Shown here: positions 1 to 64,000 of the stretch, in pieces | Numbering within the stretch: position 1 is the first letter of the stretch | Layout of the letters: each line of letters opens with the position of its first letter | Source of the DNA: Patiria pectinifera | Taxonomy: Eukaryota; Echinodermata; Asteroidea; Valvatida; Asterinidae | Direction: 5' to 3' | Assembly (NCBI GenBank): GCA_029964075.1 | Contig: CM057142.1 | Span: 34,288,392 to 34,352,391, forward strand | Length of the DNA: 64,000 bases | Translations under genes and position numbers: made by a program | The notes under the pieces: model-generated | Databases searched by the model: none | Told to the model about the DNA's origin: nothing | Seen by the model: only the letters and a program-made list of their open reading frames with translations

Positions 1-611
1 ATAGATTGATTTGATGCCTTCAGACGATACCAAACACATTTTTTGAACTACCAAGTTAAAATACCAACTCTTAAACTAAGTTAAAGAACGAATATTTCAG
101 GCATGGTCCCGGGCGTCCTTTACTTCAGAATGTAGTCTGAAAACTTCCAGCGTCCCCCCCCCCTCTTGGTAAACTCTCAGTTAATGTATGTAAATGTTTT
201 GACAACTATCATGACAGATTTTCCCACCAATATTTGCCCGAGACTCAGTCCTCTAAACTTATAACAAATTCCCTATTTCCCAAATTCGTGCGACAAAAAA
301 AAATTGCATATCAATCGTCACCAGTGTATACTGAAGCAAGTTTGCAGAAAACACACAATTGAAAGATGTCTAATTTGAGGGGAACCAAGCAGCCACAGTA
401 TTGACGTCTCATGACTCTATAACGAATCCCTTGAATCCATGGTGTTCCTGTAAACCTTTACACCAGTGGCGTATTATCTGTGCCAGGGAGTATGGGCAAT
501 GCGATGACCCAAATCCAAAAATTGCCCGGCCGTGGAAATCGACAAGCGGATTGCTGGACATCTCATTAGACATGGGAGCGCCGTTTATGATACAGATTAT
601 ACTCACGCGCC
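1..611. other. Gene-free flank of element A
   Basis: AT-rich single-copy-like DNA with a short C-run near 155. I see no supportable gene; the short open frames on both strands have no recognisable domain and are not preserved across the unit 2 indels. Confidence 0.6.
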
Positions 612-614
612 TTA

Positions 615-1290
615 TAGTCCAGGCAATATAAGGTTTGACCTCAAACAAATTGCAACAGAATTTTTTTTACCACAGTGCATTTCTTTAAGGTCCCTAAAAT
701 GACATACTAAAAGTCCAAAAAAATCCAAGTGGTGGAAATATGCCTAATTTGCATAAATCCAAAATTGCCGCATATTTTAGGACTTTCACAATGATTTGGT
801 CATATATCTCATACTATTAGCTTCTTGAGGAACTTTAAACAACAATTTTAGTCCTTTTACATTGATTTCATCATTATTCTAGTCCTAGGTAAATTTCAAG
901 ATCTCTATGTTTCCCAAATTTGCCAAATGCGATATAATAATTTGCATAAATGCCGTATATTAATTTGCATAAATTAAAGTTAAAATTATGGCTGTCATGT
1001 GCTGACATCACAATTGAATTTTCCCTAATAACTTCTAGTTCAGTTACATGTATGTATACATAAATATCACACCATACTTTCGGCACGTGCAGTTTCTATT
1101 CGCACAAGTCTTTCTAGCGTTCTTTCGTTTTTGGACGGTTAGTCATGACGGGTCGTCATGACAGCTCGTCATAACGGTCGTCCTGTCCAATCACATTCCT
1201 CGCTGAAACGAAGGGGCGTGATCAATACAATTTTCTCAATCAACTGGCTCCTCTGTACGGTAACCTTTGTCATTCGTAATAAAGACTTTA
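615..1290 (+). repeat. Element A left inverted arm
   Basis: Read inward, this arm matches the reverse complement of 3940-4914. Shared landmarks are the CCTCAAACAAATTGCAACAG block near 640, the block near 730 containing CCAAGTGGTGGAAATATGCC, and an inner block near 1130-1200 rich in GTCATGAC palindromes. The arm is about 300 bp shorter than the right arm because the right arm carries an internal duplication. Confidence 0.8.
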
Positions 1291-1299
1291 GAATGCAAC

Positions 1300-3930
1300 A
1301 ACAATGCAACAACAATGCAAATTGAAATCGAATGCAACAACAATGGAAATTGAAAGCCAGCCCATGCAGTTGCTCACTTTGAATGAGATTAGTGCGGGAG
1401 TTTCAAAAGGGGTACGAGGCCATAGGCCCTACATTTATTTACCACGCAATGTTTAAAGTTCTTAAAGAAAAGGAGCAGGAAGAAATCTCTTTCATGCAGG
1501 GACTGTCTTAGGGCTCGTACAAAAACATGATGGATTACAGGGTTCATTTATTGCGAGAATAAATTGGCAAACTTTCATCACTACATGTAGTTTTGAACAC
1601 AGTGCATGTGTTTATATATACTATGTACATGTGGATTCAAACACTAAAATGCCACTTTTGCAATATACCCCATAATCCTTCATTTTTCTGTGCGACTTCA
1701 TCTGTGCCTGCATGGAAGAGGTTTTTTCTCAATTCTTTTCTTTCAGAATTCTAAACATTGCACGATATGTGCCTCCTGCCTACTTAAAGTCATATTTGCT
1801 ATTAATTTAATACGCATTTAACAAAATGGGCGTCTGCAGGGGTGTCACTGGGGGTGGGTTGGGCAAATTTCCCCCGCCCACCCAAAAACAAAATGATCAA
1901 TTGAGAATATTCTAGAGAGAATACAAGGATTTTGGGGGACAATTAATTTGCTTTGCCCCCGCTACAAAAAAAATCCTGGGTGGGCCAAATGAGTGGCAAA
2001 TTAAGTGCTTTGCCCAAGGGCACACGCATCACAACCCCAGGGCGAAATAACAAAAATTATTTTATTTCATACACTTCTCTTTTTTTTTCGCCATAACTGA
2101 TTGCAATGGTACCTCACCAGTTTAGTTTCAACAGAACGTACAATGTAGCCATGTACCACTCTTTCGTTGGCTCAGAGCAAACGTTTTATTACGCCCTGCA
2201 AAAACAAGAAAGCCATAATAAAAAACATGTATTTTTAGATGATAAGCATATGTTACATAAACTCCAGGGACTCAGAGGCTCTGTCAAATTCCAAATTGAA
2301 GTCTACCGACACTGCTTATGTTTTTGAGTAGTCATAATGTGAACCAAACAAAAGTGGATCACGTCTCCCATATTAGGCAGCTTTTTTTTTTTGCTTCTAT
2401 TACTTTGACTGGATGGCTGGCTTTAAAAAAAATTGTCTTCACAAATTAATATTCATGAGTAGAAACGAGGAAGAACAAAAGACAAATGGACAATAATTGC
2501 AGCCTCTCATTTCCAACAAGCCTCCTTCTACAGTATCAGATTTAGAGGGGGCGGTTGCAATTCCCTCTGCCGTTCAGCAGCTGCCTAATTTTATAAACTA
2601 TTAAAATGGGACCCAAAAATAACAGAGCAAACTTTTATTATGCCCTGCAAAAACCAAAAAGCCATAAAATACTCTCTTTTTTTTTTTTAGAAAATAAGCA
2701 TATTTTATTGCTTATGCAGAAAATTATGATTCGTACAGTCTAGCCACGAACCGTTCTTTCGATAATTCAGAATATAATTTTATTACGTCTGTGCAAAGAC
2801 AAAACAGCCATAAAACGTGTATTTTTTATGACAGGCATGTGTTACTTTAACTCCAAGGACTTTAGAGGCTCCGTCAATCTCTACTTACCAGGGCCTATTT
2901 TATACAGATATCCTTAGAGTACTTTTTTCTAATTTTTATTTTGCCAAAACCGATTGTAATCACCTCACTATTTCCTGTCATACTTTAATGCAGGAGAGTC
3001 CTTACAATGTGGCCACGAACCATTCTTTCGTTAGCATAGAGCAAACTTTTATTATGCCCTGCAAAGACTAAAAAGCCACAAAATGCATTTTTTTTGGGAA
3101 AAAAAAGCATATTTTGTTGCTTATGCAGAAAATTAATGATTCGTACAGTCTAGCCACGAACCATCGATAATTCAGAATATCATTTTATTACGTCTGTGCA
3201 AAGACAAAACAGCCATAAAACGTGTATTTTTAGATGATAGACACGTGTTACATTAACTCCAAGGACTTTAGAGGCTCCGTCAATCTCCAAATTGAAGTTT
3301 GACGTTTTTATTTTCGGGTAGCCATGTGCAGCACCAGAAATGCGCTTCAAAAGTTAGATTATGTCTTCCATTTTATTTGCCGAGGCAGCAACCAACTTCC
3401 AATTGAGCAAGCAGTGATCAAACTCCTTTTTGTGCCGTAGTGTGGTTAGGGTTTGTGACTCATGATTAGAGGGTCAGGAGTTCGAATTCAGGTGCTGGCC
3501 ATTATGTTGTGTCCTAGGGCAGACTTCATCCACACTTGCCTCTCTCCAACCAGGAGTATAAATGGGTGCCGGCATTAGCTGTGGAGTAACCTGCGATGGA
3601 CTAGCATCCCATCCAGGGGGAATAGAAATATTCTCTGAACCGGATTTAAATGCCGGCGCTGCCCATGGCCCAATGGGCCACACTTGCTCCTGACAGACTT
3701 TACTATTTAATTACTACTTTTTATCATCAAAAAATAGGTGGGTAAATGCCCCCATGCCCACCCTCGAAAAAAGATAAATTGAAAATATGCTGGCAAAAGT
3801 ACAGGTATTTTTTTTGGGGGGGGGGGGCGAAATGTGCATTACCCCCCTCTAGAAAAAAATCCTGGCGACGCCCATGGCATTCGACGTGGCAGTCCCTGGC
3901 AGGTAGGTCTGTGTGTGTGTTCCATAATGA
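1300..3930. repeat. Element A interior, degenerate direct repeats
   Basis: There is no open frame of transposase size. From about 2150 to 3300 a module recurs in the same orientation (near 2160, 2620, 2750, 3010 and 3160), recognisable by 'ttctttcg', a 'ttattacg/ttattatg' block and 'aaaagccat' or 'aacagccat'. Short CAACAACAATG repeats lie near 1300-1345. A G/C-rich 'ccctctagaaaaaaatcctgg'-type segment near 3800-3870 resembles in part the stretch at 1870-2000. The short open frames are fragments within these repeats. Confidence 0.6.
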
Positions 3931-3939
3931 TTTGAATAA

Positions 3940-4914
3940 TAATCTAAAGTCTTTATTCCCGAACAACAAAGTTTACCGAACAGAGGAGCCAGTTGATTGG
4001 CCAAGATCCATTGATCACGTCCCTTCGTTTTAGCGAGGAATGTGATTTGCCAGGACGACCGTCATGACGAGCTGTCACTAACCGTCATGACTAACCGTCC
4101 AAAACGAAAGAACGCTTCTTACACCCACATCTGATGACCTCAAGTAGTGATGGTGGTGCTGGCGGTTTGTCCGTTTGTATGGGAAGATTATTATACGGCA
4201 TTTGGCAAATTTGGGAAACATAGGGACCTAGAAAGGTACCCAGGACTAGCATAATGATGAAATCAATGTAAAAGGACAAATTGTTGTTTAAAGTACCCCA
4301 AAAAGCAATGTAGGACGAGAGTTATGGCAAAATCAATATGAAAATCATGGTTTAAGTGGCAATTTTGAATTTATGCAAATTAGGCATATTTCCACCACTT
4401 GGATTTTTGGACCTTTTTTAGGGGCCTTATAGAAATGCACTGTGGTGTGATATTTATGTATAAATATTAAATAACTAAACTTGGATTATCAGGAAAATTC
4501 AATTGTGACATGTCCACACATGACAGCCATAATTTTAATTTTTATTTATGCAGTTTAATATATTGCATTTATGCAAATTATTATATGGCATATGGAAAAT
4601 TTGGGAAACATGGGGATCTTGAAAGTTACGTAGGACTAGAATAATTATGAAATCAATGTAAACGGAATACAATTGTCGTTTTAAGTACCTGAAAAAGCTA
4701 TCGAGTATAAGAAATATGACCAAATCAATGTGAAAGTCTTAAAATTTTCGGCCATTTTGGATTTATGCAAATTAGGCATATTTCCACCACTTGGATTTTT
4801 TTGGACTTTTAGTATGTCATTTTAGGGACCTTATAGAAATGCCCTGTGGTGAAAAAAATTCTGTTGCAATTTGTTTGAGGTTCACTCAAAAAATGAAGTA
4901 TTTTGCCTGGACTA
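3940..4914 (-). repeat. Element A right inverted arm with internal duplication
   Basis: The reverse complement matches the left arm. The arm contains two tandem versions of one module, about 4190-4440 and 4580-4850, both carrying 'tttgggaaacat' and the 'gcaaattaggcatatttcc' block. Confidence 0.78.
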
Positions 4915-5010
4915 TTAACGTTACATCAAAAAGGCGTATTTAAAGCTTTCGTATTTTTTTCTCCGCTTTTCAGTGCTTTTGAATACTTTCTTTTCCTTAC
5001 CACGGAAAAG

Positions 5011-5060
5011 TGGTGGTGGTGGTGGTGGAGGAGGGGAGGCGGGGGGAGGGGGAGATCCAA
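5011..5060 (+). repeat. GGT/GGA-rich microsatellite
   Basis: Tandem GGT units pass into GGAGG-rich sequence. It lies about 170 bp beyond the 3' end of the GPCR gene. The unit 2 counterpart (35645-35690) differs in G-run length. Confidence 0.8.
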
Positions 5061-5225
5061 TAACACATCTCCCCAGTCAAAAGTGGAGGGAGTATAAAAC
5101 ACATAACCATAGGACCTTCTTTAAACTACAGTGTAAAACTTTCAAATATTACAACAGTGTAAACGTTTGAATAAAAGTATATCAGAAACTCTTTGTCAAC
5201 TACGTAGCCCATTCCACACGTTCTT

Positions 5226-6110
5226 TTACAGGCCAGTTTCTGAGACAGTCTCATAGACAGCAGGAACCTCACGATTGAAACGCCTCCAGAACATTTGGCG
5301 TGATCCCTCTTTGAAACCAGGCACCAGCATCCAGTAGATCCAAGGGTTGATCATCGGGGCCAGACAGTAGACCATTCCAGTAATCCAGAAGACCGCATTT
5401 TCATACTCAAAATCTCTGTGAAGGTAGTTCACCATCTGCATCACGCTAAACGGCATCCAACAGATGAATGACGTGATTAGAATCAGAGTGAAAGTGACCA
5501 GCAAGCGGCGGGTCTGACGCACTCGGGTGCGGACCTGATCCTCGATGCATGATGTCTGCAATGGCGGGCTGGATGCGAGAGGAGTAGTGTAACCCTTGAT
5601 CTTACGGAAAACGACGATATAAAGACCAGCGGTTATCAACCAAAAGACGAACACAGTCAGGGGCTTGATCACTCCTTCAAAGAGGGCTTCACCTGGGGAA
5701 TAGGGCACGAATTCCGGAACGATCTGGATAGTGAGTGAGACGATCCAAATGAGAACGCAGACTGCCACCAAGCGGTTCCTGGTGACCAACACGTCGTAGC
5801 GAGCCGTGTCTACAAAGGACACTGCCAGATAGCGGTTGATGCCTTCGGCAAGGATCGTCCAAACGCCGACGAAGTAGCCCGAGAAAAAGATAGAGAAGAG
5901 AATTTCGGATCCTCCCCAAGTGAATGCGATGGCCATGACGGCGTAGAACAAGTCAGCCAGCGTCAGGTTGATGAGGAAGCCGTAGTACTTCATTCTGAGA
6001 CGGCTGGTACAAGCAAACACCACTAACACCAAGAGATTCTCCACCGTGGCCACCGCGGCACACCCCGTCAGTGCGTACCTGGCTCCAGTGATGATGTCGA
6101 TGGCGCTCAT
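5226..6110 (-). CDS. Class A (rhodopsin-like) GPCR, unit 1 copy
   Basis: A 294-residue seven-helix receptor in one exon, expected at the plasma membrane and to signal through G proteins; its ligand is unknown. Visible landmarks are N25 in TM1 (position 1.50), LAD with D53 in TM2, NRY at 92-94 ending TM3 in place of DRY, W122 in TM4, CWMP at 217-220 in TM6 and NPWIY at 255-259 in TM7. S68 occupies the place of the usual TM3 cysteine and loop 2 has no cysteine, so the conserved disulfide is absent; TM5 shows no obvious conserved proline. These traits recall the melanocortin/cannabinoid/adenosine group, which is suggestive only. I chose the ATG at 6108-6110 because the open frame further upstream begins only with TTG. 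Confidence 0.88.
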   Translation of the reverse strand: MSAIDIITGARYALTGCAAVATVENLLVLVVFACTSRLRMKYYGFLINLTLADLFYAVMAIAFTWGGSEILFSIFFSGYFVGVWTILAEGINRYLAVSFVDTARYDVLVTRNRLVAVCVLIWIVSLTIQIVPEFVPYSPGEALFEGVIKPLTVFVFWLITAGLYIVVFRKIKGYTTPLASSPPLQTSCIEDQVRTRVRQTRRLLVTFTLILITSFICWMPFSVMQMVNYLHRDFEYENAVFWITGMVYCLAPMINPWIYWMLVPGFKEGSRQMFWRRFNREVPAVYETVSETGL

Positions 6111-6390
6111 GGTTTCAACGTACGTCGTACCCTTACCTGAATAATTTTTATCTGGGATAACAAACACATAGACGCCCACTTTCAAATTACGGTGTTTATT
6201 TGTTTGATTAAAACACCAAGGACAAATTAATCTGGAATTGTAATCAGTAAAGTCAACTAACGGGACAGACTTTAAAACCTTGGGACCGCTCAGGTTCGTG
6301 GCATGTTTGGCTGACCGAGGCTCGGTCTCATTAAAAAATATTTAGAATCGTGCAATTTTAGAAGTTGAAAGCTTCTTGTAATTAAACCCA
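6111..6390 (-). promoter_or_regulatory. GPCR upstream region (unit 1)
   Basis: A 280-bp stretch between the receptor ATG and element B. Read on the minus strand the frame stays open for 25 codons upstream of the ATG, including a CAG|GTAAGG splice-donor-like string about 27 nt before it and a TTATCCCAG acceptor-like string. It may hold a 5' UTR or an upstream exon boundary. No TATA box stands out. The unit 2 equivalent is 36747-37026. Confidence 0.4.
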
Positions 6391-7646
6391 TTATAGTGGA
6401 GCTGCTTAGGTTCATTTTTGGCCCAAATCGTGCACTTTGTGGTAAAAGCATGAAATTTGGCAAATGGGGTCAAAATGGGCTAGAATTCATTTTAAGATCG
6501 GGACCCATCCTGGATCTTGCCCATTTTGGGGGCGGACCTTGATTTTTTTTAAAAGGGGGTGCAAACAATACAAACTCATAAAAACTGTATTTAACATCCA
6601 TTTTCCTTGTTTTTCTATGGTTTGAAATAAACTTAAACATAAAATATAACATTCTAGCATTCGAACACCAGTTAATTTCCACCCATTTTGTGGGCGTGGC
6701 CTACATGTACAAAAGAGGCGGTATATCAGTTTGGTTCTAATATGGAAAACATTATTCGGTTTGGTAGTAAAATCCTGAAAATTGGCAGGTCCTGTTAAAA
6801 TGGGCTGAAAATAATTTTAAGAGGTGAACACATCTTGGATCTTGCACAATTTTGGGGGGCGGAGCTTGATTTTTCAAAAAGGGGAGTGCAAAAAATAAAA
6901 AACTCAGAAAAACTGTATTTAACATCCATTTTCCTTTGTTCTTCATGCTTGAAATAAACTTAGACGTGAGATATAACTTTATGAGAAATAACACGTTAAA
7001 ATTGTGCAGCAGCATTTATTAATGTTAATCGCGAAAAAGTACAAATAATACCATACGGTAGTTCGTATGAATAAAAACTGGCATTTGCATTACTCCCATC
7101 TGTATGAATAAAAATTAAGCAAAGGCTTTTACTGAAAACCATTTGCTCTTGAGTAAATGGCCTGCAAAATGTAAGCTTTACACGTTTATAGGTTTGCAGA
7201 AAATAAAACTATCGAAACCGAAACGGAAAGCGGCACTGGGGAGGGTCACGTGCTGGAGGACAGATACAAAAAAGCGCACCAAACGTGACGAACGTAATGC
7301 CGTTTACGCGCACAATGCGCTGTGCATCGGCACCCATGGTCTACATGTCGATTGGGTTTTCAGTCCCTACCTGATTCCGTGGGTTTTCCCCAGACTATTC
7401 TTCTGGGGTTTTCCTCCCACCTCTAAAACTGTAAATTTTTGCTGGTAAAAACACAACTTTTCCATCGGTTAACTATGTTTACCATACACTGTAAAGATAT
7501 GTTTAAACGGTTGCAAGACTAATTGTTGCCCTTTAGGGGTGGAGCTACATTTTAAGGTAGGCGGCTATAAAAAAATCATATCTAAAATTGGTATGATTGT
7601 CTACAAGTAACTTACACGGGGTAAGTAAAAAAAAAAGGAAACCCAA

Positions 7647-8062
7647 ATGGCAGGACAATTTTTTTTAATGAAGTTCTGCATGAAACACTATCAAAATCAA
7701 GATATGAAAGCCCAATTTATAAGCTTTGTTTTAGTACAAGAATCATTCAAATCACCTATGTACTTTTCAAGTTACAGAATTTTAAACACAAACACCGTCT
7801 TAAAAGTTCTGTCAGCAAACGAAAACACTTCACATATGGGGGGATGCGCTGGAATTGTTTTCGTTTTGCTGAAAGAACACACACCATTTTTTGTGATACG
7901 TGGACAGAACTTTAAAACAGTGGTTGTGTTTAAAATTCCGTAACTTGAATAGTACATATGAGTGATTTGAATGATTCTTGTACTAAAAGAAAGCTTATGA
8001 ATCGGCTTTCATATCCTAGGTTTTGAAAGTACTACGTGTACATGCAAAACGTTATTACAAAA
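7647..8062. mobile_element. Palindromic MITE nested in element B (unit 1)
   Basis: About 7735-7985 is close to a perfect palindrome: the arm containing GTACAAGAATCATTCAAATC recurs inverted on the right, and CAGCAAACGAAAAC is mirrored by GTTTTCGTTTTGCTG. Its core is related to the element at 10351-10705. The outer ends are degenerate, so the boundaries are approximate. The unit 2 copy is at about 39527-39950. Confidence 0.65.
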
Positions 8063-8179
8063 TAACATTTTGCACATAAAATAAAAAATGAAGACCCTCG
8101 ATAATTCTATCATATCCCACGAAAATCATATTGATTTTATATTGATTTTTTTATATTGATTTTTAAGGATCAAATCTAT

Positions 8180-8940
8180 TAATCTCTAACGAGACGTCAC
8201 GTAACCCATTATGACGTCATCATGACGTCACTTCAATTTTCATCTATAATACATCCCGGTCCAGGTACATACCAACTTTCAACCCAATCGGACCAGTGGT
8301 TCTGTAGATATTGGCCTTCAAAATATGCAATTTTAATATGGCGTCACATGTCACGTGACGTCATATTAAAAATAAAAAGATGAAATAAAAAAAAGACACC
8401 ATGTCTGTTTGCAAACAGAACACAGGGCTTTTCGCATTTTACAAATGTTTATGTTTCGTTGGTCCTTTTGCAGTCACTTGTCATAGTGCTTCATGCAGTT
8501 AAAGGTTGTTCAAATGCTTAGAATAATTCCTAATATATAATTTTATCACATGACGCACATGCCCTGCAATGACGTCATGTTTAAAACCCTTCTCAATACA
8601 CATTTTGTCATTGTGGTATTGGTTTGAACCAAGTTTAATGTCAATCCGATGAAAGAAAGTGTGCAATTTTGGAAGCAGAATAAAATCATAAATATTAAAA
8701 AAATCATTAAAAAAATCAAATGATGACGTCATCGTGACGTCATTTCGGACTTTTCATACTAGTACCATTATCTACTTACCCAAGTTTTTCAAAAATGTTG
8801 TGCAAATACCTATTTAAACAAACCGAATACAAAAAAGAATTTTTAACTTTGCATGTTGCGTTCGTGAGATATGGCTAAACGGTCCAAAAATTCAAATATT
8901 CATATAAAATCTCAGGATGGCGTCATCATGACGTCACTTC
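8180..8940. repeat. TGACGTCA-rich degenerate repeats in element B
   Basis: Repeated modules carry pairs of TGACGTCA-type palindromes (near 8210-8230, 8355, 8572, 8722-8742 and 8920-8937), and two of them also a 'caacccaatcgga' string. No gene is visible. The unit 2 equivalent is about 40070-40820. Confidence 0.7.
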
Positions 8941-9251
8941 ATTTTTTTTTTCCTATAACACATCCCGGTCTGGCCACATACCAAGTTTCAACCCAATCGG
9001 ACTCTGTAGATACCACAAAGTGCACGATGTTTCGCTTAGCAGCTCCACTATTAGTCATAACGTCCCATACCACCCAGTCTATCACTTTCTGTAGCGCCCA
9101 AAACCGCCAACAAGCACTCTATGGTTTTCTTCAGTGAATAAACACAATGAAGTACAATATAGTACAGTTGCTATTGTCTTAAGAAGTAATATTTTTTTAT
9201 GCAATCAACTATGATGTGACCGCTTCTGGAAGATGTATTGTTGCACTTTAC

Positions 9252-9816
9252 TACAGCGCGTCCCAAAATATCGGCAGCATATTTTTTCGAGGCTTTAGCG
9301 TCGCCGCGGAAACACGTGCCGCCATTATTTTTAAATCAATTTAAAGCTGGGAATCTTGACCTTATCCCTGGTAAAGTATTGGTTTGATTTTCAAAAGGGT
9401 TTTGAAATGATTGAAAGCATGTCAAAAACAAACTCAACCGATTTCAGGGAAAATCAATCGCGCATTTTTTCTAATGTGGACAATACTTCATAATGTTCAC
9501 GATGTGACGATCTTGTTGCCTTTTACTTTCTGTGTTTCCTTTTCTTTTTGATCCAGGTAGACTACACCTTAAATGAAATAACAATATTGTCTTCGTTTCA
9601 AGTTCAATGTGTTTTTAATATAAATCAACTGTTTTCTTTTACTAATCTGCATGTTTAGACATATCAGACGTTATACAGGAGACTTGGCTCCACCAGGGAT
9701 AAAGTTCAAATTCCAAGCTTTAACATGGTATACAAAATTAATAATGGCGGTACGCGTTTCCGCCCCGACGGTAGAGCTCCGCAAAAAAAGTTGCGGGTAT
9801 TTTGGGACGCGCTGTA
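9252..9816. mobile_element. Tc1/mariner-like MITE
   Basis: A 565-bp element bounded by perfect 17-bp inverted ends (CAGCGCGTCCCAAAATA and its reverse complement), each next to a TA dinucleotide, as expected for TA-targeting Tc1/mariner elements. It has no transposase frame. It lies in a stretch (9037-10118) that unit 2 lacks. Confidence 0.82.
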
Positions 9817-10319
9817 AAATAAAGAATAGGATATTAGGCTAATTTTGTTTTCATCATAATTCATGTCAGGATTATGTTCATCAATGCATGTCAACTTTTA
9901 TGGCAGGCTTTTCTTGAGGTCTGCATAATACATGTATCCCTTTAGCCATGTACTACTTACTTGGTAAACGAAAGAATGAATAAAGTTGGTACCGAACACG
10001 CTAGATTCGAACGCGGCACCGGGAGGGGGGGGGGGGGCTGTACCCCCGTAATGTTTACTTTAGTTGTTTTTTTTTGTAGATTAATAATGAACAAGCGTTC
10101 TTTAAAGTGCGATTTTAAGCATTCGTTATTACTTGGTTTAAATGCAAAAATATAAATGCATAACGTATAAGTAAATAATGCATGAGCTAGCGTATACAAT
10201 ATGGTACACGTAAATTATTTGGATTGATGGTTGGAGTTTTAGTTCAGTGCTGCATGATCAGTGCACGGTATGAATACCTAAGGTATCAATAATATGAGAC
10301 AGGGTATTTGTCTTTACCA
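9817..10319. other. Gene-free stretch with poly-G tract
   Basis: It contains a G-run near 10024-10037 beside a B-box-like string on the minus strand (GTTCGAATCT), possibly a decayed tRNA-derived repeat. I see no gene. Confidence 0.4.
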
Positions 10320-11051
10320 TACAGGGTGAGAAAAAAAAAAAAGAACCCAAATGGCAGGACCAATTTTCGAATGAAGTTTTGCCAGTAGCACTTTTAAAAT
10401 CGAGGATAATAAAACCAATCAATAAGTTTTCTTTTAGTACAAGAATCATTCAAATCACTCTCAGCAAAACGAAATCGATACACACACATCCCTATGTGAA
10501 TTGTTTTCGTCTTGCTGAAAGAACACTTACCTTTTTTGTGATCCGTGGACAGAACATTAAAACGGTGTTTGTGTTCAAAATTCCCTAACTGGAAAAGTAC
10601 ATGAGTGTTTTGAATGTTTCTTGTACTAAAGAAAAGCCTATTTATTGGGATTTCATATTGAAAGTGCTACAGGCAAAACTTCATTCAGGAAATTGGTCCT
10701 GCCATACATGTTTACGTTACATAACTAGTGTGGACATTTCTTTGTTTTCGTGTATACACAGTTAAGAAAAACCTCTGGGAAAAAACTCATTTTACTCACA
10801 CTGTGAAAACACTTTCAACCCAATTTTGTTTCTATGATTCCCTTTAGTGTTTCTCTTAATTTTGCCACAGATAAACCTAACCCAAAATGTCTGTCACTGT
10901 TTTTTTAGAGAGGGGGAAACACTGTGTGGACGTGGGCAAGTCCATAAAACGTCGCTGCTACCCGGTTTACGTGGTCATCTTTTGTTCGGAAGTCCACACA
11001 GTGAATGTAATGCTTACATTTGTGTTTCGTGTTTTTTTTACCCACCCTGTA
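10320..11051. mobile_element. Putative TA-flanked element containing a palindromic MITE (unit 1)
   Basis: The outer ends read TACAGGGTG followed by an A-run, and a T-run followed by CACCCTGTA, a plausible TA-flanked mariner-type pair. Inside, 10351-10705 is a clearer palindromic MITE with ATGGCAGGACCAATTT at its left end and the inverse at its right, and mirrored interior arms. It may be one nested compound or two elements. The unit 2 copy spans 41878-42612. Confidence 0.55.
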
Positions 11052-11597
11052 TATTTACGGAGAGTATAGTCCTCAGAAAATAGTGCAGCTGAATTGTGAA
11101 TTATACCTATTCGTTTGAATTAAAACACGAAAGAATAGAATTACTGCAAATTGGCATAATTATCATTTAAACATAATTTAATACACGGAACACTTTAGTC
11201 AAAAGTGGTACCAAAAAATTAACCAACTGCAGTCCTCAGCTACATTATTAAAAATGTCTTTATTATATGAACGACTGCTAACGAACGTAAACAACTGTGC
11301 CCATCCCGACAGACCTCCTTAAGCCACCTTCAATGACTGGTGTGTTTTTTTTTTTTAAATCTGGAATGATACCACTAATAGACGGAATAATTTCACAGGG
11401 CCCTACTTTGTTCCAGTCCTATCTTCACTTTGAGTAAGGATTTTCTCGTTAAATCGGTATGGTACGTTTCCGGGTGATTGCAAATGTTCCTTTAAAACCA
11501 TAACTTCAGTGAAACATTACTAAGCTTGTCACCTGGAATAATAACTGAGCACCCCCTCAAAGAAATAAAACAAATTATTTTCGTTTTGGTAACTTAC
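11052..11597. other. Gene-free stretch (unit 1)
   Basis: AT-rich single-copy-like DNA with a T-run at about 11345. Nothing beyond short unsupported frames is visible. The equivalent is 42613-43156. Confidence 0.5.
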
Positions 11598-11693
11598 CTT
11601 CCAATTCAGTCGTTCCTCAACCGATCTAATTGCACGAAGTCCACAGTATGATGTACTTTTCCAAATCGACGTCGGTGGATGAATGATTGCAGT
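11598..11693 (-). other. Candidate exon end with strong splice donor
   Basis: On the minus strand an open stretch ends in GAATTGGAAG|GTAAGTTACC, an excellent splice donor. One frame reads without a stop to the donor and ends in RSVEERLNWK. The donor and this frame are kept in unit 2 (ending at 43157). I do not recognise the peptide and find no clear acceptor, so this may be an exon of a decayed or poorly covered gene. Confidence 0.3.
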
Positions 11694-11750
11694 GCCGACA
11701 CGTGACTTTTGACGTCACCATCCCTTGCGACCGGCAGATTCATATATGAA
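11690..11750 (+). repeat. Stray piece of the tRNA-array monomer
   Basis: It carries the array signature CACGTGACTTTTGACGTCAC followed by a TATA-like stretch, about 2.2 kb before the first other monomer. It directly precedes a LINE ORF1 fragment and is absent from unit 2. Confidence 0.75.
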
Positions 11751-11756
11751 ATGCCC

Positions 11757-11857
11757 ACGCGAAGAAGCCTATCCCCAGCTTCATCAAGGTTGGCAGCTTT
11801 AATCTCCCCGTCCGTCATCGCGGCCAAGAGAAAACCTGCAGGATCTGCAGAAAGCCT
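11757..11857 (+). pseudogene. LINE ORF1 fragment (L1/Tx1-type)
   Basis: About 100 bp closely matches ORF1 of the large LINE, the region around 15600-15700 that encodes KKPIPSYIKVGSFNLP and the start of the first zinc knuckle. It begins and stops abruptly, with monomer sequence upstream and a hAT-like remnant downstream. It is a non-functional scrap of a second LINE copy and is missing from unit 2. Confidence 0.75.
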
Positions 11858-11878
11858 ACTATTGACATATGTTAGAAT

Positions 11879-12299
11879 CAGCGGCGGCGGAACGGTTTTC
11901 AAACTGGGGGGCAACACCAAAAAGTAGCACTTGCTTCATCCGTGCTGAAATGTCGACACGTTTTTTTCACCGGACACTTGCCTTGGCCCCGGGGAGGGAA
12001 GGGGGGAGGGGTATTTTCTTCCAAAATAGGGGGCGCTCTTCAAAACCGGCCATTATGCAAACTTCGCATTAGTTTTCTTTTGAGGCTTGGTTTTCATATT
12101 CCTCGTTCAAAACAGAACTCTCTGTACCATTTTGGAAATGGTTACTGAAAACAAATTATCAAACATTTCAGGGCCAGTTTTGTTTTCGTCGCGAGGGGCA
12201 CATATATGCTAGGGGGGTACATTTATGTCAGGCAGAGGGGCACTTGGGTAAATCTGGGGGGCAAGTAGTGCCCCAGCCCCCCTGGTTCCGCCGCCCCTG
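11879..12299. mobile_element. hAT-like MITE remnant (unit 1)
   Basis: The ends CAGCGGCGGCGGAAC and GTTCCGCCGCCCCTG are inverted and match the ends of the better preserved hAT MITE at 31761-32340. I find no matching 8-bp flanks, so it is probably rearranged. In unit 2 only the right part remains (about 43247-43539). Confidence 0.6.
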
Positions 12300-12417
12300 T
12301 TACTGCGGATACTGAGCGGCGAAATGCCGAAGCCAGACGGCGACGCCACGAAAGGCAACAACGGCACAACTGATGTACTCCCGAACTCTTCGATGACGGA
12401 GATCTGCCCACACATAC

Positions 12418-12480
12418 CTGGGTCCGGGCATGCAGCGCGCGTCCGGGCGTAGGACTCTCACAATCAGGGCACCTTCAAGA
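12418..12480 (-). other. Second candidate exon with splice donor
   Basis: On the minus strand a GC-rich open stretch ends in GGACCCAG|GTATGTG. One frame is open to the donor and reads LIVRVLRPDARCMPGP. The unit 2 match (43655-43717) preserves the donor. Together with 11598-11693 it hints at a spliced minus-strand gene or gene remnant here. Confidence 0.25.
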
Positions 12481-13732
12481 AGTTGTTAATGATCATTCTT
12501 CAGTGGGGAACATTTGCCAGTTCATGTCACATGCAGTAAAAGGCAAGCATATGCTGGATCTCCTAAAGGTCCGTGTAATGTAATGTTTTAAATTAATCCA
12601 TGAAGTGCATTCTTGTGTCCCATTTGACTTTATTTTCAAAATTTTGTATTTCTTAATTGCGCCATGAATAATGGTAGTCATATCAACTTAATTGATAGGT
12701 TGAACTAAACTTTGTTTCGATATGGTCACATTAATAAGTATATGCATTTGTATTGAAATTAATTGCAGAAGTGGACTTCTGTTTCGTTTTAATATCGTTT
12801 TATTATAGGTTTTCTCGGCTATTTTAAAACGTTTATTATTCGAATTCACTGTTTATTAAAATTCGTCCATTAATATCGATTAAATGCTCTTAATTTGTTT
12901 AATTTCGTCTTTTGTCAGACAATTTCAAATTCAGTTCAAGCAAATTCAAACAATGAGCACACGACACGTTTTCGTACCGGAGAATCCCATTTCGTCTCGT
13001 CTATGCCAAACCTTGTTCAGAAATCAAATTCGTCTAATTGATTGATATCAGACGAATTCGATCTTTGTATGCTGCCATTCGGCAACAGCTTGGACCAATT
13101 CGATCTGTAATGACTAATATTCTCAACCCGGTGACTAAAGAGTATGACCAAGCTTTGAAATTGAATGGTAAATCACTAATGTGGTTTTCTTAAAAGCGTG
13201 TGAAATTTGTCGAGGACGACATTGAATGATAGAGTTGTTGAATTTGAATGAAATATCTTTACAATAGCCGGGAAAACCTATACCATAGCCCTGCCGATCA
13301 GAGGTGAAGTTCAAACTACACCAAGGGTAACAAAAAAAGAGGCTAAAAAAAAACACATAAAAAAAATATGTGCTGACCAAGCATTCAGGGGTCTGATGAG
13401 CCATCACAATGAGCCCATGCCAACCCCTTATAGGACTCTTCTGGGATCTCGGCGGTCCCAGTCTATAGCCTACACACTTCCTTTCCTGTCCATCCATAAT
13501 TATAATCCCGGAGGGCCAGGCACCATGTAAAAGCAAAGAGCTAGGGAGGAACAAGGCGGCACCCTAAGCCCTGATCCTCCGAGTGGACCACATGCCTTGA
13601 ACCTGTACGAAGATGCACAACCTGGATTTCGCAGACAGTCCCAGCAGCAGAGCTTACCGAATAAGCTAAGGTACTTTAGCACGAGAAACTAAATCTCTTA
13701 TAGTCAATGCGTAAACGAGTACGAAAAAAAAG
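12481..13732. other. Gene-free stretch (unit 1)
   Basis: AT-rich DNA with several 'aaattcgtc/gacgaattcgatc' strings, then a GC-richer part at 13390-13680. A minus-strand open frame of 139 codons (13135-13554) is shortened and altered by indels in unit 2, which argues against a protein. The equivalent is 43718-44980. Confidence 0.5.
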
Positions 13733-13805
13733 ACACCAGCGGGATTCGAAACCGGGGCCCGCTAGTGTGTACGACAAATCGTAACCACTCGGCAAGTTCG
13801 TTACC
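13733..13805 (-). ncRNA. tRNA-derived sequence, Leu/Ser-like boxes (unit 1)
   Basis: The minus strand reads an A box of Leu/Ser type (TTGCCGAGTGGTTA), a B box (GGTTTCGAATCCC) and an immediate run of eight Ts, the order of a Pol III gene. The anticodon and acceptor stems do not pair convincingly, so this is a tRNA pseudogene or SINE head and not a functional tRNA. Confidence 0.5.
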
Positions 13806-13930
13806 TTAGTTCTCTTTATAAAAAAGTTGTCTTTATAGTCGATGAAACGCGGAAGGATGCGTCGACATTTTTTAAGGAATAATCGTCGAAGAGCCAAATA
13901 AAATATATTATAAATAATAAATATATTATA

Positions 13931-14095
13931 AGTCGGTAGAGTGCCATTTTCAGATCATCATTCTGGGGTTGGTGGTTCAATCCTGAGGTTGTCAACAACG
14001 ACATATTTTTTTTCCGTCAGAGCGGAGGGGGTGGGGGAGTGACGACGACACGTGACTTTTGACGTCACCACCCTTTGCAACCGGAGGTTTAAATA
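13931..14095 (+). repeat. Isolated tRNA-like monomer (unit 1)
   Basis: One array monomer stands about 575 bp ahead of the main array. It lacks part of the A box, but keeps a B-box-like string, the T-run, CACGTG, TGACGTCA and the TTTAAATA/TATA region. The unit 2 copy is 45180-45345. Confidence 0.8.
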
Positions 14096-14669
14096 GGCCT
14101 ATCTTTTGTTTGTAAACATTGGCGCCATTTTGTATGGGCTGCCGTAAGCGCATAAATTGAAGCCGTGGTTGGCAACATATTTTTCCAAAATAGTCCTCAT
14201 AACGCCATCAACACATATATAAAAAGGAATGTGTAGGAATTATTTTGTAGCTTTGTTGAAAACTAGTGCAGGGCCCGTCAAAAAATGCACCTGTTCGGTA
14301 GGGGCAATTTCAAAATGCTCATATTATGCAAACAACGCACACGATTCAATTGTGTTGTTTTCACAGGTTAAACTCACACTCATAGGTTCAGCGCACTTTG
14401 TACATGTCGCCATACATCCCCGGCACTGATATTCACCCATACGACGGACAGACAGACAGACCGAACGACCGACAGACAGACAGCCCGACAGACAGACAGA
14501 CAGACAGACAGACATTCCTGGAATTATTTTAAGGATGTTGTATTTTCAAGTATCAAATAAATTTTGGTGATCTGTAATAACTCTTCTTCGTTTTTGCAGT
14601 GTTGGACCTTCCATAGTTTTGCAGGCCGTGGTTGGCGAAAATTCAGTTTGCCAACCAAGCGCAGAAAGC
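14096..14669. other. Spacer with CAGA microsatellite (unit 1)
   Basis: The spacer has no gene. Positions 14438-14515 are a (CAGA)n microsatellite with interruptions. The unit 2 equivalent is 45346-45907, with a shorter CAGA tract at 45693-45751. Confidence 0.75.
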
Positions 14670-15441
14670 TATATAGATCATAAATTCCCGTTTCGGTAAG
14701 TGCGAGCCGGTAGCCAAGTCGGTAAAGTGCCGTTCTCAGATTATCAATCTAGGGGTTGGTGGTTCGAGCCCGAGGTTGTCAACAACGACATTTTTTTTTT
14801 CGTCAGAGCGTAGGGGATGGAGGACTGACGACGCCACGTGACTTTTGACGTCACCACCCTTTGGAACCGGAGGTTTATATATAATAAAAATTCCCGGCTT
14901 GGTAAGTGCGAGCCGGTAGCCAAGTCGGTAGAGTGCCATTTTCAGATTATCATTCTGGGGGTTGTTGGCTCGAGCCGGATGTTGTCAACAACGACATTTA
15001 TTTATTTTTACGTTAGAGCGGAGAATGTTGGGGGGGGGGAGGGACTGACGACGACACGTGACTTTTGACGTCACCACCCTTTGCAGCCGGAGGTTTATAT
15101 TTATTATCAATTCCCGGTTCGGAAAGTGCGAGCCGGTAGCCAAGCCGGTAGCCAAGTCGGTAGAGTGATATTTTCAGATCATCATTCTGGGGGTTGGTGG
15201 TTCGAGCCCGAGGTTGTCAACAACGACTATTTTTTTGTCAGAGCGGAGGGGATGGGGGAGTGACGACGACACGTGACATTTGACGTCACCACCCTTTGCA
15301 ACCGGAGGTTTATATATATTATAAATTCCCGATTCGGCAAGTGCGAGCTGGTAGCCAAGTCGGTAAAGTGCCGTTCACAGATCATCAATCTAGGGGTTGG
15401 TGGCTCGACGAGCCCGAGGTTGTCACCAACGACATCTATTT
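14670..15441 (+). repeat. tRNA-like tandem array, unit 1, part before the LINE
   Basis: Four monomers of the TAGCCAAGTCGG subfamily. Each has a TATA-like stretch, A box, B box (GGTTCGAGCCC type), T-run, CACGTG and TGACGTCA. The last monomer is interrupted by the LINE; its 3' 80 bp (15362-15441) is the left target-site duplication. Confidence 0.9.
15362..15441 (+). other. Left 80-bp target-site duplication of the LINE
   Basis: These 80 bases are identical to 20788-20867, including an uncommon 'ggctcgacgagcccgagg' variant that other monomers lack. That variant shows a true duplication of one monomer segment and not chance similarity between monomers. The segment runs from just after the A box, through the B box, to the T-run. 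Confidence 0.92.
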
Positions 15442-16591
15442 GAGCTCGGTCGTCGTATACGTCAAGGCACCATACGAGATGAATGACGACGTTGTAGTCA
15501 ACGCTCTTCTGCCATATGGGACTGTCGTTAATGTTAAACGACAACACCATGATTTCAACTCAGGGATTGAAAATGGGGTCAGAAGCTTGCTAATCAAACA
15601 CGTTAAGAAGCCTATCCCCAGCTACATCAAGGTTGGCAGTTTCAATCTACCGGTTCGTCATCGCGGTCAGGAGAAAACTTGCAGGATTTGCAGAAAGCCC
15701 GGACATATTGCCAGGGAATGTGAAATGAGGGGCCGGTGTTTCATCTGCGGCTCCCTTGATCACCGAGCTGAAATGCATGAAAAACTGCATGAACTACAGA
15801 GAATGCCTCCAGTAAGTCAAGTGATCCATGATCACTCATACGGTGCACCGGACGGGAGTGACAGCGAATCGGAAACGAATGATGCTCAAGTAATTGACGG
15901 GGGTACTTTAGTAATACCTGCAGAAGGGCCCGAAGAGGAAAGCCAGGAGGCAACAGAGACGGAGGTGATGGATGCGGAGAGTGACACAGAAGTACCTGAA
16001 GGAGAGTCAGAGGAGAAAAGTCAGGAGGCAACAACGCCCGAGGTGATGGATGCGGATGGTGACACAGAAGTACTTGATGAAGAGCTTGAGGAGAAAAGCC
16101 AGGATGGAACAACGCCGGAAGTGATGGATGCGGACGGAGACACCCAGTCCCAAGAAAGAGTTAGCCCCCAACAAAAGCCCCCGACCTTCTGGGATGAAGC
16201 CGTGCAGCAGGAGCGCCTAAAACGTAAGAGGAACGATGACGAGGCAAGTCCAGAAAAGAAGGTCCCTAGAGAGGAGGAAGAAAGCATGGACGCAACATCG
16301 GTACCAGATGGAAAAGAACAGCCTGGAAAAAAAGAAAGAAGTGATGATGATGAACTCTCGGCATCGGGAACTGAAAGAGTCATATCGAAGGAACAATCGG
16401 GAGACCAACATTCAAAGGAGCAAGAAAAGAATGCAAAGGGCCGTACGCCTGACAAGCAGGAAACTGTTCGACGACAAAGAAGAAGAAAGAACTCCAAGGA
16501 AAACTCACCCCAGCCGGTTGATGGTCACACAGCAAAAGAACGTAGTCCTGCTAAAGGTCGTGGTAGAGGCAGAGGTCAGTCTCCAAATTAG
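15442..16591 (+). pseudogene. LINE ORF1 (gag-like, CCHC zinc knuckles), 5'-truncated
   Basis: The frame is open from the LINE boundary to a stop at 16589-16591, with no intact start; the first in-frame ATG is at 15478. It encodes, in order, the end of an RRM-like region (VYVKAPYEMNDDVV, then GVRSLLI and KKPIPSYIKVGSF), a zinc knuckle CX2CX4HX4C, and a second knuckle CX2CX4HX4H (together about 15680-15770). Three acidic tandem repeats of about 30 residues follow (15920-16145, each with a VMDA core), then a lysine/arginine-rich tail. ORF1 proteins of this type bind LINE RNA in the retrotransposition particle. The acidic triplet repeat is unusual. Confidence 0.85.
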
Positions 16592-16650
16592 AAACTGAAT
16601 AAGGTTTTTTTTCCGCCTTCTCGAATTACGCTATTAATATTATTTTGCTG

Positions 16651-19600
16651 ATGAGTTTCTTGAATGCTTTGTCCGTTGTGACCATGAACGTTAATGGCAT
16701 CAGGGACCTTAAAAAAAGGGAGGCTCTTTTTGACGGTTTTGTTCGAAGAAAGTTTAATATTGTTTGCATTCAGGAAACTCATAGCAATAGCGCCGATGAA
16801 CATATTTGGCGCAAAAGTTGGGAAGGCGAAATTGTCTTCAGCCACGGCTCGAATCATTCTCGAGGGGTGGCTATATTAATTTCCAAGAAATGTGATCTTA
16901 AAATTTCCAATGTTGAGAAAGATGACGATGGTCGTTGGGTTATTAAAGGGAGATATTGTGTGGAACAAGAAAGTCATTTCCCTCATGTCTGTTTATGCAC
17001 CCAATCTGATCCCCGAAAGAGCTAACTTCTTCACTGATCTTAATGCTTTAATCAAGTCAGACACTGATTGGATAATAGGAGGCGATTTCAACTGTAATCT
17101 TGCTGTTTCTCCAATCGGGGATCCAAGTCGATCTGTTTTAAAACGTATGATTCATGATTCTGATCTTATTGACACTTGGATGACTATTCACCCTAATGAC
17201 CCCGGTTATACATTTTATAGCAGGGCTCACAAGACTTCTTGCAGAATTGATTACATTTTTGTTTCCTCCTTTTTCAGTCATCAATTGGTGGATATTTGTG
17301 CATGTATGAACGGCCTGACTGATCATAAATTTGTCAAGCTGAAGCTTGAAAACTGTATGACCCCTCATGGAAATGGTCGCTGGATCTGCAATAATGAGCT
17401 CCTTAGGGATGTGGATTGTTCTAACAGAATTTGTAACTTTTGGAATTTTTGGAAGTTGAACAAGACTAATTTTAGCTCTCTCATGGAATGGTGGGAAACA
17501 GGAAAGTTTAGGCTCAGAGAAATTGTTCAAGATTTCGGTCGTGAGAAAGCCTTTCTTGAAAAACGGCAGATCAATCTTCTTAACAATCGTTATGACGACT
17601 TGATCAATAGCCCCGGTGACAATAAAGATGAGATTAATAATATTTTGAGAGACCTCAAAGAGTACGAGATGAAAGAATGGGAGAGAGCTAAAGTTAGGGC
17701 TCGCAACATCCACAAAACAGAAGATGAAAACCTAGCAAATTTTTTTCTTAACCTTGAGAAACATCACATCGAAAGTGGTTCCATGACTAAGATTCTTGAT
17801 TGTGATGGCAATTATGTGGATGATCCTGAAAAATGTTCAACTGTGTCAACACTTTTATCATAATTTGTACAGTTATGAAGAGATTAATTTTGACAGTCTG
17901 AATGATATCCTTGATGACATTGACACAGAGTATTTTGATGAAAATGCTATTGACTTGGGTAAAGATATCTCCAAGCTAGAAATCAAGAAAGCTCTGCACG
18001 ATATGAACAAAAATAAATCTCCGGGTATTGATGGTTTAACAGTAGAGTTTTATCAAGAGTTTTGGGATATTCTAGGTCAAGACCTGCTCGATGTGTTTAA
18101 AGAGTGTAAGAAGAAAGGTATTTTGACTAAGACCATGAATACTGCTCTGGTACGTCTTATATATAAAAATTCTGGTTGCAAACATGATTTGAAGAATTGG
18201 CGCCCCATTAGTCTTTTAACTGTAGATTATAAAATAATGTCCAAGGTTATTATGAACAGGCTTGGGACTATTATGCCCAGCCTTATAGGAAAAGATCAAA
18301 CTTACGGCGTTCATAATCGTAGCATTCACGACAATCTCATGGTTTTACGCGACACTGTCGATTATGTTAATTGTTTTGATAGAGAGGCGGCTATTGTCAG
18401 CATTGACCAAGAAAAGGCGTTTGATAGAGTTAGCTGGAATTATATGTTCAGTGTCATGAATAAAATGGGTGTCCCACAGAGTCTTATTGGGTGGATTAAA
18501 CTTCTCTATAGCGGTCCTTTGTGTAGAGTTATGATGAATAATTTTATAGGTGCGCCTATTGAAATTGGCAGAGGTATTAGGCAAGGCTGCCATCTTGTCG
18601 CCCTCATTGTATGCTATTTGTGCTGAAGGGCTGGCTAATCTTATCAGAAAGAACGATTCTTTTGGTGGGGTTAGCATTCCCAACAGCTATGACTGTATTA
18701 AGCTTATTCAACATGCGGATGATACTTCTGTTTTATTTCTTCTAATCTTGAATTTGATTGTCTTAGCTCCACTTTGCAGACCTTTTGTAGCGGCAGTGGA
18801 TCGAAAGTTAACGTTCAGAAGACCAAAGGACTTTGGCTGGGGAGTTGGAAAAATCGTAATGACAAGCCCCTTGGCTTTGATTGGCACAACGATAAATTAA
18901 AAATTTTGGGCATTTTTTCGGAAATGACGTTCCTGCAGAAGATAATTGGGGACCCAGGGTGAAAAATTGAAAAATACACTTAATCTTTGGCGCACTCGAA
19001 ATCTCACTTTGAAAGGTAAAGCTGTTATTGTGAATAGTCTTTTGGTTCGGGGTTGTCGTACTTTGGCAGCATCCTCCCATGTCCGGATCAATGGGTTAAA
19101 GAAATGGACGCCATTATCTTCAAATTCTATTGGCATTCTAAGCCAGAGAAAATAAAAAGAAACAACATTAGGCTCCTAGAAACCTCGGAGGAACGGGTCT
19201 TTTGAATGTTCAAGCAAAATCCACAGCTGCAAGCTTAAATGGTTAGCTAACTTCTAAAGCGTCTGGCACGTGGCGTTCTTGGTTTAACTTTTGGGTTTGT
19301 GAAGCCAGTGGGCCCAATCGATTAGGCTGGTATGTGTTCAACAATTGTAAAGATTTAAAAGAATTCCTCCTTTTATCAGGAAGTCATGAAGGCGTTTGAT
19401 AAGTCCGGTGGGATAATTAAATGTAATATTTCTTGTGTTCGCGAAGCTCAACAAGTACCCTTGTTCAAAAATGATATCATTACTGGTAATCAGGATAAAG
19501 AAATAGACAGCATTTGTTTTAGAACTCATGGAATCACTTTGTTGCACCATGTTTGTTCCAATGGTCGGTTCCTCACTCCACGGCAAATTACTGATCGGTA

Positions 19601-20414
19601 CAATGTTCACCCTAGAGGTGCCAGTCAAGTTCTCAATAGGTTGCGCAAATTTATTTGCCCCGATTTGTTTAATGAGAATCGTATTGGACCTCAAAATCAC
19701 GTTTCTAACTGGCTTGAAATAAGAGATTTTTCTGATCAGTCGGAAAATATGTCTGTCCGTGACCTAACTGTCAAAATTTGTTATAACAATTTTCGAATGA
19801 AAGATTTTATTGAGCCATGGGCACAGCAGAAATGGCAGGAAATTCTTAACATTAGTACCGATTTAGACTGGACTACTATTTGGAAACGGGGAAATAATAA
19901 GCACCTTGACCACGACGAAATAGACATCTGGTATAAGATTAAACATCGCATTATCCCAACAAAAACATGGCTAAACACAATAGGTATCACCGAAGACGAC
20001 CACTGTATTTTATGTAACTCGCAACCTGAAACTATTGAACACTTGTTTTTGTACTGTATTAAGACTCTTCCTTCTTGGCTTTTTGTAGAACATATTTTGA
20101 AAAAATTCACAGGGAACAAGTACTTCTTTCTCAACGATGAAAATAGAATTCTGGGTTCAGGGGGGAATGTAAGCAACATCACTAGCTTGATTCTCATAGC
20201 AAAACTTTTGAAAGTTATTTGGAATTCGCGATGTGCCATTTCGTTAAACTATATTGACTCCGATGTTGATATGCTGCAAAGATTCAAAACTAACCTGAAG
20301 CGTTTTGTTTACTTTGAAAAAAGCAGATTAGATGACAAAGAATTCCAGAAATTGTATCTTAGAAATAGTGCCATTTGTGAAATTGTTGACAACAAAATCC
20401 GCTTTGCATATTGA
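16651..20414 (+). pseudogene. LINE ORF2 (endonuclease-reverse transcriptase), frameshifted
   Basis: It starts at ATG 16651, 59 bp after the ORF1 stop. The apurinic endonuclease domain shows QETH (16771), GDFN (17081), RIDYIF (about 17243) and TDHK (about 17318). The RT domain shows SPGIDG (about 18018), SIDQEKAFDR (about 18399), GIRQGC (18573) and HADD in place of YADD (18712-18723); the two catalytic aspartates are present. A CX2C...HX4C motif lies at about 20003-20057. The frame changes near 16950, 17850, 18590, 18735, 18950 and again at about 19130-19390, so no full protein can be made. The last segment (19386-20414) is open to the end. Confidence 0.88.
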
Positions 20415-20787
20415 CCTGTATTGTTTGTGCTTTCCCGGCTGATTGATATTTTTTTTTTATTTTTTTTCCTTTTTTGAGATCCATATGAATCTCAGTCATT
20501 TTTGTACATACGTTGTAGATATTTGTACAGTTACGGGTTTATTTTTTATTCATAATTTTTTCAGTTTGAGCTACGATCAGAATATCATTTAGAAACGTTT
20601 AGGATACGTAAACGTAAAATGTATATCTATATTTTATTGCTTTCAAATGATTTATTTTGTTTAATTTCCCGGCTCATCAGTTACTCTGTTTACTGAATTT
20701 GTTTCCTTTTCGAATTGTTTGAATTTGACATTTGTGTTTGAATAAATGAGTTTTCTTAAACTCTACAGAGAGAAAAAAAAAAAAAAA
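20415..20787 (+). terminator. LINE 3' UTR, AATAAA and A tail
   Basis: T-rich 3' UTR with AATAAA at 20741-20746, about 25 nt before the A-rich tail that joins directly to the right target duplication. Confidence 0.75.
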
Positions 20788-20867
20788 GGTAAAGTGCCGT
20801 TCACAGATCATCAATCTAGGGGTTGGTGGCTCGACGAGCCCGAGGTTGTCACCAACGACATCTATTT
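20788..20867 (+). other. Right 80-bp target-site duplication of the LINE
   Basis: Base-for-base copy of 15362-15441, after which the interrupted monomer resumes with its T-run and GC-rich part. Target duplications of most LINEs are about 5-20 bp, so 80 bp is long. Confidence 0.92.
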
Positions 20868-23800
20868 TTTTCCCGTCAGAGCGGAGGGGGTGGGAGACTG
20901 ACGACGACACGTGACTTTTGACGTCACCACCCTTTGTAACCTTAGGTTCATTTATATTATAAATTCAAAACATTTCAAGTGCGAGCCGGTAGCCTAGACG
21001 GAAGTGTGCCGTTCTCAGATCTTCAATCGCGGGGTTGGTGGTTCGAGCCCCTGGTTGTCATTTACGACATTTATTTTTTTTCTGCGGAGGGGGCGGGCTG
21101 CGGAATTGATGACGACACGTGACTTTTGACGTCACCACCCTTTGCAACCTGAGGTTCATATATTTTATAAATTCAAAACAGTTCAAGTGCGACCTGGTAG
21201 CCTAGACGGTAGAGTGCCGTTCTCAGATCTTCAATCGCGGGGTTGGTGGTTAGAGCCCCAGGTTATCATTTACGACATTTTTTTTTTTTAAGCAGAGCGG
21301 AGGGGGCGGGCTGCGGAATTGATGAGGACACGTGACTTTTGACGTCACCACCCTTTGCAACCTGAGGTTCATATATATTATATTTCAACACCTTTCAAGT
21401 GCGAGCCGGTAGCTCAGTCGGTAGAGTGCCATTCTCAGATATTCAATCGCGGGATTGGTGGTTCGAGCCCCAGGTTGTCATCTGCGACAATTATTATTTT
21501 TTTCGACGCGTAAGCGGAGGGATTGATGAGGACAGGTGACTTTTGACGTCACCACCCTTTGCAACCTGAGGTTCATATATATTATATTTCAACACATTTC
21601 AAGTGCGATCCGGTAGCTCAGTCGGTAGAGTGCAATTCTCAGATATTCAATCGGAGGGTTGGTGGTTCGGGCTCCAGGTTGTCAGCTGCGACAATTATTA
21701 TTTTTTTCGACACGTGCGCGGAGGGAGCGGGGTGAGGGATTGATGACGACACGTGACTTTTGACGTCACCACCCTTTGCAACCTGAGGTTCATATATATT
21801 ATATTTCAACACATTTCAAGAGCCCCAGGTTGTCATTTGCGATATTTATTATTTTTTTCGACACGGGAGCGGAGGGATTGATGAGGACAGGTGACTTTTG
21901 ACGTCACCACCCTTTGCAACCTGAGGTTCATATATATTATATTTCAACACATTTCAAGTGCGATCCGGTAGCTCAGTCGGTAGAGTGCCATTCTCAGATA
22001 TTCAATCGGAGGGTTGGTGGTTCGGGCTCCAGGTTGTCATCTGCGACAATTATTATTTTTTTCGACACGGGAGCGGGGTGAGGGATTGATGACGACACGT
22101 GCCTTTTGACGTCACCACCCTTTGCAACCTGAGGTTCATATATATTATATTTCAATACGTTTCAAGTGCGAGACGGTTGCTCAGTCGGTAGAGTGCCATT
22201 CTCAGATATTCAATCGCGGGGTTGGTGGTTCGAGCCCCAGGTTGTCATTTGCGATACTTATTATTTTTCGATTTTTTTTTTCGACAGAACGGAGGAGGCG
22301 GGCTGCGGAATTGATGACGACACGTGACTTTTGACGTCACCACCCTTTGCAACCTGAGGTTCATATATTTTATAAATTCAAAACATTTCAAGTGTGACCC
22401 GGTAGCCTAGTCGGTAGAGTACCGTTCTCAGATCTTCACTTGCGGGGTTTGGTTCGAGCCCAAGGTTGTCATCTACGACGTTTATTTTGTTTCCTCAGAG
22501 CGGAGTGGGCGGTGTGAGGGATTGGTGTCGACACGTGACTTTTGACGTCACCACCCTTTGCAACCGGACGTTCATATATATTATAAATTCCAAACATTTC
22601 AAATGCGAGCCGGTAGCCTAGTCGGTAGAGTGCCGTTCTCAGATCTTTAATCGTGGGGTTGGTGATTCGAGCCCCAGGTTGTCATTTGCGATATTTATTA
22701 TTTTTCGATTTTTTTTTTCGACAGAACGGAGGGGGCGGGCTGCGGAATTGATGACGACACGTGACTTTTGACGTCACCACCCTTTGCAACCTGAGGTTCA
22801 TATATATTATATTTCAATACGTTTCAAGTGCGAGACGGTTGCTCAGTCGGTAGAGTGACATTCTCAGATATTCAATCGCGGGGTTGGTGGTTCGAGCCCC
22901 AGGTTGTCATTTGCGATATTTATTATTTTTCGATTTTTTTTTTCGACAGAACGGAGGGGGCGGGCTGCGAAATTGATGACGACACGTGACTTTTGACGTC
23001 ACCACCCTTTGCAACCTGAGGTTCATATATTTTATAAATTCAAAACATTTCAAGTGCGACCCCGTAGCCTAGTCGGTAGAGTACCGTTTTCAGATCTTCA
23101 CTTGCGGGGTTTGGTTCGAGCCCAAGGTTGTCATCTACGACGTTTATTTTGTTTCCTCAGAGCGGAGTGGGCGGTGTGAGGGATTGATGTCGACACGTGA
23201 CTTTTGACGTCACCACCCTTTGCAACCTGTGGTACATATATATTATACATTCCAAACTTTCCAAGTGCGAGCCGGTAGCCTAGTCGGTAGAGAGTCGTTC
23301 TCAGTTCTTCAATCGCGGGGTTGGTGGTTCGAGCCCCAGGTTGTCATCTTCGATATTTTTTTTGTTTCGTCAGGGAAGTGGGCGTTGTGAAGGATTGGTG
23401 TCGACACGTGACTTTTGACGTCACCACCCTTTGCAACCGGACGTTCATATATATTATAATTTCCAAACATTTCAAATGCGAGCCGGTAGCCTAGTCGGTA
23501 GAGTGCCGTTCTCAGATCTTCAATTTTGGGGTTGGTGATTCGAGCTCAAGGTTGTCATCCACGATATTTTAATTTTTTTTCGTCAGAGCGGAGTGGGCGG
23601 TGTGAGGGATAGATGTCAACACGTGACCTTTGACGTCACCACACTTTGCAACCTGAGTTAGCCTAGTTTGTAGAGTGCCGTTTTCATATCTTCAATCGCG
23701 GGGTTGGTGGTTCGTGACAACCCAGGTTGTCATCTACGATATTTGTTTTTTTCGTCAGAGTGGAGGGGACTGTGTGAGAGATTGATGAAGACACGTGACT

Positions 23801-26424
23801 TTTGACGTCACCAACCGTTGCGACCTGATGTTAAAATATATTATAAATTACAAACATTTCAAGTGCGAGCCGGTAGCCTAGTCGGTAGAGTGCCGTTCTC
23901 AGATATTCAATCGCGGGGATGGTGGTTCGAGCCCCAGGTTGTCATCTGCGACATTTACCGTTTTTTCGACAGAGCGGAGGGGGCGGGGTGAGGGATTGAT
24001 GACGACACGTGACTTTTGACGTCACCACTCTTTGCAACCTGTGGTTCATATTTATTATATTTCAACACATTTCAAATGCGAGCCGGTTGCGCAGTCGGTA
24101 GAGCCCCGTTCTCAGATATTCAAACGCGGGGTTGGTGGTTCGAGGCCCAGGTTGTCATTTGCGACATTTTTTCTTTTTTCGACAGAGCGGAGGGGGCGGG
24201 GTGAGGGATTGATGACGACACGTGACTTTTGCCGTCACCACCCTTTGCAACCTGAGGTTCATATATAAATGATATTTCAACACATTTCAAGCCGGTAGCT
24301 CAGTCGGAAGTGTGCCGTTCACAATTCTTCAATTGCGCGATTGGTGGTTCGAGCCCCAGGTTGTCATCTGCGACATTTTTTTTTCGACAGAGCGGAGGGG
24401 GCGGGGTGAGGTTCATATATATTAAAAAATCAAAACTTTTCAGGTGCGAGCCGGTAGCCTGGTCGGTAGAGTGTCCTTCTCAGATCTTCAATCGCGGGGT
24501 TGGTGGTTCGAGCCCGAGGTCGTCATCTGCTATATTTATTCATCTACTATATTCATTTATTTTTTTCGTCAGAGAAGAGGGGGCGGTGTGAGGGATTAAT
24601 GTCGACACGTGACTTTTGACGACACCAACCTTTGCAACCTGAGGCTCATATGTATTATGAATTCAAAACATTTCAAGTGCGAGCCGGTAGCTCAGTCGGT
24701 AGAGTGCCATTCTCAGATCTTCAATCGCCAGGATGGTGGTTCGAGCCCAAGGTTGTCATTTGCGACATTTTTTTTTTTCGACAGAACGGAGGGGGCGGGG
24801 TGAGGGATTGATGACGAAACCGGTAGCTCAGTCGGAAGTGTGCCGTTCACAATTCTTCAATCGCGCGGTTGGTGGTTCGAGCCCCAGGTTGTCATCTGCG
24901 ACATTTTTTTTTTCGACAGAGCGGAGGGGGCGGGGTGAAAGATTGATGACGACACGTGACTTTTGATGTCACCACCCTTTGCAACCTGAGGTTCATATAT
25001 ATTATATTTCCACACATTTCAAGTGCGAGACGGTTGCTCAGTCGGTAGAGTGCCGTTTTCAGATATTCAATCGCGGGGTTGGTGGTTCGAGCCCCACTTT
25101 GTCATCTGCGACATTTATTATTTTTTTGACACGTGAGCGGAGGGGGCGGGTCGAGGGATTGATGACGACACGTGACTTTTGACGTCACCACCCTTTGCAA
25201 CCTGAGGTTCATATATATTATATTTCAACACATTTCAAGTGCGAGCCGGTTGCTCAGTCCGTAAAGTGCCATTCTCAGATCTTCAATCGCGGGGTTGGTG
25301 GTTCGAGCCCCAGGTTGTCATTTGCGATATTTTTTTTCGACAGAACGGAGGGGGCGGAGTGAGGGATTGATGACGACACGGGACTTTTGCAACCCCCCTT
25401 TGCAACCTGAGGTTCATATTTATTATATTTCAACACATTTCAAGTGCGAGCCGGTTGCTCAGTCCGTAGAGTGCCATTCTCAGATCTTCAATCGCGGGGT
25501 TGGTGGTTCGAGCCCCAAATTGTCATCTGAGACATTTATTATTTTTTTGACACGTGAGCGGAGGGAGCGGGGTGACGGATTGATGACGACACGTGACTTT
25601 TGACGTCACCACCCTTTGCAACCTGAGGTTCATATATATTATATTTCAAGAATTTTCAAGTGCGAGCCGGTAGCTCAGTCGGCAGAGTGCCGTTCTCAGA
25701 TCATCAATCGCGGGGTTGGTGGTTCGAGCCCCACGTTGTCATTTTTTTTTCGACAGAACGGAGGGGGCGGAGTGAGGGATTTATGACGACACGTGACTTT
25801 TGCAACCCCCCTTTGCAACCTGAGGTTCATATTTATTATATTTCAACTCATTTCAAGTGCGAGCCGGTTGCTCTGTCCGTAGAGTGCCGTTCTCAGATCA
25901 TCAATTGCGGGGTTGGTGGTTCGAGCCCCACGTTGTCATTTGCGACATTTTTTTTCGACAGAACGGAGGGAGAGCAGTGAGGGATTGATGACGACACGTG
26001 ACTTTTGCAACCCCCCTTTGCAACCTGAGGTTCATATTTATTATGTTGCTCAGTCCGTAGAGTGCCATTCTCAGATCTTCAATCGCGGGGTTGGTGGTTC
26101 GAGCCCCAGGTTGTCATGTGCGACATTACATGTACTTTTTTTTCTACAGATCGGAGGGGGCCTGAGGTTCATATATATTATACTTCAACTCATTTCAAGT
26201 GCGAGCCGGTAGCTCAGTCGGTAGAGTGCCATTCTCTGATCTTCAATCGTGGGTTTGGTGGTTCGAGCCCCAGTTTGTCATTTGCGACATTAATTTTTTT
26301 TCGACAGAGCGGAAGGCGCGGGGTGAGGGATTGATGACGAAACGTGACTTTGACGTCACCACCCTTTGCAACCCAAGGTTGTCATTTCCGACATTTTTTT
26401 TCGACAGAGCGGAGGGAGCGGGGG

Positions 26425-26788
26425 CGTAATTTGTTTTCCTTGGAGGGTTAGGGGCAATGTCATGAATAATTCAGTTTTTCCTTTGAATCATTGCAAGACT
26501 TAGGTTCTCGTTCTATTTTCCCCTTAATTTAAAATTAAAAAAATAGCTGATGAAAATGAGCAGCGACGACGTCGTGGATTCGAACCAGGGATCTTTGTAT
26601 CCATAGCTCATCTCTCTATCCACTAGGCTACTGTGTGGTAGCTCGACGACAGCCGTTCTTTAAAATGCTTTAATGTATTGTAACTAGTTGAGTAACTAAC
26701 AACATTGCTGTTGATGTCATTGTCCGTTCTCATGGATAAACATTATGCATGACATTGCCCCTAAACCCTCCTAGGAATAAAAACTACG
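26425..26788. mobile_element. Inverted-end element inserted in the array, with antisense tRNA-like core
   Basis: A 364-bp unit unlike the monomers, with imperfect inverted ends that begin CGTA(A/G)TTT and share GGAGGGTT(T)AGGGGCAATG. Its core (26565-26640) on the minus strand reads an A box TAGCCTAGTGGATAGAG and a B box GGTTCGAATCC. It looks like a MITE that carries or captured a tRNA-like sequence. The corresponding place in unit 2 (about 51200) lacks it. Flanking G-rich sequence prevents a clear call of the target duplication. Confidence 0.7.
26565..26640 (-). ncRNA. tRNA-like core inside the array insertion
   Basis: The minus strand has consecutive A-box and B-box matches about 30 nt apart, as in a tRNA or tRNA-derived SINE. 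A functional cloverleaf is not evident to me by eye. Confidence 0.45.
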
Positions 26789-27449
26789 CGGGCGGGGTTA
26801 GAGATTGTTGACGACACGTGACTTTTGACGTCACCACCCTTTGCAACCTGAGGTTCATATATGTTATATTTCAACTCATTTCAAGTGCGAGCCTGTTGCT
26901 CAGTCGGTAGAGTGCCATTCTCAGATATTCAATCGCGGGTTTGGTGGTTCGAGCCACAGGTTGTCATTTGCGCCTTTTTTTTTTCGACAGAGCGGAAGGG
27001 GCGGGGTGAGGGATTGATGACGACACGTGACTTTTGACGTCACCACCCTTTGCAACCTGAGGTTCATATTTATTATATTTCAACACATTTCAAGTGCCAG
27101 CCGGTAGCTCAGTCGGTAGAGTGCCGTTCTCAAATCTTAAATCGCGGGATTGTTGGTTCGAGCCTCAGGTTGTCATCTGCGACATTTATTCTCTTCGAAA
27201 GAGCGGAGGGGGAGGGGTGAGGGATTGATTACGACACGTGACTTTTGACGTAACCACCCTTTGCAGCCTGAGGTTCATATGTATTATATTTCAATACGTT
27301 TCAAGTGCGAGCCTGTAGCTCAGTCGGTAGAGTGCCATTCTCAGATATTCAATCGCAGGGTTGGTGGTTCGAGCCCCAGGTTCTCATCTGCGACATTTAT
27401 TATTTTTTTTCGACAGAACGGAGGGGGCGGGGTGAGGGATTGATGACGA

Positions 27450-27623
27450 CACGTGACTTTTGACGTCACCACCCTTTGCAACCTGAGGTTCATATATATT
27501 ATATTTCAATACATTTCAAGTGCGAGCCTGTAGCTCAGTCGGTAGAGTGCCATTCTCAGATCTTCAATCGCGGGGTTGGTGGTTCGAGCCCTAGGTTGTC
27601 ATCTGCGACATTTACTTTTTTTT
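27450..27623 (+). promoter_or_regulatory. Representative monomer: composite Pol III-type unit
   Basis: One well-preserved monomer annotated in full: E-box CACGTG 27450-27455; CRE/ATF TGACGTCA 27461-27468; TATA-like TATATATTATATTT from 27493; A box TAGCTCAGTCGG 27531-27542; B box GGTTCGAGCCC 27581-27591; hairpin TGTC 27597-27600 with GACA 27607-27610; T-run 27616-27623. The CRE lies about 65 nt and the TATA about 33 nt before the tRNA-like head. The layout matches known composite Pol III promoters; activity is inferred. Confidence 0.65.
27525..27623 (+). ncRNA. Candidate Pol III small RNA (representative monomer)
   Basis: The expected transcript is about 100 nt, from just upstream of the A box to the T-run. 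The D-arm pairs (GCTC with GAGT), but the anticodon, T and acceptor stems do not, so it is not a tRNA. A GGGG...CCCC stem around the B box and the terminal TGTC/GACA hairpin could form instead. About 100 related copies exist in the window. There is no expression evidence in sequence alone. Confidence 0.4.
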
Positions 27624-29649
27624 CGAAAGAACGGAGGGGGCGGGTTGAGGGATTGATGACGACACGTGACTTTTGACGTCACCACCCTTTGCAACCTGAG
27701 GTTCATATGTATTATATTACAATACGTTTCAAGTGCGAGCCTGTAGCTCAGTCGGTAGAGTGCCATTCTCAGATAATCAATCGTGGGGTTGGTGGTTCGA
27801 GCCCTAGGTTGTCATCTGCGACATTTTTTTTTTTAGACAGAACGGAGGGGGCGGTGTGAGGGATTGATGACGACAAGTGACTTTTGACGTCAACACCCTT
27901 TGCAACCTGAGGTTCACATATATTATATTTCAATCCATTTCAAGTGCGAGCCTGTAGCTCAGTCGGTAGAGTGCCATTCTCAGATAATCAATCGCGCGGT
28001 TGGTGGTTCGAGCCCCAGGTTGTCATCTGCGACATCTATTATTATTTTCGACACGGGAACGGGGTGAGGGATTGATTACGACACGTGACTTTTGACGTCA
28101 CCACCCTTTGCAACCTGAGGTTCATATGTATTATGTTACAATACGTTTCAAAGGCGATCCTGTAGCTCAGTCGGTAGAGTGCCATTCTCAGATATTCAAT
28201 CGCGGGGTTGGTGGTTCGAGCCCTAGGTTGTCATCTGCGACATTTACTTTTTTTTCGAGGGGGCGGGGTGAGGGATTGATGACGACACGTGACTTTTGAC
28301 GTCACCACCCCTTGCAACCTGAGGTTCATATGTATTATATTTCAATACGTTTCAAGTGCTAGCCTGTAGTTGAGTCGGTAGAGTGCCATTCTCAGATAAT
28401 CAATCGCGGGGTTGGTGGTTCGAGCCCCAGGTTGTCATCTGCGACATTTATTATTTTTTTTCGCCAGAACGGAGGGGGCGGGGTGAGGGATTGATGACGA
28501 CACGTGACTTTTGACGTCACCACCCTTTGCAACGTGTGGTTCATTTTGATTATATTTCAACACATTTCAAGTGCGAGCCGGTAGCTCAGTCTGTAGAGTG
28601 CCGTTCTCAAGTATTAAATGGCGGGGTTGGTGGTTCGAGGCCCAGGTCGTCATCTGCGACATTCATTTTTTTTCGACAGAGCGGAGGGGGCGGGGTTAGA
28701 GATTGATGACGACACGTGAGTGGAGGGGGCGGGTCGAGGGATTGATGGTCGAGGGATTGAAGACGACACTTGCGAGCCGGTAGCTCAGTCGGTAGAGTGC
28801 CGTTCTCAAATCTTGAATCGCGCGGTTGGTGGTTCGAGGTTAAATCGCGGGGTTGGTGGTTCGAGGCCCAGGTTGTCATCTGCGACATTTTTTTTTTCGA
28901 CAGAGCGGAGGGGGCGGGGTGAGGGATTGATGACGACAGGTGACTTTTGATGTCACCACCCTTTGCAACCTGAGGTTCATATATAAATTATATTTCAACA
29001 CATTTCAAGCCGGAAGCTTAGTCGGTAGAGTGCCATTCTCAGATAATCAATCGCGGGGTTGGTGGTTCGAGCCCCAGGTTGTCATCTGCGACATCTATTA
29101 TTTTTCGACAGAGCGGAGGGGGCGGGGTTAGGAATTTATGACGACACGTGACTTTTGACGTCACCACCCTTTGCAACCTGAGGTTCATATATATTATATT
29201 TCAACACCTTTCAAGTGCGAGCCGGTAGCTCAGTCGGTAGAGTGCCATTCTCAGATATTCAATCGCGGGATTGGTGGTTCGAGCCCCAGGTTGTCATCTG
29301 CGACAATTATTATTTTTTTCGACGCGTAAGCGGAGGGATTGATGAGGACAGGTGACTTTTGACGTCACCACCCTTTGCAACCTGAGGTTCATATATATTA
29401 TATTTCAATACGTTTCAAGTGCGAGACGGTTGCTCAGTCGGTAGAGTGCCATTCTCAGATATTCAATCGCGGGGTTGGTGGTTCGAGCCCCAGGTTGTCA
29501 TTTGCGACATTTTTTTTCCGACAGAGCGGAGGGGGCGGGGTAAGGGATTGATGACACGTGACTTTTTACGTCACCACCCTTTGCAACCTGTGGTTCATAT
29601 TTATTAAATTTTATTATATTTCAACACATTTCAAGTGCGATCCGGTACC

Positions 29650-30597
29650 TCAGTCATCTGCGACATTAATTATATTTTTTGACAAGTCATCGTCAGTGTG
29701 GAAACTGGTGTCCTCCAACCCATATTCTTCCTCGACATTTGCCGCATTGACGTGATGAGCGCCAAGACCTTGATAACCACACTTGTCCTCTTTAACTTCG
29801 GTGCCATAAGGGTAGAGTTTTCTACGTTTGAAATGCTTCGTACTTCGGCAGGCTATTTCACTTTCGTTTGTATTCTCTGCCCGTGTACATATTTTCTGTC
29901 CATCAGCTTTAAGAAGGCGGTGGATGGAGTCTTCCAAACAACTCGGCTCGTGTTGCAGTCTACTTAGAAGTTCTGAGATGCAAGTTTTTCCATCCTTGGT
30001 CCTCCTGACGATGGGTGAGCTGGGCGTTGTTTTCCTGGCGAGAGATCGGTGCCGGCCGTTCTTCGGCCGCTGCATTGCTAGGGCCTCAAGAACGTCCAGC
30101 AGTTGTTTGCTCACGACTTTCTCACCGAGTTGGTCAGCGCTATTCACCGCGTGTCCGTAATCCAAGGTCTGGGTAGCAGCATCCCTCACTGATACTGCAT
30201 CGAAGAAGCTGGGGTGATGGTTCAATGTGTTTCTCTGGCATGAGCACCTCGTCATGTTTGTCTGTGTGCCTCTAGTTTGGCGCAATTTCCGGGTTGCAGC
30301 GCAGACCTCGATGACACTCTCATCCGTATCGCTCTCCGAGGTGGTCGCCCAGCAGTCTGTCCCGATGCCGTCCGCGGTCCGGCCGGCGTACCAGCCCCAC
30401 GCCGTGACGTCGCCGTCCGAGCGCCTCCTGAGCAGTCCGCGGCTGTTGAGATGCTTGCGGCACCGCTCGTCAAACTTTTCCACCGAGCACCTGAGCGAGT
30501 CGACCCGGGACAGGAGCGCGGTTCGGTGCTTGGACAGTAATGCGTCAAAGGAACAGCCACCATGTTCCTTTGACAAGAGTGATTCCGATATATCCAT
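29650..30597 (-). CDS. Unrecognised 315-residue protein (unit 1 copy)
   Basis: A complete open frame of 315 residues with ATG at 30595-30597 in good context, an in-frame TGA 9 nt upstream, and a CpG-rich first half. I do not recognise the family. An amphipathic helix-like segment rich in Leu, Arg and Ser lies at about residues 17-50, an acidic Ser/Asp/Glu patch at 86-98, and two TQT motifs at 111-113 and 142-144 that resemble dynein light chain LC8 anchors (pattern match only). A basic KRRK stretch lies in the C-terminal quarter. There is no signal peptide or membrane segment. The final residues (NIINVADD) are encoded by sequence of the tRNA-like array. It may be one exon of a larger gene. 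Confidence 0.6.
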   Translation of the reverse strand: MDISESLLSKEHGGCSFDALLSKHRTALLSRVDSLRCSVEKFDERCRKHLNSRGLLRRRSDGDVTAWGWYAGRTADGIGTDCWATTSESDTDESVIEVCAATRKLRQTRGTQTNMTRCSCQRNTLNHHPSFFDAVSVRDAATQTLDYGHAVNSADQLGEKVVSKQLLDVLEALAMQRPKNGRHRSLARKTTPSSPIVRRTKDGKTCISELLSRLQHEPSCLEDSIHRLLKADGQKICTRAENTNESEIACRSTKHFKRRKLYPYGTEVKEDKCGYQGLGAHHVNAANVEEEYGLEDTSFHTDDDLSKNIINVADD

Positions 30598-31752
30598 TGC
30601 CAAAGATCAACCAATGAGTAGTTTCAACATCGACAATATGGACGAATCAAGAATTTCTTCAATTATTATATCATAATTTGGACCTAACCAGGGTCGGTGG
30701 CAGATAATTATAATGCACGATGCTACACTAGGCGATGCAAAAATGAAAATCGTCAGCGTTTTGTTTCGATCCGTGTGCATGTACAAAACACGGACTGCAT
30801 ACACCCTACCTGTGCAAATATTTATCTCTTGTAAACTTTGACCGCTCATTTTGTCTAGTGGATGGCGGCCGATAATGATCGGATATTCGAACAATATATT
30901 CATATCATTTCTGGGACAAAACAAGCTAACACCATCATAATTCCTCACGCCGCATTTAGGGTAGTGTGTTCACTTCCGAAGGAATAATATGCGGGTTGAG
31001 AGGCCATTATTTTTCCAATCGTTCGTCACCCTGCTTTATATAATACTGCGTGTGTATAATAGTTCCATTATTGCATGGTTGACTGCACACATTCATCGTT
31101 ACATGTAAAATGCTGTTATGTAAACACTCGTGACTGGAAGCTGCAGATGGTTACATTACACGTTGGCAAGATCGTTTTTGGAGGAGTCCATGATGAGGTC
31201 TTGCAGTTAGGCCGGAGACAGCAACAGAAAAATCATCAAGTCACAAGTTTATAATTGGTTGTAATGGCCTAATAGAAACATGTGATATTCAGGTTGCAGA
31301 ATTCCATATGCTTCCATCATCACTTGCAGCCTGTGTACATGTATAGGTCTGGTGACATGCACACTAGTTTACAGAGGATACCACAGATCGAATACCGCTG
31401 TATTTTGGTCGATAGCTTCTCAGGATGAGTTTGATAGTTCTCCAGTAATTAGTCGGCTCTCCTGTCGCTGAATCCTCCTGCTGGTCTCGAACTCTTACGA
31501 TGACACGAAGGCTCACTTCCCATATGTTTCTCCGAATATGATTATACATGTACATGTAGATGAAAATAACAAGCACGCACAGTACATGTACATGTATTAT
31601 GTCAGCTGCATGTGTGCCGCCTGGTATATCGCAACGGTTCGGTGATCACAGAGTTTTACGCCCAACCGGGCGACATATTGAGCCCAATTAGCGCGCGACG
31701 ACTCTCATGGTAGGGCGGACGACGCAGATTATTGGTGGTCTTGGGCATCTTA
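30598..31752. other. Upstream region of the unknown gene (unit 1)
   Basis: No supported gene. Repeated ACATGTACATGT strings lie near 31545-31600. A minus-strand open stretch at 31364-31576 is disrupted in unit 2 by a 1-base deletion near 60183, so it is unlikely to be coding. The equivalent is 59382-60539. Confidence 0.5.
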
Positions 31753-31760
31753 GCTCACAC

Positions 31761-32340
31761 CAGGGGCGGCGGAAGAACGCTTTTCAAACTGGCGGGGGGG
31801 GGGGCACCAAAAAGGGGCACTTGCTTAGAAAAAAGGGGCACCTTCCATCACTGTGAAAGTGGAGGAAAAGAATATGGTCCCGTTCATTTCGCTACAAACC
31901 TATATGACGAGGAACAAATTATAAACTCGTTTTCCATCTTACTCTTTGTGTTTCTTTTACCTATACTAGTTATGTAGCAAGACCATTTTTTAAAATCTCG
32001 CGATCGAGAGGGGCACTGTTGCTTTTGATGGCCAGGTCAGTGACAATTTTATTTGCGTGAAGAACACTATTATTTGTAGGGGCTAATATTTCCATCTCGA
32101 GAGGGGCACAGTTTTATTATTGCGAGAGGGGTACTTCTGTTTTTGAGGGGCAGTTTTGCATTACAAGAGAGGAGACAATTTTTTTTGTAGCGCGATCATA
32201 TGCTTTCATATGTGTGCGTTTGAGGGGCAGTTTTGTTTCCATCTCGAGGGAGCACATTTATAACTGCGAGAGGGGCACTTTTGTTGGCCTGGGAAAATCT
32301 GCGGGGAAAGTGCCCCCAGCCCCCGGTTCCGCCGCCCCTG
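31761..32340. mobile_element. hAT-type MITE with 8-bp target duplication (unit 1)
   Basis: A 580-bp element with inverted ends CAGGGGCGGCGGAA and TTCCGCCGCCCCTG, flanked by perfect 8-bp GCTCACAC duplications (31753-31760 and 32341-32348). The 8-bp duplication and CAGGGG start are diagnostic of hAT. It contains repeated 'cgagaggggcac' strings and no transposase. Confidence 0.9.
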
Positions 32341-32348
32341 GCTCACAC

Positions 32349-34931
32349 TTTCCCTCCATGAGAGCCATAAAACCGAACCCTTTCATTTTTCTTCTCGCAC
32401 TTTATTTGAAACCCTTAGGTTGGGTGTGATCTTGCAGGCTGCTAAGGAAAATAATCAAAAGTGTTTGATGCTTTGCACATCATGAGAAGCCTGTGGATGC
32501 AAGCATTGCAAGCAAGTGCAAGGCAAGTCTCGCTTACCAGCCAGCCTGCTAAGAGTACTGGCTGACTAAGGGCCGTCATGAGAGAAAGACAAGATATCAC
32601 CGGCGTGTGGTCGCTGATGAAGGCCGGAAGTCTTCAATGCAGTTTTCGTTCGGATGCAACAATGCCTATATACGGCACATCACTAGCTTAGCGCGGGGTT
32701 GTCTCAGTGGCACACCCTGGATGGGAGAAAGGATGTTCGAAAAGAAGTTGGAAGGGAACAATTCGTTCACAAGCCAAACCACAAGTTATGTCAATCACAA
32801 GATTCGAATCACAAGTCGGGACAAAAATAACAGAGGTTGAACAATATACAAAGGACTGTCATTGTCTCAGTTCATTTGAATACTTGAACCTTGACGTGAG
32901 ACTGGATTGACTTGTGATCGCCTTTTGATGACTTGTGGTGAATTGTGACTGGCTCCATTACAACCCTGATGGGACGGCATGACTGCATTTTATACATGTA
33001 TGACGTGATAAACCTTCCTTATGCGCTGCCTCCGTTGCGTGTCTCAAAGGCAGCGCCGTAGCTACGGGGGGGGGGGGGGGGCGCACGCCCCCACACAAAA
33101 TCGTCGCCCCCAGTCGCCCCGAGTCGCCCCCACTGGATATTTGCCAATCAAAAAAAATCACAGTCCTATAAGTTACTATGTGAGCGTGTCACAAGCTGAA
33201 GTGGCTTTTGGCACGCTTCATGTTTATTTTTCAAGAAAACCTTGTTTGACGCCGATTGGCTGTTTAGTATAACGTCCCGTGGAAATCGAATAGCTTCATC
33301 TATTAGTCTGACAGTGACCATGATGTCAGTTTTGAACAGCGCCCCAGGATGGGAAAATAGTGTCCAGCCCCCCCCCCTCCCACACACACACACACACACA
33401 TCGCCGAATTGAAAATTGGGGACCTTCGGGAATTGGGGACCCTATTGTCCTCTATTGTTCAATTGCAGAAACAAGCTCACACACCCACATAAATTATATA
33501 TTGTAAATCGAGGTTTTTTTTTTTATTGTTCCTCTTCCCTTTTCATTTGTTTATTCTTTTTTTACAACAGCTCGCATTGGTTTTGTACACGTTTTCTAAC
33601 CGAGGAGTCCTCGATTTGGTTCCTGTCTTCAATTCATCGATAATGCTGCGCGTGTGTGTGTCCTCGATTGACACCATAAACAAACGCACACATGTAGCCT
33701 GTGTACGTGTTTACATACTCATATTTGCCTGCAATCGGGAACCCCTATTGTCCCTCTCTTGTTTGTACTATAAGTTTTTAGGAAGATCTCCCATATGTTT
33801 TGTAAACGATCGTCAAATTGGGGACCTTCGGGAATGGGGACCCTATTGTCCTCTACTGTTTAATACTACTACTGATAATAAACTGTGTACGATCAATGCT
33901 ACAACTTTCTAGAGTATCTTTTCTTTGTGTACAAAACATTGTTTGAACTACCGTAACGGGCATAGTTGACACTTGTTGTTACTGAAATGTGCACGATCAA
34001 TACTACATGTATGTGTTCAAAGCATTGATTTGAACTACGGGCCAGTTAAAGTATACCCAGTAACCCGAGTCCCCTAACCCTTGGCGACAGGTCGGTGAAC
34101 AACAAAAAACAGGGTTAACAAATTAAGTGAAGAATTTGGAAGAATCTGTTAAAATAGAGTTTTGGAAGAACAAGATTAGTCAAACATTATAATTAAAATT
34201 TGAATGGCACTTGCGGGGTTATATTCACAGGCTATTCCATGAGTGTGTTCTGGGGAAAGGAATTGAAGTCAACTATACTGACAACTATTTTATTAGGACG
34301 CAACTATTTTCGTCAGTTAATAAAGACATTTTATTAAATTGAACATAATAGTACAGATACTGACTGAAGTATAATCCAAGACCCACTAAATGTTAAATGA
34401 ATTATAATAATTACTATATTATTCTGCCATTGTTTGTTCTTTAAATCAATCTAATCCACTTAATCTAGTAATACCCGCGGTACTTATGATGAATATTTTG
34501 CTTTATGTGATTTTTTTGGGTTTTACTTGAAGCAACAATATTGCTCATAATCTTGACTAAAACAGTTCTTGAGTAGGGTGCGTAACAACTAATCTGTTGA
34601 AGTTTAAGCTCAGTGGATACTATACATTTTGAAAAAAAAACGGAGAAAAAGTATGTAAAATATTACAGTTTCTGTGGGTTCTTTTAAATACATTTAATTG
34701 TACATGTAATAATCGGTTTATAATGTTAACAAAATGACGGTTTAGTAAAGTTTATTCATCCCAAGATCGGAAAATTATTTTAAGCTTTGCTCGTAGTTGA
34801 TTTTTCTGGTTTTTTGTTTTGTATGGTTTTTTTTTCTTAATTTGTTTTATATATATATATTTTTCAGTTTTTAGATATACATTTATAGATTGATATATAT
34901 ATATATATTTTTAGTTTTTAGATATACATTT
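32349..34931. other. Gene-free stretch to the end of unit 1
   Basis: No supported gene. It contains a G-run at 33066-33082 followed by C-rich repeats that look like the end of a decayed DNA transposon, a (CA)n tract at 33381-33400, and a direct repeat (33407-33466 and 33810-33868, sharing GGGGACCTTCGGGAA and GGGGACCCTATTGTCCTCTA). A TA-rich tract at 34850-34905 precedes a short direct repeat at the unit junction. The equivalent is 61083-63731. Confidence 0.6.
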
Positions 34932-35549
34932 ATAGATTGATTTGATGCCTTCAGACGATACCAAACACATTTTTTGAACTACCAAGTTAAAATACCAACT
35001 CTTAAACTAAGTTAAAGAACGAATATTTCAGGCATGGTCCCGGGCGTCCTTTACTTCAGAATGTAGTCTGAAAACTTCCAGCGTCCCCCCCCCTTGGTAA
35101 ACTCTCAGTTAATGTATGTAAATGTTTTGACAACTATCATGACAGATTTTCCCACCAATATTTGCCCGAGACTCAGTCCTCTAAACTTATAACAAATTCC
35201 CTATTTCCCAAATTCGTGCGACGAAAAAAAATTGCATATCAATCGTCACCAGTGTATACGGAAGCAAGTTTGCAGAAAACACACAATTGAAAGATGTCTA
35301 ATTTGAGGGGAACCAAGCAGCCACAGTATTGACGTCTCATGACTCTATAACGAATCCCTTGAATCCGTGGTGTTCCTGTAAACCTTTACACCAGTGGCGT
35401 ATTATCTGTGCCAGGGAGTATGGGCAATGCGATGACCCAAATCCAAAAATTGCCCGGCCGTGGAAATCGACAAGCGGATTGGAGGGAGTTGCTGGACATC
35501 TCATTAGACATGGGAGCGCCGTTTATGATACAGATTATACTCACGCGCC

Positions 35550-35552
35550 TTA
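35550..35552. other. Empty target site of element A
   Basis: Unit 2 reads continuously from the left flank of element A through a single TTA into its right flank. This is the pre-insertion allele or a perfect excision product. Confidence 0.9.
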
Positions 35553-35861
35553 ACGTTACATCAAAAAGGCGTATTTAAAGCTTTCGTATTTTTTTCTCCG
35601 CTTTTCAGTGCTTTTGAATACTTTCTTTTCCTTACCACGGAAAAGTGGTGGTGGTGGTGGTGGAGGAGGGGAGCCGGGGGGGGGGGGAGATCCAATAACA
35701 CATCTCCCCAGTCAAAAGTGGAGGGAGTATACCCCCCATCCCCATCGGACCTTCTTTACACTACCGTGTAAAACTTTCAAATATTACAACAGTGTAAACG
35801 TTTGAATCAAAGTATATCAGAAACTCTTTTGTCGACTACGTAGCCCATTCCACACGTTCTT

Positions 35862-36746
35862 TTACAGGCCAGTTTCTGAGACAGTCTCATAGACAGCAGG
35901 AACCTCACGATTGAAACGCCTCCAGAACATTTGGCGTGATCCCTCTTTGAAACCAGGCACCAGCATCCAGTAGATCCAAGGGTTGATCATCGGGGCCAGA
36001 CAATAGACCATTCCAGTAATCCAGAAGACCGCATTTTTATACTCAAAATTTCTGTGAAGGTAGTTCACCATCTGCATCACGCTAAAGGGCATCCAACAGA
36101 TGAATGACGTGATTAGAATCAGAGTGAAAGTGACCAGCAAGCGGCGGGTCTGACGCACTCGGGTGCGGACCTGATCCTCGATGCATGATGTCTGCAATGG
36201 CGGGCTGGATGCGAGAGGAGTAGTGTAACCCTTGATCTTACGGAAAACGACGATATAAAGACCAGCGGTTATCAACCAAAAGACGAACACAGTCAGGGGC
36301 TTGATCACTCCTTCAAAGAGGGCTTCACCTGGGGAATGGGGCACGAATTCCGGAACGATCTGGATAGTGAGTGAGACGATCCAAATGAGAACGCAGACTG
36401 CCACCAAGCGGTTCCTGGTGACCAACACGTCGTAGCGAGCCGTGTCTACAAAGGACACTGCCAGATAGCGGTTGATGCCTTCGGCAAGGATTGTCCAAAC
36501 GCCGACGAAGTAGCCCGAGAAAAAGATAGAGAAGAGAATTTCGGATCCTCCCCAAGTGAATGCGATGGCCATGACGGCGTAGAACAAGTCAGCCAGCGTC
36601 AGGTTGATGAGGAAGCCGTAGTACTTCATTCTGAGACGGCTGGTACAAGCAAACACCACTAACACCAAGAGATTCTCCACCGTGGCCACCGTGGCACACC
36701 CCGTCAGTGCGTACCTGGCTCCAGTGATGATGTCGATGGCGCTCAT
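35862..36746 (-). CDS. Class A (rhodopsin-like) GPCR, unit 2 copy
   Basis: Tandem paralogue of the receptor at 5226-6110, also 294 residues, one exon and intact. I count seven base differences: three silent, and four giving A19T (TM1), Y137H (second extracellular loop), D233N and E237K (third extracellular loop). The motifs D53, NRY, CWMP and NPWIY are all kept and the disulfide cysteines are again missing. The start is the ATG at 36744-36746. It is about 30 kb from its partner in the same orientation, consistent with origin by the segmental duplication. Loop changes with two charge alterations could affect ligand recognition, but that is inference. Confidence 0.88.
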   Translation of the reverse strand: MSAIDIITGARYALTGCATVATVENLLVLVVFACTSRLRMKYYGFLINLTLADLFYAVMAIAFTWGGSEILFSIFFSGYFVGVWTILAEGINRYLAVSFVDTARYDVLVTRNRLVAVCVLIWIVSLTIQIVPEFVPHSPGEALFEGVIKPLTVFVFWLITAGLYIVVFRKIKGYTTPLASSPPLQTSCIEDQVRTRVRQTRRLLVTFTLILITSFICWMPFSVMQMVNYLHRNFEYKNAVFWITGMVYCLAPMINPWIYWMLVPGFKEGSRQMFWRRFNREVPAVYETVSETGL

Positions 36747-37029
36747 GGTTTCAACGTACGTCGTACCCTTACCTGAAGAATTTTTATCTGGGATAACAAA
36801 CACATAGACGACCACTTTCAAATTACGGTGTTTATTTGTTTGATTAAAACACCAAGGACAAATTAATCTGGAATTGTAATCAGTAAAGTCAACTAACGGG
36901 ACAGACTTTAAAACCTTGGGACCGCTCAGGTTCGTGGCATGTTTGGCTGACCGAGGCTCGGTCTCATTAAAAAATATTTAGAATCGTGCAATTTTAGAAG
37001 TTGAAAGCTTCTTGTAATTAAACCCATTA

Positions 37030-40000
37030 TAGTGGAGCTGCTTAGGTTCATTTTTGGCCCAAATCGTGCACTTTGTGGTAAAAGCATGAAATTTGGCAAA
37101 TGGGGTCAAAATGGGCTAGAATTCATTTTAAGATCGGGACCCATCCTGGATCTTGCCCATTTTGGGGGCGGAGCTTGATTTTTTTTAAAAATGGGTGCAA
37201 ACAATACAAACTCATAAAAACTGTATTTAACATCCATTTTCCTTGTTTTTATATGGTTTGAAATAAACTTAAACATAGAATATAACATTCTAGCATTCGA
37301 ACACCAGTTAATTTCCACCCATTTTGTGGGCGAGGCCTACATGTACAAAAGAGGCGGTATATCAGTTTGGTTCTAATATGGAAAACATTATTCGGTTTGG
37401 TAGTAAAATCCTGAAAATTGGCAGGTCCTGTTAAAATGGGCTGAAAATAATTTTAAGAGGTGAACACATCTTGGATCTTGCACAATTTTGGGGGGCGGAG
37501 CTTGATTTTTCAAAAAGGGGAGTGCAAAAAATAAAAAACTCAGAAAAACTGTATTTAACATCCATTTTCCTTTGTTCTTCATGCTTGAAATAAACTTAGA
37601 CGTGAGATATAACTTTATGAGAAATAACACGTTAAAATTGTGCAGCAGCAGGATTCCAGTAGAACCAGTGAGTTTGGTGGTTTGAGACATCATCTTACAT
37701 TGAAAGACATCATCTTACATTGCCGACGCGCATGGCTATGGCGACGCGCGCGCATACCAGAAACCAGAGCCTTTTTGGCCTAATAATCGTTTACTTCGTT
37801 TCCTATAAATAAAAGGGAGTAAATGCTTCAGATTTCAAATATGCACTTGTCATTTACAAGGCTGGGTTGGGGCAACCTTGAAATTATAAAGCAAAATAAT
37901 TCTGCGCATAAACTACTGCATTTATTAAAGTTCATAAAGTACAAATGATACCATATGTTTGTATGAATAAAGCATGGCATCTGCTTTTTCTACCACTTTC
38001 GAAGCATTTACTCGCATCTGTATGAATGAAAATTAAGCAAACACTTTTACTAAAAACCATTTGCTCTTGAGTAAATGGCCTGCAAAATGTAAAGCTTTAC
38101 ACGCTTATAAGTTTGCAGAAAATAAAACTATCGTAACCGAAACGGAAAGCGGCACAGGGGAGGGTCACGTGCTGGAGGACCGATACAAAAAAAGCGCATC
38201 AAACGTGACGAACGCAATGCCGTTTACGTGCACAATGCGCTGTGCATCGGCACCCATGGTCTACACGTGGATTGGGTTTTCAGTCCCTACCTGATTCCGT
38301 GGGTTTTCCCCAGACTATTCTTCTGGGGGTTTCCTCCCACCTCTAAAACTGTAATTTCTTCTCATTGTCTTCTCTCTACGTTTTTTTTTCCGGGGTTTGC
38401 GAGCTACAGTGCCTGGGGCATGCACTTTTGAGGATTACTTCGTTTCGTATGAATATAAAGGAGTAAATGCTTCAGATTTTAAATATGCACTTGTCATTTA
38501 CAAGGCTGGGTTGGGGCAACCTTGAAATTATAAAGTAAAATAATTCTGCGAAAAAATTACTGCATTTAATAAAAGTTCATAAAGTACAAATGAAACCATG
38601 TTTGTATGAATAAAACATGGCATTTGCTTTTGCTACCACTTTGAAGCATTTACTCGCATCTGTATGAATGAAAATTAAGCAAGCACTTTTACTAAAAACC
38701 GTTTGCTAAATTCTGAAAATAATAACTTTTTACACCTTTTAAGCTTTTGCTACACTACAAGCGTTTACTTCGTTTCTTATGAATAAAAAGGAGTAAATGC
38801 TTCAGATTTCAAATATTTACTTGTCATATTTCAAGGTTGGGTTGGGGCTACCTTGAAAATATAAATGCACATAATTCTGCGCAAAAATTACTGCATTTAT
38901 TAATGTTAATCGCGAAAAAGTACAAATAATACCATACGGTAGTTCGTATGAATAAAAACTGGCATTTGCATTACTCCCATCTGTATGAATAAAAATTAAG
39001 CAAAGGCTTTTACTGAAAACCATTTGCTCTTGAGTAAATGACCTGCAAAATGTAAGCTTTACACGTTTATAGGTTTGCAGAAAATAAAACTATCGAAACC
39101 GAAACGGAAAGCGGCACTGGGGAGGGTCACGTGCTGGAGGACAGATACAAAAAAGCGCACCAAACGTGACGAACGTAATGCCGTTTACGCGCACAATGCG
39201 CTGTGCATCGGCACCCATGGTCTACATGTCGATTGGGTTTTCAGTCCCTACCTGATTCCGTGGGTTTTCCCCAGACTATTCTTCTGGGGTTTTCCTCCCA
39301 CCTCTAAAACTGTAAATTTTTGCTGGTAAAAACACAACTTTTCCATCGGTTAACTATGTTTACCATACACTGTAAAGATATGTTTAAACGGTTGCAAGAC
39401 TAATTGTTGCCCTTTAGGGGTGGAGCTACATTTTAAGGTAGGCGGCTATAAAAAAGTCATATCTAAAATTGGTATGATTGTCTACAAGTAACTTACACGG
39501 GGTAAGTAAAAAAAAAAGGAAACCCAAATGGCAGGACAAATTTTTTTAATGAAGTTCTGCATGAAACACTATCAAAATCAAAATATGAAGCCCAATTTAT
39601 AAGCTTTGTTTTAGTACAAGAATCATTCAAATCACCTATGTACTTTTCAAGTTACAGAATTTTAAACACAAACACCGTCTTAAAAGTTCTGTCAGCAAAA
39701 CGAAAACACTTCACATATGGGGGGATGCGCTGGAATTGTTTTCGTTTTGCTGAAAGAACACACACCATTTTTTGTGATACGTGGACAGAACTTTAAAACA
39801 GTGGTTGTGTTTAAAATTCCGTAACTTGAATAGTACATATGAGTGATTTGAATGATTCTTGTACTAAAAGAAAGCTTATGAATCGGCTTTCATATCCTAG
39901 ATTTTGAAAGTACTACGTGTACATGCAAAACGTTATTACAAAATAACATTTTGCACATAATATAAAAAATGAAGACCCTCGATAATTCTATCATATCCCA

Positions 40001-41671
40001 CGAAAATCATATTGATTTTATATTGATTTTTTTATATTGATTTTTAAAGATCAAATCTATTAATCTCTAACGAGACGTCACGTAACCCATTATGACGTCA
40101 TCATGACGTCACTTCAATTTTCATCTATAATACATCCCGGTCTAGGTACATACCAACTTTCAACCCAATCGGACCAGTGGTTCTGTAGATATTGGCCTTC
40201 AAAATATGCAATTTTAATATGGCGTCACATGTCACGTGACGTCATATTAAAAATAAAAAGATGAAATAAAAAAGACACAATGTCTGTTTGCAAACAGAAC
40301 ACAGGGCTTTTCGCATTTTACAAATGTTTATGTTTCGTTGGTCCTTTTGCAGTCACTTGTCATAGTGCTTCATGCAGTTAAAGGTTGTTCAAATGCTTAG
40401 AATAATTCCTAATATATAATTTTATCACATGACGCACATGCCCTGCAATGACATCATGTTTAAAACCCTTCTCAATACACATTTTGTCATTGTGGTATTG
40501 GTTTGAACCAAGTTTAATGTCAATCCGATGAAAGAAAGTGTGCAATTTTGGAAGCAGAATAAAATCATAAACATTAAAAAAATCATTAAAAAAAATCAAA
40601 TGATGACGTCATCGTGACGTCATTTCGGACTTTTCATACTAGTACCATTATCTACTTACCCAAGTTTTTCAAAAATGTTGTGCAAATACCTATTACCTAA
40701 CAAACCGAATACAAAAAAGAATTTTTAACTTTGCATGTTGCGTTCGTGAGATATGGCTAAACGGTCCAAAAATTCAAATATTCATATAAAATCTCAGGAT
40801 GGCGTCATCATGACGTCACTTCATTTTTTTACCTATAACACATCCCGGTCTGGCCACATACCAAGTTTCAACCCAATCGGACTCTGTAGATAAAGGACTT
40901 CAGAAATATGACAAGTAAATATTTGAAATCTGAAGCATTTACTTCTTTTATATTCATACTAGTAAACGCTTATAGTGTAGCAAACCCCGAAAAAAAAACG
41001 TATAGAGAAGACAATGAGAACAAAGATCATTTTCCCTCATTTGAATCAAGCAGCTCTAATATACCGCCTCTTTACATATTTAGCCACGCCCGCAAAAGGG
41101 TGAAAATAACACGTGTTGAATGTTAGATTACATCCACTTTGTTTCAAAGCATGAGAAACAAAGTGGATGTAAAATACAGTTTTCTGAGTTTTCTATTTTT
41201 GCACTCCCCTTTTTGAAAAATCAAGCTCCGCCCCCCAAATGGGCAAGATCCAAGATGCGTTCACCTCTAAAAATTATGTTCAGCCCATTTCAATTGGATA
41301 TGCCAATTTTCAGAATTTTACCACCAAACTGAATGATGTTTTCCATATTAGAACCAAACTGCTAAGATATACCCCCTTTTTTACCATTTAGACCACGCCC
41401 ACAAAATGGGTGGAAAATAACAGGTGTTAGAATGCTAGAATGTCTTATTTCATGTTTAAGTTTATTTCAAAGCGTAAAAAACAAGGAAATTTGATGTTAA
41501 ATACAGTTTTCATGAGTTTGTATTGTTTGCACCCCCTTGAAAAAAAAATCAAGCTCCGCCCCCAAAATGGGCAAGATGCACGATGGGTCCCGATCTTAAA
41601 ATGATTTTTAGCCCATTTTGACCCCACATGTCAAATTTCATGCTTTTACCACAAAGTGCACGATGTTTCGC
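37030..41671. mobile_element. Element B, right terminus deleted (unit 2)
   Basis: This copy has the same left end as element B in unit 1, preceded by TTA. It keeps a right arm at 40893-41671 that is the reverse complement of the left arm, but the final bases of the right terminus are lost: the sequence jumps after 41671 into what in unit 1 is DNA near 10118. The two copies together reveal the complete element, each having lost what the other kept. The interior is expanded at 37649-38895. Confidence 0.8.
37649..38895. repeat. Unit 2-specific expansion inside element B
   Basis: Absent from unit 1 (junction near 7013). It contains two of three degenerate repeats of a 250-330 bp module (from about 37810, 38455 and 38785, with GGAGTAAATGCTTCAGATTT) and a second copy (38041-38360) of the module at 39005-39320. 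Unit 1 may have lost it by recombination between these repeats. No gene is visible. Confidence 0.7.
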
Positions 41672-41877
41672 ACGAAGCATTCGTTATTACTTGGTTTAAA
41701 TGCAAAAATATAAATGCATAACGTATAAGTAAATAATGCATGAGCTAGCGTATACAATATGGTACACGTAAATTATTTGGATTGATGGTTGGAGTTTTAG
41801 TTCAGTGCTGCATGATCAGTGCACGGTATGAATACCTAAGGTATCAATAATATGAGACAGGGTATTTGTCTTTACCA

Positions 41878-42612
41878 TACAGGGTGAGAAAAAAAAAACG
41901 AACCCAAATGGCAGGACCAATTTTCGAATGAAGTTTTGCCAGTAGCACTTTTAAAATCGAGGATAATAAAACCAATCAATAAGTTTTCTTTTAGTACAAG
42001 AATCATTCAAATCACTCTCAGCAAAACGAAATCGATACACACACATCCCTATGTGAATTGTTTTCGTCTTGCTGAAAGAACACTAACCTTTTTTGTGATC
42101 CGTGGACCGAACATTAAAACGGTGTTTGTGTTCAAAATTCCCTAACTGGAAAAGTACATGAGTGATTTGAATGTTTCTTGTACTAAAGAAAAGCCTATTT
42201 ATTGGGATTTCATATTGAAAGTGCTACAGGCAAAACTTCATTCAGGAAATTGGTCCTGCCATACATGTTTACGTTACATAACTAGTGTGGACATTTCTTT
42301 GTTTTCGTGTATACACAGTTAAGAAAAACCTCTGGGAAAAAATTCATTTTACTCACACTGTGAAAACACTTTCAACCCAATTTTGTTTCTATGATTCCCT
42401 TTAGTGTTTCTCTTAATTTTGCCACAGATAAACCTAACCCAAAAATGTCTGTTAACCTGTTTTTTTAGAGAGGGGGAAACACTGTGTGGACGTGGGCAAG
42501 TCCATAAAACGTCGCTGCTACCCGGTTTACGTGGTCATCTTTTGTTCGGTAGTCCACACAGTGAATGTAATGCTTACATTTGTGTTTCGTGTTTTTTTTT
42601 ACCCACCCTGTA
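41878..42612. mobile_element. Putative TA-flanked element containing a palindromic MITE (unit 2)
   Basis: This is the counterpart of 10320-11051, with the same outer CAGGGTG ends and inner palindrome (about 41908-42263). It differs by scattered substitutions and short indels. Confidence 0.55.
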
Positions 42613-43157
42613 TATTTACGGAGAGTATAGTCCTCAGAAAATAGTGCAGCTGAATTGTGAATTATACCTATTCGTTTGAATTAAAACACGAAAGAATAGA
42701 ATTACTGCAAATTGGCATAATTATCATTTAAACATAATTTAATACACGGAACACTTTAGTCAAAAGTGGTACCAAAAAATTAACCAACTGCAGTCCTCAG
42801 CTACATTATTAAAAATGTCTTTATTATATGAACGACTGCTAACGAACGTAAACAACTGTGCCCATCCCGACAGACCTCCTTAAGCCACCTTCAATGACTG
42901 GTGTGTTTTTTTTTAAAATCTGGAATGATACCACTAATAGACGGAATAATTTCACAGGGCCCTACTTTGTACCAGTCCTATCTTCACTTTGAGTAAGGAT
43001 TTTCTCGTTAAATCGGTATGGTACGTTTCCGGGTGATTGCAAATGTTCCTTTAAAACCATAACTTCAGTGAAACATTACTAAGCTTGTCACCTGGAATCA
43101 TAACTGAGCACCCCCTCAAAGAAATAAAACAAATTATTTTCGTTTTGGTAACTTACC

Positions 43158-44980
43158 TTCCAATTCAGTCGTTCCTCAACCGATCTAATTGCACGAAGTC
43201 CACAGTATGATGTACTTTTCCAAATCGACGTCGGTGGATGAATGATTGCATTCTTCCAAAATAGGGGGCGCTCTTCAAAACCGGCCATTATGCAAACTTC
43301 GCATTAGTTTTCTTTTGGGGCTTGGTTTTCATATTCCTCGTTCAAAACAGAACTCTATATACCATTTTGGAAATGGTTACTGAAAACAAATTATCAAACA
43401 TTTTAGGGCCAGTTTTGTTGTCGTCGCGAGGGGCACATATATGCTGGGAGGGGCGCATTTATGTCAGGCAGAGGGGCACTTGGGTAAATCTGGGGGGCGG
43501 GAGGAGTTCCCAGCCCCCCCCCCGGTTACGCCGCCCCAGTTACTGCGGATACTGAGCGGCGAAATGCCGAAGCCAGACGGCGACGCCACGAAAGGCAACA
43601 AGGGCGCAACTGATGTACGCCCGAACTCTTCGATGACGGAGATCTGCCCACACATACCTGGGTCCGGGCATGCAGCGCGCGTCCGGGCATAGGACTCTCA
43701 CAATCAGGGCACCTTCCAGAAATTGTTAATGATCATTCTTCAGTGGGGAACATTTGCCAGTACATGTCACATGCACTAAAAGGCAAGCATATGCTGGATC
43801 TCCTAAAGGTCCGTGTAATGTAATGTTTTTAATTAATCCATGAAGTGCATTCTTGTGTCCCATTTGACCTTGTTTTCAAAATTTTGTATTTCTTAATTGC
43901 GCCATGAATAATGGTAGTCATATCAACTTAATTGATAGTTTGAACTAAACTTTGTTTCGATATGGTCACACTAATAAGTATATGCATTTGTATTGAAATT
44001 AATACGCGAAGTGGACTTCTGTTTCGTTTTAATATCGTTTTATTATAGGTTTTCCCAGCTATTTTAAAACGTTTATTGTTCGAATTCATTGTTTATTCAA
44101 ATTCGTCCATTAATATCGATTAAGTGCTCTCAATTTGTTTAATTTCGTCTTTTGTCAGACAATTTCAAATTCAGTTCAAGCAAATTTAAACAATGAGCAC
44201 ACGACACGTTTTCGTCCCGGAGATTTCCATTTCGTCTCGTCTATGCCAAACCTTGTTGTTCAGAAATCAAATTCGTCTAATTGATTGATATCAGACGAAT
44301 TCGATCTTTGAATGCTGCCATTCGGCAACAGCTTGGACCAATTCGATCTGTTGTGACTAATATTCTCAACCCGGTGACTAAAGAGGATGACCAAGCTTTG
44401 AAATTGAATGGTAAATCACTAAAGTGGTTTTCTTAAAAGCGTGTGAAATATGTCGAGGACGACATTGAATGATAGAGTTGCTGAATTTGAATGAAATATC
44501 TTTTACAATAGCCGGGAAAACCTATACCATAGCCTTGCCGAGCAGATGTGAATTTCAAACTCAACCAAGGTAAACAAAAAATAGAGGCTAAAAAAAAACA
44601 CATAAAAAGATATGTGCTGACCAAGCATTTAGGGGTCGGATGAGCCATCACAATGAGCCCATGCCAACCCCTTATAGGCCTCTTCTGGGATCTCGGCGGT
44701 CCCAGCCTATAGCCTACACACTTCCTTTCCTGTCCATCCATAATTATAATCCCGGAGGGCCAGGCACCATGTAAAAGCAAAGAGCTAGGGAGGAACAAGG
44801 CGGCACCCTAAGCCCTGATCCTCCGAGTGGACCACATGCCTTGAACCTGTACGAAGATGCACAAACCTGGATTTCGCAGACAGTCCCAGCAGCAGAGCTT
44901 ACCGAATAAGCTAAGGTACTTTAGCACGAGAAACTAAATCTCTTATAGTCAATGCGTGAACGAGTACGATAAAAAAAAAT
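43158..44980. other. Gene-free stretch (unit 2)
   Basis: Equivalent of 11598-13732 with the 11688-12017 segment missing. It keeps the two minus-strand splice-donor strings (at about 43150-43156 and 43648-43654) and the right end of a hAT-like remnant near 43539. No supported gene. Confidence 0.5.
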
Positions 44981-45053
44981 ACACCAGCGGGATTCGAAAC
45001 CGGGGCCCACTAGTGTGTACGACAAATCGTAACCACTCGGCAAGTTCGTTACC
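44981..45053 (-). ncRNA. tRNA-derived sequence, Leu/Ser-like boxes (unit 2)
   Basis: This is the duplicate of 13733-13805 with the same A and B boxes and a longer T-run (nine Ts). The cloverleaf is equally degenerate. Confidence 0.5.
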
Positions 45054-45179
45054 TTAGTTCTCTTTATAAAAAAGTTGTCTTTATAGGCGAGGAAACGCGC
45101 CGGGATGAGTCGACATTTTTTTAAGGAATAATCGTCGAAGAGCCAAATAAAATATATTATAAATAATAAATATATTATA

Positions 45180-45345
45180 AGTCGGTAGAGTGCCATTTTC
45201 AGATCATCATTCTGGGGTTGGTGGTTCAATCCTGAGGTTGTCAACAACGACATATTTTTTTTCCGTCAGAGCGGAGGGGGTGGGGGAGTGACGACGACAC
45301 GTGACTTTTGACGTCACCACCCTTTGCAACCGGAGGTTTATATAG
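45180..45345 (+). repeat. Isolated tRNA-like monomer (unit 2)
   Basis: Counterpart of 13931-14095, with the same partial A box and the same CACGTG and TGACGTCA sites. Confidence 0.8.
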
Positions 45346-45907
45346 GCCTATCTTTTGTTTGTAAACATTGGCGCCATTTTGTATGGGCTGCCGTAAGCGC
45401 ATAAATTGAAGCCGTGGTTTGCAACATATTTTTCCAAAATAGTCCTCATAACGCCATCAACACATATATAAAAAGGAATGTGTAGGAATTATTTTGTAGC
45501 TTTGTTGAAAACTAGTGCAGGGCCCTTCAAAAAAATGCACCTGTTCGGTAGGGGCAATTTCAAAATGCTCATATTATGCAAACAACGCACACGATTCAAT
45601 TGTGTTGTTTTCACAGGTTAAACTCACACTCATAGGTTGAGCGCACTTTGTACATGTCGCCATACATCCCCGGCACTGATATTCACCCATACGACGGACA
45701 GACAGACAGACCGACCGACAGACAGACAGACCGACAGACAGACAGACAGAGATTCCTGGAATTATTTTAAGGATGTTGTATTTTCAAGTATCAAATAATA
45801 TTTTGGTGATCTGTAATAACTCTTCTTCGCTTTTGCAGTGTTGGACCTTCCATAGTTTTGCAGGCCGTGGTTGGAGAAAATTCATTTTGCCAACCAAGCG
45901 CAGAAAG

Positions 45908-48900
45908 GTATGTATATATCATAAATTCCCGATTCGGTAAGTGCGAGCCGGTAGCCAAGTCGGTAAAGTGCCGTTCTCAGATAATCAATCTAGGGGTTGG
46001 TGGTTCGAGCCCAAGGTTGTCAACAACGACATTTTTTTTTCGTCAGAGCGTAGGGGATGGAGGACTGACGACGCCGCGTGACTTTTGACGTCACCACCCT
46101 TTGGAACCGGAGGTTTATATATAATAAAAATTCCCGGCTTGGTAAGTGCGAGCCGGTAGCCAAGTCGGTAGAGTGCCATTTTCAGATTATCATTCTGGGG
46201 GTTGGTGGTTCGAGCCGGATGTTGTCAACAACGACATTTATTTATTTTTACGTCAGAGCGGAGGATGTGGGGGGGGGGACTGACGACGACACGTGACTTT
46301 TGACGTCACCACCCTTTGCTGCCGGAGGTTTATATTTATTATCAATTCCCGGTTCGGAAAGTGCGAGGCGGTAGCCAAGCCGGTAGCCAAGTCGGTAGAG
46401 TGATATTTTCAGATCATCATTCTGGGGGTTGGTGGTTCGAGCCCGAGGTTGTCAACAACGACATCTATTTTTTTTCCCGTCAGAGCGGAGGGGGTGGGAG
46501 ACTGACGACGACACGTGACTTTTGACGTCACCACCCTTTGCAACCTGAGGTTCATATATTTTATAAATTCAAAACATTTCAAGTGCGACCCGGTAGCCTA
46601 GACGGTAGAGTGCCGTTCTCAGATCTTCAATCGCGGGGTTGGTGGTTCGAGCCACAGGTTGTCATTTACGACATTTATTTTTTTCTGGAGAGCGGAGGGG
46701 GCGGGCTGCGGAATTGATGACGTCACTTGACTTTTGACGTCACCACCCTTTGCAACCTGAGGTTCATATATAAATTCAAAACATTTCAAGTGCGACCCGG
46801 TAGCCTAGTCGGTAGAGTACCGTTCTCAGATCTTCACTTGCGGGGTTTGGTTCGAGCCCAAGGTTGTCATCTACGACATTTATTTTGTTTCCTCAGAGCG
46901 GAGTGGGCGGTGTGAGGGATTGATGTCGACACGTGACTTTTGACGTCACCACCCTTTGGAACCTGGGGTTCATATATATTATGAATTCAAAACATTTCAA
47001 GGGCGAGCCGGTAGCCTAGTCGGTAGAGTACCGTTCTCACTTCTTCAATCGCGGGGTTGGTGGTTCGAGCCCCAGGTTGTCATCTACGATATTTTTTTGT
47101 TTCGTCAGGGGAAGTGGGCGTTGTGAAGGATTGATGTCGACACGTGACTTTTGACGTCACCACCCTTTGCAGCCTGAGGTTCATATATATTATGAATTCC
47201 AAACATTTCAAGTGCGAGCCGGTAGCCTTGTCGGTTGAGTGCCGTTCTCAAATTTTCAATCGTGGGGTTGGTGGTTCGAGCCCAAGGTTGTCATCCTCGA
47301 TATTTTAATTTTTTTTTCGTCAGAGCGGAGTGGGCGGTGTGAGGGATAGATTTCGACACGCGACTTTTGACGTCACCACCCTTTGCAACCTGAGTTAGCC
47401 TAGTCTGTAGAGTGCCGTTTTCATATCTTCAATCGTGGGGTTGGTGGTTCGTGACAACCCAGGTTGTCATCTACAACATTTGTTTTTTTCGTCAGAGTGG
47501 AGGGGACTGTGTGAGGGATTGATGAAGACACGTGACGTTTGACGTCACCACCATTTGAAACCTGAGGTTAAAATATATTATAAATTCCAAACATTTCAAG
47601 TGCGAGCCGGTAGCCTAGTCGGTAGAGTGCCGTTCTCAGATATTCAATCGCGGGGATGGTAGTTAGAGCCCCAGGTTGTCATCTGCGACATTTACTTTTT
47701 TTTCGACAGAGCGGAGGGGGCGGGGTGAGGGATTGATGACGACACGTGACTTTTGACGTCACCACCCTTTGCAACCTGTAGTTCATATTTATTATATTTC
47801 AACACATTTCAAGTGCGAGCCAGTAGCACAGTCGGTAGAGTGCCATTCTCAGATATTCAATCGCGGTGATGGAGGTTCGAGCCCCAGGTTGTCATTTGCG
47901 ACATTTTTTTTTCGAGGGAGCGGGGTTAGAGATTGATGACAACACTTGAGCGGAGGGGGCGGGTCGAGGGATTGATGACGACACATGACTTTTGACGTCA
48001 CCACCCTTGGCAACCTGAGGTTCATATATATCATTTTTCAAAACATTTCAAGTGCGAGTCGGTATCTCAGTCGGTAGAGTGCCGTTCTCAGATATTCAAT
48101 CGCGGTGATGGAGGTTCGAGGCCCAGGTTGTCATTTGCGTCATTTTTTTTTCCGACATAGCGGAGGGAGCGGGGTTAGAGATTGCTGATTCGAGGTTCTT
48201 TTTTTTGACAGAGCGGTAGGGGCGGGGTGAGGGATTGATGACGACACGTGAGCGGAGGGGGCGGGTCGAGGATTGATGACGACACGTCACTTCTTGACGT
48301 CACCACCCTTTGCAACCTGAGGTTCATATAGATTATATTTCAACACATTTCAAGCCGGTAGCTCAGTCGGTAGAGTGCCATCCTCAGATCTTCAATCGCG
48401 GGGTTGGTGGTTCGAGCCCCAGGTTGTCATCTGCAACATTTACTTTTTTTTCGACAGAGCGGAGGGGGCGGGTTGAGGGATTGATGACGACACTTGACTT
48501 TTGACGTCACCACCGTTTGCAACCTGAGGTTCATATATATCATTTTTCAAAACATTTCAAGTGCGAGTCGGTATCTCAGTCGGTAGAGTGCCGTTCTCAG
48601 ATATTCAATCGCGGTGATGGAGGTTCGAGCCCCAGGTTGTCATTTGCGACAATTTTTTTTCGACATAGCGGAGGGAGCGGGGTTAGAGATTGATGACAAC
48701 ACTTGAGCGGAGGGGGCGGGTCGAGGGATTGATGACGACACATGACTTTTGACGTCACCACCCTTGGCAACCTGGGTTCATATTCATTATATTTCAACAC
48801 ATTTCAAGTGCGAGCCGGTTGCTCAGTCGGTAGAGTGGTATTCTCAGATCTCCAATCGCAGGGTTGGTGGTTCGAGCCCCAGATTGTCAATTGCGACATT

Positions 48901-51900
48901 TTTTTTTCGACGGAGTGGAGGGGGCGGGGTGAGGGATTGATGACGAAACGTGACTTTTGACGTCACCACCCTTTGCAACCTGAGGTTCATATATATTATA
49001 TTTCAACACATTTCAAGTGCGAGCCGGTTGCTCAGTCGGTAGAGTGCCGTTTTCAGATATTCAATCGCGGGGTAGGTGGTTCGAGCCCCAGATCGTCATC
49101 TGTGACATTTACTATTTTTTTCGACACGTGAGCGGAGGGAGCGGGGTGACGGATTGATGACGACACGTGACTTTTGACGTCACCACCCTTTGCAACCTGA
49201 GGTTCATATATATTATATTTCAAGAAATTTCAAGTGCGAGCCGGTAGCTCAGTCGGTAGAGTGCCATTCTCAGATATTCAATTACGGGGTTGGTGGTTCG
49301 AGCCCCAGATTGTCATCTGCGACATTTATTATTTTTTTCGACACGTGAGCGGGGTGACGGATTGATGACGACACGTGACTTTTGACGTCACCACCCTTTG
49401 CAACCTGAGGTTTATATATATTATATTTCAAGAAATTTCAAGTGCGAGCCGGTAGCTCAGTCGGTAGAGTGCCATTCTCAGATATTCAATCACGGGGTTT
49501 GTGGTTCGAGCCCCAGATTGTCATCTGCGACATTTATTATTTTTTTCGACACGAGAGCGGGGTGACGGATTGATGACGACACGTGACTATTGACGTCACC
49601 ACCCTTTGCAACCTGAGATTCATATATATTATATTTCAACACATTTCAAGTGCGAGCCGGTTGCGCAATCGGTAGAGTGCCGTTCTCAGATATTCATTCG
49701 CGGGGTTGGTGGTTCGAGCCACAGATTGTCATTTTCGAAATTTATTATTTTTTTCGACACGTGAGCGGAGGGAGCGGGGTGACGGATTGATGACGACACG
49801 TGACTTTTGACGTCACCCCCTTTGCAACCTGAGGTTCATATATATTATATTTCAAGAAATTTCAAGTGCGAGCCGGTAGCTCAGTCGGTAGAGTGCCATT
49901 CTCAGATATTCAATTACGGGGTTGGTGGTTCGAGCCCCAGATTGTCATCTGCGACATTTATTATTTTTTTCGACACGTGAGCGGGGTGACGGATTGATGA
50001 CGACACGTGACTTTTGACGTCACCACCCTTTGCAACCTGAGGTTCATATATATTATATTTCAAGAAATTTCAAGTGCGAGCCGGTAGCTCAGTCGGTAGA
50101 GTGCCATTCTCAGATATTCAATTACGGGGTTGGTGGTTCGAGCCCCAGATTGTCATCTTCGACATTTATTATTTTTTTGACAGGTTTACAGAGGGAGCGG
50201 GGTGACGGATTGATGACGACACGTGACTTTTGACGTCGCCACCCTTTGCAACCTGAGGTTCATATATATTATATTTCAAGAAATTTCAAGTGCGAGCCGG
50301 TAGCTCAGTCGGTAGAGTGCCATTCTCAGATATTCAATCACGGGGTTGGTGGTTCGAGCCCCAGATTGACATCTGCGACATTTATTATTTTTTTCGACAC
50401 GTGAGCGGGGTGACGGATTGATGACGACACGTGACTTTTGACGTCACCACCCTTTGCAACCTGAGGTTCATATATATTATATTTCAAGAAATTTCACGTG
50501 CGAGCCGGTAGCTCAGTCGGTAGAGAGGCATTCTCAAATATTCAATTACGGGGTTGGTGGTTCGAGCCCCAGATTGTCATCTTCGACATTTATTATTTTT
50601 TTCGACAGGTTTACAGAGGGAGCGGGGTGACGGAGTGATGACGACACGTGACTTTTGACGTCACCACCCTTTGCAACCTTAGGTTCATATATATTATATT
50701 TCAAGAAATTTCAAGTGCGAGCCAGTAGCTCAGTCGGTTGGTTCGAGCCCCAGATTGTCATCTGCGACATTTTTTTTTCGACAGAACGGAGGGGGCGAGT
50801 GAGGGATTGATGACGACACGTGACTTTTGCAACCACCCTTTGCAACCTGAGGTTCATATTTATATTTCAACACATTTCAAGTGCGAGCCGGTTGCTCGGT
50901 CGGTAGAGTGCCATTCGCAGATCTTCAATCGCGGGGTTGGTGGTTCGAGCCCCAGGTTGTCATTTGCGACATTTACTTTTTTTTGACAGATCGGAGGGGG
51001 CAGGGTAAGGGATTGATGACGACACGTGACTTTTGACGTCACCACCCTTTGCAACCTGTGATTCATATTTATTATATTTCAATACATTTTAAGTGCGAGC
51101 CGGTAGTAGAGTCGGTAGAGTGCCATTCTCAGATATTCAATAGCGGAGTTGGTGGTTCGAGGACCAGGTTGTCATTTGCGACATTTTTTTTTTGACAGAG
51201 CGGAGGGGGCGGGGTTAGAGATTGTTGACGACACGTGACTTTTGACGTCACCACCCTTTGCAACGTGAGGTTTATATATGTTATATTTCAACTCATTTCA
51301 AGTGCGAGCCTGTTGCTCACTCGGTAGAGTGCCATTCTCAGATCTTCAATCACAGGTTTGGTGGTTCGAGCCCCAGGTTGTCATTTGCGCCTTTTTTTTT
51401 CGACAGAGCGGAGGGAGCGGGGTGAGAGAATGATGACGACACGTGACTTTTGACGTCACCACCCTTTGCAACCTGAGGTTCAGATATGAATGATATTTCA
51501 ACTCATTTCCAGTGACATTCTCAGATCTTCAATCGCGGGGTTGGTGGTTCGAGCCCCAGATTGTCATCTGCGACATTTGTTTTTTTTTTCGACAGAACGG
51601 AGGGGGCGGGGTGCGGGATTGATGACGACACGTGACTTTTGACGTCACCACCCTATGCAACCTGAGGTTCATATATATTATATTTCAACACATTTCAATT
51701 GCGAGCCGGTTGCTCAGTCGGTAGAGTGCCGGTCTCAGATATTCAATCGCGGGGTTGGTGGTTCGAGCCCCAGGTTGTCATCTGCGACAACTTTTTTTTT
51801 CCGCAGGGCGGAGGGAGCGGGTCGAGGGATTGATGACGACACGTGATTTTTGACGTCACCACCCTTTGGAACCTGAGGTTCATATATATTATATTTTAAC

Positions 51901-54900
51901 ACATTTCAAGTGCGAGCCGGTTTCGCAATCGGTAGAGTGCCGTTCTCAGATCTTCAATCGCGGGGTTAGTGTTCGAGCCCGAAGTTGTCATCTGCGACAT
52001 TTGTCTGTTTTTGGACAGAGCGGAGGGGTGGGGTTAGGGATTGATGACCACCCGTGACTTTTGACGTCACCACCCTTTGCAACCTGAGGTTCATATATAT
52101 TATATTTCAAAACAATTCAAGTGCGCGCCGGTAGCTCAGTCGGTAGAGTGCCATTCTCAGATCTTCAATCCCGGGGTTGGTGGTTCGAGCCCCATGTTGT
52201 CATCTGTGACAATTTTTTTTCGACCTGAGCGGAGGGGGCGGGGTGAGGGATTGATGACGACACGTGACTTTTGTCGTCACCACCCTTTGCAACCTGAGGT
52301 TCATATATATTATATTTCAATACATTTCAAGTGCGAGCCGGTAGCTCAGTCGGTAGAGTGCCATTGTCAGATCTTCAATCGCGGGGTTGGTGGTTCGAGC
52401 CCCAGGTTGTCATTTGCGACATTTTTTTTTCGACAGAACGGAGGGGGCGGGGTGAGGGATTGATGACGACACGTGACTTTTGACGTCACCACCCTTTGCA
52501 ACCTGAGGTTCATTAATATTTTATTTCAATACGTTTCAAGTGCGAGCCGGTAGCTCAGTCGGTAGAGTGCCATTCTCAGATCTTCAATCGCGGGGTTGGT
52601 GGTTCGAGCCCAGGTTGTCTTTTGCGACATTTCTTTTTTTCGACAGAACGGAGGGGGCGGGGTGAGGGATTGATGACGACACGTGACTTTTGTCGTCACC
52701 ACCCTTTGCAGCCTGAGGTTCACATATATTATATTTCAATACATTTCAAGTGCGAGCCGGTAGCTCAGTCGGTAGAGTGCCATTCTCAGATCTTCAAACG
52801 CGGGGTTGGTGGGTCGAGCCCCAGGTTGTCATCTGCGACAGGTTGTCATTTTTTTCGACACGGGAGCGGGGTGAGGGATTGATGACGACACCTGACTTTT
52901 GTCGTCACCACCCTTTGCAACCTGAGGTTCATATATATTATATTTCAATACATTTCAAGTGCGAGCCGGTAGCTCAGTCGGTAGAGTGCCATTGTCAGAT
53001 CTTCAATCGCGGGGTTGGTGGTTCGAGCCCCAGGGTGTCATTTGCGAAATTTATTATTTTTTCGAAACGGGAGCGGTGTGAGGGATTGATGACGACAGGT
53101 GACTTTTGACGTCACCACCCTTTGCAACCTGAGGTTCATTAATATTTTATTTCAATACGTTTCAAGTGCGAGCCGGTAGCTCAGTCGGTAGAGTGCCATT
53201 CTCAGATCTTCAATCGCGGGGTTGGTGGTTTGAGCCCCAAGTTGTCATCTGCGACATTTTTTTTTGGACACGTGAGCGGAGGGGGCGGTGTGAGGGATTG
53301 ATGACGACAGGTGACTTTTGACGTCACCACCCTTTGCAACCTGAGGTTCATATATATTATATTTCAATACATTTCAAAGGCAAGCCGGTAGCTCATTCGG
53401 TAGAGTGCCATTCTCAGATCTTCAATCCCGGGGTTGGTGGTTCGAGCCCCAGGTTGTCATAGGCGACATTTTTTTTCGACACGTGATCGGAGGGAGCGGG
53501 GTGAAGGATTGATGACGACACGTGACTTTTGACGTCGCCACCCTTTGCAACCTGAGGTTCATATATATTATATTTCAATACGTTTCAAGTGCGATCCGGT
53601 AGCTCAGTCGGTAGATTGCCATTCTCAGATCTTCAATCGCGGGGTTGGTGGTTCGAGCCCCAGGTTGCCATCTGCGACATTTGTTTTTTTTGGACAGAAC
53701 GGAGGGGGCGGGGTGAGGGATTGATGACGACACGTGACTTTTGACGTCACCACCCTTTGCAACCTGAGGTTCATGAATATTATTTTTCAATACGTTTCAA
53801 GTGCGTGCCGGTAGCTCAGTCGGTAGAGTGCCATTCTCAGATCTTCAATCTCGGGGTTGGTGGTTTGAGCCCCAGGTTGTCATTTGCGACAGGTTGTCAT
53901 TTTTTTCGACACGGGAGCGGGGTGAGGGATTGATGACGACACGTGTCTTGTGACGTCACCACCCTTTGCAACCTGGGTTCATATATATTATATTTCAAAA
54001 CAATTCAAGTGCGAGCCGGTTGCTCAGTCGGTAGAGTGCCATTCTCAGATATTCAATCGCGGGGTTGGTGGTTCTAGCCCCAGGTTGTCATCTGCGACAT
54101 TTTTATTTTCGACACGTGAACGGGGTGAGGGATTTATGACGACAGGTGACTTTTGACGTCACCACCCTTTGCAACCTGAGGTTCTTCAATATTATATTTC
54201 AATACGTTTCAAGTGCGAGCCGGTTGCTCAGTCGGTAGAGTGCCATTCTCAGATCTTCAATCGCGGGGTTGTTGGTTCGAGCCCCAGGTTGTCATCTGCG
54301 ACATTTTTTTTTTCGACAGAACGGAGGGGGCGGGGTGAGGGATTGATGACGACACGTGACTTTTGTCGTCACCACCGTTTGCAACCTGAGGTTCATATAT
54401 AATATATTTCAATACATTTCAAGTGCGAGCCGGTAGCTCAGTCGGTAGAGTGCCATTGTCAGATCTTCAAACGCGGGGTTGGTGGGTCGAGCCCCAGGTT
54501 GTCATGTGTGACATTTTTTTTTCGACACGTAAGTGGAGGGAGCGGGGTGAAAGATTGATGACGAAAGGTGACTTTTGACGTCACCACCGTTTGCAACCTG
54601 AGGTTCATATATATTATATTTCAATATAATATAATGCCCCAGGTTGTCATTTTCGACATTTATTATTTTTTTCGACAGGTGAGCGGAGGGAGCGGGGAGA
54701 GGGATTGATGACGACACGTGACTTTTGACGTCACCACCCTTTGCAACCTGAGGTTCATATATATTATATATCAACACAGTTCAAGTGCGAGCCGGTTGCT
54801 CAGTCGGGAGAGTGCCGTTCTCAGATCTTCATTCGCGGGGTTGGTGGTTCGAGCCCCAACTTGTCATGTGCGACATTTATCATTTTTTTCGAAACGGGAG

Positions 54901-57900
54901 CGGGGTCAGCGATTGATGACGACACGTAACTTTCACGTCACCACCCTTTGCAACCTGAGATTCATATATATTATATGTAAATACATTTCAAGGGAGAGCC
55001 TGTAGTTCAGTCGGTAGAGTGCCATTGTCAGATCTTCAATCGCGGGGTTGGTGGTTCGAGCCCCAGGTTCATGTGCGACATTTTTTTTCGACAGGTGAGC
55101 GGAGGGAGCGGGGTGAGGGATTGATGACGACACGTGACTTTTGACGTCACCACCCTTTGCAGCCTGAGGTTCATATATATTATATTTCAACACATTTCAA
55201 GTGCGAGCCGGTTGCTCAGTCGGTAGAGTGCCGTTCTCAGATAATCAATCCCGGGGTTGGTGGTTCGAGCCCGAGGTTGTCATCTGCGACATTTATTATT
55301 TTTTTCGACACCTGAGCGGAGGGAGCGGGGTGAGGGATTGATGACGACACGTGACTTTTGACGTCACCACCCTTTGCAACCTGAGGTTCATATATATATA
55401 TTATATTTCAGTACGTTTCAAGTGCGATCCGGTAGCCCAGTCGGTAGAGTGCCGTTCACAGATCTTCAATCGCGGGGTTGGTGGTTCGAGCCCCAGGTTG
55501 TCACCTTCAACATTTGTTTTTTTTTCGACAGAACGGAGGGGGCGGGGTGAGGGATTGATGACGACACGTGACTTTTGACGTCACCACCCTTTGCAACCTG
55601 AGCTTCATATATATTATATTTCAGTACGTTTGAAGTGCGATCCGGTAGCCCAGTCGGTAGAGTGCCATTCACTGATCTTCAATCGCGGGGTTGGTGGTTC
55701 GAGCCCCAGGTTGTCACCTTCGACATTTGTTTTTTTTTTCGACAGAACGGAGGGGGCGGGGTGAGGGATTGATGACGACACGTGACTTTTGACGTCACCA
55801 CCCTTTGCAACCTGAGGTTCATTTTGATTTTATTTCAACACATTTCAAGTGCGAGCCGGTAGCTCAGTCGGTAGAGTGCCGTTCTCAAGTATTAAATGGC
55901 GGGGTTGGTGGTTCGAGGCCCAGGTTGTCATTTGCGACATTCATTTTTTTTTCGACAGAGCGGAGGGGGCGGGGTTAGAGATTGATGACGACACGTGAGT
56001 GTAGGGGTCGCAACCTGAGGATTGATGGTCGATTTGAAGACGACACTTGCGAGCCGGTAGCTCAGTCGGTAGAGTGCCGTTCTCAAATCTTGAATCGCGC
56101 GGTTGGTGGTTCGAGGTTAAATCGCGGGGTTGGTGATTCGAGGCCCAGGTTGTCATCTGCGACATTTTTTTTTTCGACAGAGCGGAGGGGGCGGGGTGAG
56201 GGATTGATGACGACAGGTGACTTTTGATGTCACCACCCTTTGCAACCTGAGGTTCATATATAAATTATATTTCAACACATTTCAAGCCGGAAGCTTAGTC
56301 GGTAGAGTGCCATTCTCAGATAATCAATCGCAGGGTTGGTGGTTCGAGCCCCAGGTTGTCATCTGCGACATCTATTATTTTTCGACAGAGTGGAGGAAGC
56401 GGGGTGAAAGATTGATGACGAAAGGTGACTTTTGACGTCACCACCGTTTGCAACCTGAGGTTCATATATATTATATTTCAATACGTTTCAAGTGCGAGCC
56501 GGTAGCTCAAACGGTAGCTCAGTCGGTAGAGTGCCATTCTCAGAAATTCAATCGCGGGGTTGGTGGTTCGTGCCCCAGGTTGTCATTTTCGACATTTATT
56601 ATTTTTTTCGCCAGAACGGAGGGGGCGGGGTGAGGGATTGATGACGACACGTGACTTTTGACGTCACCACCCTTTGCAACGTGTGGTTCATTTTGATTAT
56701 ATTTCAACACATTTCAAGTGCGAGCCGGTAGCTCAGTCTGTAGAGTGCCGTTCTCAAGTATTAAATGGCGGGGTTGGTGGTTCGAGGCCCAGGTTGTCAT
56801 TTGCGACATTCATTTTTTTTCGACAGAGCGGAGGGGGCGGGGTTAGAGATTGATGACGACACGTGAGTGGAGGGGGCGGGTCGAGGGATTGATGGTCGAG
56901 GGATTGAAGACGACACTTGCGAGCCGGTAGCTCAGTCGGTAGAGTGCCGTTCTCAAATCTTGAATCGCGCGGTTTGTGGTTCGAGGTTAAATCGCGGGGT
57001 TGGTGGTTCGAGGCCCAGGTTGTCATCTGCGACATTTTTATTTTCGACAGAGCGGAGGGGGCGGGGTGAGGGATTGATGACGACAGGTGACTTTTGATGT
57101 CACCACCCTTTGCAACCTGAGGTTCATATATAAATTATATTTCAACACATTTCAAGCCGGAAGCTTAGTCGGTAGAGTGCCATTCTCAGATAATCAATCG
57201 CGGGGTTGGTGGTTCGAGCCCCAGGTTGTCATCTGCGACATCTATTATTTTTCGACAGAGCGGAGGGGACGGGGTTAGGGATTTATGACGACACGTGACT
57301 TTTGACGTCACCACCCTTTGCAACCTGAGGTTCATATGTATTATATTTCAATACGTTTCAAGTGCGAGCCTGTAGCTCAGTCGGTAGAGTGCCATTCTCA
57401 GATAATCAATCGCGGGATTGGTGGTTCGAGCCCCAGGTTGTCATCTGCGACATCTATTATTTTTTTAGACACGGGAACGGGGTTAGGGATTGATTACGAC
57501 ACGTGACTTTTGACGTCACCACCCTTTGCAACCTGAGGTTCATATGTATTATATTACAATACGTTTCAAAGGCGATCCTGTAGCTCAGTCGGTAGAGTGC
57601 CATTCTCAGATATTCAATCGCGGGGTTGGTGGTTCGAGCCCTAGGTTGTCATCTGCGACATTTACTTTTTTTTCGACAGAGCGGAGGGGGCGGGGTGAGG
57701 GATTGATGACGACACGTGACTTTTGACGTCACCACCCTTTGCAACCTGAGGGTCATATGTATTATATTTCAATACGTTTCAAGTGCGAGCCTGTAGCTCA
57801 GTCGGTAGAGTGCCATTCTCAGATAATCAATCGCGGGGTTGGTGGTTCGAGCCCCAGGTTGTCATTTGCGACATTTTTTTTTCCGACAGAGCGGAGGGGG

Positions 57901-58433
57901 CGGGGTAAGGGATTGATGACACGTGACTTTTGACGTCACCACCCTTTGCAACCTGAGGTTCATATGTATTATATTACAATACGTTTCAAAGGCGATCCTG
58001 TAGCTCAGTCGGTAGAGTGCCATTCTCAGATATTCAATCGCGGGGTTGGTGGTTCGAGCCCTAGGTTGTCATCTGCGACATTTACTTTTTTTTCGACAGA
58101 GCGGAGGGGGCGGGGTGAGGGATTGATGACGACACGTGACTTTTGACGTCACCACCCTTTGCAACCTGAGGGTCATATGTATTATATTTCAATACGTTTC
58201 AAGTGCGAGCCTGTAGCTCAGTCGGTAGAGTGCCATTCTCAGATAATCAATCGCGGGGTTGGTGGTTCGAGCCCCAGGTTGTCATTTGCGACATTTTTTT
58301 TCCGACAGAGCGGAGGGGGCGGGGTAAGGGATTGATGACACGTGACTTTTTACGTCACCACCCTTTGCAACCTGTGGTTCATATTTATTAAATTTTATTA
58401 TATTTCAACACATTTCAAGTGCGAGCCGGTACC
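45908..58433 (+). repeat. tRNA-like tandem array, unit 2
   Basis: About 60 monomers without a LINE. The same subfamily order as in unit 1 is seen: TAGCCAAG types (45908-46480), TAGCCTAG types (46550-47650), then TAGCTCAG and TTGCTCAG types. Higher-order repeats are clear: a 420-bp dimer at 57526-57945 is repeated almost exactly at 57946-58365, and a block at about 55850-56400 recurs at 56715-57270. The array ends at the 3' end of the unknown gene, as in unit 1. Confidence 0.92.
46461..46480 (+). other. LINE-free counterpart of the insertion site
   Basis: In unit 2 the TAGCCAAG monomer preceding the interrupted one is joined directly to the sequence that in unit 1 follows the right target duplication. 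The target monomer itself is missing as well as the LINE, so this is not a simple empty site. Confidence 0.7.
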
Positions 58434-59381
58434 TCAGTCATCTGCGACATTAATTATATTTTTTGACAAGTCATCGTCAGTGTGGAAACTGGTGTCCTCC
58501 AACCCATATTCTTCCTCGACATTTGCCGCATTGACGTGATGAGCGCCAAGACCTTGATAACCACACTTGTCCTCTTTAACTTCGGTGCCATAAGGGTAGA
58601 GTTTTCTACGTTTGAAATGCTTCGTACTTCGGCAGGCTATTTCACTTTCGTTTGTATTCTCTGCCCGTGTACATATTTTCTGTCCATCAGCTTTAAGAAG
58701 GCGGTGGATGGAGTCTTCCAAACAACTCGGCTCGTGTTGCAGTCTACTTAGAAGTTCTGAGATGCAAGTTTTTCCATCCTTGGTCCTCCTGACGATGGGT
58801 GAGCCGGGCGTTGTTTTCCTGGCGAGAGATCGGTGCCGGCCGTTCTTCGGCCGCTGCATTGCTAGGGCCTCAAGAACGTCCAGCAGTTGTTTGCTCACGA
58901 CTTTCTCCCCGATTTGGTCAGCGCTATTCAACGCATGTCCATACTCCAAGGTCTGGGTAGCAGCATCCCTCACTGATGCAACATCGAAGAAACTGGGGCG
59001 ATGGTTCAATGTGTTTCTCTGGCATGAGCACCTCGTCATGTTTGTCTGTGTGCCTCTAGTTTGGCGCAATTTCCGGGTTGTAGCGCAGACCTCGATGACA
59101 TTCTCATCCGTATCGCTCTCCGAGGTGGTCGCCTAGCAGTCAGTCCCGATGCCGTCCGCGGTCCGGCCGGCGTACCAGCCCCACGCCGTGACGTCGCCGT
59201 CCGAGCGCCTCCTGAGCATTCCGCGGCTGTTGAGATGCTTGCGGCACCGCTCGTCAAACTTTTCCACCGAGCACCTGAGCGAGTCGACCCGGGACAGGAG
59301 CGCGGTTCGGTGCTTGGACAGTAATGCGTCAAAGGAACAGCCACCATGTTCCTTTGACAAGAGTGATTCCGATATATCCAT
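58434..59381 (-). pseudogene. Unrecognised gene, unit 2 copy with premature stop
   Basis: Closely matches 29650-30597 over its whole length and in frame, but codon 83 is TAG (59133-59135 on the plus strand) where unit 1 has TGG (Trp83). The rest of the frame is open, including both TQT motifs and the array-derived NIINVADD end. With a single nonsense change it may be a young pseudogene, a null allele, or make a shortened protein from a later start. Upstream of the ATG it also lacks a few bases present in unit 1. Confidence 0.75.
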
Positions 59382-60539
59382 TGCCAAAGATCAAGAGTAG
59401 TTTCAACATCGACAATATGGACGAATCAAGATTTTCTTCAATTGTTATATCATAATTTGGACCTAACTAGGGTCGGTGGCAGATAATGCATGATGTTACA
59501 CTAGGCGATGCAAAAATGAAAACCGTCAGCGTTTTGTTTCGATCCGTGTGCATGTACAAAACACGGACTGCCGCATACCACCCTACCTGTGCAAATATTT
59601 ATCTCTTCTAAACTTTGACCGCCCATTTTGTCTAGTGGATGGCGGCCGATAATGATCGGATATTCGTACAATATATTCATATCATTTCTGGGGCAAAACA
59701 AACTAACACCATCATAATTCCACGCACTGCATTTAGGGCAGTATGTTCACTCCCGAAGGAATAATATGCGGGTTGAGAGGCCATTATTTTTCCAATCGTT
59801 CGTCACCCTGCTTTATAAAATACTGCGTGTATAATAGCTCCATTATTGCATGGTTGACTGCACACATTCATCGTTACGTGTAAAATGCTGTTATGTAAAC
59901 ACTCGTGACTGGAAGCTGCAGATGGTTACATTACACGTTGGCAAGATCGGTTTTGGAGGAGTCCATGATGAGGTCTTGCAGTTAGGCCGGAGACAGCAAC
60001 AGAAAAATCATCAAGTCACAAGTTTATAATTGGTTGTAATGGCCTAATAGGAATATGTGATATTCAGGTTGCAGAATTCCATATGCTTCCATCATCATTT
60101 GCAGCCTGTGTACATGTATAGGTCTGGTGACATGCACACTAGTTCACAGAGGATACCACAGATCGAATACCGCTGTATTTTGGCGATAGCATCTCATGAT
60201 GAGTTTGATAGTTCTCCAGTAATTAGTCGGCTCTTCTGTCGCTGAATCCTCCTGCTGGTCTCGAACTCTTACGATGACACGGAGGCTCACTTCCCATATG
60301 TTTCTCCGAATATGATTATACATGTACATGTTGATGAAAACAAAATAACAAGCACGCACAGTACATGTACATGTATTATGTCAGCTGCATGTGTACCGCC
60401 TGGTATATCGCAACGGTTCGGTGATCACAGAGTTTTACGCCCAATCGGGCGACATATTGAGCCCAATTAGCGTGCGACGACTCTCATGGTAGGGCGGATG
60501 ACGCAGATTATTGGTGGTCTTGGGCATCTTAGCTCACAC

Positions 60540-61082
60540 CAGGGGCTGCGGAAGAACGCTTTTCAAACTGGGGGCATCAAAAAGGGGCACTTGCTTAGAA
60601 AAAAGGGGCACTTTCCATCAGTGTGAAAGTGGAGGAAAAGAATAAGGTCCCGTTCATTTCGCTATATACCTACATGACGAGGAACAAATTATAAATACGT
60701 TTTCCATCTTGCTCTTTGTGTTTCTTTTACCTATACACGTAGTTATGTAGCAAGACCATTTTTTTTAATCTCGCGATCGAGAGGGGCACTGTTGCTTTTG
60801 ATGGCCAGTCAGTGACAATTTTATTCGCGTGAAGAGCACTATTATTTTTAGGGGCTAATATTTCCATCTCGAGAGGGGCACAGTTTTATTATTGCGAGAG
60901 GGGTACTTCTGTTTTTGAGGGGCAGTTTTGCATTACAAGAGAGGAGTCAATTTTATTTGTAGCGCGATCATATGTTTTCACATGTGTGCGTTTGAGGGCA
61001 GTTTTGTATTCATCTTGAGGGGCACATTTATAACTGTGAGAGGGGCACTTTTGTTGGCCTGGGAAAATCTGGGGGCAAGTGC
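60540..61082. mobile_element. hAT-type MITE, right end lost (unit 2)
   Basis: Counterpart of 31761-32340. The left end is present with one change (CAGGGGCTGCGG), while the right terminal repeat and the first bases of the right target duplication are deleted. Confidence 0.85.
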
Positions 61083-63731
61083 TTTCACACTTTCCATCTA
61101 TAACGGCCATAAACTGAAACCGAACCCTTTCATTTTTCTTCTCGCACTTTATTTGAAACCCTTGGGTTTGAGTGTGATCTAGCAGACTGCTAAGGAAAAT
61201 AATTAAAAGTGTTTGATGCTTTGCTCATCATGAGAAGCATGTGGATGCAAGCATTGCAAGGAAGTCCAAGGCAAGTCTCGCTTACCGGTCAGCCTGCTAA
61301 GAGTACTGGCTGACTAAGGGCCGTCATGAGAGAAAGACAAGATATCACCGACGTGTGGTCGCTGATGAAGGCCGGAAGTCTTCAATGCAGTTTTCGTTCG
61401 GATGCAACAATGCCTATATACGGCACATCACTAGCGTAGCGCGGGGTTGTCTCAGTGGCACACCCTGGATGGGAGAAAGGATGTTCGAAAAGAAGTTGGA
61501 AGGGAACAATTCGTTCACAAGCCAAACCACAAGTTAGATCAATCACAAGATTCGAATCACAAGTCGGGACAAAAATAACAGAGGTTGAACAATAATACAA
61601 AGGACTGTCATTGTCTCAGTTCATTTGAATACTTGAACCTTGACGTGAGACTGGATTGACTTGTGATTGACTTTTGATGACTTGTGGTGAATTGTGACTG
61701 GCTCCATTACAACCCTAATGAGACGGCATGACTGCATTTATGACGTGATAAACCTTCCTTATGCGCTGTCTCCGTTGCGTGTCTCAAAGGCAGCGCCGTA
61801 GCTACCGGGGGGGGCGCACGCCCCCATACAAAATCGTCGCCCCCAGTCGCCCCGAGTCGCCCCCACTGGATATTTGCCAATCAAAAAAATCACAGTCCTA
61901 TAAGTTACTATGTGAGCGTGTCACAAGCTGAAGTGGCTTTTGGCACGCTTCATGTTTATTTTTCAAGAAAACCTTGTTTGACGCCGATTGGCTGTTTAGT
62001 ATAACGTCCCGTGGAAATCGAATAGCTTCATCTATTAGTCTGACAGTGACCATGATGTCAGTTTTGAACAGCGCCCCAGGATGGGAAAATAGTGTCCAGC
62101 CCCCTCCCACACACACAGACACATCGCCGAATTGAAAATTGGGGACCTTCGGGAATTGGGGACCCTATTGTCCTCTATTGTTCAATTGCAGAAACAAGCT
62201 CACACACCCACATAAATTATATATTGTAAATCGAGGTTTTTTTTTATTGTTCCTCTTCCCTTTTCATTTGTTTATTCTTTTTTTACAACAGCTCGCATTG
62301 GTTTTGTACACGTTTTCTAACCGAGGAGTCCTCGATTTGGTTCCTGCCTTCAATTCATCGATAATGCTGCGCGTGTGTGTGTCCTCGATTGACACCATAA
62401 ACAAACGCACACATGTAGCCTGTGTACGTGTTTACATACTCATATTTGCCTGCAATCGGGAACCCCTATTGTCCCTCTCTTGTTTGTACTATAAGTTTTT
62501 AGGAAGATCTCCCATATGTTTTGTAAACGATCGTCAAATTGGGGACCTTCGGGAATGGGGACCCTATTGTCCTCTACTGTTTAATACTACTACTGATAAT
62601 AAACTGTGTACGATCAATGCTACAACTTTCTAGAGTATCTTTTCTTTGTGTACAAAACATTGTTTGAACTACCGTAACGGGCATAGTTGACACTTGTTGT
62701 TAATGAAATGTGCACGATCAATACTACATGTATGTGTTCAAAGCATTGATTTGAACTACGGGCCAGTTAAAGTATACCCAGTAACCCGAGTCCCCTAACC
62801 CTTGGAGACAGGTCGGTGAATCCTCTACAACTTTCCCCAAAATAACAAACGGAACACAAACCTTCGCAGAACAAGATGAACAACTGAGCAAACTTTAAAC
62901 AACAAAAAACAGGGTTAACAAATTAAGTGAAGAATTTGGAAGAATCTGTTAAAATAGAGTTTTGGAAGAACAAGATTAGTCAAACATTATAATTAAAATT
63001 TGAATGGCACTTGCGGGGTTATATTCACAGGCTATTCCATGAGTGTGTTCTGGGGAAAGGAATTGAAGTCAACCATACCGACAACTATTTTATTAGGACG
63101 CAACTATTTTCGTCAGTTAATAAAGACATTTTATTCAATTGAACATAATAGTACAGATACTGACTGAAGTATAATCCAAGACCCACTAAATATTAAATGA
63201 ATTATAATAATTACTATATTATTCTGCCATTGTTTGTTCTTTAAATCAATCTAATCCACTTAATCTAGTAATACCCGCGGTACTTATGATGAATATTTTG
63301 CTTTATGTGATTTTGTTTGGTTTTACTTGAAGCAACAATATTGCTCATAATCTTGACTAAAACAATTCTTGAGTAGGGTGCGTAACAACTAATCTGTTGA
63401 AGTTTAAGCTCAGTGGATACTATACATTTTGGAAAAAAAACGGAGAAAAAGTATGTAAAATATTACAGTTTCTGTGGGTTCTTTTAAATACATTTAATTG
63501 TACATGTAATAATCGGTTTATAATGTTAACAAAATGACGGTTTAGTAAAGTTTATTCATCCCAAGATCGGAAAATTATTTTAAGCTTTGCTCGTAGTTGA
63601 TTTTCTGGTTTTTTGTTTTGTATGGTTTTTTTTTTCTTAATTTGTTTTATATATATATATTTTTTAGTTTTTAGATATACATTTATAGATTGATATATAT
63701 ATATATATTTTTAGTTTTTAGATATACATTT

Positions 63732-64000
63732 ATAGATTGATTTGATGCCTTCAGACGATACCAAACACATTTTTTGAACTACCAAGTTAAAATACCAACT
63801 CTTAAACTAAGTTAAAGAACGAATATTTCAGGCATGGTCCCGGGCGTCCTTTACTTCAGAATGTAGTCTGAAAACTTCCAGCGTCCCCCCCCCTCTTGGT
63901 AAACTCTCAGTTAATGTATGTAAATGTTTTGACAACTATCATGACAGATTTCCCCACCAATATTTGCCCAAGACTCAGTCCTCTAAACTTATAACAAATT
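63732..64000. repeat. Tandem segmental duplication, start of unit 3
   Basis: The last 269 bases repeat bases 1-270 of the window almost exactly, so a third unit begins here and runs beyond the window. No gene is visible in this short piece. Confidence 0.92.

Follow-up and report, generated by a model that had tools for sequence, protein, structure and literature searches.

The window, i.e., the whole stretch of 64,000 nucleotides that was analyzed, is C14:34288392-34352391 of the Patiria pectinifera genome. A first-pass annotation had described it as holding about 100 tandem tRNA-like units in a single array (positions 14670 to 58433), most of them with CACGTG, a CRE, a TATA-like stretch, an A box, a B box, and a T-run at fixed spacing, and had taken these for candidate small-RNA genes of RNA polymerase III (Pol III), possibly vault-RNA-like, or for a tandemized SINE. 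In the literature searched (open-licence papers only), no description of this repeat or of its associated LINE was found, and the P. pectinifera genome paper, in its available text, reports that 89.36% of repeats were left unclassified by the first tool (PMC10511450).

Two arrays of a tandem repeat on duplicated segments

The tandem repeat, whose ~210-bp unit we call T1, is confirmed. A total of 103 nhmmer matches 120 nt or longer (array 1, 44; array 2, 59), two of which overlap, correspond to ~102 units in the window, and every match lies on the plus strand (n = 103). The earlier count of about 100 units thus stands, but the single continuous array does not, since there are two arrays, each on its own copy of a ~31-kb duplication. 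Array 1 is split by a 5.3-kb LINE (15442-20787) into a left part (14670-15441) with four units of an older subfamily (nhmmer matches 14670-14816, 14815-15023, 15035-15251, and 15250-15446) and a right part (20788-29657) with 40 matches of at least 120 nt, including the two that overlap. Array 2 (45906-58441; 59 matches of at least 120 nt) contains no LINE. The sole unit in the ~16 kb between the arrays is a relic at 45179-45367, the counterpart of an isolated old T1 relic at 13930-14118 (plus strand) that retains body, T-run, linker, E-box, CRE, and TATA.

Because the flanks of arrays 1 and 2 are 95 to 99% alike over long stretches, we read the window as two copies of a ~31-kb segment; loci L040 to L042 point to at least one further copy nearby. 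The end units and some inner units of each array still pair with orthologues in the other at up to 99.5% identity (94 to 98% for the first three units of the left part of array 1), which means that an array predates the segmental duplication, and the inner blocks have expanded separately in each copy. An insert missing from the second segment copy (11692-12015, plus strand) consists of a 55-bp T1 promoter piece adjoining a 101-bp piece of LINE ORF1 (11756-11856; 88% identity to 15599-15699), besides which no second copy of the LINE was found in the window. Two minus-strand coding regions were also noted: a receptor ORF (5226-6185) that is 98% identical over 92% to a Patiria miniata protein, and a protein (29653-30603) adjoining array 1, for which there was no Pfam match and one distant relative.

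Promoter boxes are conserved between arrays

The layout of T1 is illustrated by one unit of array 1 (plus strand), which comprises an E-box, CACGTG (20908-20913); a CRE, TGACGTCA (20919-20926); a TATA-like stretch (20951-20963); an A box (20990-21001); a B box, GGTTCGAGCCC (21040-21050); and a T-run that is a candidate Pol III terminator (21070-21081). The exact extended CRE, TGACGTCACCACCC, occurs 71 times in the window, including twice in isolated relics, with 0.00 occurrences expected from shuffles. The fixed spacing described earlier holds well, with 11 nt between E-box and CRE in 56 of the 60 units that have both exactly and 50 nt between A box and B box in 41 of 46 units, but strictly intact units are a minority: among 90 units of at least 185 nt, strict definitions were satisfied by the E-box in 73, the CRE in 72, TATA[AT]A in 57, the A box in 60, the B box in 72, TTTT in 88, and all six elements together in 19.

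The first-pass annotation had proposed excess conservation of the boxes over the rest of the unit as a test of its reading. Within the window alone, such an excess is weak. Parsimony changes per column, computed on a tree of 91 window units, were fewest in the CRE (1.5), in the CACCCTTTG directly after it (1.4), and in the B box (2.2), which stand out, and higher in the A box (3.1) and in the E-box and TATA (3.3 for both), which do not. The linker is the fastest-changing part (5.59 changes per column versus 2.5 to 2.8 upstream). Random placements were as conserved as the observed ones in 1,519 of 20,000 cases for the five blocks, in 1,952 of 20,000 for the A and B boxes within the body, and in 3,992 of 20,000 for E-box, CRE, and TATA within the unit; the last three elements together have no fewer changes per column (2.77) than the upstream columns outside them (2.49). 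In the window, then, the proposed excess applies to the CRE and partly to the B box only; for the five boxes jointly it emerged between arrays.

The promoter pattern CACGTGACNTTTGACGTCACC has 1,757 exact places genome-wide, and a 21-base promoter core with at most two mismatches has 2,974; the reversed controls gave 0 in both searches, and a pattern scan of viral contigs found nothing. T1 arrays were seen on C2, C3, C13, C14, C15, C21, and C132. Among the first 100 promoter places listed (of 1,757), 99 lie in arrays and the last lies in a run of two to three partial units. Fifteen array samples (166 units of at least 180 nt) were compared and, for the column counts, reduced to seven lineages, whose arrays each hold or adjoin a LINE copy and were hence reachable without the promoter pattern. 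Conservation between arrays on different chromosomes is clearly concentrated on the E-box, CRE, TATA, A box, and B box: 7 of 49 columns in the five boxes are variable versus 63 of 157 outside them (Fisher's exact test, P = 0.0009), and 246 of 20,000 random box placements were as low in variable columns. Across the 166 units, the E-box was present in 147, the CRE in 116, TATA[AT]A in 145, the strict A box in 127, the strict B box in 126, and TTTT in 164. Counting against this pattern, the C2 arrays near 10.3 Mb have a perfect CRE in 0 of 28 units, with TGGCGTCA in its place; C21b has a strict B box in 0 of 9 units; and, within the body only, the A and B boxes (5 of 22 columns variable) do not differ significantly from the remainder (25 of 71). 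Array-wise homogenization is evident.

T1 resembles tRNA-Lys genes

When the T1 body was compared with 16 tRNA genes and 4 other D-arm sequences from the same genome, tRNA-Lys(TTT) genes gave the best alignment: L123 scored 63, whereas the highest score among 200 shuffles run against the 16 tRNA genes was 44. By this similarity, the body is tRNA-Lys derived. T1 has retained about three base pairs in the D stem, the anticodon stem, and the T stem alike. Of ten array consensuses, three have a complete D stem and one has a complete T stem; none has a complete anticodon or acceptor stem, although three or four of the seven acceptor pairs are kept. ARAGORN in its standard modes found no tRNA gene in T1; lowering the threshold to 70% gave 257 matches and the mitochondrial mode gave 11, all of which were treated as noise. 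At gathering score, a search of the window against Rfam returned no family at all, and no tRNA match appeared in the two sub-regions tried either. These negatives and the incomplete cloverleaf stems rule out intact tRNA genes.

Vault RNA and 7SL genes combine CRE, TATA, and internal boxes, and this likeness, noted in the first-pass annotation, is what speaks for a relative of either. Beyond the negative result in the window, Rfam yielded neither vault RNA nor 7SL at E values up to 10 in the two sub-regions tried, and the best similarity among the sequences compared was to tRNA-Lys, so that we regard such a relationship as highly improbable and have dropped it. The tandemized SINE, as it was put forward, is not supported by the promoter places listed, of which 99 of the first 100 lie in arrays, nor by the LINE in the window, which has no sequence in common with the unit; a comparison of this LINE with the window revealed no 3' tail shared with T1.

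The composite arrangement of upstream elements and internal boxes, by contrast with these assignments, was borne out: A box, B box, and terminator lie at the standard distances of a Pol III type-2 gene, and these distances match those in the available text of PMC10137851. The RNA itself appears less constrained. Folding z-scores against the shuffle mean were -1.0, -1.4, and -2.5 for three T1 units, and covarying column pairs are scattered and do not line up into helices. Because the stems are also incomplete, it seems to be the boxes and not an RNA fold that are kept in T1, and selection on a fold was rejected. A Pol III RNA of ~100 nt from solo T1 units is plausible from this arrangement.

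A LINE inserted mostly at one base step in the A box

The LINE in array 1 (15442-20787, plus strand) is 5' truncated and encodes, in several reading frames, a zf-CCHC ORF1, an APE-type endonuclease, a reverse transcriptase (RT), and a zf-RVT domain (PF00098, PF03372, PF00078, and PF13966), followed by an A-rich tail. A protein search with ORF1 returned 24 proteins, none of them named. The element is flanked by an 80-bp target site duplication that runs from inside the A box to the T-run (15362-15441 and 20788-20867, plus strand); the two copies are identical and cannot be extended on either side, and the first base of the right copy is unit column 106.

The 3' end of the LINE had at least 41 scored matches in the genome, of which 20 (window included) were nearly whole at 95% identity or more and one was partial at 97%. 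In 15 of these 21 near-identical copies, spread over six contigs, the 3' junction lies at T1 column 106 (107 in L051), i.e., between bases 10 and 11 of the A box (GTC^GG in the consensus), and 18 of the 21 are within T1. Counting against a single site are three T1 copies away from it (at column 82, at column 20, and in antisense orientation), one copy in T2 (another tRNA-like tandem repeat, on C19), and two outside such repeats. The A-box insertions number at most 14 independent events, because in L049 the segmental duplication has repeated the window insertion. Insertions such as this one, and the two C21 copies that share their 5' flank, could be products of array expansion. L047 and L058 have a common 3' flank and different 5' sides.

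Diverged relatives (20 matches at 70 to 82% identity, with 17 flanks read) are mostly located elsewhere, which also counts against a T1 preference: 15 of the 17 flanks are not T1, ten of these sharing one common non-T1 flank and five lying elsewhere. The two in T1 are L064 (77% identity), again at column 106, and L066 (79% identity), at the TATA stretch. The genome contains 99 exact TAGCTCAGTCGGTAGAGC sites, including tRNA-Lys genes, and 1,584 sites with GTYGG, yet 0 of the 21 flanks of near-identical copies proved to be such a site, which rules out real tRNA-Lys genes as the main target. By its domains and common insertion site, the LINE is a target-specific non-LTR retrotransposon, and its specificity for the T1 repeat had been missed in the first-pass annotation.

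Full-length LINE copies begin with a piece of T1

We examined the 5' regions of 18 copies, namely L034 (~5.74 kb, with a full 5' end) and 17 others; the full 5' end is present in 15 and not in the other 3. Each of the 15 carries a T1 head in front of the LINE body (TTTTTTTGCCC...); the head reads ...AGTGCGAGCCGGTAGCCCAGTCGGTAGAGTGCC[A/G]TTCTTCGATCGTCAGTTTTGGG or a close variant, and its TGCGAG stands 53 to 55 nt before the T-run. The last 23 bases of the head are constant for the LINE, with zero to two differences in 13 of the 15 copies; the heads of L084 and L093 are shifted by one base and, judged by eye, each has at most two substitutions and one T more or fewer. Compared with the local array consensus, these 23 bases differ at seven to nine positions in C2_8.87, C3, C15, C21, and C132, at five in C13d, at three in C2_10.33, and at one in C13a and C13b. 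Because of this single difference, the head probably derives from a C13a/b-like unit.

Two copies away from the usual site offer a view of where the head begins. L080 (C19, inside T2) shows the duplication GATTCAGCAG and then TGCGAGCC; L088 (antisense, in a C13 array) shows GGTAAG and then TGCGAGCC. Both heads thus start at TGCGAGCC. Shared letters leave an uncertainty of 3 nt, so that the start can be placed only within the AGT of AAGTGCGAG (20978-20980 in the example unit), and it counts against precision that only these two copies, each ambiguous by 2 to 3 nt, define it. The L080 head is nearest to C21a and C2_8.87 units; the L088 head, despite its location in a C13 array, matches C132, C14, and C15 units without a difference over 23 nt. 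Each of these assignments depends on one diagnostic base, which likewise weighs against the reading that follows. With this reserve, we read the two heads as the 5' ends of RNAs begun in a source T1 unit and running into the LINE. From the deduced +1, TATA would begin at about -31 and the A box at about +11, and the B box follows the A box at a distance of 39 nt. This fits type-2 geometry as given in the available text of PMC10137851 (TATA-like box at -31/-24, box A 11 bp from the start, and box B 30 to 40 nt further).

Upstream of the LINE, the T1 TATA stretch is in register in 12 of the 15 full-length copies, 11 of which have an exact E-box; L080, L088, and L093 lack an in-register T1 TATA. 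Neither an E-box nor a CRE was found in the 154-nt 5' untranslated region (5'UTR) of L034, which rules out the LINE 5'UTR as the source of these elements, an origin that the insert at 11692-12015 had suggested.

T1 as landing site and probable promoter donor

We consider it probable that T1 serves as the landing site and promoter donor of a site-specific LINE, as rDNA does for R2. In this scheme, a tRNA-Lys-derived T1 with its own E-box/CRE/TATA promoter would have spread as tandem arrays over several chromosomes, with a transcription start that lies ~31 nt downstream of the first base of TATA and 10 nt upstream of the A box. The APE-type LINE would nick T1 inside the A box (GTC^GG) and use target-primed reverse transcription to insert there, which would usually leave a full-length copy just behind an intact T1 promoter. 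Its RNA, if transcribed from that promoter, would start with the T1 head, which would be carried into every new copy and help to restore the junction: cDNA of the head may anneal or join to the upstream T1 half, placing the new copy behind an intact local promoter. The nick in the A box, transcription from T1, and the carried head would together make T1 both landing site and promoter.

A competing reading, in which T1 is a working tandem family of Pol III small-RNA genes and the LINE a mere parasite with its own promoter, is a serious candidate that falls somewhat short of an even chance. The type-2 geometry with its T-run, the strict A and B boxes in roughly three-quarters of the 166 units, and the precedent of rodent 4.5SH, with hundreds of tandem copies (PMC10137851, in its available text), argue for it. 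Against it, no consensus has all cloverleaf stems, neither covariation nor z-scores indicate a conserved fold, and the A and B boxes are no better kept than the rest of the body; an L034 5'UTR devoid of E-box and CRE and a T1 head before every full-length LINE also count against it. It is unlikely that the LINE instead took up the head once from T1 and has since kept it as a fixed 5'UTR whose A box serves as promoter, with no need for the T1 promoter. The near constancy of the 23 bases before the T-run in all 15 copies and the presence of an A box agree with such a 5'UTR, but the 5' part of the head varies among copies and is similar now to one array type, now to another (on a single base in each of the two off-target copies), the T1 TATA stretch stands in register upstream of 12 copies, and the head lacks a B box and ends before TTTTTTT, which acts as a stop for Pol III. 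A still less favored view is that T1 is an inert satellite whose promoter-like parts go back to an ancestral element and have been preserved by homogenization of the arrays. Homogenization is indeed seen, few window units are strictly intact, and the boxes show little excess conservation there; against inertness stand the between-array conservation concentrated on the boxes, the linker as the fastest-changing part of the window units, and LINE 5' ends that indicate a start inside T1.

For the LINE in its role as user of the T1 promoter, Pol II is the more likely polymerase, because the LINE mRNA would have to pass the TTTTTTT behind the head; the A box, B box, and T-run of solo units fit Pol III. 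A tentative extension, which we hold to be possible and rather doubtful as a whole, is a dual use of T1: solo units would yield short Pol III RNAs, and once a LINE has landed in the A box, that same E-box/CRE/TATA promoter would, from an unchanged start, drive a full-length Pol II LINE mRNA, the LINE having no promoter of its own and rebuilding the promoter-head junction at each insertion. Were this true, a tRNA-Lys-derived host repeat would be maintained across chromosomes together with a dependent LINE, and the T2 tandem family might fill such a role for another, related lineage of LINEs. The off-target LINE copies would amount to a natural 5'-end map of the transcription start in T1, and the arrays provide thousands of natural variants of a composite promoter.

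Comparison with known systems

R2 and R1 are site-specific LINEs in rDNA, and the starfish LINE resembles both in being a site-specific LINE in a tandem repeat. The R2 endonuclease is restriction-like; unlike R2, the starfish LINE has an APE-type endonuclease, an A-rich tail, and a tRNA-derived target with a TATA/CRE promoter. R2 is cotranscribed with its target, and no promoter of its own was detected, according to the available text of PMC12203849. The T1 case, if true, would extend such borrowing of target transcription to a different target class, and an APE-type LINE in a tRNA-derived repeat with its own CRE/TATA promoter makes the idea of promoter borrowing testable.

The CCHC ORF1 and A-rich tail of the starfish LINE presumably fit the Tx1 group, a placement based on these features. 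Elements that combine target specificity with an APE endonuclease belong to the Tx1 and R1 clades (PMC4640811; Tx1 also in PMC3747384), and the Tx1 group (L1 clade) shares with the starfish LINE both target specificity and the APE-type endonuclease; the available excerpts of these two papers mention no tRNA-derived target for the Tx1 group such as the starfish LINE has. Excerpts of PMC4640811 also describe tRNA-gene-specific non-LTR elements, NeSL-1_TV, LIN15_SM, and LIN25_SM, which belong to a NeSL-related lineage with a restriction-like endonuclease and reside in tRNA genes, whereas the starfish LINE is of the APE type and occupies a degenerate tandem repeat rather than the 99 TAGCTCAGTCGGTAGAGC sites. 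TRE5-A of Dictyostelium, like the starfish LINE, is guided to loci with A and B boxes, as far as the text of PMC5391098 that was available goes, but inserts ~47 bp upstream of tRNA genes, whereas the starfish LINE favors a single base step within the A box.

The T1 arrays have their closest parallel here in rodent 4.5SH, whose type-2 Pol III genes likewise stand in tandem by the hundreds and have a TATA-like box at -31/-24. The 4.5SH repeats are 4 to 5 kb long, 7SL derived, and of demonstrated expression in the available portion of PMC10137851, whereas T1, known from its sequence, has a ~210-bp unit that is apparently tRNA-Lys derived and carries an E-box and a CRE.

Other tRNA-like repeats and LINE-related sequences

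A second tandem family of tRNA-like repeats (T2), with a period of ~152 bp and, on the opposite strand, the B box GGTTCAAATCC, was observed at four loci of the P. pectinifera genome (L108, L109, L110, and L134; C19:19.89 Mb and C1:17.1 and 17.9 Mb). At L109 and L110, T2 is adjoined by 5'-truncated relatives of the site-specific LINE, which match it at 70 to 72% at the 3' end; ten such relatives have a near-identical 3' flank in common. A 176-bp 3' fragment of the LINE (L133, positions 3295 to 3470; C1:22.208 Mb) and a tRNA-Lys gene cluster are ~2 kb apart. Exact tRNA-Lys D-arm motifs are clustered at C6:3795075-3799510 and C6:10386335-10388543, often at a spacing of 157 to 181 bp, and possibly represent a further tandem tRNA-Lys-like repeat.

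Other features of the window

Outside any unit of T1, the ~210-bp tRNA-Lys-derived repeat, the sequence at 13735 to 13800 (minus strand) reads as tRNA-like but degenerate and includes a B-box-like GGTTTCGAATCCC. A 317-amino-acid ORF (29653 to 30603, minus strand), for which a Pfam search returned no match, has its final codons inside the last T1 unit of array 1, itself internally deleted, and a shorter version of this ORF is found at the end of array 2. The window also carries two copies of a rhodopsin-type receptor gene (5226 to 6185 and 35862 to 36821, both minus strand), and six of the closest Patiria miniata relatives, whose contigs are recorded with identical lengths, are probably located on one chromosome.
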